A stretch of DNA of 64,000 nucleotides. Origin: Sipunculus nudus (lineage: Eukaryota; Annelida; Sipuncula; Golfingiida; Sipunculidae). The notes beneath the pieces are model-generated. The model was not told the DNA's origin. It searched no databases and saw only the letters and a program-made list of their open reading frames with translations. This document shows positions 1 through 64,000 of the stretch, in pieces (position 1 is the first letter of the stretch; each line of letters opens with the position of its first letter). The stretch lies in contig CM049306.1 of NCBI GenBank assembly GCA_026874595.1, forward strand, positions 65,354,019 through 65,418,018. Direction: 5' to 3'. Both the position numbers and the translations under genes were made by a program.

Positions 1-709
1 TTAAAAGGACAAAAAGTAAGTTTCGAGATATTTTATTTTTTTATAATAAATATTTGATGTATAACTAAATTTAAACTTCTGCTGAATATGACAATGTCCC
101 CACGAGGAAAACGCATTAAATCTAGGTTCAGAAGCTGCAATCAATGTTGTGACACCGTCTATAGTTTTGGAGATATGGCACAATAATGATTACTGCAGCG
201 CCATCTGAAAGGAAAAAAAATAGTTTCAAGATATTTTATTTTTAATTATATATATTTTATGTATAATTAAACTTTAACCCCCGCGGAATACGACAGTCCC
301 CACGAGGTTAAACGCTTTAAATCTAGTTTCAGAAGCTGCAATCAATGTTGTGACACTGTCTATAGTTTTGGAGATATGGCACAATAATAATTGCTGCAGC
401 GCCATCTGAAAGGGAAAAAAAATAGTTTCGCGATATTTTAATTTTTATTATATATATTTTATGTATAATTAAAATTTAACCCCCACAGAATACGACAGAG
501 TCCAAACGAGGTTAAACGCATTAAATATAGTTTCAGAAGCTGCAATCAATGTTGTGACACTGTCTATAGTTTTGGAGATATGGCACAATAATGATTGCTG
601 CAGCGCCATCTGGGGGCTATTTTCTAAAAGGAAAAAAATAAATTTCCAGATATTTTATTTTAATATATATATTTGATGTATAATTAAAATTTTACTCCTG
701 CCCCCAACT
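1..709 (+). repeat. Tandem 203-bp units (GCGCCATCTG family)
   Basis: Three and a half tandem units with cores starting at 198, 399 and 603. Each unit runs: an A-rich 'aaggaaaaaaaataag' start, 'tttcgagatatttta', an AT stretch with 'tgtataatta', 'cagagtccccacgagg', 'gctgcaatcaatgttgtgac', 'gttttggagatatggcac', then the core. The first two cores end CTGAAAG and are weaker than the third (CTGGGGG). Confidence 0.85.
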
Positions 710-1020
710 GCTTAACCAGGGATCAGCCCATATTTTGACACCCCCAACTACAAAATCGGGGATCCGTCCCTGGTTTCAAAGATTTGCCAGTGGTTCCTGG
801 CAACACAAGTGGCCGCACAAGGGGACACAATAAAAATCACAGGTGTGTTCCCTCCACATTTAGCGGCTTTTGTCCTCTATTCAATGCTGCTTTGTGAGAT
901 TCATGGACGACCGCGCACGCCAACATGCAACTGTAATAGCCTTGCCGGCACTTACCGGTCAACCCTGAAGCCACTTGTGCTCACGGCAATTGGATGTATT
1001 TTCATCATTTGATGAAAAAC
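710..1020 (+). repeat. R module (about 310 bp), copy 1
   Basis: Starts with paired 'gggatc' motifs around 720-765 ('accagggatcagcccat' and 'cggggatccgtccctgg') and ends at 'catttgatgaaaaacgaggc'. Related copies are at 10885, 13320 and 18273, each repeated in the second half. An open frame of about 67 codons spans 809-1012. In this copy the in-frame ATG seen in other copies reads ATA and the frame would need a GTG start. I therefore treat it as non-coding. Confidence 0.75.
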
Positions 1021-2354
1021 GAGGCAAGATTTGACGAGAATTGCAATAAAATCACTTGATGTGAATGAGAGTGTCAGACGCTGTCAAATGCTAAAAACTA
1101 TATGTCTGTAGGGTATAAAATGACAGCATAATAGGCATTTGTTTAAATGGTCCACTGTTCTCGTTTGACGAAAAATGGTGCGAGATATAACGAGATATTC
1201 ATTTCTATCACTTAACACTAATCAAATGATTTTTGAACAGTAGAAAAATAAAATCTCTAGCATAAAATTGAAAGAGATAAAGACATTTGTTGAATATTTT
1301 GTTCAAAATATCGAATATTCTCGTTTGGCGGTAGATGATGCGAGATTTTGCGAGATTTGCAGTTTTATCATGTTAAGCTTCCGAAAGGCTACCAGAGGCT
1401 GAAACCGTATACTCTTTAACCTAAAACGTGATCGAGTTATCAGCATTTCTGCGAAATCTCGTAATTTCTCGTTTGACGGAAAAACAGATCGAGATTCTAC
1501 GAGACTTCCAATTGACTGGATTGGAGCCAAAGGAATGCTACCTCATGCAGAAAACTAGACCCTTGAAGTATAAATATCAACAGAGATAGAAGCAAAAAAC
1601 TAATTATTTTCAGATTGTCAAGTTTTACCCCAAAATTTGGTTACCATGGTAACGGCAGCACAAAGCTACATGTACCCAGGAATAAGCCAATGATCCTAGT
1701 CTTAGATGCGACAAAAGAAATTGTTATATGCTTAATATTTTTTAAGATGTTGTGCAAAAATGATAAGTTGTAGTGTTACCAGTACCACGCCCCCTGGTGG
1801 CTTTTTTAAAAAAATGAAAAAACAATTTCGAGATATTTATAAATAACACAAAATACATTAATTTCAAAGCCATTGTTAATAAAATGCAACCTGCAGGTCA
1901 TATTTAATGAAATCTCGAAAACTCTCGTTTGACGAGAAATAGTGCGAGGTTTTGCGGGATTAACAATTCTATCATAAACAGCTCATGAAATACTACCTGA
2001 TGCAGAAAACTAGAACTCTCTAGCTTTAAAAATGAAAAATTTAGAAAGAAAATATCGAATTCTATCATTTCTTCCCAAAAATACGTTACTATGGTAACGA
2101 ATGATCAGAGATATTTGCTAGCATGTGGAAAGGTAACATGATGAGGAATAAAATGAGCTAAAGATTAAGCCGCTACGATTATTTTTTACAAAGATATGAA
2201 GGAAAATCCGTTTTAAGGTTTTTCAGGGACCCTGACCTTGACCTTGAACCGATCATGACCCAAAACAATAGGCTCCGAGGAGAATTGATTTTACACTTAA
2301 TGTATAAGTTTCAGAGCGATTGGTGCAAAATTGTGGCCTGTAGAGTGGGGATAT

Positions 2355-2385
<31 letters not shown>

Positions 2386-2389
2386 AACA
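1021..2389 (+). repeat. Long composite (L) unit with (ACAG)n tail
   Basis: Order seen: TCTCG-rich stretches (1157-1515), palindrome GTTACCATGGTAAC at 1640-1653, CTCF-like core ACGCCCCCTGGTGG at 1787-1800, another TCTCG-rich stretch (about 1911-1960), imperfect palindrome GTTACTATGGTAAC at 2085-2098, degenerate half-site cluster at 2233-2250, then 'gtggcctgtagag' and the (ACAG)n tail at 2355-2389. The third half-site has decayed to TTGAACC. No coding potential is visible. Confidence 0.8.
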
Positions 2390-2505
2390 TACGCGGGTGA
2401 TCAACATGCTTGCGAAAATCGAAGATTTCCGGCAAGCAACAAACAGACATCCGCGACTGACCAACCTGCTTGCAGAAATCGAAGATTTCCGGCAAGCAAT
2501 AAAGT
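2390..2505 (+). repeat. Hairpin minisatellite, two units
   Basis: Two copies of a roughly 60-bp unit. Each contains a self-complementary 28-mer (2409-2436 and 2469-2496): left arm CTTGCNGAAATC, loop GAA, right arm GATTTCCGGCAAG with one bulged base. Units are joined by 'aacaaacagacatccgcgac'. The array follows the (ACAG)n tail directly, as it does at most other tails. Confidence 0.8.
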
Positions 2506-3125
2506 TGTGACTGTGCCTCCCGGAGAGGCCGTCACGGACCGCTGCACACGCCGGCCGCCCACCGTAAGGACCCTGCCGCCACTTGCGGCGACTGCACGTG
2601 TCTTCGTGGTATGGCGAAAAACGGCGCGAGATTTGACGAGACTAACAATGTGACCCCTGAATGTGACTGCGAGTGTCAGCCGCTATCCAGCGCTGCAAAC
2701 CATGTGTCTTTAGCGTGAAAAATGACAGAATTATAGGCATTTCTTTGAATGGTCACGTGTTCTCGTTTGACAAGAAACGGTGCGAGATAAATTATGACAC
2801 TTGCGATTGAATGGCTTAGAACTAGAGGGATGCTGTCTAACGCCAAAAACCAGACCTTTCTATCGCAAATATCAACAGAGATAGAAGCTGGAAAACTCCG
2901 AATTTTCAGATTGTCAAGTTTTACCCCAAAATTTGGTAACCATGGTAACGGCAGCACAAAGCAACATGTGCGAAGGGATAAGCCAATGTTCCTAGTTTCA
3001 GATAAGACCCAAAAAATGGTGTCACGTTTAATATTTTTTGAGATATTGCAGAAAAATGATATGTTACGGTGTTTCATGTACCACGCCCCCTGGTGGCTAT
3101 TTCCAAAAAATGAAAAATCAGTTTC
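2506..3125 (+). repeat. GC-rich leader plus partial L unit
   Basis: Bases 2517-2610 form a GC-rich block ('cgctgcacacgccggccg', 'cttgcggcgactgcacgtg') that aligns in order with part of the R module. It continues as an L unit: TCTCG stretch near 2760, palindrome GTAACCATGGTAAC at 2936-2949 and core ACGCCCCCTGGTGG at 3083-3096. It then switches into a 330-bp-type unit. The downstream half of a full L unit is missing. Confidence 0.75.
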
Positions 3126-3545
3126 GGGATATTAGTGTAAGACATAAGATGTAATAGTTTTAAAAGATTCTTTCAAAACTGTGGCCTGTAGAATGCTATA
3201 TGTGAGACGCAAGAAACGGCAAGCAAGCGGATTTGAGGACAACTGAGAAACAGACGGACACACTGACAAAGTGACTCAAGATTGAGTCAAAATGATTCCA
3301 CCAGGATTTTGAAAAGACTCAGAGGAAGAAAATAAGCTATGGTTTATGTAATTGAGGCTTATAATTTTGGAGATATGGCCAAAACATGATATGTTGGAGA
3401 GGTTTGCACCCAGCGCCCCCTAGCGATCGAATTAAAAAAATGAAAAATTGATTTCGAGATAATAGTGTAGGACTTTCAATATGTCAGTTTCAAAAAGATT
3501 CCTGCAAAACTGTGGCCTCCAGGGCAAGATTACTGAAATCTCGAA
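3126..3545 (+). repeat. 330-bp-type repeat units
   Basis: Shows the family landmarks in order: 'gatgtaatagttttaaaa', 'gtggcctgtagaatgcta', 'acggcaagcaagcgg', 'cacactgacaaagtgac', 'ataattttggagatatggcc', a CTCF-like core at 3413-3426 (last base A instead of G), and 'tgaaaaattgatttcgag'. Confidence 0.75.
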
Positions 3546-4014
3546 ATATCTGGTTTGACGAGATATTGTACGAGATATCGCGAGAATTTTAATAAAATCT
3601 TGCAGTACTTGTTAAATGCTACCTGATGCAAAAAACTAGACCTCTCTAGCTTTAAAACTGACAAAGTTAGAAAAATAAGACCCCTTATTTCAGAATATCA
3701 TGACTTTTTCCCAAAAATTCGTAACCATGGTCACGGCAAATTTGAGTCAGCTACACACCAGATGACTGGCCTTGGAATGACGTTTAAAATGAGCTATGTT
3801 TGAAGAAGATCCGATTAATAGTGACAAAGATATGAAGAAAAAACCGTTTTGAGAACTTTTGATGACCTTGACCTTGACCTTTGACCTGTATTGCCCAAAA
3901 ACAATAGGCCCCGAGGACTTTTGCTTGTCTACCAGCTGTATAAGTTAAAAGGCAATTGCCTTAAAATTATGGCCTGTAGAGAGTACACAGACAGACAGAC
4001 AGACAGACAGACTA
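3546..4014 (+). repeat. Downstream half-unit with intact half-site cluster
   Basis: Begins with an inverted TCTCG stretch, has an imperfect palindrome GTAACCATGGTCAC at 3721-3734 and the complete four-half-site cluster at 3863-3887. It ends in 'gtggcctgtagagagtac' and an (ACAG)n tail at about 3990-4014. Confidence 0.75.
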
Positions 4015-4200
4015 GATGACCTGAGGTCACACGCTTGCCGAAAATGATGTAAAGTTAAGTCAGATGAACGAGCAGTGTCAGAGTAAAGAAAATAATCCAT
4101 AGTTTGTGAAGAAAGAACCAATATTAACAAAGTTCTAAAGAGAATAAGATTTTGATATATTTTGATCACTTTGACCTTGACCTTTGACTTATTTGAATAA
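4015..4200 (+). repeat. Short unit fragment with second half-site cluster
   Basis: A 'tagatgacctgaggtcacacgc' segment contains the near-palindrome TGACCTGAGGTCA. About 110 bp of otherwise unplaced sequence and a shorter cluster at 4172-4189 follow. Unlike other clusters, this one leads into 330-bp units rather than an (ACAG)n tail. Confidence 0.6.
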
Positions 4201-5290
4201 TAAACATAGGACTTCCAGATATCATCACGATATATGACAAGTGTAATTTACAAAACGATTCATGCAAAACTGTGGCCAGTAGAATGCTACATGTGAGACG
4301 CAAGAACCGGCAAGCTGGCGAAATTGAGGACAACTGACACACAGACAAACATACTGACTAACTGACCCACGATTGGGAACAGATGACTTAATCATGTTAT
4401 GAAGAAACCTCAGAGGAAGATAATAAGCTATAGTTTATGTAAATGAGGTTTATAGTTTTTGAGATATGGCCAAAAAATTATATGTTGTGCAAGTTTGAGT
4501 GCACCGCCCCCTAGCGGCCAATTCTGGAAAATGAAAATTCCGTTTCGAGATATTAGTGTAAGACATAAGATGTAATAGTTTTAAAAGGATTCTTTCAAAA
4601 CTGTGGCCTGTAGAATGCTATATGTGAGACGCAAGAACCGGCAAGCAAGCGGATTTGAGGACAACTGAGAAACAGACGGACACACAGACCAAGTGACTCA
4701 AGATTGAGACCAAATGAATACACCAGGTTTTTGGAAAGACCCAGAGGAAGAACATAAGCTATAGTTTATGTAAATGAGGTTTATAGTTTTAGAGATATGG
4801 CCAAAAAATGATATGTTGTGCAAGTTTGAGTGCACCGCCCCCTAGCGGCCAATTCTGGAAAATGAAAAATCGGTTTCGAGATATTAGTGTGAGACATAAG
4901 ATGTAATAGTTTTAAAAAGATTCTTTCAAAACTGTGTCCTGTAGAATGCTATATGTGAGACGCAAGAACCGGCAAGCAAGCGGATTTGAGGACAACTGAG
5001 AAACAGACGGACACACAGACAAAGTGACACAAGATTGAGACCAGATGACTAAACGAGTTCATGAAGAAGACTTAGATGAAAAAAATAAACTATAGTTTTT
5101 GTAATTGAGGCTTATAATTTTGGAGATATTGCCAAAACATGATATGTTGGAGAGGTTTGCACCCAGCGCCCCCTAGCGGCCGAATTAAAAAAATGAAAAA
5201 TTGATTTTGAGATAATGGTGTAGGACTTAAGATATGCCAGTTTCAAAAAGATTCCTGCAAAACTGTGGCCTCCAGGGCAAGATTACTGAA
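4201..5290 (+). repeat. Tandem 330-bp unit array
   Basis: CTCF-like cores at 4504-4517, 4835-4848 and 5166-5179 are spaced 331 and 331 bp. The first two read CCGCCCCCTAGCGG and the third GCGCCCCCTAGCGG. Each sits between 'gagatatggcc' (or 'gagatattgcc') upstream and 'aaaatgaaaa...tttcgagata' downstream, like every other unit type in the window. Confidence 0.85.
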
Positions 5291-5300
5291 ATCTCGAAAT

Positions 5301-5317
5301 ATCTCGTTTGACGAGAT
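5301..5317. promoter_or_regulatory. Inverted repeat ATCTCGT-TTG-ACGAGAT
   Basis: Perfect 7-bp arms around a TTG loop. Variants of 'ctcgtttgacgaga' recur several times per unit, for example near 1453, 2762, 6151 (tttcacgaga form), 11644 and 22854, usually beside 'gcgagatttgacgaga'. The function is unknown. It could be a protein site or simply the most conserved part of the ancestral repeat. Confidence 0.5.
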
Positions 5318-5615
5318 ATTATACGAGATATTGCGAGACTCCTAATAGAATCTTGTAGTACTAGGTGAATGCTACCTGATGCAAAAAACTAGACCTCTCT
5401 AGCTGTAAAACTGCCAAAGTTAGAAAAATAAGGCCCCTTATTTTCGAATATCATGACTTTTTCCCAAAAATTCGTAACCATGGTTACGGCAAATTTGAGT
5501 CAGCTACACACCAGATGACTGGCCTTGGAATGATGTTTAAAATGAGCTTTGTTTGAAGAAGATACGACTAATAGTGACAAAGATATGAAGAAAAAACCGT
5601 TTTGAGAACTTTTGA

Positions 5616-5640
5616 TGACCTTGACCTTGACCTTTGACCT
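5616..5640 (-). promoter_or_regulatory. Nuclear-receptor half-site cluster (DR1 + DR0 + DR0)
   Basis: Read on the minus strand this holds four AGGTCA half-sites in direct orientation. The first pair is separated by one A (AGGTCAAAGGTCA, a textbook DR1) and the others abut, giving two TCAAGGTCA extended half-sites of the ERR/FTZ-F1 kind. The same 25-mer occurs at 3863, 10193, 16627, 23164, 24425, 26757 and 28022. Shorter versions are at 4172, 6915, 12404, 14699, 21703 and 25777. Receptor binding is inferred from the consensus only. Confidence 0.55.
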
Positions 5641-5770
5641 GTATTGCCCAAAAACAATAGGCCCCGAGGACTTTTGCTTGTCTACCAGCTGTATAAGTTT
5701 AAAGACAATTGCTGCAAAATTGTGGCCTGTAGAGAGTACACAGACAGACAGACAAACAGACAAACAAACA

Positions 5771-5885
5771 GACATCCGCGACTGACCAACCTGCTTGCCG
5801 AAATCGAAGATTTCCGGCAAGCAACAAACAGACATCCGCGACTGACCAACCTGCTTGCAGAAATCGAAGATTTCCGGCAAGCAAT
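5771..5885 (+). repeat. Hairpin minisatellite, two units
   Basis: Self-complementary 28-mers at 5794-5821 and 5854-5881, 60 bp apart. The first has the best arms: CTTGCCGAAATC pairs with GATTTCCGGCAAG apart from one bulged C. The corresponding array of the second copy has three units, so copy number changed between the duplicates. Confidence 0.8.
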
Positions 5886-7080
5886 AAAGTATGGACTGTG
5901 CCTCCAACATGTATGATCATAGATGGGGCCCGGAGAGGCCGTCACGGACCGCTGCACACGCCGGCCGCCCACCGTAAGGACCCTGCCGCCACTTGCGGCG
6001 ACGGCACGTGACTTCGTGGTTTGGTGAAACACGGCGCGAGATCTGACGAAACTTACATTGTGACCCCTGAATGTGACTGCGAGTGTCAGGCGCTACCCAG
6101 CGCTGCAAACCATGTGTCTGTAGCGTAAAAAAATGAATGGTCCCGTGTTCTCGTTTCACGAGAAACGGTGCGAGATATGACGCGACTTGCTATTGAATGA
6201 CCTAGAACTAAAGAAATGCTATCTAACGCCAAAAACCAGAGCGTTCTATCGCAAATATCGACAGAGATAGAAGCAGGAAAACTCCGTATTTTCAGATTGT
6301 CAAGTTTTACCCCAAAATTTGGTAACCATGGTAACGGCAGCACAAGGGTAAATGTACGAAGGAATAAGGCAATGATCCTAGTTTTAGATGCGACAAAAAA
6401 AATTGCTATATGCTTAATATTTTTTAAGATATTGCGGAAAAATGATAAGTTGTAGTGTTTCCAGTACCATGCCCCCTGGTGGCTATTTTCGAAAAATGAA
6501 AAAACAAGTTCGAGATAATACAGAACAACAGAAAATATGTCACTTTCAGAACCTCATCTGTAAAACTGCAACCTCTAAATCGTATTTAATGAAATCTCGA
6601 AAAAACTCATTTGACGACAAATGGCACGAGATTTTGCGAGACTTACATTAATTTCGCATAGAGCATATTAAATGCTACGCATTGCAAAAAACTAGACCTC
6701 TCTAACTTAAAAACTGAGAAATTTGCAGGGAAATTTTCGAATTTTCTGATTTTCCCCAAAAAATACGTTACCATGGTAACCATTGACCGGAAAAATTTGC
6801 CAGCACTTGGAAAGCTTACATAGTGAGGAATAAAATGAGCTACGGATTATGCGGCTACGCTTATTATTGACGAAGATATGAAGAAAATAAAGATTTTAGG
6901 TTTTTTGGTGACCCTGACCTTGACCTTTGACCGATCATGGCCAAAAACAATAGGCTCCGAGGAGAACAGATCTTACAGTTAATGTATAAGTTTCAGAGCG
7001 ATTGCTTAAAAACTGTGGCCTCTAGCGCGTGTACATACAGACAGACAGACAGACAAACAAACAAACAAACAAACAAACAT
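5886..7080 (+). repeat. Complete L unit
   Basis: GC-rich leader (about 5925-6022), TCTCG stretch near 6148, palindrome GTAACCATGGTAAC at 6322-6335, core ATGCCCCCTGGTGG at 6469-6482, 'aatctcgaaaaaactc' stretch near 6592, second palindrome GTTACCATGGTAAC at 6767-6780, half-site cluster at 6915-6932, 'aaaaacaataggctccgag', and (ACAG/ACAA)n tail at about 7032-7080. This is one of the clearest complete examples of the unit order. Confidence 0.85.
6767..6780. promoter_or_regulatory. RFX X-box-like palindrome GTTACCATGGTAAC
   Basis: Perfect 14-bp palindrome that fits the RFX X-box consensus GTNRCC-N2-RGYAAC. Other GTTACC or GTAACC forms in the first copy start at 1640, 2936, 5474, 6322, 11812, 12256, 14106, 14551, 16485, 17403, 21110, 21555, 22567, 23828, 25629 and 27425. 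Imperfect ones are at 2085, 3721 and 24283. Binding is inference. Confidence 0.5.
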
Positions 7081-7170
7081 ACGCGGGTGATCAACATCCT
7101 TGCGAAAATCGAAGATTTCCGGCAAGCAACAAACAGACAAACTAGACGACCATAGGTCGAACGCTTGCCG
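7081..7170 (+). repeat. Single hairpin unit plus CGACC-N-GGTCG motif
   Basis: One hairpin 28-mer at about 7099-7126 is followed by 'aaacagacaaactagacgac' and a small inverted repeat CGACC-ATA-GGTCG, then 'aacgcttgccggaaat'. The CGACC...GGTCG motif also follows tails near 12560, 14847, 16781, 28306 and 34819. Confidence 0.65.
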
Positions 7171-8580
7171 GAAATCGGAAGTGAAACACAGACGGACAGA
7201 CAGAACATATTGTCGGTTTTCTATTAATGGAATGACTCTCAGGGACATTGCTGAGAATATGTGGCCCGTAGAATGACATATGAGACAAAAGAACAGGCAA
7301 GCAGACAAAGCTGACAACAAAAGACGAACAGACAGATATAGTGACTTAGTGAGACAAGATTGACACCAGATGACATAACCTAGTGATTGAGAAGATTCAA
7401 AGGAAGAAAATGAGTTATAATTTATGTAATTTAGATTTATAGTTTTGGAGGTATGGCGAATTAATGATATACTTGGGAGGCTCGACTGTAGCGCCCTCTA
7501 GCAGACATATTCCGAAGACGACAAATGCGTTTCGTATTATTAGTGTATGACATGAGATGTCCCAGTTTCAAAAGGATTCCGTCAAAGCTGTGGCCTGTAG
7601 AATGCTATATGTAAGGCGTAAGAACCAGCAAGCAGGCGACTTTGAGGATAACGGTCAAACAGATGGACACACTGACAAAGTGACAGAAGATTGAAACCAG
7701 ATGCCTTAATCAGGTTATGGAGAAGACTCAAAGGAAGAAAATAAGCAATAGTTTATGTAACTGAGGCTTTGGGTTTAGAGATATGGCCAATACAATGGTA
7801 TGTGTGTGAGGATCGTGTGCAGCGCCCACTAGTGGCCATATCCGGAAAATGAAAAATTTATTTCTAGATATTAGTGTAAGACATAAGATGTAATAGTTTC
7901 AAAAGGATTCCGTCAAAACTATGGCCTATAGAATGCTATATGTGAGACGCAAGAGCCAACAAGCAGGCGAATTTGAGGACAACTGACAAACAGACGAAAA
8001 CACTGACAAAGTGTCTCAAGATTGAGTCCAGATGACTACTCCAGGTTATGGAGAAGACTCAAAGGAAGAAAAACCTACAGTTTATGTAACTGAGGTTTAT
8101 AGTTTTGGAGATATTGCCAAAGCATGATATGTTGGGAGAGGTTCGGGTTCAGCGCCCCCTAGCGGCCATATCCGGAAAATGAACAATTGGTTTCGAGATA
8201 TTAGTGTAAGACTTAAGATGTAATAGTTTCAAAAGGATTCTTTCAAAACTGTGGCCTGTAGAATGCTATATGTGAGACTTAAGAGCAAGCAGGCGAATTT
8301 GAGGACAACTGACAAACAGACAGACACACTGACAAAGTGTCACAAAATTGTGACCAGATGACTACACTAGGTTATGGAGAAGACTCATAGGAAGAAAATA
8401 AGCTATAGTTTATGTAATTGAGGCTTATAATTTTTGAGATATGGCCAAAATATGATATGTTCGGGAGGTTCGCATCCAGGGCCCCCTAGCGGCCCTATTA
8501 AAAAAATGAAAAAACAATTTCGAGATACTAGTGTAGGACTTATAATATGTCAGTTTCAAAAAGATTCCTGCAATAATGTG
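7171..8580 (+). repeat. Tandem 330-bp unit array, four cores
   Basis: CTCF-like cores at 7491 (GCGCCCTCTAGCAG), 7822 (GCGCCCACTAGTGG), 8152 (GCGCCCCCTAGCGG) and 8479 (GGGCCCCCTAGCGG) are spaced 331, 330 and 327 bp. The four units have clearly diverged outside the core and its immediate flanks. Each carries 'gtggcctgtagaatg' and a degenerate 'aaacagacggacacactgac' stretch, which looks like the decayed equivalent of the (ACAG)n tail. Confidence 0.87.
8152..8165 (-). promoter_or_regulatory. CTCF-like core (minus strand CCGCTAGGGGGCGC)
   Basis: The minus-strand sequence fits the published CTCF core form CC-R-S-Y-AG-R-K-GGC-R-S at every position. Identical or near-identical cores are at 5166, 9744, 15850, 16177, 25033, 26307, 41310, 42584, 44277 and 44608. 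All lie on the same strand. No binding data can be read from sequence. Confidence 0.55.
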
Positions 8581-8795
8581 GCCTTTGGCGCAAGATGAAT
8601 GAAATCTCGAAATATCTCTATTCACGAGATATTTTACGAGATACTGCAAGACTTGTAATAAAATCTTGTAGTACTAGTTGAATGCTTCCTGATGCAAAAA
8701 ACTAGATCACTCTAGCTATAAAACTGACAAAGTTACAAAAATTAGGCCTTTTATTTTCGAAAATCATGAGTTTTCCCCAAAAATGTGGACAAACG
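8581..8795 (+). repeat. Truncated downstream half-unit
   Basis: Contains 'gaaatctcgaaatatctcta', 'aaaaactagatcactctagc' and 'gagttttccccaaaaatgtg'. It breaks off where the palindrome would start and is joined to 'gacaaacggacagacagaac', the start of another 330-bp array. The palindrome, half-site cluster and most of the tail are missing. Confidence 0.7.
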
Positions 8796-9850
8796 GACAG
8801 ACAGAACATATTGTCGGTTTTCTATTAATGGAATGACTCTCAGGGACATTGCTGAGAATATGTGGCCCGTAGAATGACATATGAGACAAAAGAACAGGCA
8901 AGCAGACAAAGCTGACAACAAAAGACGAACAGACAGACATACTGACTTTGTGAGACAAGATTGACACCAGATGACATAACCTGGTGATTGAGAAGATTCA
9001 AAGGAAGAAAATGATTTATGTAATTTAGATTTATAGTTTTGGAGGTATGGCGAATTAATGATATACTTGGGAGGCTCGACTGTAGCGCCCTCTAGCAGAC
9101 ATGTTCCCAAGACGACAAATGCGTTTCGTATTATTAGTGTATGACAAGAGATGTCCCAGTTTCAAAAGGATTCCGTCAAAGCTGTGGCCTGTAGAATGCT
9201 ATATGTAAGGCGTAAGAACCAGCAAGCAGGCGACTTTGAGGATAACGGACAAACAGATGGACACACTGACAAAGTGACAGAAGATTGAAACCATATGCTT
9301 TAATCAGGTTATGGAGAAGACTCAAAGGAAGAAAATAAGCGATAGCTTATGTAACTGAGGCTTTGGGTGTAGAGATATGGCCAATACAATGGTATGTGTG
9401 TGAGGGTCGTGTGCAGCGCCCACTAGTGGCCATATCAGGAAAATGAAAAATTCATTTTTAGAAATTAGTGTCAGACATAAGATGTAAAAGTTTCAAAAGG
9501 ATTCCGTCAAAACTGTGGCCTATAGAATGCTATATGTGAGACGCAAGAACCAACAAGCAGGCGAATTTGAGGCATTGACAAACAGACGAAAACACTGACA
9601 AAGTGACTCAAGATTGAGTCCAGATGACTACTCCAGGTTATGGAGAAGACCCAAAGGAAGAAAAAAGCTACAGTTTATGTAACTGAGGTTTATAATTTTG
9701 GAGATATGGCCAAAATATGATATGTTCGGGAGGTTCGCATCCAGCGCCCCCTAGCGGCCCTATTCAAAAAATGAAAAAACAATTTCGAGATACTAGTGTA
9801 GGACTTATAATATGTCAGTTTCAAAAAGATTCCTGCAATTATTTGGCCTT
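8796..9850 (+). repeat. Tandem 330-bp unit array, three cores
   Basis: Cores at 9084 (GCGCCCTCTAGCAG), 9416 (GCGCCCACTAGTGG) and 9744 (GCGCCCCCTAGCGG), spaced 332 and 328 bp. The order of core variants repeats that of 7491-8479 with one unit missing. This points to duplication of a multi-unit block rather than of single units. Confidence 0.85.
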
Positions 9851-10332
9851 ATGCGCAAGATGAATGAAATCTCGAAATATCTCTATTCACGAGAAATTTT
9901 ACGAGATACTGCAAGACTTGTAATAAAATCTTGTAGTACTAGTTAAATGCCCCTTATGCAAAAAACTAGATCACTCTAGCTATAAAACTGACAAAGTTAC
10001 AAGAATTAGGCCTTTTATTTTCGAAAATCATGAGTTTTCCCCAAAAATGTGTAACCATAGAAACAGCAGATTTCAGCAACATATATATCAGAAGAAAGGC
10101 CTTGGAATGCCGATTAAAATGAGCCATGTTTGAAGTGGCTATGACAAATAGTAATGGAGATATGAAGAAAAGAGCACTTTAGGAACTTTTGATGACCTTG
10201 ACCTTGACCTTTGACCTATATTGCCCAAAAACAATAGGCTTCTTGCATTTTTGATTTTACACAAACTGTTAAAGTTTGAAAGCGATGGGATCAAAATTGC
10301 GACCTTTAGAGACTGGACAGACAAACAAACAG
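9851..10332 (+). repeat. Downstream half-unit with decayed palindrome
   Basis: The palindrome position (about 10051) reads GTAACCATAGAAAC, so the right half is lost. The half-site cluster at 10193-10217 is intact, followed by 'caaaaacaataggcttc' and a short ACAG/ACAA tail near 10316-10332. The same decayed form recurs at 23.02, 26.62 and 27.88 kb and marks a subfamily. Confidence 0.75.
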
Positions 10333-10619
10333 ACTAGACGACCAGAGTTCGAACGCTTGCCGGAAGCGGAAATAAGAAATTCAAACTAGGAGACAACATA
10401 CAGCAGGCAGGCAGTTTACATTTGGAACTGGTCAAATGAAGTACCCGAATAATGGCGTAAACAGAAGCACAATTTTGTGTAGTTATGCTGATTTTCAAAA
10501 GTCGCAGATGAGTAGACAGACAGACAGACAAGAAAAAACTCCATGTGAAGGCCATGTACTCCTGTCATAGAGAATGGAAAACAGTCTATTAGAATAAAAC
10601 TCCATATTTTGAATTTCAA
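10333..10619 (+). repeat. S module (spacer with internal ACAG run)
   Basis: Begins after the tail with 'tagacgaccagagttcgaac' and 'gcttgccggaagcgg', contains 'atggcgtaaacagaagcac', an internal (ACAG)n near 10512-10530, and ends with 'ccatgtactcctgtcat' and 'actccatattttgaattt'. Related copies are at 12561-12889, 16781-17099, about 28590-28920 and 34817-35060. No coding potential. Confidence 0.7.
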
Positions 10620-10884
10620 GAATAAGAAGAATTTAATTGTAACGTATATTAGGTCACCATGGCAATGGAATAATATGAAAGAGTCCCCAGGAGGATAAAC
10701 GCAATAAATCTAGTATCAGATGCTGCAATCAATGTTGTGACAGTGTGTGTAGTTTTGGAGATATGGCACAATAATGATTGCTGCAGCGCCATCTGGCGGC
10801 TTATTTCTAAACGGAAAAAAATAAGTTTCGAAATATTTTATTTTTTATTATAAATATTTAATGTATAATTAAAATTAAACCCCT
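10620..10884 (+). repeat. 203-bp-type unit
   Basis: One unit of the family seen at 1-709, with core GCGCCATCTGGCGG at 10786-10799 and 'tgtataattaaaattaaacc' leading into the R module. Confidence 0.75.
10786..10799 (-). promoter_or_regulatory. CTCF-like core (minus strand CCGCCAGATGGCGC)
   Basis: Fits the CC-R-S-Y-AG-R-K-GGC-R-S form at all positions although the centre differs from the 330-bp-family core. Identical cores occur at 13015, 13228 and 28445, with a one-base variant at 29036. Confidence 0.5.
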
Positions 10885-11210
10885 GCCCCCCAACTGCTAA
10901 ACCAGGGATCCGCCCATATTTTGACAAACGCATCTATAAAATCGGGGATCCGTCCCTGGTTTGAAAGATTTGCCAGTGGTTCCTGGCAACACAAGTGGCC
11001 CCACAAAGGGGACACAATGAAAATAACAGGTGTGTTCAATTCAAATTTAGCGGCTTTTGTCCTCTTTTCAATGCTGCTTTGTGAAATTCATGGATGACCG
11101 TGCACGCCAACTTGCAACTGTAATGGCCTTGCTGGCACTTATCGGTCAACCCTGAAGCCACTTGTGCTCACGGCATTTGGATTTATCTTCATCATTTGAT
11201 AAAAAACGAG
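10885..11210 (+). repeat. R module, copy 2 (frame broken)
   Basis: Same landmarks as 710-1020. The short frame open in other copies is interrupted here by a TGA just after the 'gaaattcatgga' stretch (about 11094), which argues that the frame is not maintained. Confidence 0.75.
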
Positions 11211-12560
11211 GCCAGATTTGACGGGAATTGCTATATAATCACATTATATGAATGAGAGTGTCAGACGCTGTCACATGCTTAAAACTATATGTCTGTAGTG
11301 TAAAAAATGACAGCATTATAGGCATTTTTTAAAATGGTCCTCTGTTTTCGTTTGACGACAAATGGTGCGAGATTTTACGAGATATTCACTTGTGTCACTT
11401 TAATCTACTAAAAAATCCTAGAACAATAAAAACTAGACCCTTGTAGCATAAAAATAGCCGAGATACAGATACTTCTTTAAAATCTCGAATTTCTCGTTTG
11501 GTGGGAGATGATGCGAGATTGGGCGAGATTTGCAATTCCTTCATATTAAGCTCCAAAAAAGCTACCAAATGCTGAAAACAACTGCTCTTTAGCTTAAAAG
11601 GTGGTCAGGTTATAAGCATTTCTGTGAAATCTCGTAATTTCTCGTTTGACGAAAAACCGAGCGAGATTTGACGAGATTTGCAACTGAATGACTTAGAACA
11701 AAGGGAATGCTGCCTTATGCAAAAAATTAGACCCTTGTAGCATAAATATTAACAGAGATAAAAGCCAAAAACCTCATGTTTTCCGATGGTCAAGTTTTAC
11801 CCCAAAATTTGGTAACCATGGTTACCGCAGCACAAGGCTATATATACGAAGGAATAAGGCGATGATACTAGTTTTAGATGCGACAAGAAAAATTGTTATA
11901 TGCTTAATATTTTTTTAGATATTGCAGAAAAATGATAAGTTGTAGTGTTTCCAGTACCACGCTCCCTGGTGGCTTTTTTCGAAAAATGAAAAAGCAAGTT
12001 CGAGATAATACAGAAAAACAGAAAATATGTCACTTTCAGAACCTTAGCTGTAAAACTGCAACCTCTAAATCGTATTTTATGAAATCTCGAAAAGTCTCAT
12101 TTGACGACAAATGGCACGAGATTTTGCGAGACTTCTATTAATTTTCCATAGAGCATATTAAATGCTACACAATGCAAAAAACTAGACCTCTCTAACTTAA
12201 AAAATGAGAAATTTGGAGGGAAATTTTCGAATTTTCTGATTTCCCCCCATAATACGTTACCATGGTAACCATTGACCGGAAAAATTTGCTAGCACTTGGA
12301 ATGCTAACATAAAGAGGAATAAAATGAGCTACAGATTATGCGGCTACGATTATTATTGACGAAGATATGAAGAAAATAAAAATTTAAGGTTTTTTGGTGA
12401 CAATGACCTTGACCTTTGACCGATCATGACCAAAAACAATAGGCTCCGAGGAGAACCGATCTTACACTATATCTATAAGTTTCAGAGCGATTGGTGAAAA
12501 ATTGTGGCCTGTAGAGCACAGACAGACAGACAGACAAACAAACAAACAGACAAACAGACT
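11211..12560 (+). repeat. Complete L unit
   Basis: TCTCG stretches (11340-11680), palindrome GTAACCATGGTTAC at 11812-11825, core ACGCTCCCTGGTGG at 11959-11972 (one C changed to T), second palindrome GTTACCATGGTAAC at 12256-12269, half-site cluster at 12404-12421, and ACAG/ACAA tail at about 12518-12560. Confidence 0.82.
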
Positions 12561-12889
12561 AGACGACCAGAGGTCGAACACTTGCCGGAAGCGGAAATAA
12601 GAAAGTCAGACTAGGAGAAACATTCAGCAGGCAGTTTACATTTGGAACTAGTCAAATGAAGTACCCGAATAATGGCGTAAACAGAAGCACAATTTTGTGT
12701 GGTTATGCTGATTTTTAAAAGTCGCAAAAGAGTAGAAAGACAAACAGACAGACAGACGGGAAAAAAACTCCATGTGAAGGCCATGTACTCCTGTCATGGA
12801 GAATGGAAAACAGTCTATTAGAATAAAACTCCATATTTTGAATTTCAAGAATAAGAAGAATTTAATTGTAACGTATATTAGGTCACCAA
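12561..12889 (+). repeat. S module
   Basis: Starts with CGACC-AGA-GGTCG and is otherwise like 10333-10619, including an internal run of ACAG/ACAA near 12736-12758. Confidence 0.7.
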
Positions 12890-13319
12890 GGTAATGGAAG
12901 AATATGACAGAGTCCCCACGAGAGTAATCGTATTAAATCTAGCTTCAGATGCTGCAATCAATGTTGTGACACTGTCTATAGTTTTGGAGATATGGCACAA
13001 TAATGATTGCTGCAGCGCCATCTGGCGGCTATTTTCTAAAAGGAAAAAAAATAAGTTCCCTGATATTTTTTTTATTATATATATTTGATGTATAATTAAT
13101 CTAACCCGTGCAGAATGTGTCAGAGTCCCCAGATGGATAAACGCAATAAATCTAGTATCAGATGCTGCAATCAATGTTGTGACAGTGTGTATAGTTTTGG
13201 TGATATGGCACAATAATGATTGCTGCAGCGCCATCTGGCGGCTTATTTCTAAACGGAAAAAAATAAGTTTCGAAATATTTTATTTTTTATTATAAATATT
13301 AAATGTATAATTAAAATTA
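12890..13319 (+). repeat. Two tandem 203-bp-type units
   Basis: Cores GCGCCATCTGGCGG at 13015-13028 and 13228-13241, 213 bp apart. Both have the full 'ggagatatggcacaataatg' upstream flank. Confidence 0.8.
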
Positions 13320-13645
13320 AACCCCTGCCCCCCAACTGCTAAACCAGGGATCCGCCCCTATTTTGACACACCCAACTACAAAATCTGGGATCCGTCCCTG
13401 GTTTGAAAGATTTGCCAGTGGTTCCTGGCAACACAAGTGGCCGCACAAGGGGACACAATGAAAATAACAGGTGTGTTCAATTCAAATTTAGCGGCTTTTG
13501 TCCTCTGTTCAATGCTGCTTTGTGAAATTCATGGACGACCGCGCACGCAAACTTGCAACTGTAATGGCCTTGCCGGCACTTACCGGTCAACCCTGAAGCC
13601 ACTTGTGCTCACGGCAATTGGATTTATCTTCATCATTTGATAAAA
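13320..13645 (+). repeat. R module, copy 3 (open 67-codon frame)
   Basis: The frame at 13437-13640 is open. With an ATG start at 13458 it would give about 60 residues with a hydrophobic middle and end. Because other copies lose the ATG or gain a stop, I call it a repeat module rather than a gene. If translated, it might be a small membrane peptide. Confidence 0.7.
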
Positions 13646-14845
13646 AACGAGGCGAGATTTGACGGGAATTGCTATATAATCACATTATATGACTGAGAGT
13701 GTCAGACGCTGTCACATGCTGAAAACTATATGTCTGTAGTGTAAAAAATGACAGCATTATAGGCATTTGTTTAAATGGTCCTCTGATTTCGTTTGACGAC
13801 AAATGGTGCGAGATTTGACGAGATATTCACTTGTGTCACTTTAATCTCCTAAAAAATCCTAGAACAATAAAAACTAGACCCTTGTAGCATTAAAATAGCC
13901 GAGATACAGATATTTGTTTAAAATCTCGTAATTTTTCGTTTGACGATAAACTGAGCGAGATTTGACGAGATTTGCAATTGAATGACTTAGAACAAAGGGA
14001 ATGCTGCCTTATGCAAAAAACTTCACCCTTGTAGCATAAATATTAACAGAGATAAAAACCAAAAACATCATGTTTTCAGATTGTCAAGTTTTACCCTAAA
14101 ATTTGGTAACCATGGTAACGGCGGCACAAGCCTATATGTACAAAGGAATAAGGCAATGATCCTAGTTTAAGATGCGACAAAAAAATTTGTTATATGCTTA
14201 ATATTTTTTTAGATATTGCGGAAAAATGAAAAGTTGTAGTGTTCCCGGTACCACGCCCCCTGGTGGCTATTTTCGAAAAATGAAAAAATAAGTTCGAGAT
14301 AATACAGAATAACAGAAAATAAGTCACTTTCAGAACCTTAGCTGTAAAACTGCAACCTCTAAATCGTATTTAATGAAATCTTGAAAAGTCTCATTTGACG
14401 ACAAATGGCACGAGATTTTGCGAGACTTCCATTAATTTTCCATAGAGCATATTAAATGCTACACAATGCAAAAAACTAGACCTCTCTAACTGAAAAAATG
14501 AGAAATTTGGAGTGAAATTTTCGAATTTTCTGATTTTCCCCCAAAAAAACGTTACCATGGTAACCATTGACCGGAAAAATTTGCTAGCACTTGGAAAGCT
14601 AACATAAAGAGGAATAAAATGAGCTACAGATTATGCGGCTACGATTATTATTGACGAAGATATAAAGAAAATAAAAATTTTAGGTTTTTCGGTGACACTG
14701 ACCTTGACCTTTGACCGACCATGACAAAAAACAATAGGCTCCGAGGAGAACTGATCTTACACTATATCTATAAGTTTCAGAGCGATTGGTGAAAAATTGT
14801 GGCCTGTAGAGCACAGACAGACAGACAAACAGACAAACAGACAAA
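13646..14845 (+). repeat. Complete L unit
   Basis: Palindromes at 14106-14119 and 14551-14564, core ACGCCCCCTGGTGG at 14253-14266, half-site cluster at 14699-14716 and ACAG/ACAA tail at about 14813-14845. The inverted block at 17352-18272 matches roughly 13660-14612 of this unit type on the other strand. Confidence 0.83.
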
Positions 14846-16280
14846 CTAGACGACCATAGGTCGAACGCTTGCCGGAAATCGGAAGTGAAACACAGACGGA
14901 CAGACAGAACATATTGTCGGTTTTCTATTAATGGAATGACTCTCAGGGACATTGCTGAGAATATGTGGCCCGTAGAATGACATATGAGTCAAAAGAACAG
15001 GCAAGCAGACAAAGCTGACAACAAAAGACGAACAGACAGACATACTGACTTTGTGAGACAAGATTGACACCAGATGACATAACCTGGTGATTGAGAAGAT
15101 TCAAAGGAAGAAAATAATTTATGTAATTTAGATTTATAGTTTTGGAGGTATGGCGAATTAATGATATACTTGGGAGGCTGGACTGTAGCGCCCTCTAGCA
15201 GACATATTCCGAAGACGACAAATGCGTTTCGTATATTTAGTGTATGACATGAGATGTCCCAGTTTCAAAAGGATTCCGTCAAAGCTGTGGCCTGTAGAAT
15301 GCTATATGTAAGGCGTAAGAACCAACAAGCAGGCGACTTTGAGGATAACGGACAAACAGATGGACACATTGACAAAGTGACAGAAGATTGAAACCATATG
15401 CCGTAATCAGGTTATGGAGAAGACTCAAAGGAAGAATATAAGCTATAGCTTATGTAACTGAGGCTTTGGGTGTAGAGATATGGCCAATACAATGGTATGT
15501 GTGTGAGGGTCATGTGCAGCGCCCACTAGTGGCCATATCAGGAAAATGAAAAATTGATTTCGAGATATTAGTGTAAGACTTAAGATGTTATAGTTTCAAA
15601 AGGATTCTTTCAAAACTGTGGCCTATAGAATGCTATATGTGAGACGCAAGAACCAACAAGCAGGCGAATTTGAGGACAACTGACAAACAGACGAAAACAC
15701 TGACAAAGTGATTCAAGATTGAGTCCAGATGACTACTCCAGGTTATGGAGAAGACCCAAAGGAAGAAAAAAGCTACAGTTTATGTTACCGAGGTTTATAG
15801 TTTTGGAGATATTGCCAAAGCATAATATGTTGGGAGAGGTTCGAGTTCAGCGCCCCCTAGCGGCCATATCCGGAAAATGAAAAATTGTTTTCGAGATATT
15901 AGTGTAAGACTTAAGATGTTATAGTTTCAAAAGGATTCTTTCAAAACAGTGGCCTGTAGAATGCTATATGTGAGACGCAAGAGCAAGCAGGTGAATTTGA
16001 GGACAACTGACAAACAGACAGACACACTGACAAAGTGTCACAAAAGTGTGACCAGATGACTACACTAGGTTATGGAGAAGACTCAGAGGAAGAAAATAAG
16101 CTATAGTTTATGTAATTGAGGCTTTTAATTTTGGAGATATGGCCAAAATATGATATGTTCGGGAGGTTCGCATCCAGCGCCCCCTAGCGGCCCTATTCAA
16201 AAAATGAAAAAATCATTTCTAGATATTAGTGTAGGACTTATGATATGTCAGTTTCAAAATGATTCCTGCAATAATGTGGC
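14846..16280 (+). repeat. Tandem 330-bp unit array, four cores
   Basis: Cores at 15188 (GCGCCCTCTAGCAG), 15519 (GCGCCCACTAGTGG), 15850 (GCGCCCCCTAGCGG) and 16177 (GCGCCCCCTAGCGG), spaced 331, 331 and 327 bp. The variant order is the same as at 7491-8479. Confidence 0.87.
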
Positions 16281-16780
16281 CTTTGGCGCAAGATGAATGA
16301 AATCTCGAAATATCTCTATTCACGAGATATTTTACGAGATACTGCAAGACTTGTAATAAAATCTTGTAATACTAGTTGAATGCTACGTGATGCAAAAAAC
16401 TAGATCACTCTAGCTTTAAAACTGACAAAGTTAGAAAAATAAGACCCCTTATTTACGAATATCATGACTTTTCCCCCAAAATTTGTAACCATGGTTACGG
16501 CAAATTTGAGCCAGCTACACACCAGATGACAGGCCTTGGAATGACGATTAAAATGAGCTATTGTTGAAGTAGATACGACTATTAGTCACAAAGATATGAA
16601 GAAAAAACCGTTTTGAGAAGTTTTGATGACCTTGACCTTGACCTTTGACCTATTTTGACCAAAAACAATAGGGCACCTGGAAATTTATTTCTCCATAATC
16701 TCTGAAAATTTCAAGGTGATTGTGGCAAAATTGTGGCCAGGAGAGTGCAGACAAACAAACAAAAAGACAGACAAACAGAC
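16281..16780 (+). repeat. Downstream half-unit
   Basis: Inverted TCTCG stretch near 16300-16340, palindrome GTAACCATGGTTAC at 16485-16498, intact half-site cluster at 16627-16651, and ACAA/ACAG tail at about 16748-16780. The segment after the cluster ('gggcacctggaaatttattt') differs from other tails. Confidence 0.75.
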
Positions 16781-17099
16781 TAGACGACCAGAGGTCGAAC
16801 GCTTGCCGGAAGCGGAAATAAGAAAGTCAAACTAGTAGACAACATACAGCAGACAGTCAGGTTACATTTGGAACTGGTCAAATGAATTACCCCAATTATG
16901 GCGGAAACAGAAGCACAATTTTGTGTGGTTATGCTGATTTTCAAAAGTCGCAGATGAGTAGACAGACAAACAGACAGGCAGACGGGAAAAAAAAACTCCA
17001 TGTGAAGGCCATGTACTCCTGTCATGGAGAATAGAAAACAGTCTATTAGAATAAAACTCCATATTTTGAATTTCAAGAAAAAGAAGAATATAATTGTAA
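16781..17099 (+). repeat. S module
   Basis: CGACC-AGA-GGTCG start, internal ACAG/ACAA run near 16960-16983, same end as the other S modules. In the second copy (58.21 kb onward) it differs by a 1-base indel in an A run and by one or two substitutions. Confidence 0.7.
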
Positions 17100-17351
17100 C
17101 GTATATTAAGTCACCATTGTAATTGAAGAATATGACAGTGTCCCCACGAGGATAAACGCATTAATCTAGTTTCAGATGCTGCAATGAATGTTGTGACACT
17201 GTTTATGGTTTTAAAGATAACACATTATGGCACAATAATGATTGCTTCAGCCTCATCTAGCGGCTATTTTCTAAAAGGAAAAAAATAAGTTCCCAGATAT
17301 TTTTTTTATTATATGTATTTGATGTATAATTATATTTAACCCCTGCAGAAT
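17100..17351 (+). repeat. Degenerate 203-bp-type unit
   Basis: The core position (17250-17263) reads GCCTCATCTAGCGG, the most eroded core in the first copy. It ends in 'tgtataattatatttaaccc' directly before the inverted block. Related sequence reappears directly after that block. Confidence 0.7.
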
Positions 17352-18272
17352 ATGACTCTTTATGTTAGCTTTCCAAGTGCTAGCAAATTTTTCCGGTCAA
17401 TGGTTACCATGGTAACGTATTTTTGGGGGGAAATCAGAAAATTCGAAAAATTCCCTCCAAATTTCTCATTTTTTAAGTTAGAGAGGTTTAGTTTTTTGCA
17501 TTGTGTAGCATTTGATATGCTCTATGGAAAATTAATAGAAGTCTCGCAAAATCTCGTGCCATTTGTCGTCAAATGAGACTTTTCGAGATTTCATTAAATA
17601 CGATTTAGAGGTGGCACTTTTACAGCTAAGGTTCTGAAAGTGACATATTTTCTGTTTTTCTGTATTATCTCGAACTTGTTTTTTTCATTTTTCGAAAAAA
17701 GCCACCAGGGGGCGTGGTACAGGAAACACTACAACTTTTCATTTTTCCGCAATATCTAAAAAAATATTAAGCATATAACATTTTTTTTTGTCGCATCCTA
17801 AACTAGGATCATTGGCTTATTCCTTTGTACATATAGGCTTGTGCCGCTTGTTACCAAATCTTAGGGTTAAATTTGACAATCTGAAAACATGATGTTTTTG
17901 GCTTTTATCTCTGTTAATATTTATGCTACAAGGGTGAAGTTTTTTGTATAAGGCAGCATTCTCTTGGTTCCGTTTATCGTCAAACGAGAAATTACGAGAT
18001 TTTAAACAAATATCTGTATCTCAGCTATTTTAATGCTACAAGGGTCTAGTTTTTATTGTTCTAGGATTTTTTAGTAGATCAAAGTGACACAAGTGAATAT
18101 CTCGTCAAATCTCGCACCATTTGTCGTCAAACGAGAACAGAGGATCATTTAAACAAATGCCTATAATGCTGTCATTTTTTACACTACAGACATATAGTTT
18201 TCAGCATGTGACAGCGTCTGACACTCTCAGTCATATAATGTGATTATATAGCAATTCCCGTCAAATCTCGCC
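17352..18272 (-). repeat. Inverted L-unit segment
   Basis: Reverse complement of an L unit. The palindrome is at 17403-17416, the core in plus orientation (CCACCAGGGGGCGT) at 17702-17715, and the TCTCG stretches follow in reverse order. It best matches 13660-14612 read backwards. Direct repeats of 'tgtataatta...tttaacccctgc' flank the block at about 17323-17346 and 18273-18296. The second half carries it at 58781-59701. Confidence 0.85.
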
Positions 18273-18613
18273 TGTATAATTAAAATTTAACCCCTGCCCC
18301 CAAACTGCTAAACCATGGATCCGCCCATATTTTGACACACCCAACTTCAAAATCGGGGATCCGTCCCTGGTTTGAAAGATTTGCCAGTGGTAACTGGTAA
18401 CACAAGTAGCCGCACAAGGGGACACAATGAAAATAACAGGTGTGTTCAATTCAAATGTAGCGGCTTTTGTCCTCTATTCAATGCTGCTTTGTGAAATTCA
18501 TGGACGACCGCCCACGCCAACTTGCAACTGTAATGGCCTTGCCGGCACTTACCGGTCAACCCTGAAGCCACTTCTGCTCACGGCAATTGGATGTATCTTC
18601 ATCATTTGATAAA
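18273..18613 (+). repeat. R module, copy 4, interrupted at its end
   Basis: Same landmarks as the other R modules up to 'tcatcatttgataaa'. The sequence then switches to an AT-rich insertion, and the expected continuation 'aaaaacgaggcg' reappears at 20499. An ATG-started frame of 60 codons (18427-18609) is open. Confidence 0.75.
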
Positions 18614-19609
18614 CAAGGGACCTATGGGTCACTGTGCTCAGCTGACGTTAACCTTGAAGGTGAAAATCTAAAATAATATCTAATGGAGATAAAGTGTAAG
18701 AGGTAATAAAGGCCATGGTTGGTTTATATGATTGGTTTGTATTGATGAGCAAGAAATTGTTGCAAAAAATATTTTGTGACCTGACCATGTGTTTCCTAAT
18801 GTTGAAACTAAAGCATGTGAGCAGTTTGTGAACAAATGACCTGTACTATTACCATGATCATTAGTTGGTTTTTCAATTAACTGTTGACATTTCAGTAGTT
18901 TACACATTTGTTCAATTGAATCTATTTTTTTGTATAATATATATTATTGAATATATATGTATTTTATTTATGAAATGTATACAGTTGAAATATAGCTAAT
19001 TAACAACATAAAACAGGGCAAACAAAGCCTGATCTCAAATTCTGCTGAGGCAGGAAAATAATGAAGAAATGTTTGTATTAAATCCTAATTTTTTTATCAC
19101 ATCAATTATTTTCTAATTTAAGTTTATATTTCTATACATTTCCAATTTAACATATATATCTGAATATAAAAGTTGATTCATAATTCTCAATTGCATCATC
19201 ATAAATCTCGATCTTGTCAGATAACACCACATCATGCATACAAATGTTTATTTATTTTTTACCACAAAAATATATCTTTTAAATCTGCAAAACAATAAAT
19301 ATCTAAAAATAATACTTGATTTAGATTTCACAATTTTTAATTGTGTCTTTATTTATCCATAATGTACTTCATATTTTATAATAATTAAAGCATACTGATG
19401 GGTTCCTTTATATTTGTTAAAATCATTTAAAAGAAAATTGATTTCTTTAAAAATGCTACATTACACAACATTGCATCTTCTGGATTACACCTTGAATTAT
19501 TTTTTCAAGGAAAGTTTTTGCATATCGGAGTGGAAACAGCATTACAATTAAGGAGATACAGTGAAAACAATAACAATTACTGCATAACACTTGGTGGGTT
19601 GGGTTTTCT

Positions 19610-19622
19610 GGGGGGGGGGGGG
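19610..19622 (+). repeat. Poly-G run
   Basis: Thirteen G here and eleven in the second copy (61039-61049). This accounts for 2 bp of the 6-bp offset drift across block C. Confidence 0.9.
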
Positions 19623-20412
19623 TGATTGGGGTGTCGATATGAGAATAACTGTACACCTGTAACAGCACAGCAGGGGATCTCCCCCAGTGACTGTAACAAA
19701 TCAGAAACCCTGGCATAGCTGACTTCCAGTGACCTGGAGTGGGACCCTGCATCTGTAATCAAAGCAAGTGACTACAGAAAAAAAATCAATAACTATCTTA
19801 ATTTTCAAGCTTTTATTTCCAAATTTCAGATTTAGACAAACTAAATATTTATGTTAACATGCTGTGAAAATTAAATCAATGGTGCTTACAGGAAAAAAAC
19901 GTGCCATGGTCAAAGTTGGGCAAAATTTAAGGTACTGATTTTTTTTTATGCTAATAACTTAAAAAATTTACAAAATTCAGATCTAATTTTGGGTAAACAA
20001 TTGAATCTTAATTAAACATAGTTATATACTTGAAAAAGTAGACTCTAGTTTCAAAATTTTTTATGTTAAGTGAGTTATTATTTTTCCTGATTTTTTACAA
20101 AGTCCAATATGTTTGGGCCCACAACTTAAAGAATTTATACTTTAGAGACTTAATTTCTGGCATGTACATAGGAACTATATAGAGGAATATTTATGGTAAA
20201 TATGAGGAAAAATAGATGAGTGGTTTTGATATGAGGCAGTCCTGAAGTGTGAAAATAGGATTTTAATAAAAAATTGAGGTTTTTCCTTAATTTCTCAAAG
20301 GAACGAAGTCCCAAAGACCCAGTTTTCGGCTTGGTAGGAGATCTTGGGGACATCTAACATTATGGTGAATTTTGGATTCCTAGGTCTTACGGTTTCAAAA
20401 CGTGCCACATCT

Positions 20413-20448
20413 ACGGACGGACGGACGGACGGACAGACGGACGGACGA
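20413..20448 (+). repeat. (ACGG)n microsatellite
   Basis: Imperfect ACGG run with one ACAG. The second copy has one repeat fewer, giving the remaining 4 bp of drift. It sits just inside the right end of the AT-rich insertion, an arrangement I remember from molluscan repeats. Confidence 0.85.
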
Positions 20449-20497
20449 CGGACAATGGACCACGACTATAGCTCAGATGACTTATAGTCAGCTGAGC

Positions 20498-21880
20498 TAA
20501 AAACGAGGCGATATTTGACGAGAAATGCTATATAAACACATAATGTGACTGAAAGTGTGAGACGCTGTCACATGCTGAAAACTATATGTCTGTAGTGTAA
20601 AATATGACAGCATTATAGGCATTTGTTTAAATGGTCCCCTGTTCTCGTTTGACGACAGATGGTGCGAGATTTGACGAAATATTCACTTGTGTCACTTTAA
20701 TCTACTTAAACATCCTGGAACAATAACAGACTAGACTCTTGTAGCATATAAATAGCCGAGATACAGATATTCGTTTAAAATCTCGAATTTCTCGTTTGGT
20801 GGGAGATGATGCGAGATTGGGCGAGATTTGCAATTCATTCATATTAAGCTCTAAAATAGCTACCAAATGCAGAAAACAACTGCTCTTTAGCTTAAAAGGT
20901 GATCAGGTTATAAGCATTTCTGTGAAATCTCGTAATTTCTCGTTTGACGAAAAACCGAGCGAGATTTGACGAGATTTGCAACTGAATGACTTAGAACCAA
21001 GGGAATGTTGCCTTATGCAAAACACTTGACCCTTGTAGCATAAATATTTACAGAGATAAAAGCCAAAAACATCATGTTTTCAGATTGTCAAGTTTTACCC
21101 CAAAATTTGGTAACCATGGTAACCGCAGCACAAGGCTATATGTACGAAGGAATAAGGCAATGATCCTAGTTTAAGATGCGACCAAAAAAATTGTTATATG
21201 CTTAATATTTTTTTAGATATTGCGGGAAAATGATAAGTTCTGGTGTTTCCAGTACCACGCCCCCTGGTGGCTTTTTTCGAAAAATGAAAAAACAAGTTTG
21301 AGATAATACAGAAAAACAGAAAATATGTCACTTTCAGAATCTTAGCTGTAAAACTGCCACCTCTAAATCGTATTTAATAAAATCTCGAAAAGTCTCATTT
21401 GACGACAAATGGCACGAGATTTTGCGAGACTTGCATTAATTTTGCATAGAACCTATAAAACGCTACACAATGCAGAAAACTAGACCTCTCTATCTTAATA
21501 AATGAGAAATTTGGAAGGAAATTTTCGAATTTTCTGATTTTCCCCAAAAAATACGTTACCATGGTAACCATTGACGGGGAAAATGTGCTAGCACTTGGAA
21601 AGCTAACATTAAGAGGAATAAAATGAGCTACAGATTATGCGGCTGCGATTATTATTGACGAAGATATGAAGAAAATAAAGATTTTAGGTTTTTTGGTGAC
21701 ACTGACCTTGACCTTTGACCGATCATGACCAAAAACAATAGGCTCCGAGGAGAAAAGATCTTACACTTAGTGCATAAGTTTCAGAGCGATTGCTTAAAAA
21801 CTGTGGCCTGTAGCGCGTGTACATACAGACAAACAAACAGACAGACAGACAGACAAACAAACAAACAAACAAACATACGC
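20498..21880 (+). repeat. Complete L unit with long ACAG/ACAA tail
   Basis: Palindromes at 21110-21123 and 21555-21568, core ACGCCCCCTGGTGG at 21257-21270, half-site cluster at 21703-21720, tail at about 21825-21875 mixing ACAG and ACAA. Confidence 0.83.
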
Positions 21881-22103
21881 GGGTGATCAACATGCTTGCG
21901 AAAATCGAAGATTTCCGGCAAGCAACAAACAAACAAACATACGGAACTGACCAACATACTTGCCGAAATCTTTGATTCCGGCAAGTAACAAACAAACATA
22001 CGGAACTGACCAACATACTTGCGAAAATCGAAGATTTCCGGCAAGTAACAAACAGACATCCGCGACTGACCAACCAGCTTGCGAAAATCGAACATTCCGG
22101 CAA
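21881..22103 (+). repeat. Hairpin minisatellite, four units
   Basis: Four units between the tail and the GC-rich leader. The second has an altered stem ('gccgaaatctttgattccgg') that still pairs as 'gaaatc...gattccgg', and the fourth has lost part of the right arm ('gaacattccggcaag'). Linkers alternate 'catacggaactgaccaacat' and 'catccgcgactgaccaacc'. Confidence 0.78.
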
Positions 22104-23367
22104 GCAATAAAGTTGTGACTGTGCCTCCAACATGTATGATCATAGATGGGGCCCGGAGAGGCCGTCACGCACCGCTGCACACGCCGGCCGCCCACCGTAA
22201 GGACCCTGCCGGCACTTGCGGCGACGGCACGTGACTTCGCGGTTTGGTGAAACACGGCGCGAGATTTGACGAGACTTACAATGCGACCCCTGAATGTGAC
22301 TGCGAGTGTCAGCCGCTATCCGGCGCTGCAAGCCATGTGTCTGTAGCGTAAAAAATGACAGAATTATAGGCATTTCTTTGAATGGTCACGTGTTCTCGTT
22401 TCACGAGAAACGGCGCGAGATATGACGAGACTTGCAATTGAACGGCTTAGAACTAGAGGGATGCTGTCTAACGCCAAAAACCCGACCTTTCTATCGCAAA
22501 TATCAACAGAGATAGAAGCTGGAAAACTCCGAATTTTCAGATTGTCAAGTTTTACCCCAAAATTTGGTAACCATGGTAACGGCAGCACAAAGCAACATGT
22601 GCGAAGGGATAAGCCAATGTTCCTAGTTTCAGATACGACCAAAAAAATGGTGTCACGTTTAATATTTTTTGAGATATTGCAGAAAAATGATATGTTACAG
22701 TGTTTCAGGTACCACGCCCCCTGGTGGCTATTTCCAAAAAATGAAAAATTGGTTTCGAGATATTTCTAGATAACACAAAATATGTCATTTTCAAAGTCAT
22801 AGTTTAAAAAATGTGACCTGTAAGCCATGTTAAATGAAATCTCGAAAATTCTCGTTTGACGAGAAATGGTGCGAGATTTTACGAGACTTTCACTTGTATA
22901 ATAAAAAGCTTATTTAGTACTATCTGATGCAAAAAACTAGAACTCTCTAGCTTTAAAAATTACAAAGTTAGAAAAATTAGGCCTTTTATTTTCGAAAATC
23001 ATGAGTTTTCCCCCAAAATGTGTAACCATAGAAACAGCAGATTTCAGCAACATATATATCAGAAGAAAGGCCTTGGAATGCCGATTAAAATGAGCCATGT
23101 TTGAAGTGGCTATGACAAATAGTAATGGAGATATGAAGAAAAGAGCACTTTAGGAACTTTTGATGACCTTGACCTTGACCTTTGACCTATATTGCCCAAA
23201 AACAATAGGCTTCTTGCATTTTTGATTTTACACAAACTGTGAAAGTTTGAAAGCGATGGGATCAAAATTGCGACCTGTAGAGACTGGACAGACAAACAAA
23301 CAAACAGACAAACAGACATCCGCGACTGACCAACCAGCTTGCGAAAATCGAAGATTTCCGGCAAGCA
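22104..23367 (+). repeat. 1.26-kb unit, first of the 22-28 kb array
   Basis: GC-rich leader (about 22147-22245), palindrome at 22567-22580, core ACGCCCCCTGGTGG at 22714-22727, TCTCG inverted repeat near 22852, decayed palindrome near 23022, half-site cluster at 23164-23188, ACAG/ACAA tail at about 23287-23318 and one hairpin (about 23337-23364). 'aataaagttgtgactgtgcc' starts this unit at about 22104 and the next at about 23369. Confidence 0.82.
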
Positions 23368-24606
23368 ATAAAGTTGTGACTGTGCCTCCAACATGTATGA
23401 TCATAGATGGGGCCCGGAGAGGCCGTCACGCACCGCTGCACACGCCGGCCGCCCACCGTAAGGACCCTGCCGCCACTTGCGGCGACGGCACGTGTCTTCG
23501 TGGTTTGGCGAAAAACGGCGCGAGATTTGACGAGACTAACAATGTGACCCCTGAATGTGACTGCGAGTGTCAGCCGCTATCCAGCGCTGCAAACCATGTG
23601 TCTGTAGCGTGAAAAATGACAGAATTATAGGCATTTCTTTGAATGGTCACGTGTTCTCGTTTCACGAGAAACGGTGCGAGATATGACGAGACTTGCGATT
23701 GAATGACTAAGAACTAGACGGATGCTGTCTAACGCCAAACACCAGACCTTTCTATCGCAAATATCAACAGAGATAGAAGCTGGAAAACTCCGAATTTTCA
23801 GATTGTCAAGTTTTACCCCAAAATTTGGTAACCATGGTAACGGCAGCACAAAGCAACGTGTGCGAAGGGATAAGCCAACGTTCCTAGTTTCAGATACGAC
23901 CAAAAAAATGGTGTCACGTTTAATATTTTTTGAGATATTGCAGAAAAATGATATGTTACAGTGTTTCATGTACCACGCCCCCTGGTGGCTATTTCCAAAA
24001 AATGAAAAATTGGTTTCGAGATATTTCTAAATAACACAAAATATGTCATTTTCAAAGTCATAGTTTAAAAAATGCGACCTGTAAGCCATATTTAATGAAA
24101 TCTCGAAAATTCTCGTTTGACGAGATATTATACGAGATATCGCGAGACTTTTAATAAAATCCTGCAGTACTTGTTAAATGCTACCTGATGCAAAAAACTA
24201 GAACTCTCTAGCTTTAAAAATGACAAAGTTAGAAAAAATTGTCCTTTGATTTTCGATTTACATCACTTTTACCCAAAAATACGTAACCATGGTGACAACC
24301 AATTTGAATCAGCTACACACCAGACGAAAGGCCTTGGAATGACGATTAAAATGAGCCATGTTTGAAGTGGCTATGACAAATAGTAATTGAGATATGAAGA
24401 AAAGAGCACTTTAGGAACTTTTGATGACCTTGACCTTGACCTTTGACCTATATTGCCCAAAAACAATAGGCTTCTTGCATTTTTGATTTTACACAAACTG
24501 TGAAAGTTTGAAAGCGATGGGATCAAAATTGTGACCTGTAGAGACTGGACAGACAAACAAACAAACAAACAAACAGACAAACAGACATCCGCAACTGACC
24601 AACATA
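23368..24606 (+). repeat. Second, chimeric 1.26-kb unit
   Basis: Like the previous unit through the core at 23975-23988. Around 24120 it switches to a different downstream half: 'gagatattatacgagatatc', palindrome variant GTAACCATGGTGAC at 24283-24296, cluster at 24425-24449, and tail 24547-24590. Confidence 0.78.
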
Positions 24607-24690
24607 CTTGCGAAAATCGAAGATTTCCGGCAAGTAACAAACGGAACTGATCAACATACTTGTCGAAATCTCTGATTCCGGCAAGCAATA
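24607..24690 (+). repeat. Two hairpin units
   Basis: One canonical hairpin and one of the altered 'gtcgaaatctctgattccgg' kind. The altered hairpin is also the first element of the 1275-bp unit and marks its boundaries at 25919, 40913, 42188 and 43463. Confidence 0.72.
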
Positions 24691-25918
24691 AACTATAACG
24701 CGACAGAAATGGCAAACCGGCCGGCAAAGAGTGCCTGTGGTCACTTATTTTATACGGCGAACGCTATAATTTTTGCAGTCACGGGAAAGCGTGTCTGTCT
24801 TTCATACTAAAACGCGTGCATGCATGCGTGATGGCATATGTATTTGTGCATGCGGGTTTTAATTTTTACAAAGTTGCTAAAATTTGTGGGGACCGTGTAT
24901 GATTAAACAAAAGAGGTCATGGGCAGAAAGGCCATGAAACGCCCATTCATATGGTGTACAGTTTATGTACCTAACATGTGTAGTTTTGGAGATATGGTTA
25001 AACAATGATAGTAGGTACGGGGTTGCAGTGCAGCGCCCCCTAGCGGAAATTTTCCAAAAACTGAACAATTGCTTTCGAGATATTAGTGTATGACGTAACA
25101 TGTATCAGTTTCAAAAGGATGCCTGCATATCTGTGGCCTATAGGGCATGTCACCGTGAAATCGCGAAATCTCATTCGACGAGAAACGGTGCGAGATTTTG
25201 CAAGATTTTTGGTTGGATCACCGAGAACTCACCAAGCGCTACAAGATGCAAAAATTTTGACCTCTCTAGCATAAAAACTGACAGAGTTAGAAGCTGAAAA
25301 CTGCATATTTTCAAAATTGAAAGGTTTTACCCCAAAAATAGAGAAATCTGGCAATAGCGCACTTTGGCACCTATGCGCAAAAACAAGCCCATGGACCCTA
25401 GTTTAAGGTGCTGTGATGGAAATGGCCCAATGTTTAATAGTTCTGGAGGTATAGCACCAAAACAAATTTTCATGTTTTTTCATCTGCAACGCCCCCTGGC
25501 GGCCATTTCCAAAATCTGAAAAACCCGTTTCGAGATATTCTTATGTTACATAAAATATCTCAGAATCAGTAAAATTGCTGCAAATTTGAAAAATATCACG
25601 AAATTCCATGATTTCTCCCCAAAATTGCGTAACCATGGTAACAGCGAAATGAGGCAATTTTGCAGTGTTGGAAGTGGCCATTCAGTGGCAAATAAAACGG
25701 GCAACAGATTAGGTGCCTACGGCTATTTTTGACGAAGGTATGAAGAAAAAACCGTTTTTGAGCTTTTTGGTGACCCTGACCTTGACCCTTGACCGATCAT
25801 GACCAAAAACAATAGGCTCCGAGAAGAACCGATTATACACTCTATCTATAAGTTTCAGGACGATTGGTGCAAAATTGTGGCCTGTAGAGCGGGGACATAC
25901 AGACAAACAAACAAACGG
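24645..25918 (+). repeat. 1275-bp unit, copy 1
   Basis: Starts at 'acaaacggaactgatcaaca'. It contains 'aaacgcgtgcatgcatgcgt', core GCGCCCCCTAGCGG at 25033-25046, a TCTCATTCGACGAGA stretch near 25165, a second core ACGCCCCCTGGCGG at 25489-25502, palindrome GTAACCATGGTAAC at 25629-25642, a half-site cluster with one site changed (25777-25794) and an ACAA tail near 25900-25915. Two CTCF-like cores of different type in one unit make it a link between the L and 330-bp families. Confidence 0.83.
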
Positions 25919-26470
25919 AACTGATCAACATACTTGTCGAAATCTCTGATTCCGGCAAGCAATAAACTATAACGCGACAGAAATGGCAAACCGGCCGGCA
26001 AAGAGTGCCTGTGGTCACTTATTTTATACGGCGAACGCTATAATTTTTGCAGTCACGGGAAAGCGTGTCTGTCTTTCATACTAAAACGCGTGCATGCATG
26101 CGTGATGGCATATGTATTTGTGCATGCGGGTTTTAATTTTTACAAAGTTGCTAAAATTTGTGGGGACCGTGTATGATTAAACAAAAGAGGTCATGGGCAG
26201 AAAGGCCATGAAACGCCCATTCATATGGTGTACAGTTTATGTACCTAACATGTGTAGTTTTGGAGATATGGTTAAACAATGATAGTAGGTACGGGGTTGC
26301 AGTGCAGCGCCCCCTAGCGGAAATTTTCCAAAAACTGAACAATTGCTTTCGAGATATTAGTGTATGACGTAACATGTATCAGTTTCAAAAGGATGCCTGC
26401 ATATCTGTGGCCTATAGGGCATGTCACCGTGAAATCGCGAAATCTCATTCGACGAGAAACGGTGCGAGAT
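25919..26470 (+). repeat. 1275-bp unit, copy 2, truncated
   Basis: Essentially identical to the start of the previous unit at offset 1274, including the core at 26307-26320. Near 26470, within 'ggtgcgagatttt', it switches to another unit type ('acgagactttcacttgtat'). Confidence 0.83.
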
Positions 26471-27735
26471 TTTACGAGACTTTCACTTGTATGATAAAAA
26501 GCTTATTTAGTACTATCTGATGCAAAAAACTAGAACTCTCTAGCTTTAAAAATGACAAAGTTAGAAAAATTAGGCCTTTTATTTTCGAAAATCATGAGTT
26601 TTCCCCAAAAATGTGTAACCATAGAAACAGCAGATTTCAGCAACATATATATCAGAAGAAAGGCCTTGGAATGCCGATTAAAATGAGCCATATTTGAAGT
26701 GGCTATGACAAATAGTAATGGAGATATGAAGAAAAGAGCACTTAAGGAACTTTTGATGACCTTGACCTTGACCTTTGACCTATATTGCCCAAAAACAATA
26801 GGCCTCCAGGACTTTTCCTTGTCTACCATCTGTGTAAGTTTAAAAGCAATTGCTGCAAAATTGTGGCCTGTAGAGAGTACACAGACAGACAGACAGACAA
26901 ACAGACAAACAGACATCCGCGACTGACCAACCTGCTTGCAGAAATCGAAGATTTCCGGCAAGCAATAAAGTTGTGACTGTGCCTCCAACATGTACGATAA
27001 TAGATGGGGCCCGGAGAGGCCGTCACGGACCGCTGCACACGCCGGCCGCCCACCGTAAGGACCCTGCCGCCACTTGCGGCGACGGCACGTGTCTTCGTGG
27101 TTTGGCGTAAAACGGCGCGAGATTTGACGAGACTAACAATGTAACCCCTGAATGTGACCGCGAGTGTCAGCCGCTATGCAGCGCTGCATACCATGTGTCT
27201 GTAGCGTCAAAAATGACAGAATTATAGGCATTTCTTTGAATGGTCACGTGTTCTCGTTTCACGAGAAACGGTGCGGGATATGACGAGACTTGCGATTGAA
27301 CGGCTTAGAACTAGAGGGATGCTGTCTAACGCCAAAAACCAGACCTTTCTATCGCAAATATCAACAGAGATAGAAGCTGGAAAACTCCGCATTTTCAGAT
27401 TGTCAAGTTTTACCCCAAAATTCGGTAACCATGGTAACGGCAGCACAAAGCTACATGTGCGAAGGGATAAGCCAATGTTCCTAGTGTCAGATACGACAAA
27501 AAAAATGGTGTCACGTTTAATATTTTTTGAGATATTGCAGAAAAATGAAATGTTACAGTGTTTCAGGTACCACGCCCCCTGGTGGCTATTTCCAAAAAAT
27601 GAAAAATTGGTTTCGAGATATTTCTTAATAACACAAAATATGTCATTTTCAAAGTCATAGTTTAAAAAATGCGACCTGTAAGCCATATTTAATGAAATCT
27701 CGAAAATTCTCGTTTGACGAGAAATGGTGCGAGAT
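26471..27735 (+). repeat. 1265-bp unit, copy 1
   Basis: Repeats at offset 1265. It includes a decayed palindrome near 26617, half-site cluster at 26757-26781, ACAG tail near 26882-26915, one hairpin, GC-rich leader (about 27005-27103), palindrome at 27425-27438 and core ACGCCCCCTGGTGG at 27572-27585. Confidence 0.82.
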
Positions 27736-28290
27736 TTTACGAGACTTTCACTTGTATGATAAAAAGCTTATTTAGTACTATCTGATGCAAAAAACTAGAA
27801 CTCTCTAGCTTTAAAAATGACAAAGTTAGAAAAATTAGGCCTTTTATTTTCGAAAATCATGAGTTTTCCCCAAAAATGTGTAACCATAGAAACAGCAGAT
27901 TTCAGCAACATATATATCAGAAGAAAGGCCTTGGAATGCCGATTAAAATGAGCCATATTTGAAGTGGCTATGACAAATAGTAATGGAGATATGAAGAAAA
28001 GAGCACTTAAGGAACTTTTGATGACCTTGACCTTGACCTTTGACCTATATTGCCCAAAAACAATAGGCCTCCAGGACTTTTCCTTGTCTACCATCTGTGT
28101 AAGTTTAAAAGCAATTGCTGCAAAATTGTGGCCTGTAGAGAGTACACAGACAGACAGACAGACAAACAGACAAAAAGACATCCGCGACTGACCAACCTGC
28201 TTGCAGAAATCGAAGATTTCCGGCAAGCAACAAACAGACAAACAGACATCCGCGACTGACCAACCTGCTTGCAGAAATCGAAGATTTCCG
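27736..28290 (+). repeat. 1265-bp unit, copy 2, truncated, with hairpins
   Basis: Nearly identical to 26471 onward, through the cluster at 28022-28046 and the ACAG tail at about 28146-28175. Two hairpin units follow, then the array switches to the CGACC-AGA-GGTC motif. A 232-codon frame on the minus strand crosses this stretch but reads only repeat sequence. Confidence 0.8.
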
Positions 28291-28394
28291 GCAAGCAACA
28301 AACTAGACGACCAGAGGTCAAACACTTGCCGGAAATGGCCGGTAATAAGACAGCGAAACAGACAGACAGTTATTAGGCAGACAGACAGGGAACG
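28291..28394 (+). repeat. Short S-type fragment
   Basis: Contains 'gacgaccagaggtcaaacac', 'ttgccggaaatggccgg' and two ACAG patches, then joins a 203-bp-type unit at 'aacactgtctatagttttgg'. Confidence 0.6.
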
Positions 28395-29055
28395 TATAAC
28401 ACTGTCTATAGTTTTGGAGATATGGCACAATGATGATTGCTGCAGCGCCATCTGGCGGCTATTTCTAAAAGGGCAAAAAATGTTTCGAGACATTTTATTT
28501 TTTTATTATATATATTTGATGTATAATTAAAATTTAACCCCCGCAGAATACGACAGAGTCCCCACGAGGTTAAAGGCATTAAATCTAGTTCCGGAAATGG
28601 CCGGAAATAAGACAGCAAAACAGACGGACAGTTACTAGTCAGGCAGACAGGGAACGTTTGGATTTGATCAAATGAACAACCGCTATCATGGTTAAAATGG
28701 AAGTACATTTTTATGTGATTTCGCTGATTTTCAATAGCCACAAATGAGTAGACAGACAGAGGGAAAATAACTCCATGTGTAGGCAATGTACTCCTGTCAT
28801 GGAGAATGGAAAGCATGAATAAAATAAGCGTCAGTCAATTAGAATAAATCTTCATATTTTGAATTTCGGGAAAAAGAAGAATTTAATTGTAACCTATATT
28901 AGGCCCCCATGGTAACGGAAGAATATGACAGAGTCTTCACGAGGATAAACCCATTAAATCTAGTTTCAGATGCTGCAATCAATGTTGTGACACTATCTCT
29001 AGTTTTATAGATATGGCAAAAAAATGATTGCTGCAGTGCCATCTGGCGGCTATTA
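28395..29055 (+). repeat. 203-bp-type units with S module between
   Basis: Cores at 28445-28458 (GCGCCATCTGGCGG) and 29036-29049 (GTGCCATCTGGCGG). An S module lies between them at about 28590-28920. The sequence runs without break into 29056, the start of the second large copy. Confidence 0.72.
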
Positions 29056-31409
29056 TTAAAAGGACAAAAAGTAAGTTTCGAGATATTTTATTTTTTTATA
29101 ATAAATATTTGATGTATAACTAAATTTAAACTTCTGCTGAATATGACAATGTCCCCACGAGGAAAACGCATTAAATCTAGGTTCAGAAGCTGCAATCAAT
29201 GTTGTGACACCGTCTATAGTTTTGGAGATATGGCACAATAATGATTACTGCAGCGCCATCTGAAAGGAAAAAAAATAGTTTCAAGATATTTTATTTTTAA
29301 TTATATATATTTTATGTATAATTAAACTTTAACCCCCGCGGAATACGACAGTCCCCACGAGGTTAAACGCTTTAAATCTAGTTTCAGAAGCTGCAATCAA
29401 TGTTGTGACACTGTCTATAGTTTTGGAGATATGGCACAATAATAATTGCTGCAGCGCCATCTGAAAGGGAAAAAAAATAGTTTCGCGATATTTTAATTTT
29501 TATTATATATATTTTATGTATAATTAAAATTTAACCCCCACAGAATACGACAGAGTCCAAACGAGGTTAAACGCATTAAATATAGTTTCAGAAGCTGCAA
29601 TCAATGTTGTGACACTGTCTATAGTTTTGGAGATATGGCACAATAATGATTGCTGCAGCGCCATCTGGGGGCTATTTTCTAAAAGGAAAAAAATAAATTT
29701 CCAGATATTTTATTTTAATATATATATTTGATGTATAATTAAAATTTTACTCCTGCCCCCAACTGCTTAACCAGGGATCAGCCCATATTTTGACACCCCC
29801 AACTACAAAATCGGGGATCCGTCCCTGGTTTCAAAGATTTGCCAGTGGTTCCTGGCAACACAAGTGGCCGCACAAGGGGACACAATAAAAATCACAGGTG
29901 TGTTCCCTCCACATTTAGCGGCTTTTGTCCTCTATTCAATGCTGCTTTGTGAGATTCATGGACGACCGCGCACGCCAACATGCAACTGTAATAGCCTTGC
30001 CGGCACTTACCGGTCAACCCTGAAGCCACTTGTGCTCACGGCAATTGGATGTATTTTCATCATTTGATGAAAAACGAGGCAAGATTTGACGAGAATTGCA
30101 ATAAAATCACTTGATGTGAATGAGAGTGTCAGACGCTGTCAAATGCTAAAAACTATATGTCTGTAGGGTATAAAATGACAGCATAATAGGCATTTGTTTA
30201 AATGGTCCACTGTTCTCGTTTGACGAAAAATGGTGCGAGATATAACGAAATATTCATTTCTATCACTTAACACTAATCAAATGATTTTTGAACAGTAGAA
30301 AAATAAAATCTCTAGCATAAAATTGAAAGAGATAAAGACATTTGTTGAATATTTTGTTCAAAATATCGAATATTCTCGTTTGGCGGTAGATGATGCGAGA
30401 TTTTGCGAGATTTGCAGTTTTATCATGTTAAGCTTCCGAAAGGCTACCAGAGGCTGAAACCGTATACTCTTTAACCTAAAACGTGATCGAGTTATCAGCA
30501 TTTCTGCGAAATCTCGTAATTTCTCGTTTGACGGAAAAACAGATCGAGATTCTACGAGACTTCCAATTGACTGGATTGGAGCCAAAGGAATGCTACCTCA
30601 TGCAGAAAACTAGACCCTTGAAGTATAAATATCAACAGAGATAGAAGCAAAAAACTAATTATTTTCAGATTGTCAAGTTTTACCCCAAAATTTGGTTACC
30701 ATGGTAACGGCAGCACAAAGCTACATGTACCCAGGAATAAGCCAATGATCCTAGTCTTAGATGCGACAAAAGAAATTGTTATATGCTTAATATTTTTTAA
30801 GATGTTGTGCAAAAATGATAAGTTGTAGTGTTACCAGTACCACGCCCCCTGGTGGCTTTTTTAAAAAAATGAAAAAACAATTTCGAGATATTTATAAATA
30901 ACACAAAATACATTAATTTCAAAGCCATTGTTAATAAAATGCAACCTGCAGGTCATATTTAATGAAATCTCGAAAACTCTCGTTTGACGAGAAATAGTGC
31001 GAGGTTTTGCGGGATTAACAATTCTATCATAAACAGCTCATGAAATACTACCTGATGCAGAAAACTAGAACTCTCTAGCTTTAAAAATGAAAAATTTAGA
31101 AAGAAAATATCGAATTCTATCATTTCTTCCCAAAAATACGTTACTATGGTAACGAATGATCAGAGATATTTGCTAGCATGTGGAAAGGTAACATGATGAG
31201 GAATAAAATGAGCTAAAGATTAAGCCGCTACGATTATTTTTTACAAAGATATGAAGGAAAATCCGTTTTAAGGTTTTTCAGGGACCCTGACCTTGACCTT
31301 GAACCGATCATGACCCAAAACAATAGGCTCCGAGGAGAATTGATTTTACACTAAATGTATAAGTTTCAGAGCGATTGGTGCAAAATTGTGGCCTGTAGAG
31401 TGGGGATAT

Positions 31410-31440
<31 letters not shown>

Positions 31441-34400
31441 AACATACGCGGGTGATCAACATGCTTGCGAAAATCGAAGATTTCCGGCAAGCAACAAACA
31501 GACATCCGCGACTGACCAACCTGCTTGCAGAAATCGAAGATTTCCGGCAAGCAATAAAGTTGTGACTGTGCCTCCCGGAGAGGCCGTCACGGACCGCTGC
31601 ACACGCCGGCCGCCCACCGTAAGGACCCTGCCGCCACTTGCGGCGACTGCACGTGTCTTCGTGGTATGGCGAAAAACGGCGCGAGATTTGACGAGACTAA
31701 CAATGTGACCCCTGAATGTGACTGCGAGTGTCAGCCGCTATCCAGCGCTGCAAACCATGTGTCTTTAGCGTGAAAAATGACAGAATTATAGGCATTTCTT
31801 TGAATGGTCACGTGTTCTCGTTTGACAAGAAACGGTGCGAGATAAATTATGACACTTGCGATTGAATGGCTTAGAACTAGAGGGATGCTGTCTAACGCCA
31901 AAAACCAGACCTTTCTATCGCAAATATCAACAGAGATAGAAGCTGGAAAACTCCGAATTTTCAGATTGTCAAGTTTTACCCCAAAATTTGGTAACCATGG
32001 TAACGGCAGCACAAAGCAACATGTGCGAAGGGATAAGCCAATGTTCCTAGTTTCAGATAAGACCCAAAAAATGGTGTCACGTTTAATTTTTTTTGAGATA
32101 TTGCAGAAAAATGATATGTTACGGTGTTTCATGTACCACGCCCCCTGGTGGCTATTTCCAAAAAATGAAAAATCAGTTTCGGGATATTAGTGTAAGACAT
32201 AAGATGTAATAGTTTTAAAAGATTCTTTCAAAACTGTGGCCTGTAGAATGCTATATGTGAGACGCAAGAAACGGCAAGCAAGCGGATTTGAGGACAACTG
32301 AGAAACAGACGGACACACTGACAAAGTGACTCAAGATTGAGTCAAAATGATTCCACCAGGATTTTGAAAAGACTCAGAGGAAGAAAATAAGCTATGGTTT
32401 ATGTAATTGAGGCTTATAATTTTGGAGATATGGCCAAAACATGATATGTTGGAGAGGTTTGCACCCAGCGCCCCCTAGCGATCGAATTAAAAAAATGAAA
32501 AATTGATTTCGAGATAATAGTGTAGGACTTTCAATATGTCAGTTTCAAAAAGATTCCTGCAAAACTGTGGCCTCCAGGGCAAGATTACTGAAATCTCGAA
32601 ATATCTGGTTTGACGAGATATTGTACGAGATATCGCGAGAAATTTAATAAAATCTTGCAGTACTTGTTAAATGCTACCTGATGCAAAAAACTAGACCTCT
32701 CTAGCTTTAAAACTGACAAAGTTAGAAAAATAAGACCCCTTATTTCAGAATATCATGACTTTTTCCCAAAAATTCGTAACCATGGTCACGGCAAATTTGA
32801 GTCAGCTACACACCAGATGACTGGCCTTGGAATGACGTTTAAAATGAGCTATGTTTGAAGAAGATCCGATTAATAGTGACAAAGATATGAAGAAAAAACC
32901 GTTTTGAGAACTTTTGATGACCTTGACCTTGACCTTTGACCTGTATTGCCCAAAAACAATAGGCCCCGAGGACTTTTGCTTGTCTACCAGCTGTATAAGT
33001 TAAAAGGCAATTGCCTTAAAATTATGGCCTGTAGAGAGTACACAGACAGACAGACAGACAGACAGACTAGATGACCTGAGGTCACACGCTTGCCGAAAAT
33101 GATGTAAAGTTAAGTCAGATGAACGAGCAGTGTCAGAGTAAAGAAAATAATCCATAGTTTGTGAAGAAAGAACCAATATTAACAAAGTTCTAAAGAGAAT
33201 AAGATTTTGATATATTTTGATCACTTTGACCTTGACCTTTGACTTATTTGAATAATAAACATAGGACTTCCAGATATCATCACGATATATGACAAGTGTA
33301 ATTTACAAAACGATTCATGCAAAACTGTGGCCAGTAGAATGCTACATGTGAGACGCAAGAACCGGCAAGCTGGCGAAATTGAGGACAACTGACACACAGA
33401 CAAACATACTGACTAACTGACCCACGATTGGGAACAGATGACTTAATCATGTTATGAAGAAACCTCAGAGGAAGATAATAAGCTATAGTTTATGTAAATG
33501 AGGTTTATAGTTTTTGAGATATGGCCAAAAAATGATATGTTGTGCAAGTTTGAGTGCACCGCCCCCTAGCGGCCAATTCTGGAAAATGAAAATTCCGTTT
33601 CGAGATATTAGTGTAAGACATAAGATGTAATAGTTTTAAAAGGATTCTTTCAAAACTGTGGCCTGTAGAATGCTATATGTGAGACGCAAGAACCGGCAAG
33701 CAAGCGGATTTGAGGACAACTGAGAAACAGACGGACACACAGACCAAGTGACTCAAGATTGAGACCAAATGAATACACCAGGTTTTTGGAAAGACCCAGA
33801 GGAAGAACATAAGCTATAGTTTATGTAAATGAGGTTTATAGTTTTAGAGATATGGCCAAAAAATGATATGTTGTGCAAGTTTGAGTGCACCGCCCCCTAG
33901 CGGCCAATTCTGGAAAATGAAAAATCGGTTTCGAGATATTAGTGTGAGACATAAGATGTAATAGTTTTAAAAAGATTCTTTCAAAACTGTGTCCTGTAGA
34001 ATGCTATATGTGAGACGCAAGAACCGGCAAGCAAGCGGATTTGAGGACAACTGAGAAACAGACGGACACACAGACAAAGTGACACAAGATTGAGACCAGA
34101 TGACTAAACGAGTTCATGAAGAAGACTTAGATGAAAAAAATAAACTATAGTTTTTGTAATTGAGGCTTATAATTTTGGAGATATTGCCAAAACATGATAT
34201 GTTGGAGAGGTTTGCACCCAGCGCCCCCTAGCGGCCGAATTAAAAAAATGAAAAATTGATTTTGAGATAATGGTGTAGGACTTAAGATATGCCAGTTTCA
34301 AAAAGATTCCTGCAAAACTGTGGCCTCCAGGGCAAGATTACTGAAATCTCGAAATATCTCGTTTGACGAGATATTATACGAGATATTGCGAGACTCCTAA

Positions 34401-34816
34401 TAGAATCTTGTAGTACTAGGTGAATGCTACCTGATGCAAAAAACTAGACCTCTCTAGCTGTAAAACTGCCAAAGTTAGAAAAATAAGGCCCCTTATTTTC
34501 GAATATCATGACTTTTTCCCAAAAATTCGTAACCATGGTTACGGCAAATTTGAGTCAGCTACACACCAGATGACTGGCCTTGGAATGATGTTTAAAATGA
34601 GCTTTGTTTGAAGAAGATACGACTAATAGTGACAAAGATATGAAGAAAAAACCGTTTTGAGAACTTTTGATGACCTTGACCTTGACCTTTGACCTGTATT
34701 GCCCAAAAACAATAGGCCCCGAGGACTTTTGCTTGTCTACCAGCTGTATAAGTTTAAAGACAATTGCTGCAAAATTGTGGCCTGTAGAGAGTACACAGAC
34801 AGACAGACAAACAGAC
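29056..34816 (+). repeat. Large duplication, block A, second copy
   Basis: Matches 1-5761 with no indel seen. Every module described for 1-5761 recurs here 29055 bases further on. That includes CTCF-like cores at 29253, 29454, 29658, 30842, 32138, 32468, 33559, 33890 and 34221. The preceding bases (28395-29055) continue the same 203-bp repeat family without a visible junction, as expected for a head-to-tail arrangement. Confidence 0.95.
29765..30075 (+). repeat. R module, second-half copy of 710-1020
   Basis: Same sequence as 710-1020, again with ATA where some copies have ATG. Other second-half R modules are at about 52314-52640, 54750-55075 and 59702-60042. Confidence 0.72.
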
Positions 34817-35060
34817 TAGACGACCAGAGGTCGAACGCTTGCCGGAAGTGACCGGAAAAAAGACAGCGAAATAGATGGACAGTTACTAGGCAGACAGACA
34901 GGGAACATTTGGATCTGATCAAATGAAAAAAAACCTCTATCATGGGGAAAACAGTAGCACATATGAATAAGGTCTTGCTGATTTTCAAAAGTCAAAGAGG
35001 AGTAGACAGAGAGACAGACAGAGAGACAGACAGACAGACGGATAGAGAGACATTAATAGT
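34817..35060 (+). repeat. S-type module ending in ACAG/AGAG run
   Basis: Starts with CGACC-AGA-GGTCG, has 'gcttgccggaagtgaccgg' and 'tgctgattttcaaaagtc', and ends in a mixed ACAG/AGAG run near 35003-35050. Beyond it the sequence leaves the repeat family. The left edge of the extra segment and this switch both fall in microsatellite. Confidence 0.7.
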
Positions 35061-35689
35061 GTTATTATTAGTAGCCATCATATACAGGATAATCCATTTT
35101 TGGACAGAAATAAAAATAATTGAAGTCCAACTGAATCCTTGGCAGTTCTATTCTTGAGTGCTGGAAATAAGAAAAGCACTGAAAAAGAAACTTGAAGAGT
35201 TGAACGTCCAGAATGCCGAAATGCAAGCGAAGCCGCGTTCGTGTTAGACAGAGACCCGACCTCTGGGTAAGGGAGACGTGACCTTTCATTCCTGGACAAG
35301 CTAGGTGCCTATCTAGACCATCCTTTAAGGTCTCGGCTTAAATAAGGGCTGTCCTTGAAGAAAAAAGGTTAGCCGGTCAGCCTGCGTCCGGGAATTATAA
35401 AATTCCAAGAAGTCCTGCCCATCACGGATTAACTGTAATGTCCCCTTGGTGTAAGTTATCTGTTATGTGAAATTTAATATATGTTAAAAAAATTGGAATT
35501 TTTGGTTAAAAAAGGAAAGCGGTGATTTTTAAGGAGTCTGAAGTGGTGAGTAATAAGATAAAAAATTGTGAGGCCCTAGTTCCGTGGTGGGTTTGGACTT
35601 TATATATAAAAATATATACTGGCATGAGAAAGGGGTGCTGTCAAATTTTTTGGCGCCTGCCGCACGTTTGTGAATAATATCGGTACACT

Positions 35690-35875
35690 TGACACGGGCG
35701 CGATGGAAATTTAACAGGAAAGGTGGTAACCCCAAGCCGTAGTTGAGTTGTTTTGACCCCAGAGTTTGCAGTCCTAGCTGAAATAGGCATGGGACGGGCT
35801 CTTTTTTAAACCCGGAACGCCAGCAGAGGCTGGAGATTGAATGAAGGATTGGGCCATTTTTTTATCCGAAAAACC
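35690..35875 (+). repeat. Diverged direct repeat, left member
   Basis: Shares ordered landmarks with 36530-36690: 'gacac', 'aaatttaa', 'aaccccgcc/aaccccaagcc', 'attgtttggac/gttgttttgac', then 'gggacgggctctttt' (35791) and 'gattgaatgaaggattggg'. Identity is only moderate. Confidence 0.45.
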
Positions 35876-36529
35876 TGGGAATTGACAATTAAAAAAAATG
35901 ACAGGGACCTTCTTAGCCCGTTCCAGCTCAGGGAACGGTCATTAGAATATTGTCGGGAATCCATATTATCCTACCTGTGGGCTGGGACGGTCCAGAAAAC
36001 CGCAATTATACGGGTATCCATAAAATTGTATGTCAATTTTTGTCATTAATAAATACATATACATCTATAACGCGGACAGCTGGAGAATTCGCGGAGAATT
36101 CATCATGATGATATCATTAAATGTGAGCAAAGGTACAATTTATGTTTTGTATAATATTTCCTTAAGAACCTGTAAATTTGATATCCTGCATGGTTTTGTT
36201 ACGGTTTGCACAGTAAACTGTTGAAAAAATATATAGTGTTTAGCGTTTTCGTCTGATGTAAGATCGGTAGTCAATGTTAGCTGGTGATCCAGATTGGTGT
36301 TAGTGGCAGTCCCACATTGTTTGCGCTGGTTATTATTTCGGTAATTTAACAGTGAATAAATGTCTTTAGAGTAATATAGTGGTAGATTTTAAATGATTTT
36401 AATGTGTAATTAAAAGTATCATTGCATATAAAATCTCTCCGTGAATTCTCCAGGAATTCCCCGCGTTTACATATAAACGCATTTACCAGCCGTATGAAAG
36501 TTTTTGTCCGCTTTCATAATGTTTGCCGT

Positions 36530-36690
36530 GCCCCGGACACAAATTTAAGACGAGATGGACTAAACCCCGCCCCGGTAGGATTGTTTGGACTCTGAAGAAA
36601 CGAACCCTCGCAGGAAATGCGGTGGGACGGGCTCTTTCTTATTCGATGAACGCTCGAAAAGAGTGGTGAATGATTGAAAAAATAGGGTCA
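36530..36690 (+). repeat. Diverged direct repeat, right member
   Basis: Counterpart of 35690-35875, about 833 bp downstream as measured at 'gggacgggctcttt' (36624). The pair flanks AT-rich DNA. Old long terminal repeats or a tandem duplication are both possible. Confidence 0.45.
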
Positions 36691-36868
36691 TTTTCACTGT
36701 CATCTTAAATAACGGAATAAATATTTTTTTTAAAATTCACAGAGACTTGGTCATCCAATAACAGCAGAAAAAAATGTTCTTTCAAATGTTGTGTGGTGTC
36801 CATTGTACCCTCGCCCACAGCCGGGATCCAAAGAGAAGCCTGGATTTCACTGCAAAAAAACACAACCA

Positions 36869-36902
36869 CCCCCCCCCCCCAAAAAAAAAAAAAAAAAAAA
36901 AA
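36869..36902 (+). repeat. Poly-C / poly-A tract
   Basis: Twelve C followed by 22 A. Such a tract is prone to sequencing and assembly length errors. Poly-A of this kind can mark the 3' end of a retroposed sequence, but I see no matching body upstream. Confidence 0.85.
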
Positions 36903-37087
36903 CTTTTATTCATTTTATTTTTATTTTTTATTACTGGATGTAGTTAAATATAATGGTTTATTTATTAAAAAAATAAGATGCAATTCATTGGATGAAAAGA
37001 GATTTTATTAAATATATTGATACATGTTTATAACAGTTTGATATTTGATTTTTTTTTTTAATTTATAGACAGACAATTTGTTACCTC

Positions 37088-40000
37088 AAATCTGTACTCA
37101 TGGTCCAACATGCATGTATTTGGTGTTCTCAGGCCCATTTTAGGGTGTTTATCCATGATAACAAGATAATATTACCTTGTTCCCACCAGCAAACATTTCA
37201 AGCCCCCAGAAAGCTGATTTCAGCTGAGGACTTATGGCTTATTATACACAGGCAAATAGTGTTTTGGCCCCCCTCATCTCCACCAGACTCATCACACACA
37301 CCTGGTTTGGCTATCATTGCAATCCATTTACACCCACTGGCTGGAATCTCAAAGCATTGGGTTCAAATCCCTCAGAAAAAAATTAGGGCCAGTTTGAATT
37401 TCCAAATCTGGACACAGTGGACATAGTGATATACAGAGAAAATCCATTTTTCCCCCTCAAATCTGTACTGATGGTCCCACAAACCTGGTTTTGGTGTCAT
37501 TAGGCCCAGTTTAGGGTGTATATACAGGGAAACAAGATAATATTACCCTGTTCCCACAAACAAAAATTTCATGCCCCCAGAAACCTGATTTCAGGCCAGT
37601 TTATGCTTATACACAGTCAAATAGGTTCTGGCCCCCCTCATCTCCACAAAACTCAACACACACTCCTGGTTTGGGTATCATTGCAATCCATTTACACCCA
37701 CTGGCTGGCATCACCAAGCATTTGGCTCAACTCCCTCAGAAAAAAAATTAGGACCAGTTTGAATTTCCAAATCTGGACACAGTGAACATAGTGATATACA
37801 GAGAAAATCCATTTTTCCCCCTCAAATCTGTACTGATGGTCCCACAAACCTGGTTTTGGTGTCATTAGGCACAGTTTAGGGTGTATATACAGGGAAACAA
37901 GATAATATTACCCTGTTCCCACAAACAAAAATTCCATGCCCCCAGAAACCTGATTTCAGGCCAGTTTATGCTAATACACAGTCAAAAAGGTTCTGGCCCC
38001 CTTCATATCCACAAAACTCAACACACACTCCTGGTTTGGGTATCATTGCAATCCATTTACACCCACTGGCTGGCATCACCAAGCATTTGGCTCAACTCCC
38101 TCAGAAAAAAAAATTAGGACCAGTTTGAATTTCCAAATCTGGACACAGTGAACATAGTGATACACAGATAAAATCCATTTTTTCCCCTCAAATCTGTACT
38201 GATGGTCCCACAAACCTGGTTTTGGTGTCATTAGGCACAGTTTAGGGTGTATATACAGGGAAACAAGATAATATTACCCTGCTGACACAAACAAGAATTT
38301 CAAGCCCCCAGAAACCTGATTTCAGGCCAGTTTATGCTTATACACAGTCAGATAGGTTCTGGCCCCCCTCATCTCCACAAAACTCAAGACACACACCTGG
38401 TTTGGTATCATTGCAATCCATTTACACCCACTGGCTGGTATCATCAAGCATTTGGCTCAACTCCCTCAGAAAAAAAATTAGGACCAGTTTGAATTTCCAA
38501 ATCTGGACACAGTGAACATAGTGATATACAGGGAAAATCCATTTTTTTACCTCAAATCTGTAATGATGGTCCCTAAAACATGGTTTAGGTGTCATTAGGC
38601 CCAGTTTAGGGTGTATATACAGGGAAACAAGATAATATTACCCTGTTCCCACAAACAAAAATTCCATGCCCCCAGAAACCTGATTTCAGGCCAGTTTATG
38701 CTAATACACAGTCAAAAAGGTTCTGGCCCCCTTCATATCCACAAAACTCAACACACACTCCTGGTTTGGGTATCATTGCAATCCATTTACACCCACTGGC
38801 TGGCATCACCAAGCATTTGGCTCAACTCCCTCAGAAAAAAAAATTAGGACCAGTTTGAATTTCCAAATCTGGACACAGTGAACATAGTGATACACAGATA
38901 AAATCCATTTTTTCCCCTCAAATCTGTACTGATGGTCCCACAAACCTGGTTTTGGTGTCATTAGGCACAGTTTAGGGTGTATATACAGGGAAACAAGATA
39001 ATATTACCCTGCTGACACAAACAAGAATTTCAAGCCCCCAGAAACCTGATTTCAGGCCAGTTTATGCTTATACACAGTCAGATAGGTTCTGGCCCCCCTC
39101 ATCTCCACAAAACTCAAGACACACACCTGGTTTGGTATCATTGCAATCCATTTACACCCACTGGCTGGTATCATCAAGCATTTGGCTCAACTCCCTCAGA
39201 AAAAAAATTAGGACCAGTTTGAATTTCCAAATCTGGACACAGTGAACATAGTGATATACAGGGAAAATCCATTTTTTTACCTCAAATCTGTAATGATGGT
39301 CCCTAAAACATGGTTTAGGTGTCATTAGGCCCAGTTTAGGGTGTATATACAGGGAAACAAGATAATATTACCCTGTTCCCACAAACAAAAATTCCATGCC
39401 CCCAGAAACCTGATTTCAGGCCAGTTTATGCTAATACACAGTCAAAAAGGTTCTGGCCCCCTTCATATCCACAAAACTCAACACACACTCCTGGTTTGGG
39501 TATCATTGCAATCCATTTACACCCACTGGCTGGCATCACCAAGCATTTGGCTCAACTCCCTCAGAAAAAAAAATTAGGGCCAGTTTGAATTTCCAAATCT
39601 GGACACAGTGAACATAGTGATACACAGATAAAATCCATTTTTTCCCCTCAAATCTGTACTGATGGTCCCACAAACCTGGTTTTGGTGTCATTAGGCACAG
39701 TTTAGGGTGTATATACAGGGAAACAAGATAATATTACCCTGCTGACACAAACAAGAATTTCAAGCCCCCAGAAACCTGATTTCAGGCCAGTTTATGCTTA
39801 TACACAGTCAGATAGGTTCTGGCCCCCCTCATCTCCACAAAACTCAAGACACACACCTGGTTTGGTATCATTCCAATCCATTTACACCCACGGGCTGGTA
39901 TCTCAAAGCATTTGGCTCAACTCCATCAGAAAAAAAATTAGGACCAGTTTGAATTTCCAAATCTGGACACAGTGAACATAGTGATATACAGATAAAATCC

Positions 40001-40367
40001 ATTTTTTCCCCTCAAATCTGTACTGATGGTCCCACAAACCTGGTTTTGGTGTCATTAGGCCCAGTTTAGGGTGTATACACAGGGAAACAAGAAAATATTA
40101 CCCTGTTCCCACAAACAAAAATTTCATGCCCCCAGAAACCTGATTTCAGGCCAGTTTATGCTTATACACAGTCAAAGGGGTTTTGGCCCCCTTCATCTCC
40201 ACCAGACTCTTCACAAACACCTGGCTTGGGTTTCATTGCAATCCATTCACTCCCACTGGCTGGCATCTCCAAGCATATAGCTCAACTTCTTCAGAAAAAA
40301 ATATAGACCACTTTAAAGTTTATCAAATCTGGTCATACTGGTTTATGCAGAAATCAATTGTTCTGAT
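37088..40367 (+). repeat. 365-bp satellite with 730-bp higher-order repeat
   Basis: Nine monomers. Counting from 'aaatctgtactgatggtccc', starts are at 37088, 37459, 37824, 38189, 38554, 38919, 39284, 39649 and 40014, with a 365-bp spacing after the first. Monomers alternate in type: the 'ccctgttcccacaaacaaaa' type near 37910, 38640 and 39370, and the 'ccctgctgacacaaacaaga' type near 38277, 39007 and 39737. Matching types 730 bp apart are almost identical, while neighbours differ at many positions. Edge monomers are more diverged. Frames of 78-108 codons are by-products of the repeat. Confidence 0.92.
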
Positions 40368-40740
40368 CTCAAATCTGAAATAGTGGTCATAGAACATTGG
40401 TTGGTTCTTGTATGATTTTATTCAATTTACAATCAATATGCAGGAAAACCTGGCATTTTATTTTACTTCAATACACCAACAATAAACAATCTAAGGACAA
40501 GTTAACAGGCTACCATACATATCTTAGGGAAAGTAAACAGCAAAGGTTGTTTACATTGAGGACACATGGCAACCAGGTGGTTGGCGCTGGTCTGTGAAGC
40601 TTACGAAGCAGCAATCAAAGGAAGACGATAACAACACAATAGAAGTCTTCTTCATGGGCCATCGCACACGCATAGAACACGGCTCCAACTGTCAAGTGTA
40701 ATGCCCCTGCCGACATTTACTATCACATACTGCCGCCACT
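40368..40740. other. Low-copy DNA ending in R-related sequence
   Basis: Begins as decayed satellite, then about 200 bp without repeat landmarks. From about 40650 it follows the R module order in diverged form: 'ttcatgggccatcgcacacg', 'caactgtcaagtgtaatgcc', 'ctgccgacatttac', 'ccacttatggtcacggca'. This third R-like version then meets an ACAG/ACAA tail. Confidence 0.55.
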
Positions 40741-40912
40741 TATGGTCACGGCAGACAAACAGACAGACAAACAAAAAATCAAACAAACAAACATACGCGG
40801 GTGATCAACATGCTTGCGAAAATCGAAGATTTCCGGCAAGCAACAAACAAACAAACAAACAAACATACGGAACTGACCAACATACTTGCCGAAATCTTTG
40901 AATCCGGCAAGT
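40741..40912 (+). repeat. ACAG/ACAA tail with hairpin units
   Basis: Mixed ACAG/ACAA runs at about 40752-40790 and 40847-40865, with a canonical hairpin near 40811-40838 and an altered one near 40886-40910. It leads into the first full 1275-bp unit of this segment. Confidence 0.72.
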
Positions 40913-42187
40913 AACAAACGGAACTGATCAACATACTTGTCCAAATCTCTGATTCCGGCAAGCAATAAACTATAACGCGACAGAAATGGCAAACCGGCCC
41001 GCAAAGAGTGCCTGTGGTCACTTATTTTATACGGCGAACGCTATAATTTTTGCAGTCACGGGAAAGCGTGTCTGTCTTTCATACTAAAACGCGTGCATGC
41101 ATGCGTGATGGCATATGTATTGGTGCATGCGGGTTTTAATTTTTACAAAGTTGCTAAAATTTGTGGGGACCGTGTATGATTAAACAAAAGGGGCCATGGG
41201 CAGAAAGGCCATGAAACGCCAATTCATATGGTGTACAGTTTATGTACCTAAAATGTGTAGTTTTGGAGATATGGTTAAACAATGATAGTAGGTACGGGGT
41301 TGCAGTGCAGCGCCCCCTAGCGGTAATTTTCCAAAAACTGAACAATTGCTTTCGAGATATTAGTGTATGACGTAACATGTATCATTTCAAAAGGATGCCT
41401 GCATATCTGTGGCCTATAGGGCATGTCACCGTGAAATCGCGAAATCTCATTCGACGAGAAACGGTGCGAGATTTTGCAAGATTTTTGGTTGGATCGCCGA
41501 GAACTCACCAAGGGCTACAAGATGCGAAAATTTTGACCTCTCTAGCATAAAAACTGACAGAGTTAGAAGCTGAAAACTGCATATTTTCAAAATTCAAAGG
41601 TTTTATCCCAAAAATAGAGAAATCTGGCAATAGCGCACTTTGGCGCCTATGCGCAAAAATAAGCCCATGGACCCTAGTTCAAGGTGCTGTGATGGAAATG
41701 GCCCAATGTTTAATAGTTCTGGAGGTATAGCACCAAAACAAATTTTCATGTTTTTTCATCTGCAACGCCCCCTGGCGGCCATTTCCAAAATCTGAAAAAC
41801 CCGTTTCGAGATATTCATATGTTACATAAAATATCTCAGAATCAGTAAAATTGCTGCAAATTTGAAAAATATCACGAAATTCCATGATTTCTCCCCAAAA
41901 TTGCGTAACCATGGTAACATCGAAATGAGGCAATTTTGCAGTGTTGGAAGTGGCCATGCAGTGGCAAATAAAACGGGCTACAGATTAGGTGCCTACGGCT
42001 ATTTTTGACGAAGGTATGAAGAAAAAACCGTTTTTGAGCTTTTTGCTGACCCTGACCTTGACCCTTGACCGATCATGAGCAAAAACAATAGGCTCCGAGA
42101 AGAACCGATTATACACTCTACCTATAAGTTTCAGGACGATTGGTGCAAAATTGTGGCCTGTAGAGCGGGGACATACAGACAAACAAA
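40913..42187 (+). repeat. 1275-bp unit, copy 3
   Basis: Same order as 24645-25918, with scattered substitutions. Cores at 41310-41323 (GCGCCCCCTAGCGG) and 41765-41778 (ACGCCCCCTGGCGG), palindrome near 41906, half-site cluster near 42054-42071. Confidence 0.85.
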
Positions 42188-43462
42188 CAAACGGAACTGA
42201 TCAACATACTTGTCGAAATCTCTGATTCCGGCAAGCAATAAACTATAACGCGACAGAAATGGCAAACCGGCCCGCAAAGAGTGCCTGTGGTTACTTATTT
42301 TATACGGCGAACGCTATAATTTTTGCAGTCACGGGAAAGCGTGTCTGTCTTTCATACTAAAACGCGTGCATGCATGCGTGATGGCATTTGTATATGTGCA
42401 TGTGGGTTTTAATTTTTTACAAAGTTGCTAAAACTTGTGGGGACGGTGTATGATTAAACAAAAGGGGCCATGGGCAGAAAGGCCATGAAAGGCCAATTCA
42501 TATGGTGTACAGTTTATGTACCTAAAATGTGTAGTTTTGGAGATATGGTTAAACAATGATAGTAGGTACGGGGTTGCAGTGCAGCGCCCCCTAGCGGTAA
42601 TTTTCCAAAAACTGAACAATTGCTTTCGAGATATTAGTGTATGACGTAACATGTATCAGTTTCAAAAGGATGCCTGCATATCTGTGGCCTATAGGGCATG
42701 TCACCGTGAAATCGCGAAATCTCATTCGACGAGAAACGGTGCGAGATTTTGCAAGATTTTTGGTTGGATCGCCGAGAACTCACCAAGGGCTACAAGATGC
42801 GAAAATTTTGACCTCTCTAGCATAAAAACTGACAGAGTTAGAAGCTGAAAACTGCATATTTTCAAAATTCAAAGGTTTTACCCCAAAAATAGAGAAATCT
42901 GGCAATAGCGCACTTTGGCGCCTATGCGCAAAAATAAGCCCATGGACCCTAGTTCAAGGTGCTGTGATGGAAATGGCCCAATGTTTAATAGTTCTGGAGG
43001 TATAGCACCAAAACAAATTTTCATGTTTTTTCATCTGCAACGCCCCCTGGCGGCCATTTCCAAAATCTGAAAAACCCGTTTCGAGATATTCATATGTTAC
43101 ATAAAATATCTCAGAATCAGTAAAATTGCTGCAAATTTGAAAAATATCACGAAATTCCATGATTTCTCCCCAAAATTGCGTAACCATGGTAACATCGAAA
43201 TGAGGCAATTTTGCAGTGTTGGAAGTGGCCATGCAGTGGCAAATAAAACGGGCTACAGATTAGGTGCCTACGGCTATTTTTGACGAAGGTATGAAGAAAA
43301 AACCGTTTTTGAGCTTTTTGCTGACCCTGACCTTGACCCTTGACCGATCATGAGCAAAAACAATAGGCTCCGAGAAGAACCGATTATACACTCTACCTAT
43401 AAGTTTCAGGACGATTGGTGCAAAATTGTGGCCTGTAGAGCGGGGACATACAGACAAACAAA
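42188..43462 (+). repeat. 1275-bp unit, copy 4
   Basis: Nearly identical to the preceding unit at offset 1274-1275, closer to it than to the 24.6-kb copies. Cores at 42584-42597 and 43040-43053. The pairs at 24.6-26.5 kb and 40.9-43.5 kb therefore appear to have been tandemly duplicated or homogenised separately. Confidence 0.87.
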
Positions 43463-43700
43463 CAAACGGAACTGATCAACATACTTGTCGAAATCTCTGA
43501 TTCCGGCAAGCAACAAACAGACATCCGCGACTGACCAACCTGCTTGCAGAAATCGAAGATTTCCGGCAAGCAACAAACAGACAAACAGACATCCGCGACT
43601 GACCAACCTGCTTGCAGAAATCGAAGATTTCCGGCAAGCAATAAACAGATATTTGCGACTGGCCAACCTGCCTGCAGAAATGGAAGATTTCCGGCGAGCA
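43463..43700 (+). repeat. Hairpin minisatellite, four units
   Basis: First unit of the altered kind (43482-43509), two canonical (43543-43570 and 43611-43638), and a decayed last unit with 'cctgcagaaatggaagattt' and 'ccggcgagcaa' (about 43671-43698). An A run follows. Confidence 0.8.
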
Positions 43701-44110
43701 ATTAAAAAAAAAAACCGTTCGGGTCCTTTCCTGAAGGACTCACCGACCGAAACTTTGGACAGCAATCACCTGCATGCGCACAGATGTGCAGGCACGCGTT
43801 TTAGGTCTGACCAGGTCTGACCAGGTCTGAGGGCACACTGGAATGGTGACATTCCTATGGCCCTGAGAAAATGGTCAGCCCGTCCGGTATATTTATTCCC
43901 AAGTTTTTACCAGGAAATGGCCGTGGTCCCCGCTACGCCAATTAATTCATCCCGTCGGCTGCGGGCCTGAATTGGCATTTGGCCCGATGGACCCTACACA
44001 AAACGAGCAAACTGCGCTGATTGTCGCTCATACCTACACGAGTCTTTGTCTTACTAAAACGCGTGTCATCGTGCATTCCTGCATGACTCTGTGCATTCAG
44101 GTTTCCCTCC
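43701..44110. other. Low-copy 0.4-kb stretch with AGGTCTGACC triplet
   Basis: No window-wide repeat landmarks. Near 43802-43830 there are three tandem copies of 'aggtctgacc', the third incomplete. A small inverted repeat GCACA...TGTGC lies near 43776-43790. No gene is recognised; the longest frame is about 63 codons. Confidence 0.55.
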
Positions 44111-45180
44111 GTTTATATGGACATACTGACAAAGTGACACAAGACCGAGACCAGATGACTTAACCAGGTTATGGAGAAGACTCAGACGAAGAACATAAGC
44201 TATGGTTTATGTAATTGAGTCTTTGGGTTTTAGAGATATGGCCAATATGATGATATGTGTGTGAGGGTCATGTGCAGCGCCCCCTAGCGGCCAATTCTGG
44301 AAAATGGAAAATCCGTTTCGAGATATTAGTGTAAGACATAAGATGTAATAGTTTTAAAAAGATTCTTTCAAAACTGTGGCCTGTAGAATGCTATATGTGA
44401 GACGCAAGAACCGGCAAGCAAGCGGATTTGAGGACAACTGAGAAACAGACGGACACACAGACAAAGTGACACAAGATTGAGACCAGATGACTAAATGAGT
44501 TCATGAAGAAGACTTAGCGGAAAAAAATACAATATAGTTTTTGTAATTGAGGCTTATAATTTTGGAGATATTGCCAAAACATGATATGTTGGAGAGGTTT
44601 GCACCCAGCGCCCCCTAGCGGCCGAATTAAAAAAATGAAAAATTGATTTCGAGATAATAGTGTAGGACTTAAGATATGCCAGTTTCAAAAAGATTCCTGC
44701 AAAACTGTGGCCTCCAGGGCAAGATTACTGAAATCTCGAAATATCTCGTTTGACGAGATATTGTACGAGATATCGCGAGACTTTTAATAAAATCTTGCAG
44801 TACTTGTTAAATGCTACCTGATGCAAAAAACTAGACCTCTCTAGCTTTAAAACTGACAAAGTTAGAAAAATAAGACCCCTTATTTCAGAATATCATGACT
44901 TTTCCCCAAAATGCGTAACCATGGTTACGGCAAATTTGAAAGAGCTACACACCAGAAGAAAGGCCTGGGAATGGCGTTTAAAATGAGCTATGTTTGAAGA
45001 AGATACCACTAACAGTTACAAAGATATGAAGAAAAAACCGTTTTGAGAAGTTTTGATGACCTTGACCTTGACCTTGGACCTATGTCGCCCAATAACAATA
45101 GGCCTCGAGGACTTTTGCTTGTCTATCAGCTGTGTAAGTTTAAAAGCAATTGCTGCAAAATTGTGGCCTGTAGAGAGTAC
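44111..45180 (+). repeat. 330-bp-type units and downstream half-unit
   Basis: Cores at 44277-44290 and 44608-44621 (331 bp apart), an inverted ATCTCGT-TTG-ACGAGAT near 44745, palindrome GTAACCATGGTTAC near 44917, half-site cluster near 45057 with the DR1 spacer region altered ('accttggacc'), then 'gtggcctgtagagagtac'. It parallels 4820-5740 but is clearly more diverged than the large duplicates, so it is a paralogous unit. Confidence 0.8.
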
Positions 45181-45394
45181 ACAGACAGACAGACAGACAA
45201 ACAAACAAACAGACAAACAGACATCCGCGACTGACCAACCTGCTTGCAGAAATCGAAGATTTCCGGCAAGCAACAAACAAACAGACATCCGCGACTGACC
45301 AACCTGCTTGCCGAAATCGAAGATTTCCGGCAAGCAACAAACAGACATCCGCGACTGACCAACCTGCTTGCAGAAATCGAAGATTTCCGGCAAG
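45181..45394 (+). repeat. ACAG/ACAA tail and three hairpin units
   Basis: Hairpin 28-mers at 45243-45270, 45307-45334 and 45367-45394. The homology to 5760 onward begins at 45273, so the junction with block B lies in the linker between the first and second hairpins. Confidence 0.82.
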
Positions 45395-48300
45395 CAATAA
45401 AGTATGGACTGTGCCTCCAACATGTATGATCATAGATGGGGCCCGGAGAGGCCGTCACGGACCGCTGCACACGCCGGCCGCCCACCGTAAGGACCCTGCC
45501 GCCACTTGCGGCGACGGCACGTGACTTCGTGGTTTGGTGAAACACGGCGCGAGATCTGACGAAACTTACATTGTGACCCCTGAATGTGACTGCGAGTGTC
45601 AGGCGCTACCCAGCGCTGCAAACCATGTGTCTGTAGCGTAAAAAAATGAATGGTCCCGTGTTCTCGTTTCACGAGAAACGGTGCGAGATATGACGCGACT
45701 TGCTATTGAATGACCTAGAACTAAAGAAATGCTATCTAACGCCAAAAACCAGAGCGTTCTATCGCAAATATCGACAGAGATAGAAGCAGGAAAACTCCGT
45801 ATTTTCAGATTGTCAAGTTTTACCCCAAAATTTGGTAACCATGGTAACGGCAGCACAAGGGTAAATGTACGAAGGAATAAGGCAATGATCCTAGTTTTAG
45901 ATGCGACAAAAAAAATTGCTATATGCTTAATATTTTTTAAGATATTGCGGAAAAATGATAAGTTGTAGTGTTTCCAGTACCATGCCCCCTGGTGGCTATT
46001 TTCGAAAAATGAAAAAACAAGTTCGAGATAATACAGAACAACAGAAAATATGTCACTTTCAGAACCTCATCTGTAAAACTGCAACCTCTAAATCGTATTT
46101 AATGAAATCTCGAAAAAACTCATTTGACGACAAATGGCACGAGATTTTGCGAGACTTACATTAATTTCGCATAGAGCATATTAAATGCTACGCATTGCAA
46201 AAAACTAGACCTCTCTAACTTAAAAACTGAGAAATTTGCAGGGAAATTTTCGAATTTTCTGATTTTCCCCAAAAAATACGTTACCATGGTAACCATTGAC
46301 CGGAAAAATTTGCCAGCACTTGGAAAGCTTACATAGTGAGGAATAAAATGAGCTACGGATTATGCGGCTACGCTTATTATTGACGAAGATATGAAGAAAA
46401 TAAAGATTTTAGGTTTTTTGGTGACCCTGACCTTGACCTTTGACCGATCATGGCCAAAAACAATAGGCTCCGAGGAGAACAGATCTTACAGTTAATGTAT
46501 AAGTTTCAGAGCGATTGCTTAAAAACTGTGGCCTCTAGCGCGTGTACATACAGACAGACAGACAGACAAACAAACAAACAAACAAACAAACATACGCGGG
46601 TGATCAACATCCTTGCGAAAATCGAAGATTTCCGGCAAGCAACAAACAGACAAACTAGACGACCATAGGTCGAACGCTTGCCGGAAATCGGAAGTGAAAC
46701 ACAGACGGACAGACAGAACATATTGTCGGTTTTCTATTAATGGAATGACTCTCAGGGACATTGCTGAGAATATGTGGCCCGTAGAATGACATATGAGACA
46801 AAAGAACAGGCAAGCAGACAAAGCTGACAACAAAAGACGAACAGACAGATATAGTGACTTAGTGAGACAAGATTGACACCAGATGACATAACCTAGTGAT
46901 TGAGAAGATTCAAAGGAAGAAAATGAGTTATAATTTATGTAATTTAGATTTATAGTTTTGGAGGTATGGCGAATTAATGATATACTTGGGAGGCTCGACT
47001 GTAGCGCCCTCTAGCAGACATATTCCGAAGACGACAAATGCGTTTCGTATTATTAGTGTATGACATGAGATGTCCCAGTTTCAAAAGGATTCCGTCAAAG
47101 CTGTGGCCTGTAGAATGCTATATGTAAGGCGTAAGAACCAGCAAGCAGGCGACTTTGAGGATAACGGTCAAACAGATGGACACACTGACAAAGTGACAGA
47201 AGATTGAAACCAGATGCCTTAATCAGGTTATGGAGAAGACTCAAAGGAAGAAAATAAGCAATAGTTTATGTAACTGAGGCTTTGGGTTTAGAGATATGGC
47301 CAATACAATGGTATGTGTGTGAGGATCGTGTGCAGCGCCCACTAGTGGCCATATCCGGAAAATGAAAAATTTATTTCTAGATATTAGTGTAAGACATAAG
47401 ATGTAATAGTTTCAAAAGGATTCCGTCAAAACTATGGCCTATAGAATGCTATATGTGAGACGCAAGAGCCAACAAGCAGGCGAATTTGAGGACAACTGAC
47501 AAACAGACGAAAACACTGACAAAGTGACTCAAGATTGAGTCCAGATGACTACTCCAGGTTATGGAGAAGACTCAAAGGAAGAAAAACCTACAGTTTATGT
47601 AACTGAGGTTTATAGTTTTGGAGATATTGCCAAAGCATGATATGTTGGGAGAGGTTCGGGTTCAGCGCCCCCTAGCGGCCATATCCGGAAAATGAACAAT
47701 TGGTTTCGAGATATTAGTGTAAGACTTAAGATGTAATAGTTTCAAAAGGATTCTTTCAAAACTGTGGCCTGTAGAATGCTATATGTGAGACTTAAGAGCA
47801 AGCAGGCGAATTTGAGGACAACTGACAAACAGACAGACACACTGACAAAGTGTCACAAAATTGTGACCAGATGACTACACTAGGTTATGGAGAAGACTCA
47901 TAGGAAGAAAATAAGCTATAGTTTATGTAATTGAGGCTTATAATTTTTGAGATATGGCCAAAATATGATATGTTCGGGAGGTTCGCATCCAGGGCCCCCT
48001 AGCGGCCCTATTAAAAAAATGAAAAAACAATTTCGAGATACTAGTGTAGGACTTATAATATGTCAGTTTCAAAAAGATTCCTGCAATAATGTGGCCTTTG
48101 GCGCAAGATGAATGAAATCTCGAAATATCTCTATTCACGAGATATTTTACGAGATACTGCAAGACTTGTAATAAAATCTTGTAGTACTAGTTGAATGCTT
48201 CCTGATGCAAAAAACTAGATCACTCTAGCTATAAAACTGACAAAGTTACAAAAATTAGGCCTTTTATTTTCGAAAATCATGAGTTTTCCCCAAAAATGTG

Positions 48301-49119
48301 GACAAACGGACAGACAGAACATATTGTCGGTTTTCTATTAATGGAATGACTCTCAGGGACATTGCTGAGAATATGTGGCCCGTAGAATGACATATGAGAC
48401 AAAAGAACAGGCAAGCAGACAAAGCTGACAACAAAAGACGAACAGACAGACATACTGACTTTGTGAGACAAGATTGACACCAGATGACATAACCTGGTGA
48501 TTGAGAAGATTCAAAGGAAGAAAATGATTTATGTAATTTAGATTTATAGTTTTGGAGGTATGGCGAATTAATGATATACTTGGGAGGCTCGACTGTAGCG
48601 CCCTCTAGCAGACATGTTCCCAAGACGACAAATGCGTTTCGTATTATTAGTGTATGACAAGAGATGTCCCAGTTTCAAAAGGATTCCGTCAAAGCTGTGG
48701 CCTGTAGAATGCTATATGTAAGGCGTAAGAACCAGCAAGCAGGCGACTTTGAGGATAACGGACAAACAGATGGACACACTGACAAAGTGACAGAAGATTG
48801 AAACCATATGCTTTAATCAGGTTATGGAGAAGACTCAAAGGAAGAAAATAAGCGATAGCTTATGTAACTGAGGCTTTGGGTGTAGAGATATGGCCAATAC
48901 AATGGTATGTGTGTGAGGGTCGTGTGCAGCGCCCACTAGTGGCCATATCAGGAAAATGAAAAATTCATTTTTAGAAATTAGTGTCAGACATAAGATGTAA
49001 AAGTTTCAAAAGGATTCCGTCAAAACTGTGGCCTATAGAATGCTATATGTGAGACGCAAGAACCAACAAGCAGGCGAATTTGAGGCATTGACAAACAGAC
49101 GAAAACACTGACAAAGTGA
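45273..49119 (+). repeat. Large duplication, block B, second copy
   Basis: Offset 39513 from 5760-9606. It holds one L unit (palindromes at 45835 and 46280, core at 45982, half-site cluster at 46428), an ACAG tail with one hairpin, and 330-bp units with CTCF-like cores at 47004, 47335, 47665, 47992, 48597 and 48929. It leaves block B where the next 1.92 kb is absent from the first copy. Confidence 0.93.
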
Positions 49120-51035
49120 TTCAAGATTGAGTCCACATGACTACTCCAGGTTATGGAGAAGACCCAAAGGAAGAAAAAAGCTACAGTTTATGTTACTGAG
49201 GTTTATAGTTTTGGAGATATTGCCAAAGCATGATATGTTGGGAGAGGTTCGAGTTCAGCGCCCCCTAGCGGCCATATCCGGAAAATGAAAAATTTGTTTC
49301 GAGATATTAGTGTAAGACTTAAGATGTTATAGTTTCAAAAGGATTCTTTCAAAACTGTGGCCTATAGAATGCTATATGTGAGAAGCAAGAGCAAGCAGGC
49401 GAATTTGAGGACAACTGACAAACAGACAGACACACTGACAAAGTGTCACAAAAGTTTGACCAGATGACTACACTAGGTTATGGAGAAGACCCAGAGGAAG
49501 AAATTAAGCTAAAGTTTATGTAATTGAGGCTTATAATTTTGGAGATATGGCCAAAATATGATATGTTCGGGAGGTTCGCATCCAGCGCCCCCTAGCGGCC
49601 CTATTCAAAAAATGAAAAAACAATTTCGAGATACTAGTGTAGGACTTATTATATGTCAGTTTCAAAAAGATTCCTGCAATAATGTGGCCTTTGGCGCAAG
49701 ATGAATGAAATCTCGAAATATCTCTATTCACGAGATATTTTACGAGATACTGCAAGACTTGTAATAAAATCTTGTAGTACTAGTTGAATGCTTCTTGATG
49801 CAAAAAACTAGATCACTCTAGCTTTAAAACTGACAAAGTTAGAAAAATAAGACCCCTTATTTTCGAATATCTCGACTTTTCCCCCAAAATTTGTAACCAT
49901 GGTTACGGCAAATTTGAGTCAGCTACACACTAGATGACAGGCCTTGGAATGACGATTAAAATGAGCTATTGTTGAAGTAGATACGACTATTAGTCACAAA
50001 GATATGAAGAAAAAACCGTTTTGAGAAGTTTTGATGACCTTGACCTTGACCTATATTGCCCAAAAACAATAGGCTTCTTGCATTTTTGATTTTACACAAA
50101 CTGTGAAAGTTTGAAAGCGATGGGATCAAAATTGCGACCTGTAGAGACTGGACAGGCAAACAAACAAACTAGACGACCATTGATCGAACGCTTGCCGGAA
50201 ATCGGAAGTGAAACACAGACGGACAGACAGAACATATTGTCGGTTTTCTATTAATGGAATGACTCTCAGGGACATTGCTGAGAATATGTGGCCCGTTGAA
50301 TGACATATGAAACAAAAGAACAGGCAAGCAGACAAAGCTGACAACAAAAGACGAACAGACAGACATAGTGACTTAGTGAGACAAGATTGACACCAGATGA
50401 CATAACCTAGTGATTGAGAAGATTCAAAGGAAGAAAATGATTTATGTAATTTAGATTTATAGTTTTGGAGGTTTGGCGCATTAATGATATACTTGGGAGG
50501 CTCGACTGTAGCGCCCTCTAGCAGACATATTCCCAAGACGACAAATGCGTTTCGTATTATTAGTGTATGACATGAGATGTCCCAGTTTCAAAAGGATTCT
50601 GTCAAAGCTGTGGCCTGTAGAATGCTATATGTAAGGCGTAAGAACCAGCAAGCAGGCGACTTTGAGGATAACGGACAAACAGATGGACACACTGACAAAG
50701 TGACAGAAGATTGAAACCAGATGCCTTAATCAGGTTATGGAGAAGACTCAAAGGAAGAAAATAAGCTATAGTTTATGTAACTGAGGCTTTGGGTGTAGAG
50801 ATATGGCCAATACAATGGTATGTGTGTGAGGGTCGTGTGCAGCGCCCACTAGTGGCCATATCCGGAAAAAGAAAATTTTTTTTTCTAGATATTAGTGTAA
50901 GACATAAGATGTAATAGTTTCAAAAGGATTCCGTCAAAACTGTGGCCTATAGAATGCTATATGTGAGACGCAAGAGCCAACAAGCAGGCGAATTTGAGGA
51001 CAACTGACAAACAGACGAAAACACTGACAAAGTGA
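49120..51035 (+). repeat. Extra 1.92-kb stretch of 330-bp-type units
   Basis: Present in the second copy only; its length equals the offset change from 39513 to 41429. It contains 330-bp units with cores at 49258, 49585, 50511 and 50842, a GTAACCATGGTTAC palindrome near 49895, a half-site cluster near 50037 and a short tail near 50154. The sequence resembles 15.7-16.7 kb followed by 7.2-8.0 kb. Unequal exchange between homologous units is the simplest explanation. Confidence 0.85.
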
Positions 51036-54000
51036 CTCAAGATTGAGTCCAGATGACTACTCCAGGTTATGGAGAAGACCCAAAGGAAGAAAAAAGCTAC
51101 AGTTTATGTAACTGAGGTTTATAATTTTGGAGATATGGCCAAAATATGATATGTTCGGGAGGTTCGCATCCAGCGCCCCCTAGCGGCCCTATTCAAAAAA
51201 TGAAAAAACAATTTCGAGATACTAGTGTAGGACTTATAATATGTCAGTTTCAAAAAGATTCCTGCAATTATGTGGCCTTTGGCGCAAGATGAATGAAATC
51301 TCGAAATATCTCTATTCACGAGAAATTTTACGAGATACTGCAAGACTTGTAATAAAATCTTGTAGTACTAGTTAAATGCCCCTTATGCAAAAAACTAGAT
51401 CACTCTAGCTATAAAACTGACAAAGTTACAAGAATTAGGCCTTTTATTTTCGAAAATCATGAGTTTTCCCCAAAAATGTGTAACCATAGAAACAGCAGAT
51501 TTCAGCAACATATATATCAGAAGAAAGGCCTTGGAATGCCGATTAAAATGAGCCATGTTTGAAGTGGCTATGACAAATAGTAATGGAGATATGAAGAAAA
51601 GAGCACTTTAGGAACTTTTGATGACCTTGACCTTGACCTTTGACCTATATTGCCCAAAAACAATAGGCTTCTTGCATTTTTGATTTTACACAAACTGTTA
51701 AAGTTTGAAAGCGATGGGATCAAAATTGCGACCTTTAGAGACTGGACAGACAAACAAACAGACTAGACGACCAGAGTTCGAACGCTTGCCGGAAGCGGAA
51801 ATAAGAAATTCAAACTAGGAGACAACATACAGCAGGCAGGCAGTTTACATTTGGAACTGGTCAAATGAAGTACCCGAATAATGGCGTAAACAGAAGCACA
51901 ATTTTGTGTAGTTATGCTGATTTTCAAAAGTCGCAGATGAGTAGACAGACAGACAGACAAGAAAAAACTCCATGTGAAGGCCATGTACTCCTGTCATAGA
52001 GAATGGAAAACAGTCTATTAGAATAAAACTCCATATTTTGAATTTCAAGAATAAGAAGAATTTAATTGTAACGTATATTAGGTCACCATGGCAATGGAAT
52101 AATATGAAAGAGTCCCCAGGAGGATAAACGCGATAAATCTAGTATCAGATGCTGCAATCAATGTTGTGACAGTGTGTGTAGTTTTGGAGATATGGCACAA
52201 TAATGATTGCTGCAGCGCCATCTGGCGGCTTATTTCTAAACGGAAAAAAATAAGTTTCGAAATATTTTATTTTTTATTATAAATATTTAATGTATAATTA
52301 AAATTAAACCCCTGCCCCCCAACTGCTAAACCAGGGATCCGCCCATATTTTGACAAACGCATCTATAAAATCGGGGATCCGTCCCTGGTTTGAAAGATTT
52401 GCCAGTGGTTCCTGGCAACACAAGTGGCCCCACAAAGGGGACACAATGAAAATAACAGGTGTGTTCAATTCAAATTTAGCGGCTTTTGTCCTCTTTTCAA
52501 TGCTGCTTTGTGAAATTCATGGATGACCGTGCACGCCAACTTGCAACTGTAATGGCCTTGCTGGCACTTATCGGTCAACCCTGAAGCCACTTGTGCTCAC
52601 GGCATTTGGATTTATCTTCATCATTTGATAAAAAACGAGGCCAGATTTGACGGGAATTGCTATATAATCACATTATATGAATGAGAGTGTCAGACGCTGT
52701 CACATGCTGAAAACTATATGTCTGTAGTGTAAAAAATGACAGCATTATAGGCATTTTTTAAAATGGTCCTCTGTTTTCGTTTGACGACAAATGGTGCGAG
52801 ATTTTACGAGATATTCACTTGTGTCACTTTAATCTACTAAAAAATCCTAGAACAATAAAAACTAGACCCTTGTAGCATAAAAATAGCCGAGATACAGATA
52901 CTTCTTTAAAATCTCGAATTTCTCGTTTGGTGGGAGATGATGCGAGATTGGGCGAGATTTGCAATTCCTTCATATTAAGCTCCAAAAAAGCTACCAAATG
53001 CTGAAAACAACTGCTCTTTAGCTTAAAAGGTGGTCAGGTTATAAGCATTTCTGTGAAATCTCGTAATTTCTCGTTTGACGAAAAACCGAGCGAGATTTGA
53101 CGAGATTTGCAACTGAATGACTTAGAACAAAGGGAATGCTGCCTTATGCAAAAAATTAGACCCTTGTAGCATAAATATTAACAGAGATAAAAGCCAAAAA
53201 CCTCATGTTTTCCGATGGTCAAGTTTTACCCCAAAATTTGGTAACCATGGTTACCGCAGCACAAGGCTATATATACGAAGGAATAAGGCGATGATACTAG
53301 TTTTAGATGCGACAAGAAAAATTGTTATATGCTTAATATTTTTTTAGATATTGCAGAAAAATGATAAGTTGTAGTGTTTCCAGTACCACGCTCCCTGGTG
53401 GCTTTTTTCGAAAAATGAAAAAGCAAGTTCGAGATAATACAGAAAAACAGAAAATATGTCACTTTCAGAACCTTAGCTGTAAAACTGCAACCTCTAAATC
53501 GTATTTTATGAAATCTCGAAAAGTCTCATTTGACGACAAATGGCACGAGATTTTGCGAGACTTCTATTAATTTTCCATAGAGCATATTAAATGCTACACA
53601 ATGCAAAAAACTAGACCTCTCTAACTTAAAAAATGAGAAATTTGGAGGGAAATTTTCGAATTTTCTGATTTCCCCCCATAATACGTTACCATGGTAACCA
53701 TTGACCGGAAAAATTTGCTAGCACTTGGAATGCTAACATAAAGAGGAATAAAATGAGCTACAGATTATGCGGCTACGATTATTATTGACGAAGATATGAA
53801 GAAAATAAAAATTTAAGGTTTTTTGGTGACAATGACCTTGACCTTTGACCGATCATGACCAAAAACAATAGGCTCCGAGGAGAACCGATCTTACACTATA
53901 TCTATAAGTTTCAGAGCGATTGGTGAAAAATTGTGGCCTGTAGAGCACAGACAGACAGACAGACAAACAAACAAACAGACAAACAGACTAGACGACCAGA

Positions 54001-57000
54001 GGTCGAACACTTGCCGGAAGCGGAAATAAGAAAGTCAGACTAGGAGAAACATTCAGCAGGCAGTTTACATTTGGAACTAGTCAAATGAAGTACCCGAATA
54101 ATGGCGTAAACAGAAGCACAATTTTGTGTGGTTATGCTGATTTTTAAAAGTCGCAAAAGAGTAGAAAGACAAACAGACAGACAGACGGGAAAAAAACTCC
54201 ATGTGAAGGCCATGTACTCCTGTCATGGAGAATGGAAAACAGTCTATTAGAATAAAACTCCATATTTTGAATTTCAAGAATAAGAAGAATTTAATTGTAA
54301 CGTATATTAGGTCACCAAGGTAATGGAAGAATATGACAGAGTCCCCACGAGAGTAATCGTATTAAATCTAGCTTCAGATGCTGCAATCAATGTTGTGACA
54401 CTGTCTATAGTTTTGGAGATATGGCACAATAATGATTGCTGCAGCGCCATCTGGCGGCTATTTTCTAAAAGGAAAAAAAATAAGTTCCCTGATATTTTTT
54501 TTATTATATATATTTGATGTATAATTAATCTAACCCGTGCAGAATGTGTCAGAGTCCCCAGATGGATAAACGCAATAAATCTAGTATCAGATGCTGCAAT
54601 CAATGTTGTGACAGTGTGTATAGTTTTGGTGATATGGCACAATAATGATTGCTGCAGCGCCATCTGGCGGCTTATTTCTAAACGGAAAAAAATAAGTTTC
54701 GAAATATTTTATTTTTTATTATAAATATTAAATGTATAATTAAAATTAAACCCCTGCCCCCCAACTGCTAAACCAGGGATCCGCCCCTATTTTGACACAC
54801 CCAACTACAAAATCTGGGATCCGTCCCTGGTTTGAAAGATTTGCCAGTGGTTCCTGGCAACACAAGTGGCCGCACAAGGGGACACAATGAAAATAACAGG
54901 TGTGTTCAATTCAAATTTAGCGGCTTTTGTCCTCTGTTCAATGCTGCTTTGTGAAATTCATGGACGACCGCGCACGCAAACTTGCAACTGTAATGGCCTT
55001 GCCGGCACTTACCGGTCAACCCTGAAGCCACTTGTGCTCACGGCAATTGGATTTATCTTCATCATTTGATAAAAAACGAGGCGAGATTTGACGGGAATTG
55101 CTATATAATCACATTATATGACTGAGAGTATCAGACGCTGTCACATGCTGAAAACTATATGTCTGTAGTGTAAAAAATGACAGCATTATAGGCATTTGTT
55201 TAAATGGTCCTCTGATTTCGTTTGACGACAAATGGTGCGAGATTTGACGAGATATTCACTTGTGTCACTTTAATCTCCTAAAAAATCCTAGAACAATAAA
55301 AACTAGACCCTTGTAGCATTAAAATAGCCGAGATACAGATATTTGTTTAAAATCTCGTAATTTTTCGTTTGACGATAAACTGAGCGAGATTTGACGAGAT
55401 TTGCAATTGAATGACTTAGAACAAAGGGAATGCTGCCTTATGCAAAAAACTTCACCCTTGTAGCATAAATATTAACAGAGATAAAAACCAAAAACATCAT
55501 GTTTTCAGATTGTCAAGTTTTACCCTAAAATTTGGTAACCATGGTAACGGCGGCACAAGCCTATATGTACAAAGGAATAAGGCAATGATCCTAGTTTAAG
55601 ATGCGACAAAAAAATTTGTTATATGCTTAATATTTTTTTAGATATTGCGGAAAAATGAAAAGTTGTAGTGTTCCCGGTACCACGCCCCCTGGTGGCTATT
55701 TTCGAAAAATGAAAAAATAAGTTCGAGATAATACAGAATAACAGAAAATAAGTCACTTTCAGAACCTTAGCTGTAAAACTGCAACCTCTAAATCGTATTT
55801 AATGAAATCTTGAAAAGTCTCATTTGACGACAAATGGCACGAGATTTTGCGAGACTTCCATTAATTTTCCATAGAGCATATTAAATGCTACACAATGCAA
55901 AAAACTAGACCTCTCTAACTGAAAAAATGAGAAATTTGGAGTGAAATTTTCGAATTTTCTGATTTTCCCCCAAAAAAAACGTTACCATGGTAACCATTGA
56001 CCGGAAAAATTTGCTAGCACTTGGAAAGCTAACATAAAGAGGAATAAAATGAGCTACAGATTATGCGGCTACGATTATTATTGACGAAGATATAAAGAAA
56101 ATAAAAATTTTAGGTTTTTCGGTGACACTGACCTTGACCTTTGACCGACCATGACAAAAAACAATAGGCTCCGAGGAGAACTGATCTTACACTATATCTA
56201 TAAGTTTCAGAGCGATTGGTGAAAAATTGTGGCCTGTAGAGCACAGACAGACAGACAAACAGACAAACAGACAAACTAGACGACCATAGGTCGAACGCTT
56301 GCCGGAAATCGGAAGTGAAACACAGACGGACAGACAGAACATATTGTCGGTTTTCTATTAATGGAATGACTCTCAGGGACATTGCTGAGAATATGTGGCC
56401 CGTAGAATGACATATGAGTCAAAAGAACAGGCAAGCAGACAAAGCTGACAACAAAAGACGAACAGACAGACATACTGACTTTGTGAGACAAGATTGACAC
56501 CAGATGACATAACCTGGTGATTGAGAAGATTCAAAGGAAGAAAATAATTTATGTAATTTAGATTTATAGTTTTGGAGGTATGGCGAATTAATGATATACT
56601 TGGGAGGCTGGACTGTAGCGCCCTCTAGCAGACATATTCCGAAGACGACAAATGCGTTTCGTATATTTAGTGTATGACATGAGATGTCCCAGTTTCAAAA
56701 GGATTCCGTCAAAGCTGTGGCCTGTAGAATGCTATATGTAAGGCGTAAGAACCAACAAGCAGGCGACTTTGAGGATAACGGACAAACAGATGGACACATT
56801 GACAAAGTGACAGAAGATTGAAACCATATGCCTTAATCAGGTTATGGAGAAGACTCAAAGGAAGAATATAAGCTATAGCTTATGTAACTGAGGCTTTGGG
56901 TGTAGAGATATGGCCAATACAATGGTATGTGTGTGAGGGTCATGTGCAGCGCCCACTAGTGGCCATATCAGGAAAATGAAAAATTGATTTCGAGATATTA

Positions 57001-60000
57001 GTGTAAGACTTAAGATGTTATAGTTTCAAAAGGATTCTTTCAAAACTGTGGCCTATAGAATGCTATATGTGAGACGCAAGAACCAACAAGCAGGCGAATT
57101 TGAGGACAACTGACAAACAGACGAAAACACTGACAAAGTGATTCAAGATTGAGTCCAGATGACTACTCCAGGTTATGGAGAAGACCCAAAGGAAGAAAAA
57201 AGCTACAGTTTATGTTACCGAGGTTTATAGTTTTGGAGATATTGCCAAAGCATAATATGTTGGGAGAGGTTCGAGTTCAGCGCCCCCTAGCGGCCATATC
57301 CGGAAAATGAAAAATTGTTTTCGAGATATTAGTGTAAGACTTAAGATGTTATAGTTTCAAAAGGATTCTTTCAAAACAGTGGCCTGTAGAATGCTATATG
57401 TGAGACGCAAGAGCAAGCAGGTGAATTTGAGGACAACTGACAAACAGACAGACACACTGACAAAGTGTCACAAAAGTGTGACCAGATGACTACACTAGGT
57501 TATGGAGAAGACTCAGAGGAAGAAAATAAGCTATAGTTTATGTAATTGAGGCTTTTAATTTTGGAGATATGGCCAAAATATGATATGTTCGGGAGGTTCG
57601 CATCCAGCGCCCCCTAGCGGCCCTATTCAAAAAATGAAAAAATCATTTCTAGATATTAGTGTAGGACTTATGATATGTCAGTTTCAAAATGATTCCTGCA
57701 ATAATGTGGCCTTTGGCGCAAGATGAATGAAATCTCGAAATATCTCTATTCACGAGATATTTTACGAGATACTGCAAGACTTGTAATAAAATCTTGTAAT
57801 ACTAGTTGAATGCTACGTGATGCAAAAAACTAGATCACTCTAGCTTTAAAACTGACAAAGTTAGAAAAATAAGACCCCTTATTTACGAATATCATGACTT
57901 TTCCCCCAAAATTTGTAACCATGGTTACGGCAAATTTGAGCCAGCTACACACCAGATGACAGGCCTTGGAATGACGATTAAAATGAGCTATTGTTGAAGT
58001 AGATACGACTATTAGTCACAAAGATATGAAGAAAAAACCGTTTTGAGAAGTTTTGATGACCTTGACCTTGACCTTTGACCTATTTTGACCAAAAACAATA
58101 GGGCACCTGGAAATTTATTTCTCCATAATCTCTGAAAATTTCAAGGTGATTGTGGCAAAATTGTGGCCAGGAGAGTGCAGACAAACAAACAAAAAGACAG
58201 ACAAACAGACTAGACGACCAGAGGTCGAACGCTTGCCGGAAGCGGAAATAAGAAAGTCAAACTAGTAGACAACATACAGCAGACAGTCAGGTTACATTTG
58301 GAACTGGTCAAATGAATTACCCCAATTATGGCTGAAACAGAAGCACAATTTTGTGTGGTTATGCTGATTTTCAAAAGTCGCAGATGAGTAGACAGACAAA
58401 CAGACAGGCAGACGGGAAAAAAAAATCCATGTGAAGGCCATGTACTCCTGTCATGGAGAATAGAAAACAGTCTATTAGAATAAAACTCCATATTTTGAAT
58501 TTCAAGAAAAAGAAGAATATAATTGTAACGTATATTAAGTCACCATTGTAATTGAAGAATATGACAGTGTCCCCACGAGGATAAACGCATTAATCTAGTT
58601 TCAGATGCTGCAATGAATGTTGTGACACTGTTTATGGTTTTAAAGATAACACATTATGGCACAATAATGATTGCTTCAGCCTCATCTAGCGGCTATTTTC
58701 TAAAAGGAAAAAAATAAGTTCCCAGATATTTTTTTTATTATATGTATTTGATGTATAATTATATTTAACCCCTGCAGAATATGACTCTTTATGTTAGCTT
58801 TCCAAGTGCTAGCAAATTTTTCCGGTCAATGGTTACCATGGTAACGTATTTTTGGGGGGAAATCAGAAAATTCGAAAAATTCCCTCCAAATTTCTCATTT
58901 TTTAAGTTAGAGAGGTTTAGTTTTTTGCATTGTGTAGCATTTGATATGCTCTATGGAAAATTAATAGAAGTCTCGCAAAATCTCGTGCCATTTGTCGTCA
59001 AATGAGACTTTTCGAGATTTCATTAAATACGATTTAGAGGTGGCACTTTTACAGCTAAGGTTCTGAAAGTGACATATTTTCTGTTTTTCTGTATTATCTC
59101 GAACTTGTTTTTTTCATTTTTCGAAAAAAGCCACCAGGGGGCGTGGTACAGGAAACACTACAACTTTTCATTTTTCCGCAATATCTAAAAAAATATTAAG
59201 CATATAACATTTTTTTTTGTCGCATCCTAAACTAGGATCATTGGCTTATTCCTTTGTACATATAGGCTTGTGCCGCTTGTTACCAAATCTTAGGGTTAAA
59301 TTTGACAATCTGAAAACATGATGTTTTTGGCTTTTATCTCTGTTAATATTTATGCTACAAGGGTGAAGTTTTTTGTATAAGGCAGCATTCTCTTGGTTCC
59401 GTTTATCGTCAAACGAGAAATTACGAGATTTTAAACAAATATCTGTATCTCAGCTATTTTAATGCTACAAGGGTCTAGTTTTTATTGTTCTAGGATTTTT
59501 TAGTAGATCAAAGTGACACAAGTGAATATCTCGTCAAATCTCGCACCATTTGTCGTCAAACGAGAACAGAGGATCATTTAAACAAATGCCTATAATGCTG
59601 TCATTTTTTACACTACAGACATATAGTTTTCAGCATGTGACAGCGTCTGACACTCTCAGTCATATAATGTGATTATATAGCAATTCCCGTCAAATCTCGC
59701 CTGTATAATTAAAATTTAACCCCTGCCCCCAAACTGCTAAACCATGGATCCGCCCATATTTTGACACACCCAACTTCAAAATCGGGGATCCGTCCCTGGT
59801 TTGAAAGATTTGCCAGTGGTAACTGGTAACACAAGTAGCCGCACAAGGGGACACAATGAAAATAACAGGTGTGTTCAATTCAAATGTAGCGGCTTTTGTC
59901 CTCTATTCAATGCTGCTTTGTGAAATTCATGGACGACCGCCCACGCCAACTTGCAACTGTAATGGCCTTGCCGGCACTTACCGGTCAACCCTGAAGCCAC

Positions 60001-63000
60001 TTCTGCTCACGGCAATTGGATGTATCTTCATCATTTGATAAACAAGGGACCTATGGGTCACTGTGCTCAGCTGACGTTAACCTTGAAGGTGAAAATCTAA
60101 AATAATATCTAATGGAGATAAAGTGTAAGAGGTAATAAAGGCCATGGTTGGTTTATATGATTGGTTTGTATTGATGAGCAAGAAATTGTTGCAAAAAATA
60201 TTTTGTGACCTGACCATGTGTTTCCTAATGTTGAAACTAAAGCATGTGAGCAGTTTGTGAACAAATGACCTGTACTATTACCATGATCATTAGTTGGTTT
60301 TTCAATTAACTGTTGACATTTCAGTAGTTTACACATTTGTTCAATTGAATCTATTTTTTTGTATAATATATATTATTGAATATATATGTATTTTATTTAT
60401 GAAATGTATACAGTTGAAATATAGCTAATTAACAACATAAAACAGGGCAAACAAAGCCTGATCTCAAATTCTGCTGAGGCAGGAAAATAATGAAGAAATG
60501 TTTGTATTAAATCCTAATTTTTTTATCACATCAATTATTTTCTAATTTAAGTTTATATTTCTATACATTTCCAATTTAACATATATATCTGAATATAAAA
60601 GTTGATTCATAATTCTCAATTGCATCATCATAAATCTCGATCTTGTCAGATAACACCACATCATGCATACAAATGTTTATTTATTTTTTACCACAAAAAT
60701 ATATCTTTTAAATCTGCAAAACAATAAATATCTAAAAATAATACTTGATTTAGATTTCACAATTTTTAATTGTGTCTTTATTTATCCATAATGTACTTCA
60801 TATTTTATAATAATTAAAGCATACTGATGGGTTCCTTTATATTTGTTAAAATCATTTAAAAGAAAATTGATTTCTTTAAAAATGCTACATTACACAACAT
60901 TGCATCTTCTGGATTACACCTTGAATTATTTTTTCAAGGAAAGTTTTTGCATATCGGAGTGGAAACAGCATTACAATTAAGGAGATACAGTGAAAACAAT
61001 AACAATTACTGCATAACACTTGGTGGGTTGGGTTTTCTGGGGGGGGGGGTGATTGGGGTGTCGATATGAGAATAACTGTACACCTGTAACAGCACAGCAG
61101 GGGATCTCCCCCAGTGACTGTAACAAATCAGAAACCCTGGCATAGCTGACTTCCAGTGACCTGGAGTGGGACCCTGCATCTGTAATCAAAGCAAGTGACT
61201 ACAGAAAAAAAATCAATAACTATCTTAATTTTCAAGCTTTTATTTCCAAATTTCAGATTTAGACAAACTAAATATTTATGTTAACATGCTGTGAAAATTA
61301 AATCAATGGTGCTTACAGGAAAAAAACGTGCCATGGTCAAAGTTGGGCAAAATTTAAGGTACTGATTTTTTTTTATGCTAATAACTTAAAAAATTTACAA
61401 AATTCAGATCTAATTTTGGGTAAACAATTGAATCTTAATTAAACATAGTTATATACTTGAAAAAGTAGACTCTAGTTTCAAAATTTTTTATGTTAAGTGA
61501 GTTATTATTTTTCCTGATTTTTTACAAAGTCCAATATGTTTGGGCCCACAACTTAAAGAATTTATACTTTAGAGACTTAATTTCTGGCATGTACATAGGA
61601 ACTATATAGAGGAATATTTATGGTAAATATGAGGAAAAACAGATGAGTGGTTTTGATATGAGGCAGTCCTGAAGTGTGAAAATAGGATTTTAATAAAAAA
61701 TTGAGGTTTTTCCTTAATTTCTCAAAGGAACGAAGTCCCAAAGACCCAGTTTTCGGCTTGGTAGGAGATCTTGGGGACATCTAACATTATGGTGAATTTT
61801 GGATTCCTAGGTCTTACGGTTTCAAAACGTGCCACATCTACGGACGGACGGACGGACAGACGGACGGACGACGGACAATGGACCACGACTATAGCTCAGA
61901 TGACTTATAGTCAGCTGAGCTAAAAACGAGGCGATATTTGACGAGAAATGCTATATAAACACATAATGTGACTGAAAGTGTGAGACGCTGTCACATGCTG
62001 AAAACTATATGTCTGTAGTGTAAAATATGACAGCATTATAGGCATTTGTTTAAATGGTCCCCTGTTCTCGTTTGACGACAGATGGTGCGAGATTTGACGA
62101 AATATTCACTTGTGTCACTTTAATCTACTTAAACATCCTGGAACAATAACAAACTAGACTCTTGTAGCATATAAATAGCCGAGATACAGATATTCGTTTA
62201 AAATCTCGAATTTCTCGTTTGGTGGGAGATGATGCGAGATTGGGCGAGATTTGCAATTCATTCATATTAAGCTCTAAAATAGCTACCAAATGCAGAAAAC
62301 AACTGCTCTTTAGCTTAAAAGGTGATCAGGTTATAAGCATTTCTGTGAAATCTCGTAATTTCTCGTTTGACGAAAAACCGAGCGAGATTTGACGAGATTT
62401 GCAACTGAATGACTTAGAACCAAGGGAATGTTGCCTTATGCAAAACACTTGACCCTTGTAGCATAAATATTTACAGAGATAAAAGCCAAAAACATCATGT
62501 TTTCAGATTGTCAAGTTTTACCCCAAAATTTGGTAACCATGGTAACCGCAGCACAAGGCTATATGTACGAAGGAATAAGGCAATGATCCTAGTTTAAGAT
62601 GCGACCAAAAAAATTGTTATATGCTTAATATTTTTTTAGATATTGCGGGAAAATGATAAGTTCTGGTGTTTCCAGTACCACGCCCCCTGGTGGCTTTTTT
62701 CGAAAAATGAAAAAACAAGTTTGAGATAATACAGAAAAACAGAAAATATGTCACTTTCAGAATCTTAGCTGTAAAACTGCCACCTCTAAATCGTATTTAA
62801 TAAAATCTCGAAAAGTCTCATTTGACGACAAATGGCACGAGATTTTGCGAGACTTGCATTAATTTTGCATAGAACCTATAAAACGCTACACAATGCAGAA
62901 AACTAGACCTCTCTATCTTAAAAAATGAGAAATTTGGAAGGAAATTTTCGAATTTTCTGATTTTCCCCCAAAAATACGTTACCATGGTAACCATTGACGG

Positions 63001-64000
63001 GGAAAATGTGCTAGCACTTGGAAAGCTAACATTAAGAGGAATAAAATGAGCTACAGATTATGCGGCTGCGATTATTATTGACGAAGATATGAAGAAAATA
63101 AAGATTTTAGGTTTTTTGGTGACACTGACCTTGACCTTTGACCGATCATGACCAAAAACAATAGGCTCCGAGGAGAAAAGATCTTACACTTAGTGCATAA
63201 GTTTCAGAGCGATTGCTTAAAAACTGTGGCCTGTAGCGCGTGTACATACAGACAAACAAACAGACAGACAGACAGACAAACAAACAAACAAACAAACATA
63301 CGCGGGTGATCAACATGCTTGCGAAAATCGAAGATTTCCGGCAAGCAACAAACAAACAAACATACGGAACTGACCAACATACTTGCCGAAATCTTTGATT
63401 CCGGCAAGTAACAAACAAACATACGGAACTGACCAACATACTTGCGAAAATCGAAGATTTCCGGCAAGTAACAAACAGACATCCGCGACTGACCAACCAG
63501 CTTGCGAAAATCGAACATTCCGGCAAGCAATAAAGTTGTGACTGTGCCTCCAACATGTATGATCATAGATGGGGCCCGGAGAGGCCGTCACGCACCGCTG
63601 CACACGCCGGCCGCCCACCGTAAGGACCCTGCCGGCACTTGCGGCGACGGCACGTGACTTCGCGGTTTGGTGAAACACGGCGCGAGATTTGACGAGACTT
63701 ACAATGCGACCCCTGAATGTGACTGCGAGTGTCAGCCGCTATCCGGCGCTGCAAGCCATGTGTCTGTAGCGTAAAAAATGACAGAATTATAGGCATTTCT
63801 TTGAATGGTCACGTGTTCTCGTTTCACGAGAAACGGCGCGAGATATGACGAGACTTGCAATTGAACGGCTTAGAACTAGAGGGATGCTGTCTAACGCCAA
63901 AAACCCGACCTTTCTATCGCAAATATCAACAGAGATAGAAGCTGGAAAACTCCGAATTTTCAGATTGTCAAGTTTTACCCCAAAATTTGGTAACCATGGT
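51005..64000 (+). repeat. Large duplication, block C, second copy
   Basis: Collinear with 9576-22577 and cut by the window end. CTCF-like cores are at 51173, 52215, 53388, 54444, 54657, 55683, 56618, 56949, 57280, 57607, 58680 (weak), 59131 (opposite strand) and 62680. The inverted block and the AT-rich insertion are present in both copies, so both events predate the duplication. Confidence 0.94.

Follow-up and report, generated by a model that had tools for sequence, protein, structure and literature searches.

Three described systems come closest to the locus analysed here. Cg_HINE and Pearl are non-autonomous Helentrons of bivalves with satellite-like central repeats, and by their described layout (PMC7492417) they share with our locus a 5' subTIR with an inverted repeat, a GTCY-like tetranucleotide microsatellite, central tandem repeats and a 3' subTIR with a palindrome; the word CTCF is, however, absent from the available text of that article, whereas the repeats described here hold both a site of CTCF type and a cluster of nuclear-receptor type. 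Mobile repeats that scatter CTCF motifs in one lineage are known in mammals, namely the SINEs B2 in rodents, SINEC in dog and MAR/MIR in opossum, as described in PMC3368268. These are retrotransposons whose binding has been proven by ChIP, whereas our sites are predicted from sequence and lie in tandem arrays, among HINE-type parts. Finally, tandem repeats with CTCF sites make up the macrosatellites Dxz4/DXZ4 and D4Z4 (PMC6985041, PMC5899087, PMC2639723), and Dxz4 is described as acting in an orientation-dependent manner (PMC6985041). They are single loci with large units and demonstrated contacts or insulation, in contrast to the dispersed repeat with small units reported here.

The window, i.e. 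the whole 64-kb stretch of Sipunculus nudus DNA that was analysed, is partly duplicated, as revealed by self-comparison:

1..5761, plus strand: duplicated block, copy at 29056-34816 (99.9%)
5753..9832, plus strand: duplicated block, copy at 45267-49346 (99.2%)
8789..22577, plus strand: duplicated block, copy at 50215-64000 (99.65%)

It contains modules in which one CTCF-type site is flanked by two conserved AT-rich boxes, and four module types can be distinguished: A (331 bp), B, C (202 bp) and D. A previous reading of the sequence only had counted 76 such modules, and this number was recovered by a search with a pair of HMMs representing the sequences on either side of the core, core columns being excluded and the training set consisting of 41 modules chosen by matrix score. 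This search gave 77 paired matches in the window, of which one, at 27525, is spurious because it overlaps a genuine module. The other 76 are distributed as 37 in the first copy, 6 in an extra segment and 33 in the second copy. The near-uniform orientation claimed earlier was also found, 74 of the 76 modules pointing one way and two the opposite way (17698 and 59127); a tandem array of co-oriented predicted CTCF motifs, as in Dxz4, is thus present. The strict 14-mer of the sequence-only reading occurs 59 times on the plus strand and twice on the minus strand of the window. The modules and representative cores are:

196..29052, minus strand: first copy with 37 CTCF modules, motif on the minus strand in 36 and on the plus strand in one (flank HMM and matrix scan)
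29251..34237, minus strand: 9 CTCF modules, first piece of the second copy (flank HMM)
41308..44624, minus strand: extra segment with 6 CTCF modules (matrix scan and flank HMM)
45980..62696, minus strand: 24 CTCF modules, second piece of the second copy, one of them (59128-59146) on the plus strand (flank HMM and duplication pairs)
4502..4520, minus strand: type-A core, strong example, TGGCCGCTAGGGGGCGGTG, 25.2 bits (matrix scan)
22712..22730, minus strand: type-B core, example, TAGCCACCAGGGGGCGTGG, 21.7 bits (matrix scan)
13013..13031, minus strand: type-C (202-bp) core, example, TAGCCGCCAGATGGCGCTG, 22.3 bits (matrix scan)
25487..25505, minus strand: type-D core, example, TGGCCGCCAGGGGGCGTTG, 22.5 bits (matrix scan)
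17699..17717, plus strand: inverted module, core, duplicated at 59128-59146 (matrix scan and flank HMM)

Cores were scored with the vertebrate CTCF matrix JASPAR MA0139.1, applied here to a non-vertebrate host. At p<1e-4, 1e-5, 1e-6 and 1e-7, the window contains 120, 72, 61 and 45 matches, compared to means of 13.5, 1.4, 0.15 and 0.03 in 40 dinucleotide shuffles; the check proposed beforehand, a matrix scan against shuffled sequence, therefore came out clearly, with 61 matches against 0.15 at p<1e-6. The 72 matches at p<1e-5, 68 of which read on the minus strand, consist of 70 module cores and two sites outside the modules (16734 and 58164). Most cores are thus CTCF-like, as had been claimed (70/76 modules at p<1e-5 and 61/76 at p<1e-6), and the low scores at most sites that would have spoken against the claim were not observed. 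The cores singled out as weak are indeed so: those around 198 and 399, in units of the 202-bp type, and their copies have lost half of the motif (3.6-3.9 bits), and those at 17250 and 58677 score 9.7 bits each. As repeat copies are not independent, 2000 column-permuted matrices, half of them also base-complemented, were added as a control. Their maxima are 40, 14 and 8 matches at p<1e-5, 1e-6 and 1e-7, against 72, 61 and 45 for the real matrix, which none of the 2000 equals, and the column-reversed matrix gives 10, 0 and 0. The earlier statement that such a core lies in all repeat families is right for the four module types but goes too far for the other repeats: the 364-bp satellite (37084-40332) has just seven weak matches (8.9 bits, p<1e-4), and the matrix scan finds no match at p<1e-5 in the hairpin repeats of 51-128 bp. 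All these results support the view that the module core is a specific, high-scoring motif of predicted CTCF type, kept across four diverged types.

The modules sit, in head-to-tail repeats, among parts that, by their layout as described in PMC7492417 (section 7) and PMC4067079, are of HINE type. On the minus strand, a 5' subTIR and the inverted repeat that accompanies it come first, followed by a GTCT/GTTT microsatellite, then by an AGGTCA cluster and the CTCF modules; a 3' subTIR and its palindrome come last. Examples of these parts are:

23337..23366, minus strand: 5' subTIR and nearby inverted repeat (GCTTGCCGGAAATC ... GATTTTCGCAAGC), GCTTGCCGGAAATC being paired with GATTTCNGCAAGC (sequence)
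23288..23318, minus strand: GTCT/GTTT microsatellite after the hairpin (tandem repeat finder)
23170..23188, minus strand: nuclear-receptor-type cluster AGGTCAAAGGTCAAGGTCA (sequence)
14867..14879, minus strand: 3' subTIR ATTTCCGGCAAGC, which is the 5' subTIR in reverse complement (sequence)
14851..14863, minus strand: palindrome CGACC-TAT-GGTCG, after the preceding 3' subTIR (sequence)

As in HINEs, the microsatellite (GTCT/GTTT runs) is followed by central tandem repeats, here the 331-bp and 202-bp arrays. Ten exact 3' subTIRs are found, some being duplicates of each other, and 7 of the 10 have CGACC-N3-GGTCG at most 70 bases away. Many units miss one terminus; all parts occur in order in one stretch, from about 31558 down to 28325 on the minus strand, which has mismatches at its 3' end and spans the duplication joint at 29055/29056. 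Rfam detects no family at the gathering threshold in the window, and ARAGORN no tRNA. A SINE-type RNA-derived head is likewise detected by neither program in the window, although a worn head could evade both. Of the stop-to-stop frames in the window, 34 reach 120 aa or more, and these were regarded by eye as repeat-derived.

The repeat is dispersed: one exact 15-base core is present in 3842 copies across the genome (1658 on one strand and 2184 on the other), while its reversed control is absent, and a scan of viral contigs gave no match to flank plus core. The host also encodes a CTCF orthologue (C11:67037578-67038510), so that the absence of a CTCF gene, named earlier as a result that would tell against binding, was not found. 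In a search of the genome with the finger region, it matches with an E-value of 4.9e-109, compared to 9.6e-56 for the next-best match, and its best PDB match is human CTCF. The DNA-reading residues of its fingers 3-5 are identical to the human ones, while 1 of 4 is as in human in finger 6 (3 differ) and 2 of 4 in finger 7. The origin of CTCF has been placed in the bilaterian ancestor, as described in PMC10658181, so that the gene marks its host as a bilaterian. A genome search for COX1 yielded 11 matches, nine with nearly equal scores on eight contigs between C60 and C89, one on C123, which is perhaps mitochondrial, and a fragment on C5; the C60 match, when read, turned out to be a bacterial-type protein of 577 aa, and the best identity in the 80 GTDB loci listed was 58%.

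We therefore consider that the window is probably a partly duplicated pile of HINE-type repeats, amplified by rolling circle and carrying an element-borne site of CTCF type. Host CTCF likely binds the predicted module sites. Rolling-circle and tandem copying would have spread them, aligning them within an array, and the site could have been retained during divergence of the families through a benefit to the element, such as open chromatin or escape from silencing; effects on the folding of host chromosomes would then be a side effect. Should loop extrusion depend on orientation in this host, an array would be expected to halt cohesin from one side only, which has been reported for mouse Dxz4.

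An alternative is that a CTCF-like word, present by chance in the ancestral repeat, was spread without binding or benefit, as any motif multiplies inside any repeat. The conservation data bear on it in both directions. In the 331-bp family, a strong constraint on the core was sought and not found, conservation being moderate (core diversity of 0.158 for a mean of 0.232, with 64 of 312 windows quieter). The two boxes flanking the core are about as conserved as the core itself, one even slightly more, so that the core is not singled out and retention is not specific to it. Against this alternative, the four types keep the full 19-base match despite an adjoining spacer diverged to an identity of 0.2-0.4, and the differences among cores appear to follow the alternatives that CTCF tolerates. 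The 22 distinct cores, selected almost entirely by the matrix and having also provided the consensus, average 18.8 bits, compared to 10.9 (sd 1.3) under random changes, a value equalled in 0 of 5000 randomisations, or reached in 6 of 5000 when the varied positions are kept. Across the core positions of the same set, information and variability are inversely correlated (rho -0.60, p=0.006). Simple hitch-hiking of the motif is thus judged unlikely.

It could also be proposed that the host selected the array as an insulator or boundary, i.e. a macrosatellite kept for its one-way CTCF row like mammalian Dxz4. The density of strong co-oriented motifs, with 72 matches at p<1e-5 over the 64 kb, and the almost intact duplication of the array are in favour of this explanation. 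The sequence-only reading had relied on co-orientation, which we do not retain as a sign of selection or of a boundary array: the modules lie head-to-tail within HINE-type parts, tandem copying suffices to orient them without any selection for direction, and the exact core has both orientations genome-wide. Co-orientation is therefore no evidence of an insulator. As, in addition, the modules belong to a repeat with thousands of dispersed core copies and the constraint in the 331-bp family is only moderate, we regard host selection as quite improbable. That the site serves another zinc-finger protein, such as a KRAB-like or C2H2 repeat silencer, or the element's own replication protein, is very improbable: a genome search with the CTCF finger region reported 320 matches, many in C2H2 gene clusters on C16, C7, C9 and C11, but the motif covers the entire 19-base matrix, tolerated alternatives included, and the orthologue has kept the reading residues of fingers 3-5.

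Going beyond the preferred reading of a HINE-type pile, a more speculative and rather doubtful proposal is that Helentron-type elements carry a mobile regulatory cassette, composed of the CTCF site and the nuclear-receptor-type cluster and retained during divergence of the families by recruiting host CTCF, whose tandem arrays would be one-way cohesin stops acting as chromosome boundaries, Dxz4-like and made repeatedly. In a limited literature search, judged largely by title, we found no report of CTCF sites in Helentrons or Helitrons, or in satellite repeats of invertebrates or molluscs. Outside vertebrates, in the available text of the respective articles, echinoderms showed no pattern of CTCF orientation (PMC13317027) and CTCF motif directionality was not identified in bobtail squid (PMC10658182). 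Arrays in which tens of strong motifs naturally point the same way would offer a sharp test of whether CTCF direction matters in such animals, orientation-dependent extrusion predicting one-sided Hi-C stripes at them. Finally, our findings would add rolling-circle elements to the mammalian SINEs, described in PMC3368268, as transposons that spread CTCF sites.

HMMs of the two boxes adjoining the core, with the core columns excluded, find 77 paired places in the window, although modules with unlike flanks could escape them, as training relied on 41 modules picked by matrix score. One place (27525) is spurious, and the 76 remaining modules are split 37, 6 and 33 across the first copy, the extra segment and the second copy, two being reversed. 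The flanks alone thus return the count and split of the sequence-only reading, and its single orientation except in the two copies of an inverted block.

When scored with the JASPAR CTCF matrix, 70 of the 76 cores match at p<1e-5 and 61 at p<1e-6, which bears out the claimed CTCF-core match at most sites. The six failing p<1e-5 are four half-lost cores of the 202-bp type and the pair 17250/58677, 17250 having already been named as a weak exception. In the comparison with shuffled sequence that had been proposed, the entire window has 72 matches at p<1e-5, where shuffled sequence averages 1.4; two of the 72, at 16734 and 58164, are not in modules. Because repeats multiply any motif, 2000 column-permuted matrices were also run; their maxima at p<1e-5, p<1e-6 and p<1e-7 are 40, 14 and 8, against 72, 61 and 45 for the CTCF matrix. 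The resemblance of the core is specific to the CTCF matrix.

The genome assembly comprises 1.43 Gb in 153 contigs, the window being C1:65354019-65418018. Lack of a CTCF gene in the species would have spoken against the earlier reading, but the human CTCF finger region has a single match that stands out, a stretch in one open frame at C11:67037578-67038510 that aligns with query 2-309 at 56% identity (E 4.9e-109); the second-best reaches E 9.6e-56. The top PDB match of this stretch is human CTCF (E 6e-109). A simple finger pattern counts ten fingers in it, and the longer frame shows one more. By this pattern, the four reading residues of fingers 3, 4 and 5 are each the same as in human (TGER, ESKR, DYKR); three of four are unlike human in finger 6 (QNSA for QGTM), two of four in finger 7 (RTDI for RSDV), and one to three in the remaining fingers. 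Many C2H2 zinc-finger genes are clustered on C16, C7, C9 and C11, and the 320 matches to the finger region fall, among those listed, heavily on C16 and C7.

As a separate observation, nine strong COX1 matches lie on contigs C60, C61, C62, C66, C72, C74, C75 and C89. The one examined, on C60, is a bacterial-type protein whose identity to the listed GTDB loci is at most 58%. Contigs of one or more bacteria, perhaps symbionts, may therefore be part of the assembly.

The core is carried by four module types, a 331-bp tandem unit (A), B, a 202-bp unit (C) and D, with a common layout in which a box near ATAGTTTTGGAGATATGGCCAAAA is separated by a spacer from the core, and the core is followed by a second box, near AAAATGAAAAAT..GTTTCGAGATAT. 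The minus strand, on which the CTCF motif reads forward, presents the following parts in order:

Minus strand, first: hairpin GCTTGCCGGAAATC...GATTTCNGCAAGC
Minus strand, after the hairpin: GTCT/GTTT microsatellite
Minus strand, after the microsatellite and followed by the modules: AGGTCAAAGGTCAAGGTCA cluster
Minus strand, after the modules: GATTTCCGGCAAGC with the palindrome CGACC-N3-GGTCG

HINEs (non-autonomous Helentrons) of oyster and fly are defined by such parts (PMC7492417; PMC4067079). Exact matches to the 3' subTIR (subterminal inverted repeat) are followed by the palindrome in 7 of 10 cases, some being mutual duplicates. A single stretch shows the complete order; it starts with hairpins near 31558 and extends to about 28325, but has mismatches at its 3' end and spans the duplication joint 29055/29056; other units are without one of the two HINE termini.

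AGGTCAAAGGTCAAGGTCA, which we take to be a nuclear-receptor-type cluster (DR1 plus NR5A/ERR-like), lies at 3869-3887 and 22 further places on the minus strand (12 exact, 11 with one mismatch; 0 expected), that is, on the strand of the CTCF motif and between microsatellite and modules. TCAAGGTCA occurs 45 times against 0.93 expected. The extra segment also contains a 364-bp satellite (about 9 copies, 37084-40332), unlike the modules and with weak CTCF-matrix matches only. Another element of similar build seems to have one of its ends at 20400-20500 on the minus strand, where GTCCGTC repeats come after an inverted repeat TTAGCTCAGCTGAC...GTCATCTGAGCTATAG.

The bulk of the window consists of three near-identical pairs:

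1-5761 with 29056-34816: duplicated pair, 99.9%
5753-9832 with 45267-49346: duplicated pair, 99.2%
8789-22577 with 50215-64000: duplicated pair, 99.65%

Genome-wide, the exact 15-mer CGCCCCCTAGCGGCC has 1658 + 2184 occurrences (reversed control, 0), many of them, among the C1 places listed, about 330 bp apart. Across about 30 kb of C1 near such places, a sample selected through the core and hence biased, all 38 flank-found modules have a core that reaches p<1e-5, and 30 of them reach p<1e-6; among the 20 modules without the search 15-mer, the figures are 20 and 12.

Whether the core is under selection was weighed from both sides. Among 19 non-redundant modules its pairwise identity averages 0.75, against 0.49 elsewhere, ranking sixth of 202 windows; the most conserved window (0.77) is in the box after the core. 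The mean score of twenty-two distinct cores is 18.8 bits, whereas an equal number of random changes gives 10.9 (sd 1.3; 0/5000, or 6/5000 with positions kept), and matrix information is inversely related to core variability (rho -0.60, p=0.006). These cores vary in ways that CTCF tolerates, which counts for selection. Against it, the matrix itself had served to pick nearly all of them, and the consensus used as their reference was their own. Also against it, the core is only moderately quiet among 56 non-duplicate monomers of the 331-bp family: its diversity is 0.158, the mean being 0.232, and 64 of 312 windows are quieter. In our reading, the site was retained over the long term as families diverged, while no strong constraint is visible on recent copies. 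This pattern is better explained by an advantage for the element than by a boundary serving the host.

Repeats with HINE-type parts are found to bear CTCF-type sites, in a genome that has a fitting CTCF. The spread of CTCF sites by SINEs is described in mammals (PMC3368268); searches of a single open-access library turned up no account of Helentrons that carry CTCF sites. CTCF would bind the module cores, and head-to-tail copying would turn them into one-way arrays; site direction, previously taken as a pointer to an insulator, is then a by-product of such copying. Tandem CTCF arrays can direct contacts, as reported for Dxz4 (PMC6985041; PMC5899087). Where CTCF halts only the cohesin that arrives from one side, such arrays would act as one-sided stops, and the insulator idea is a consequence open to testing rather than a finding.
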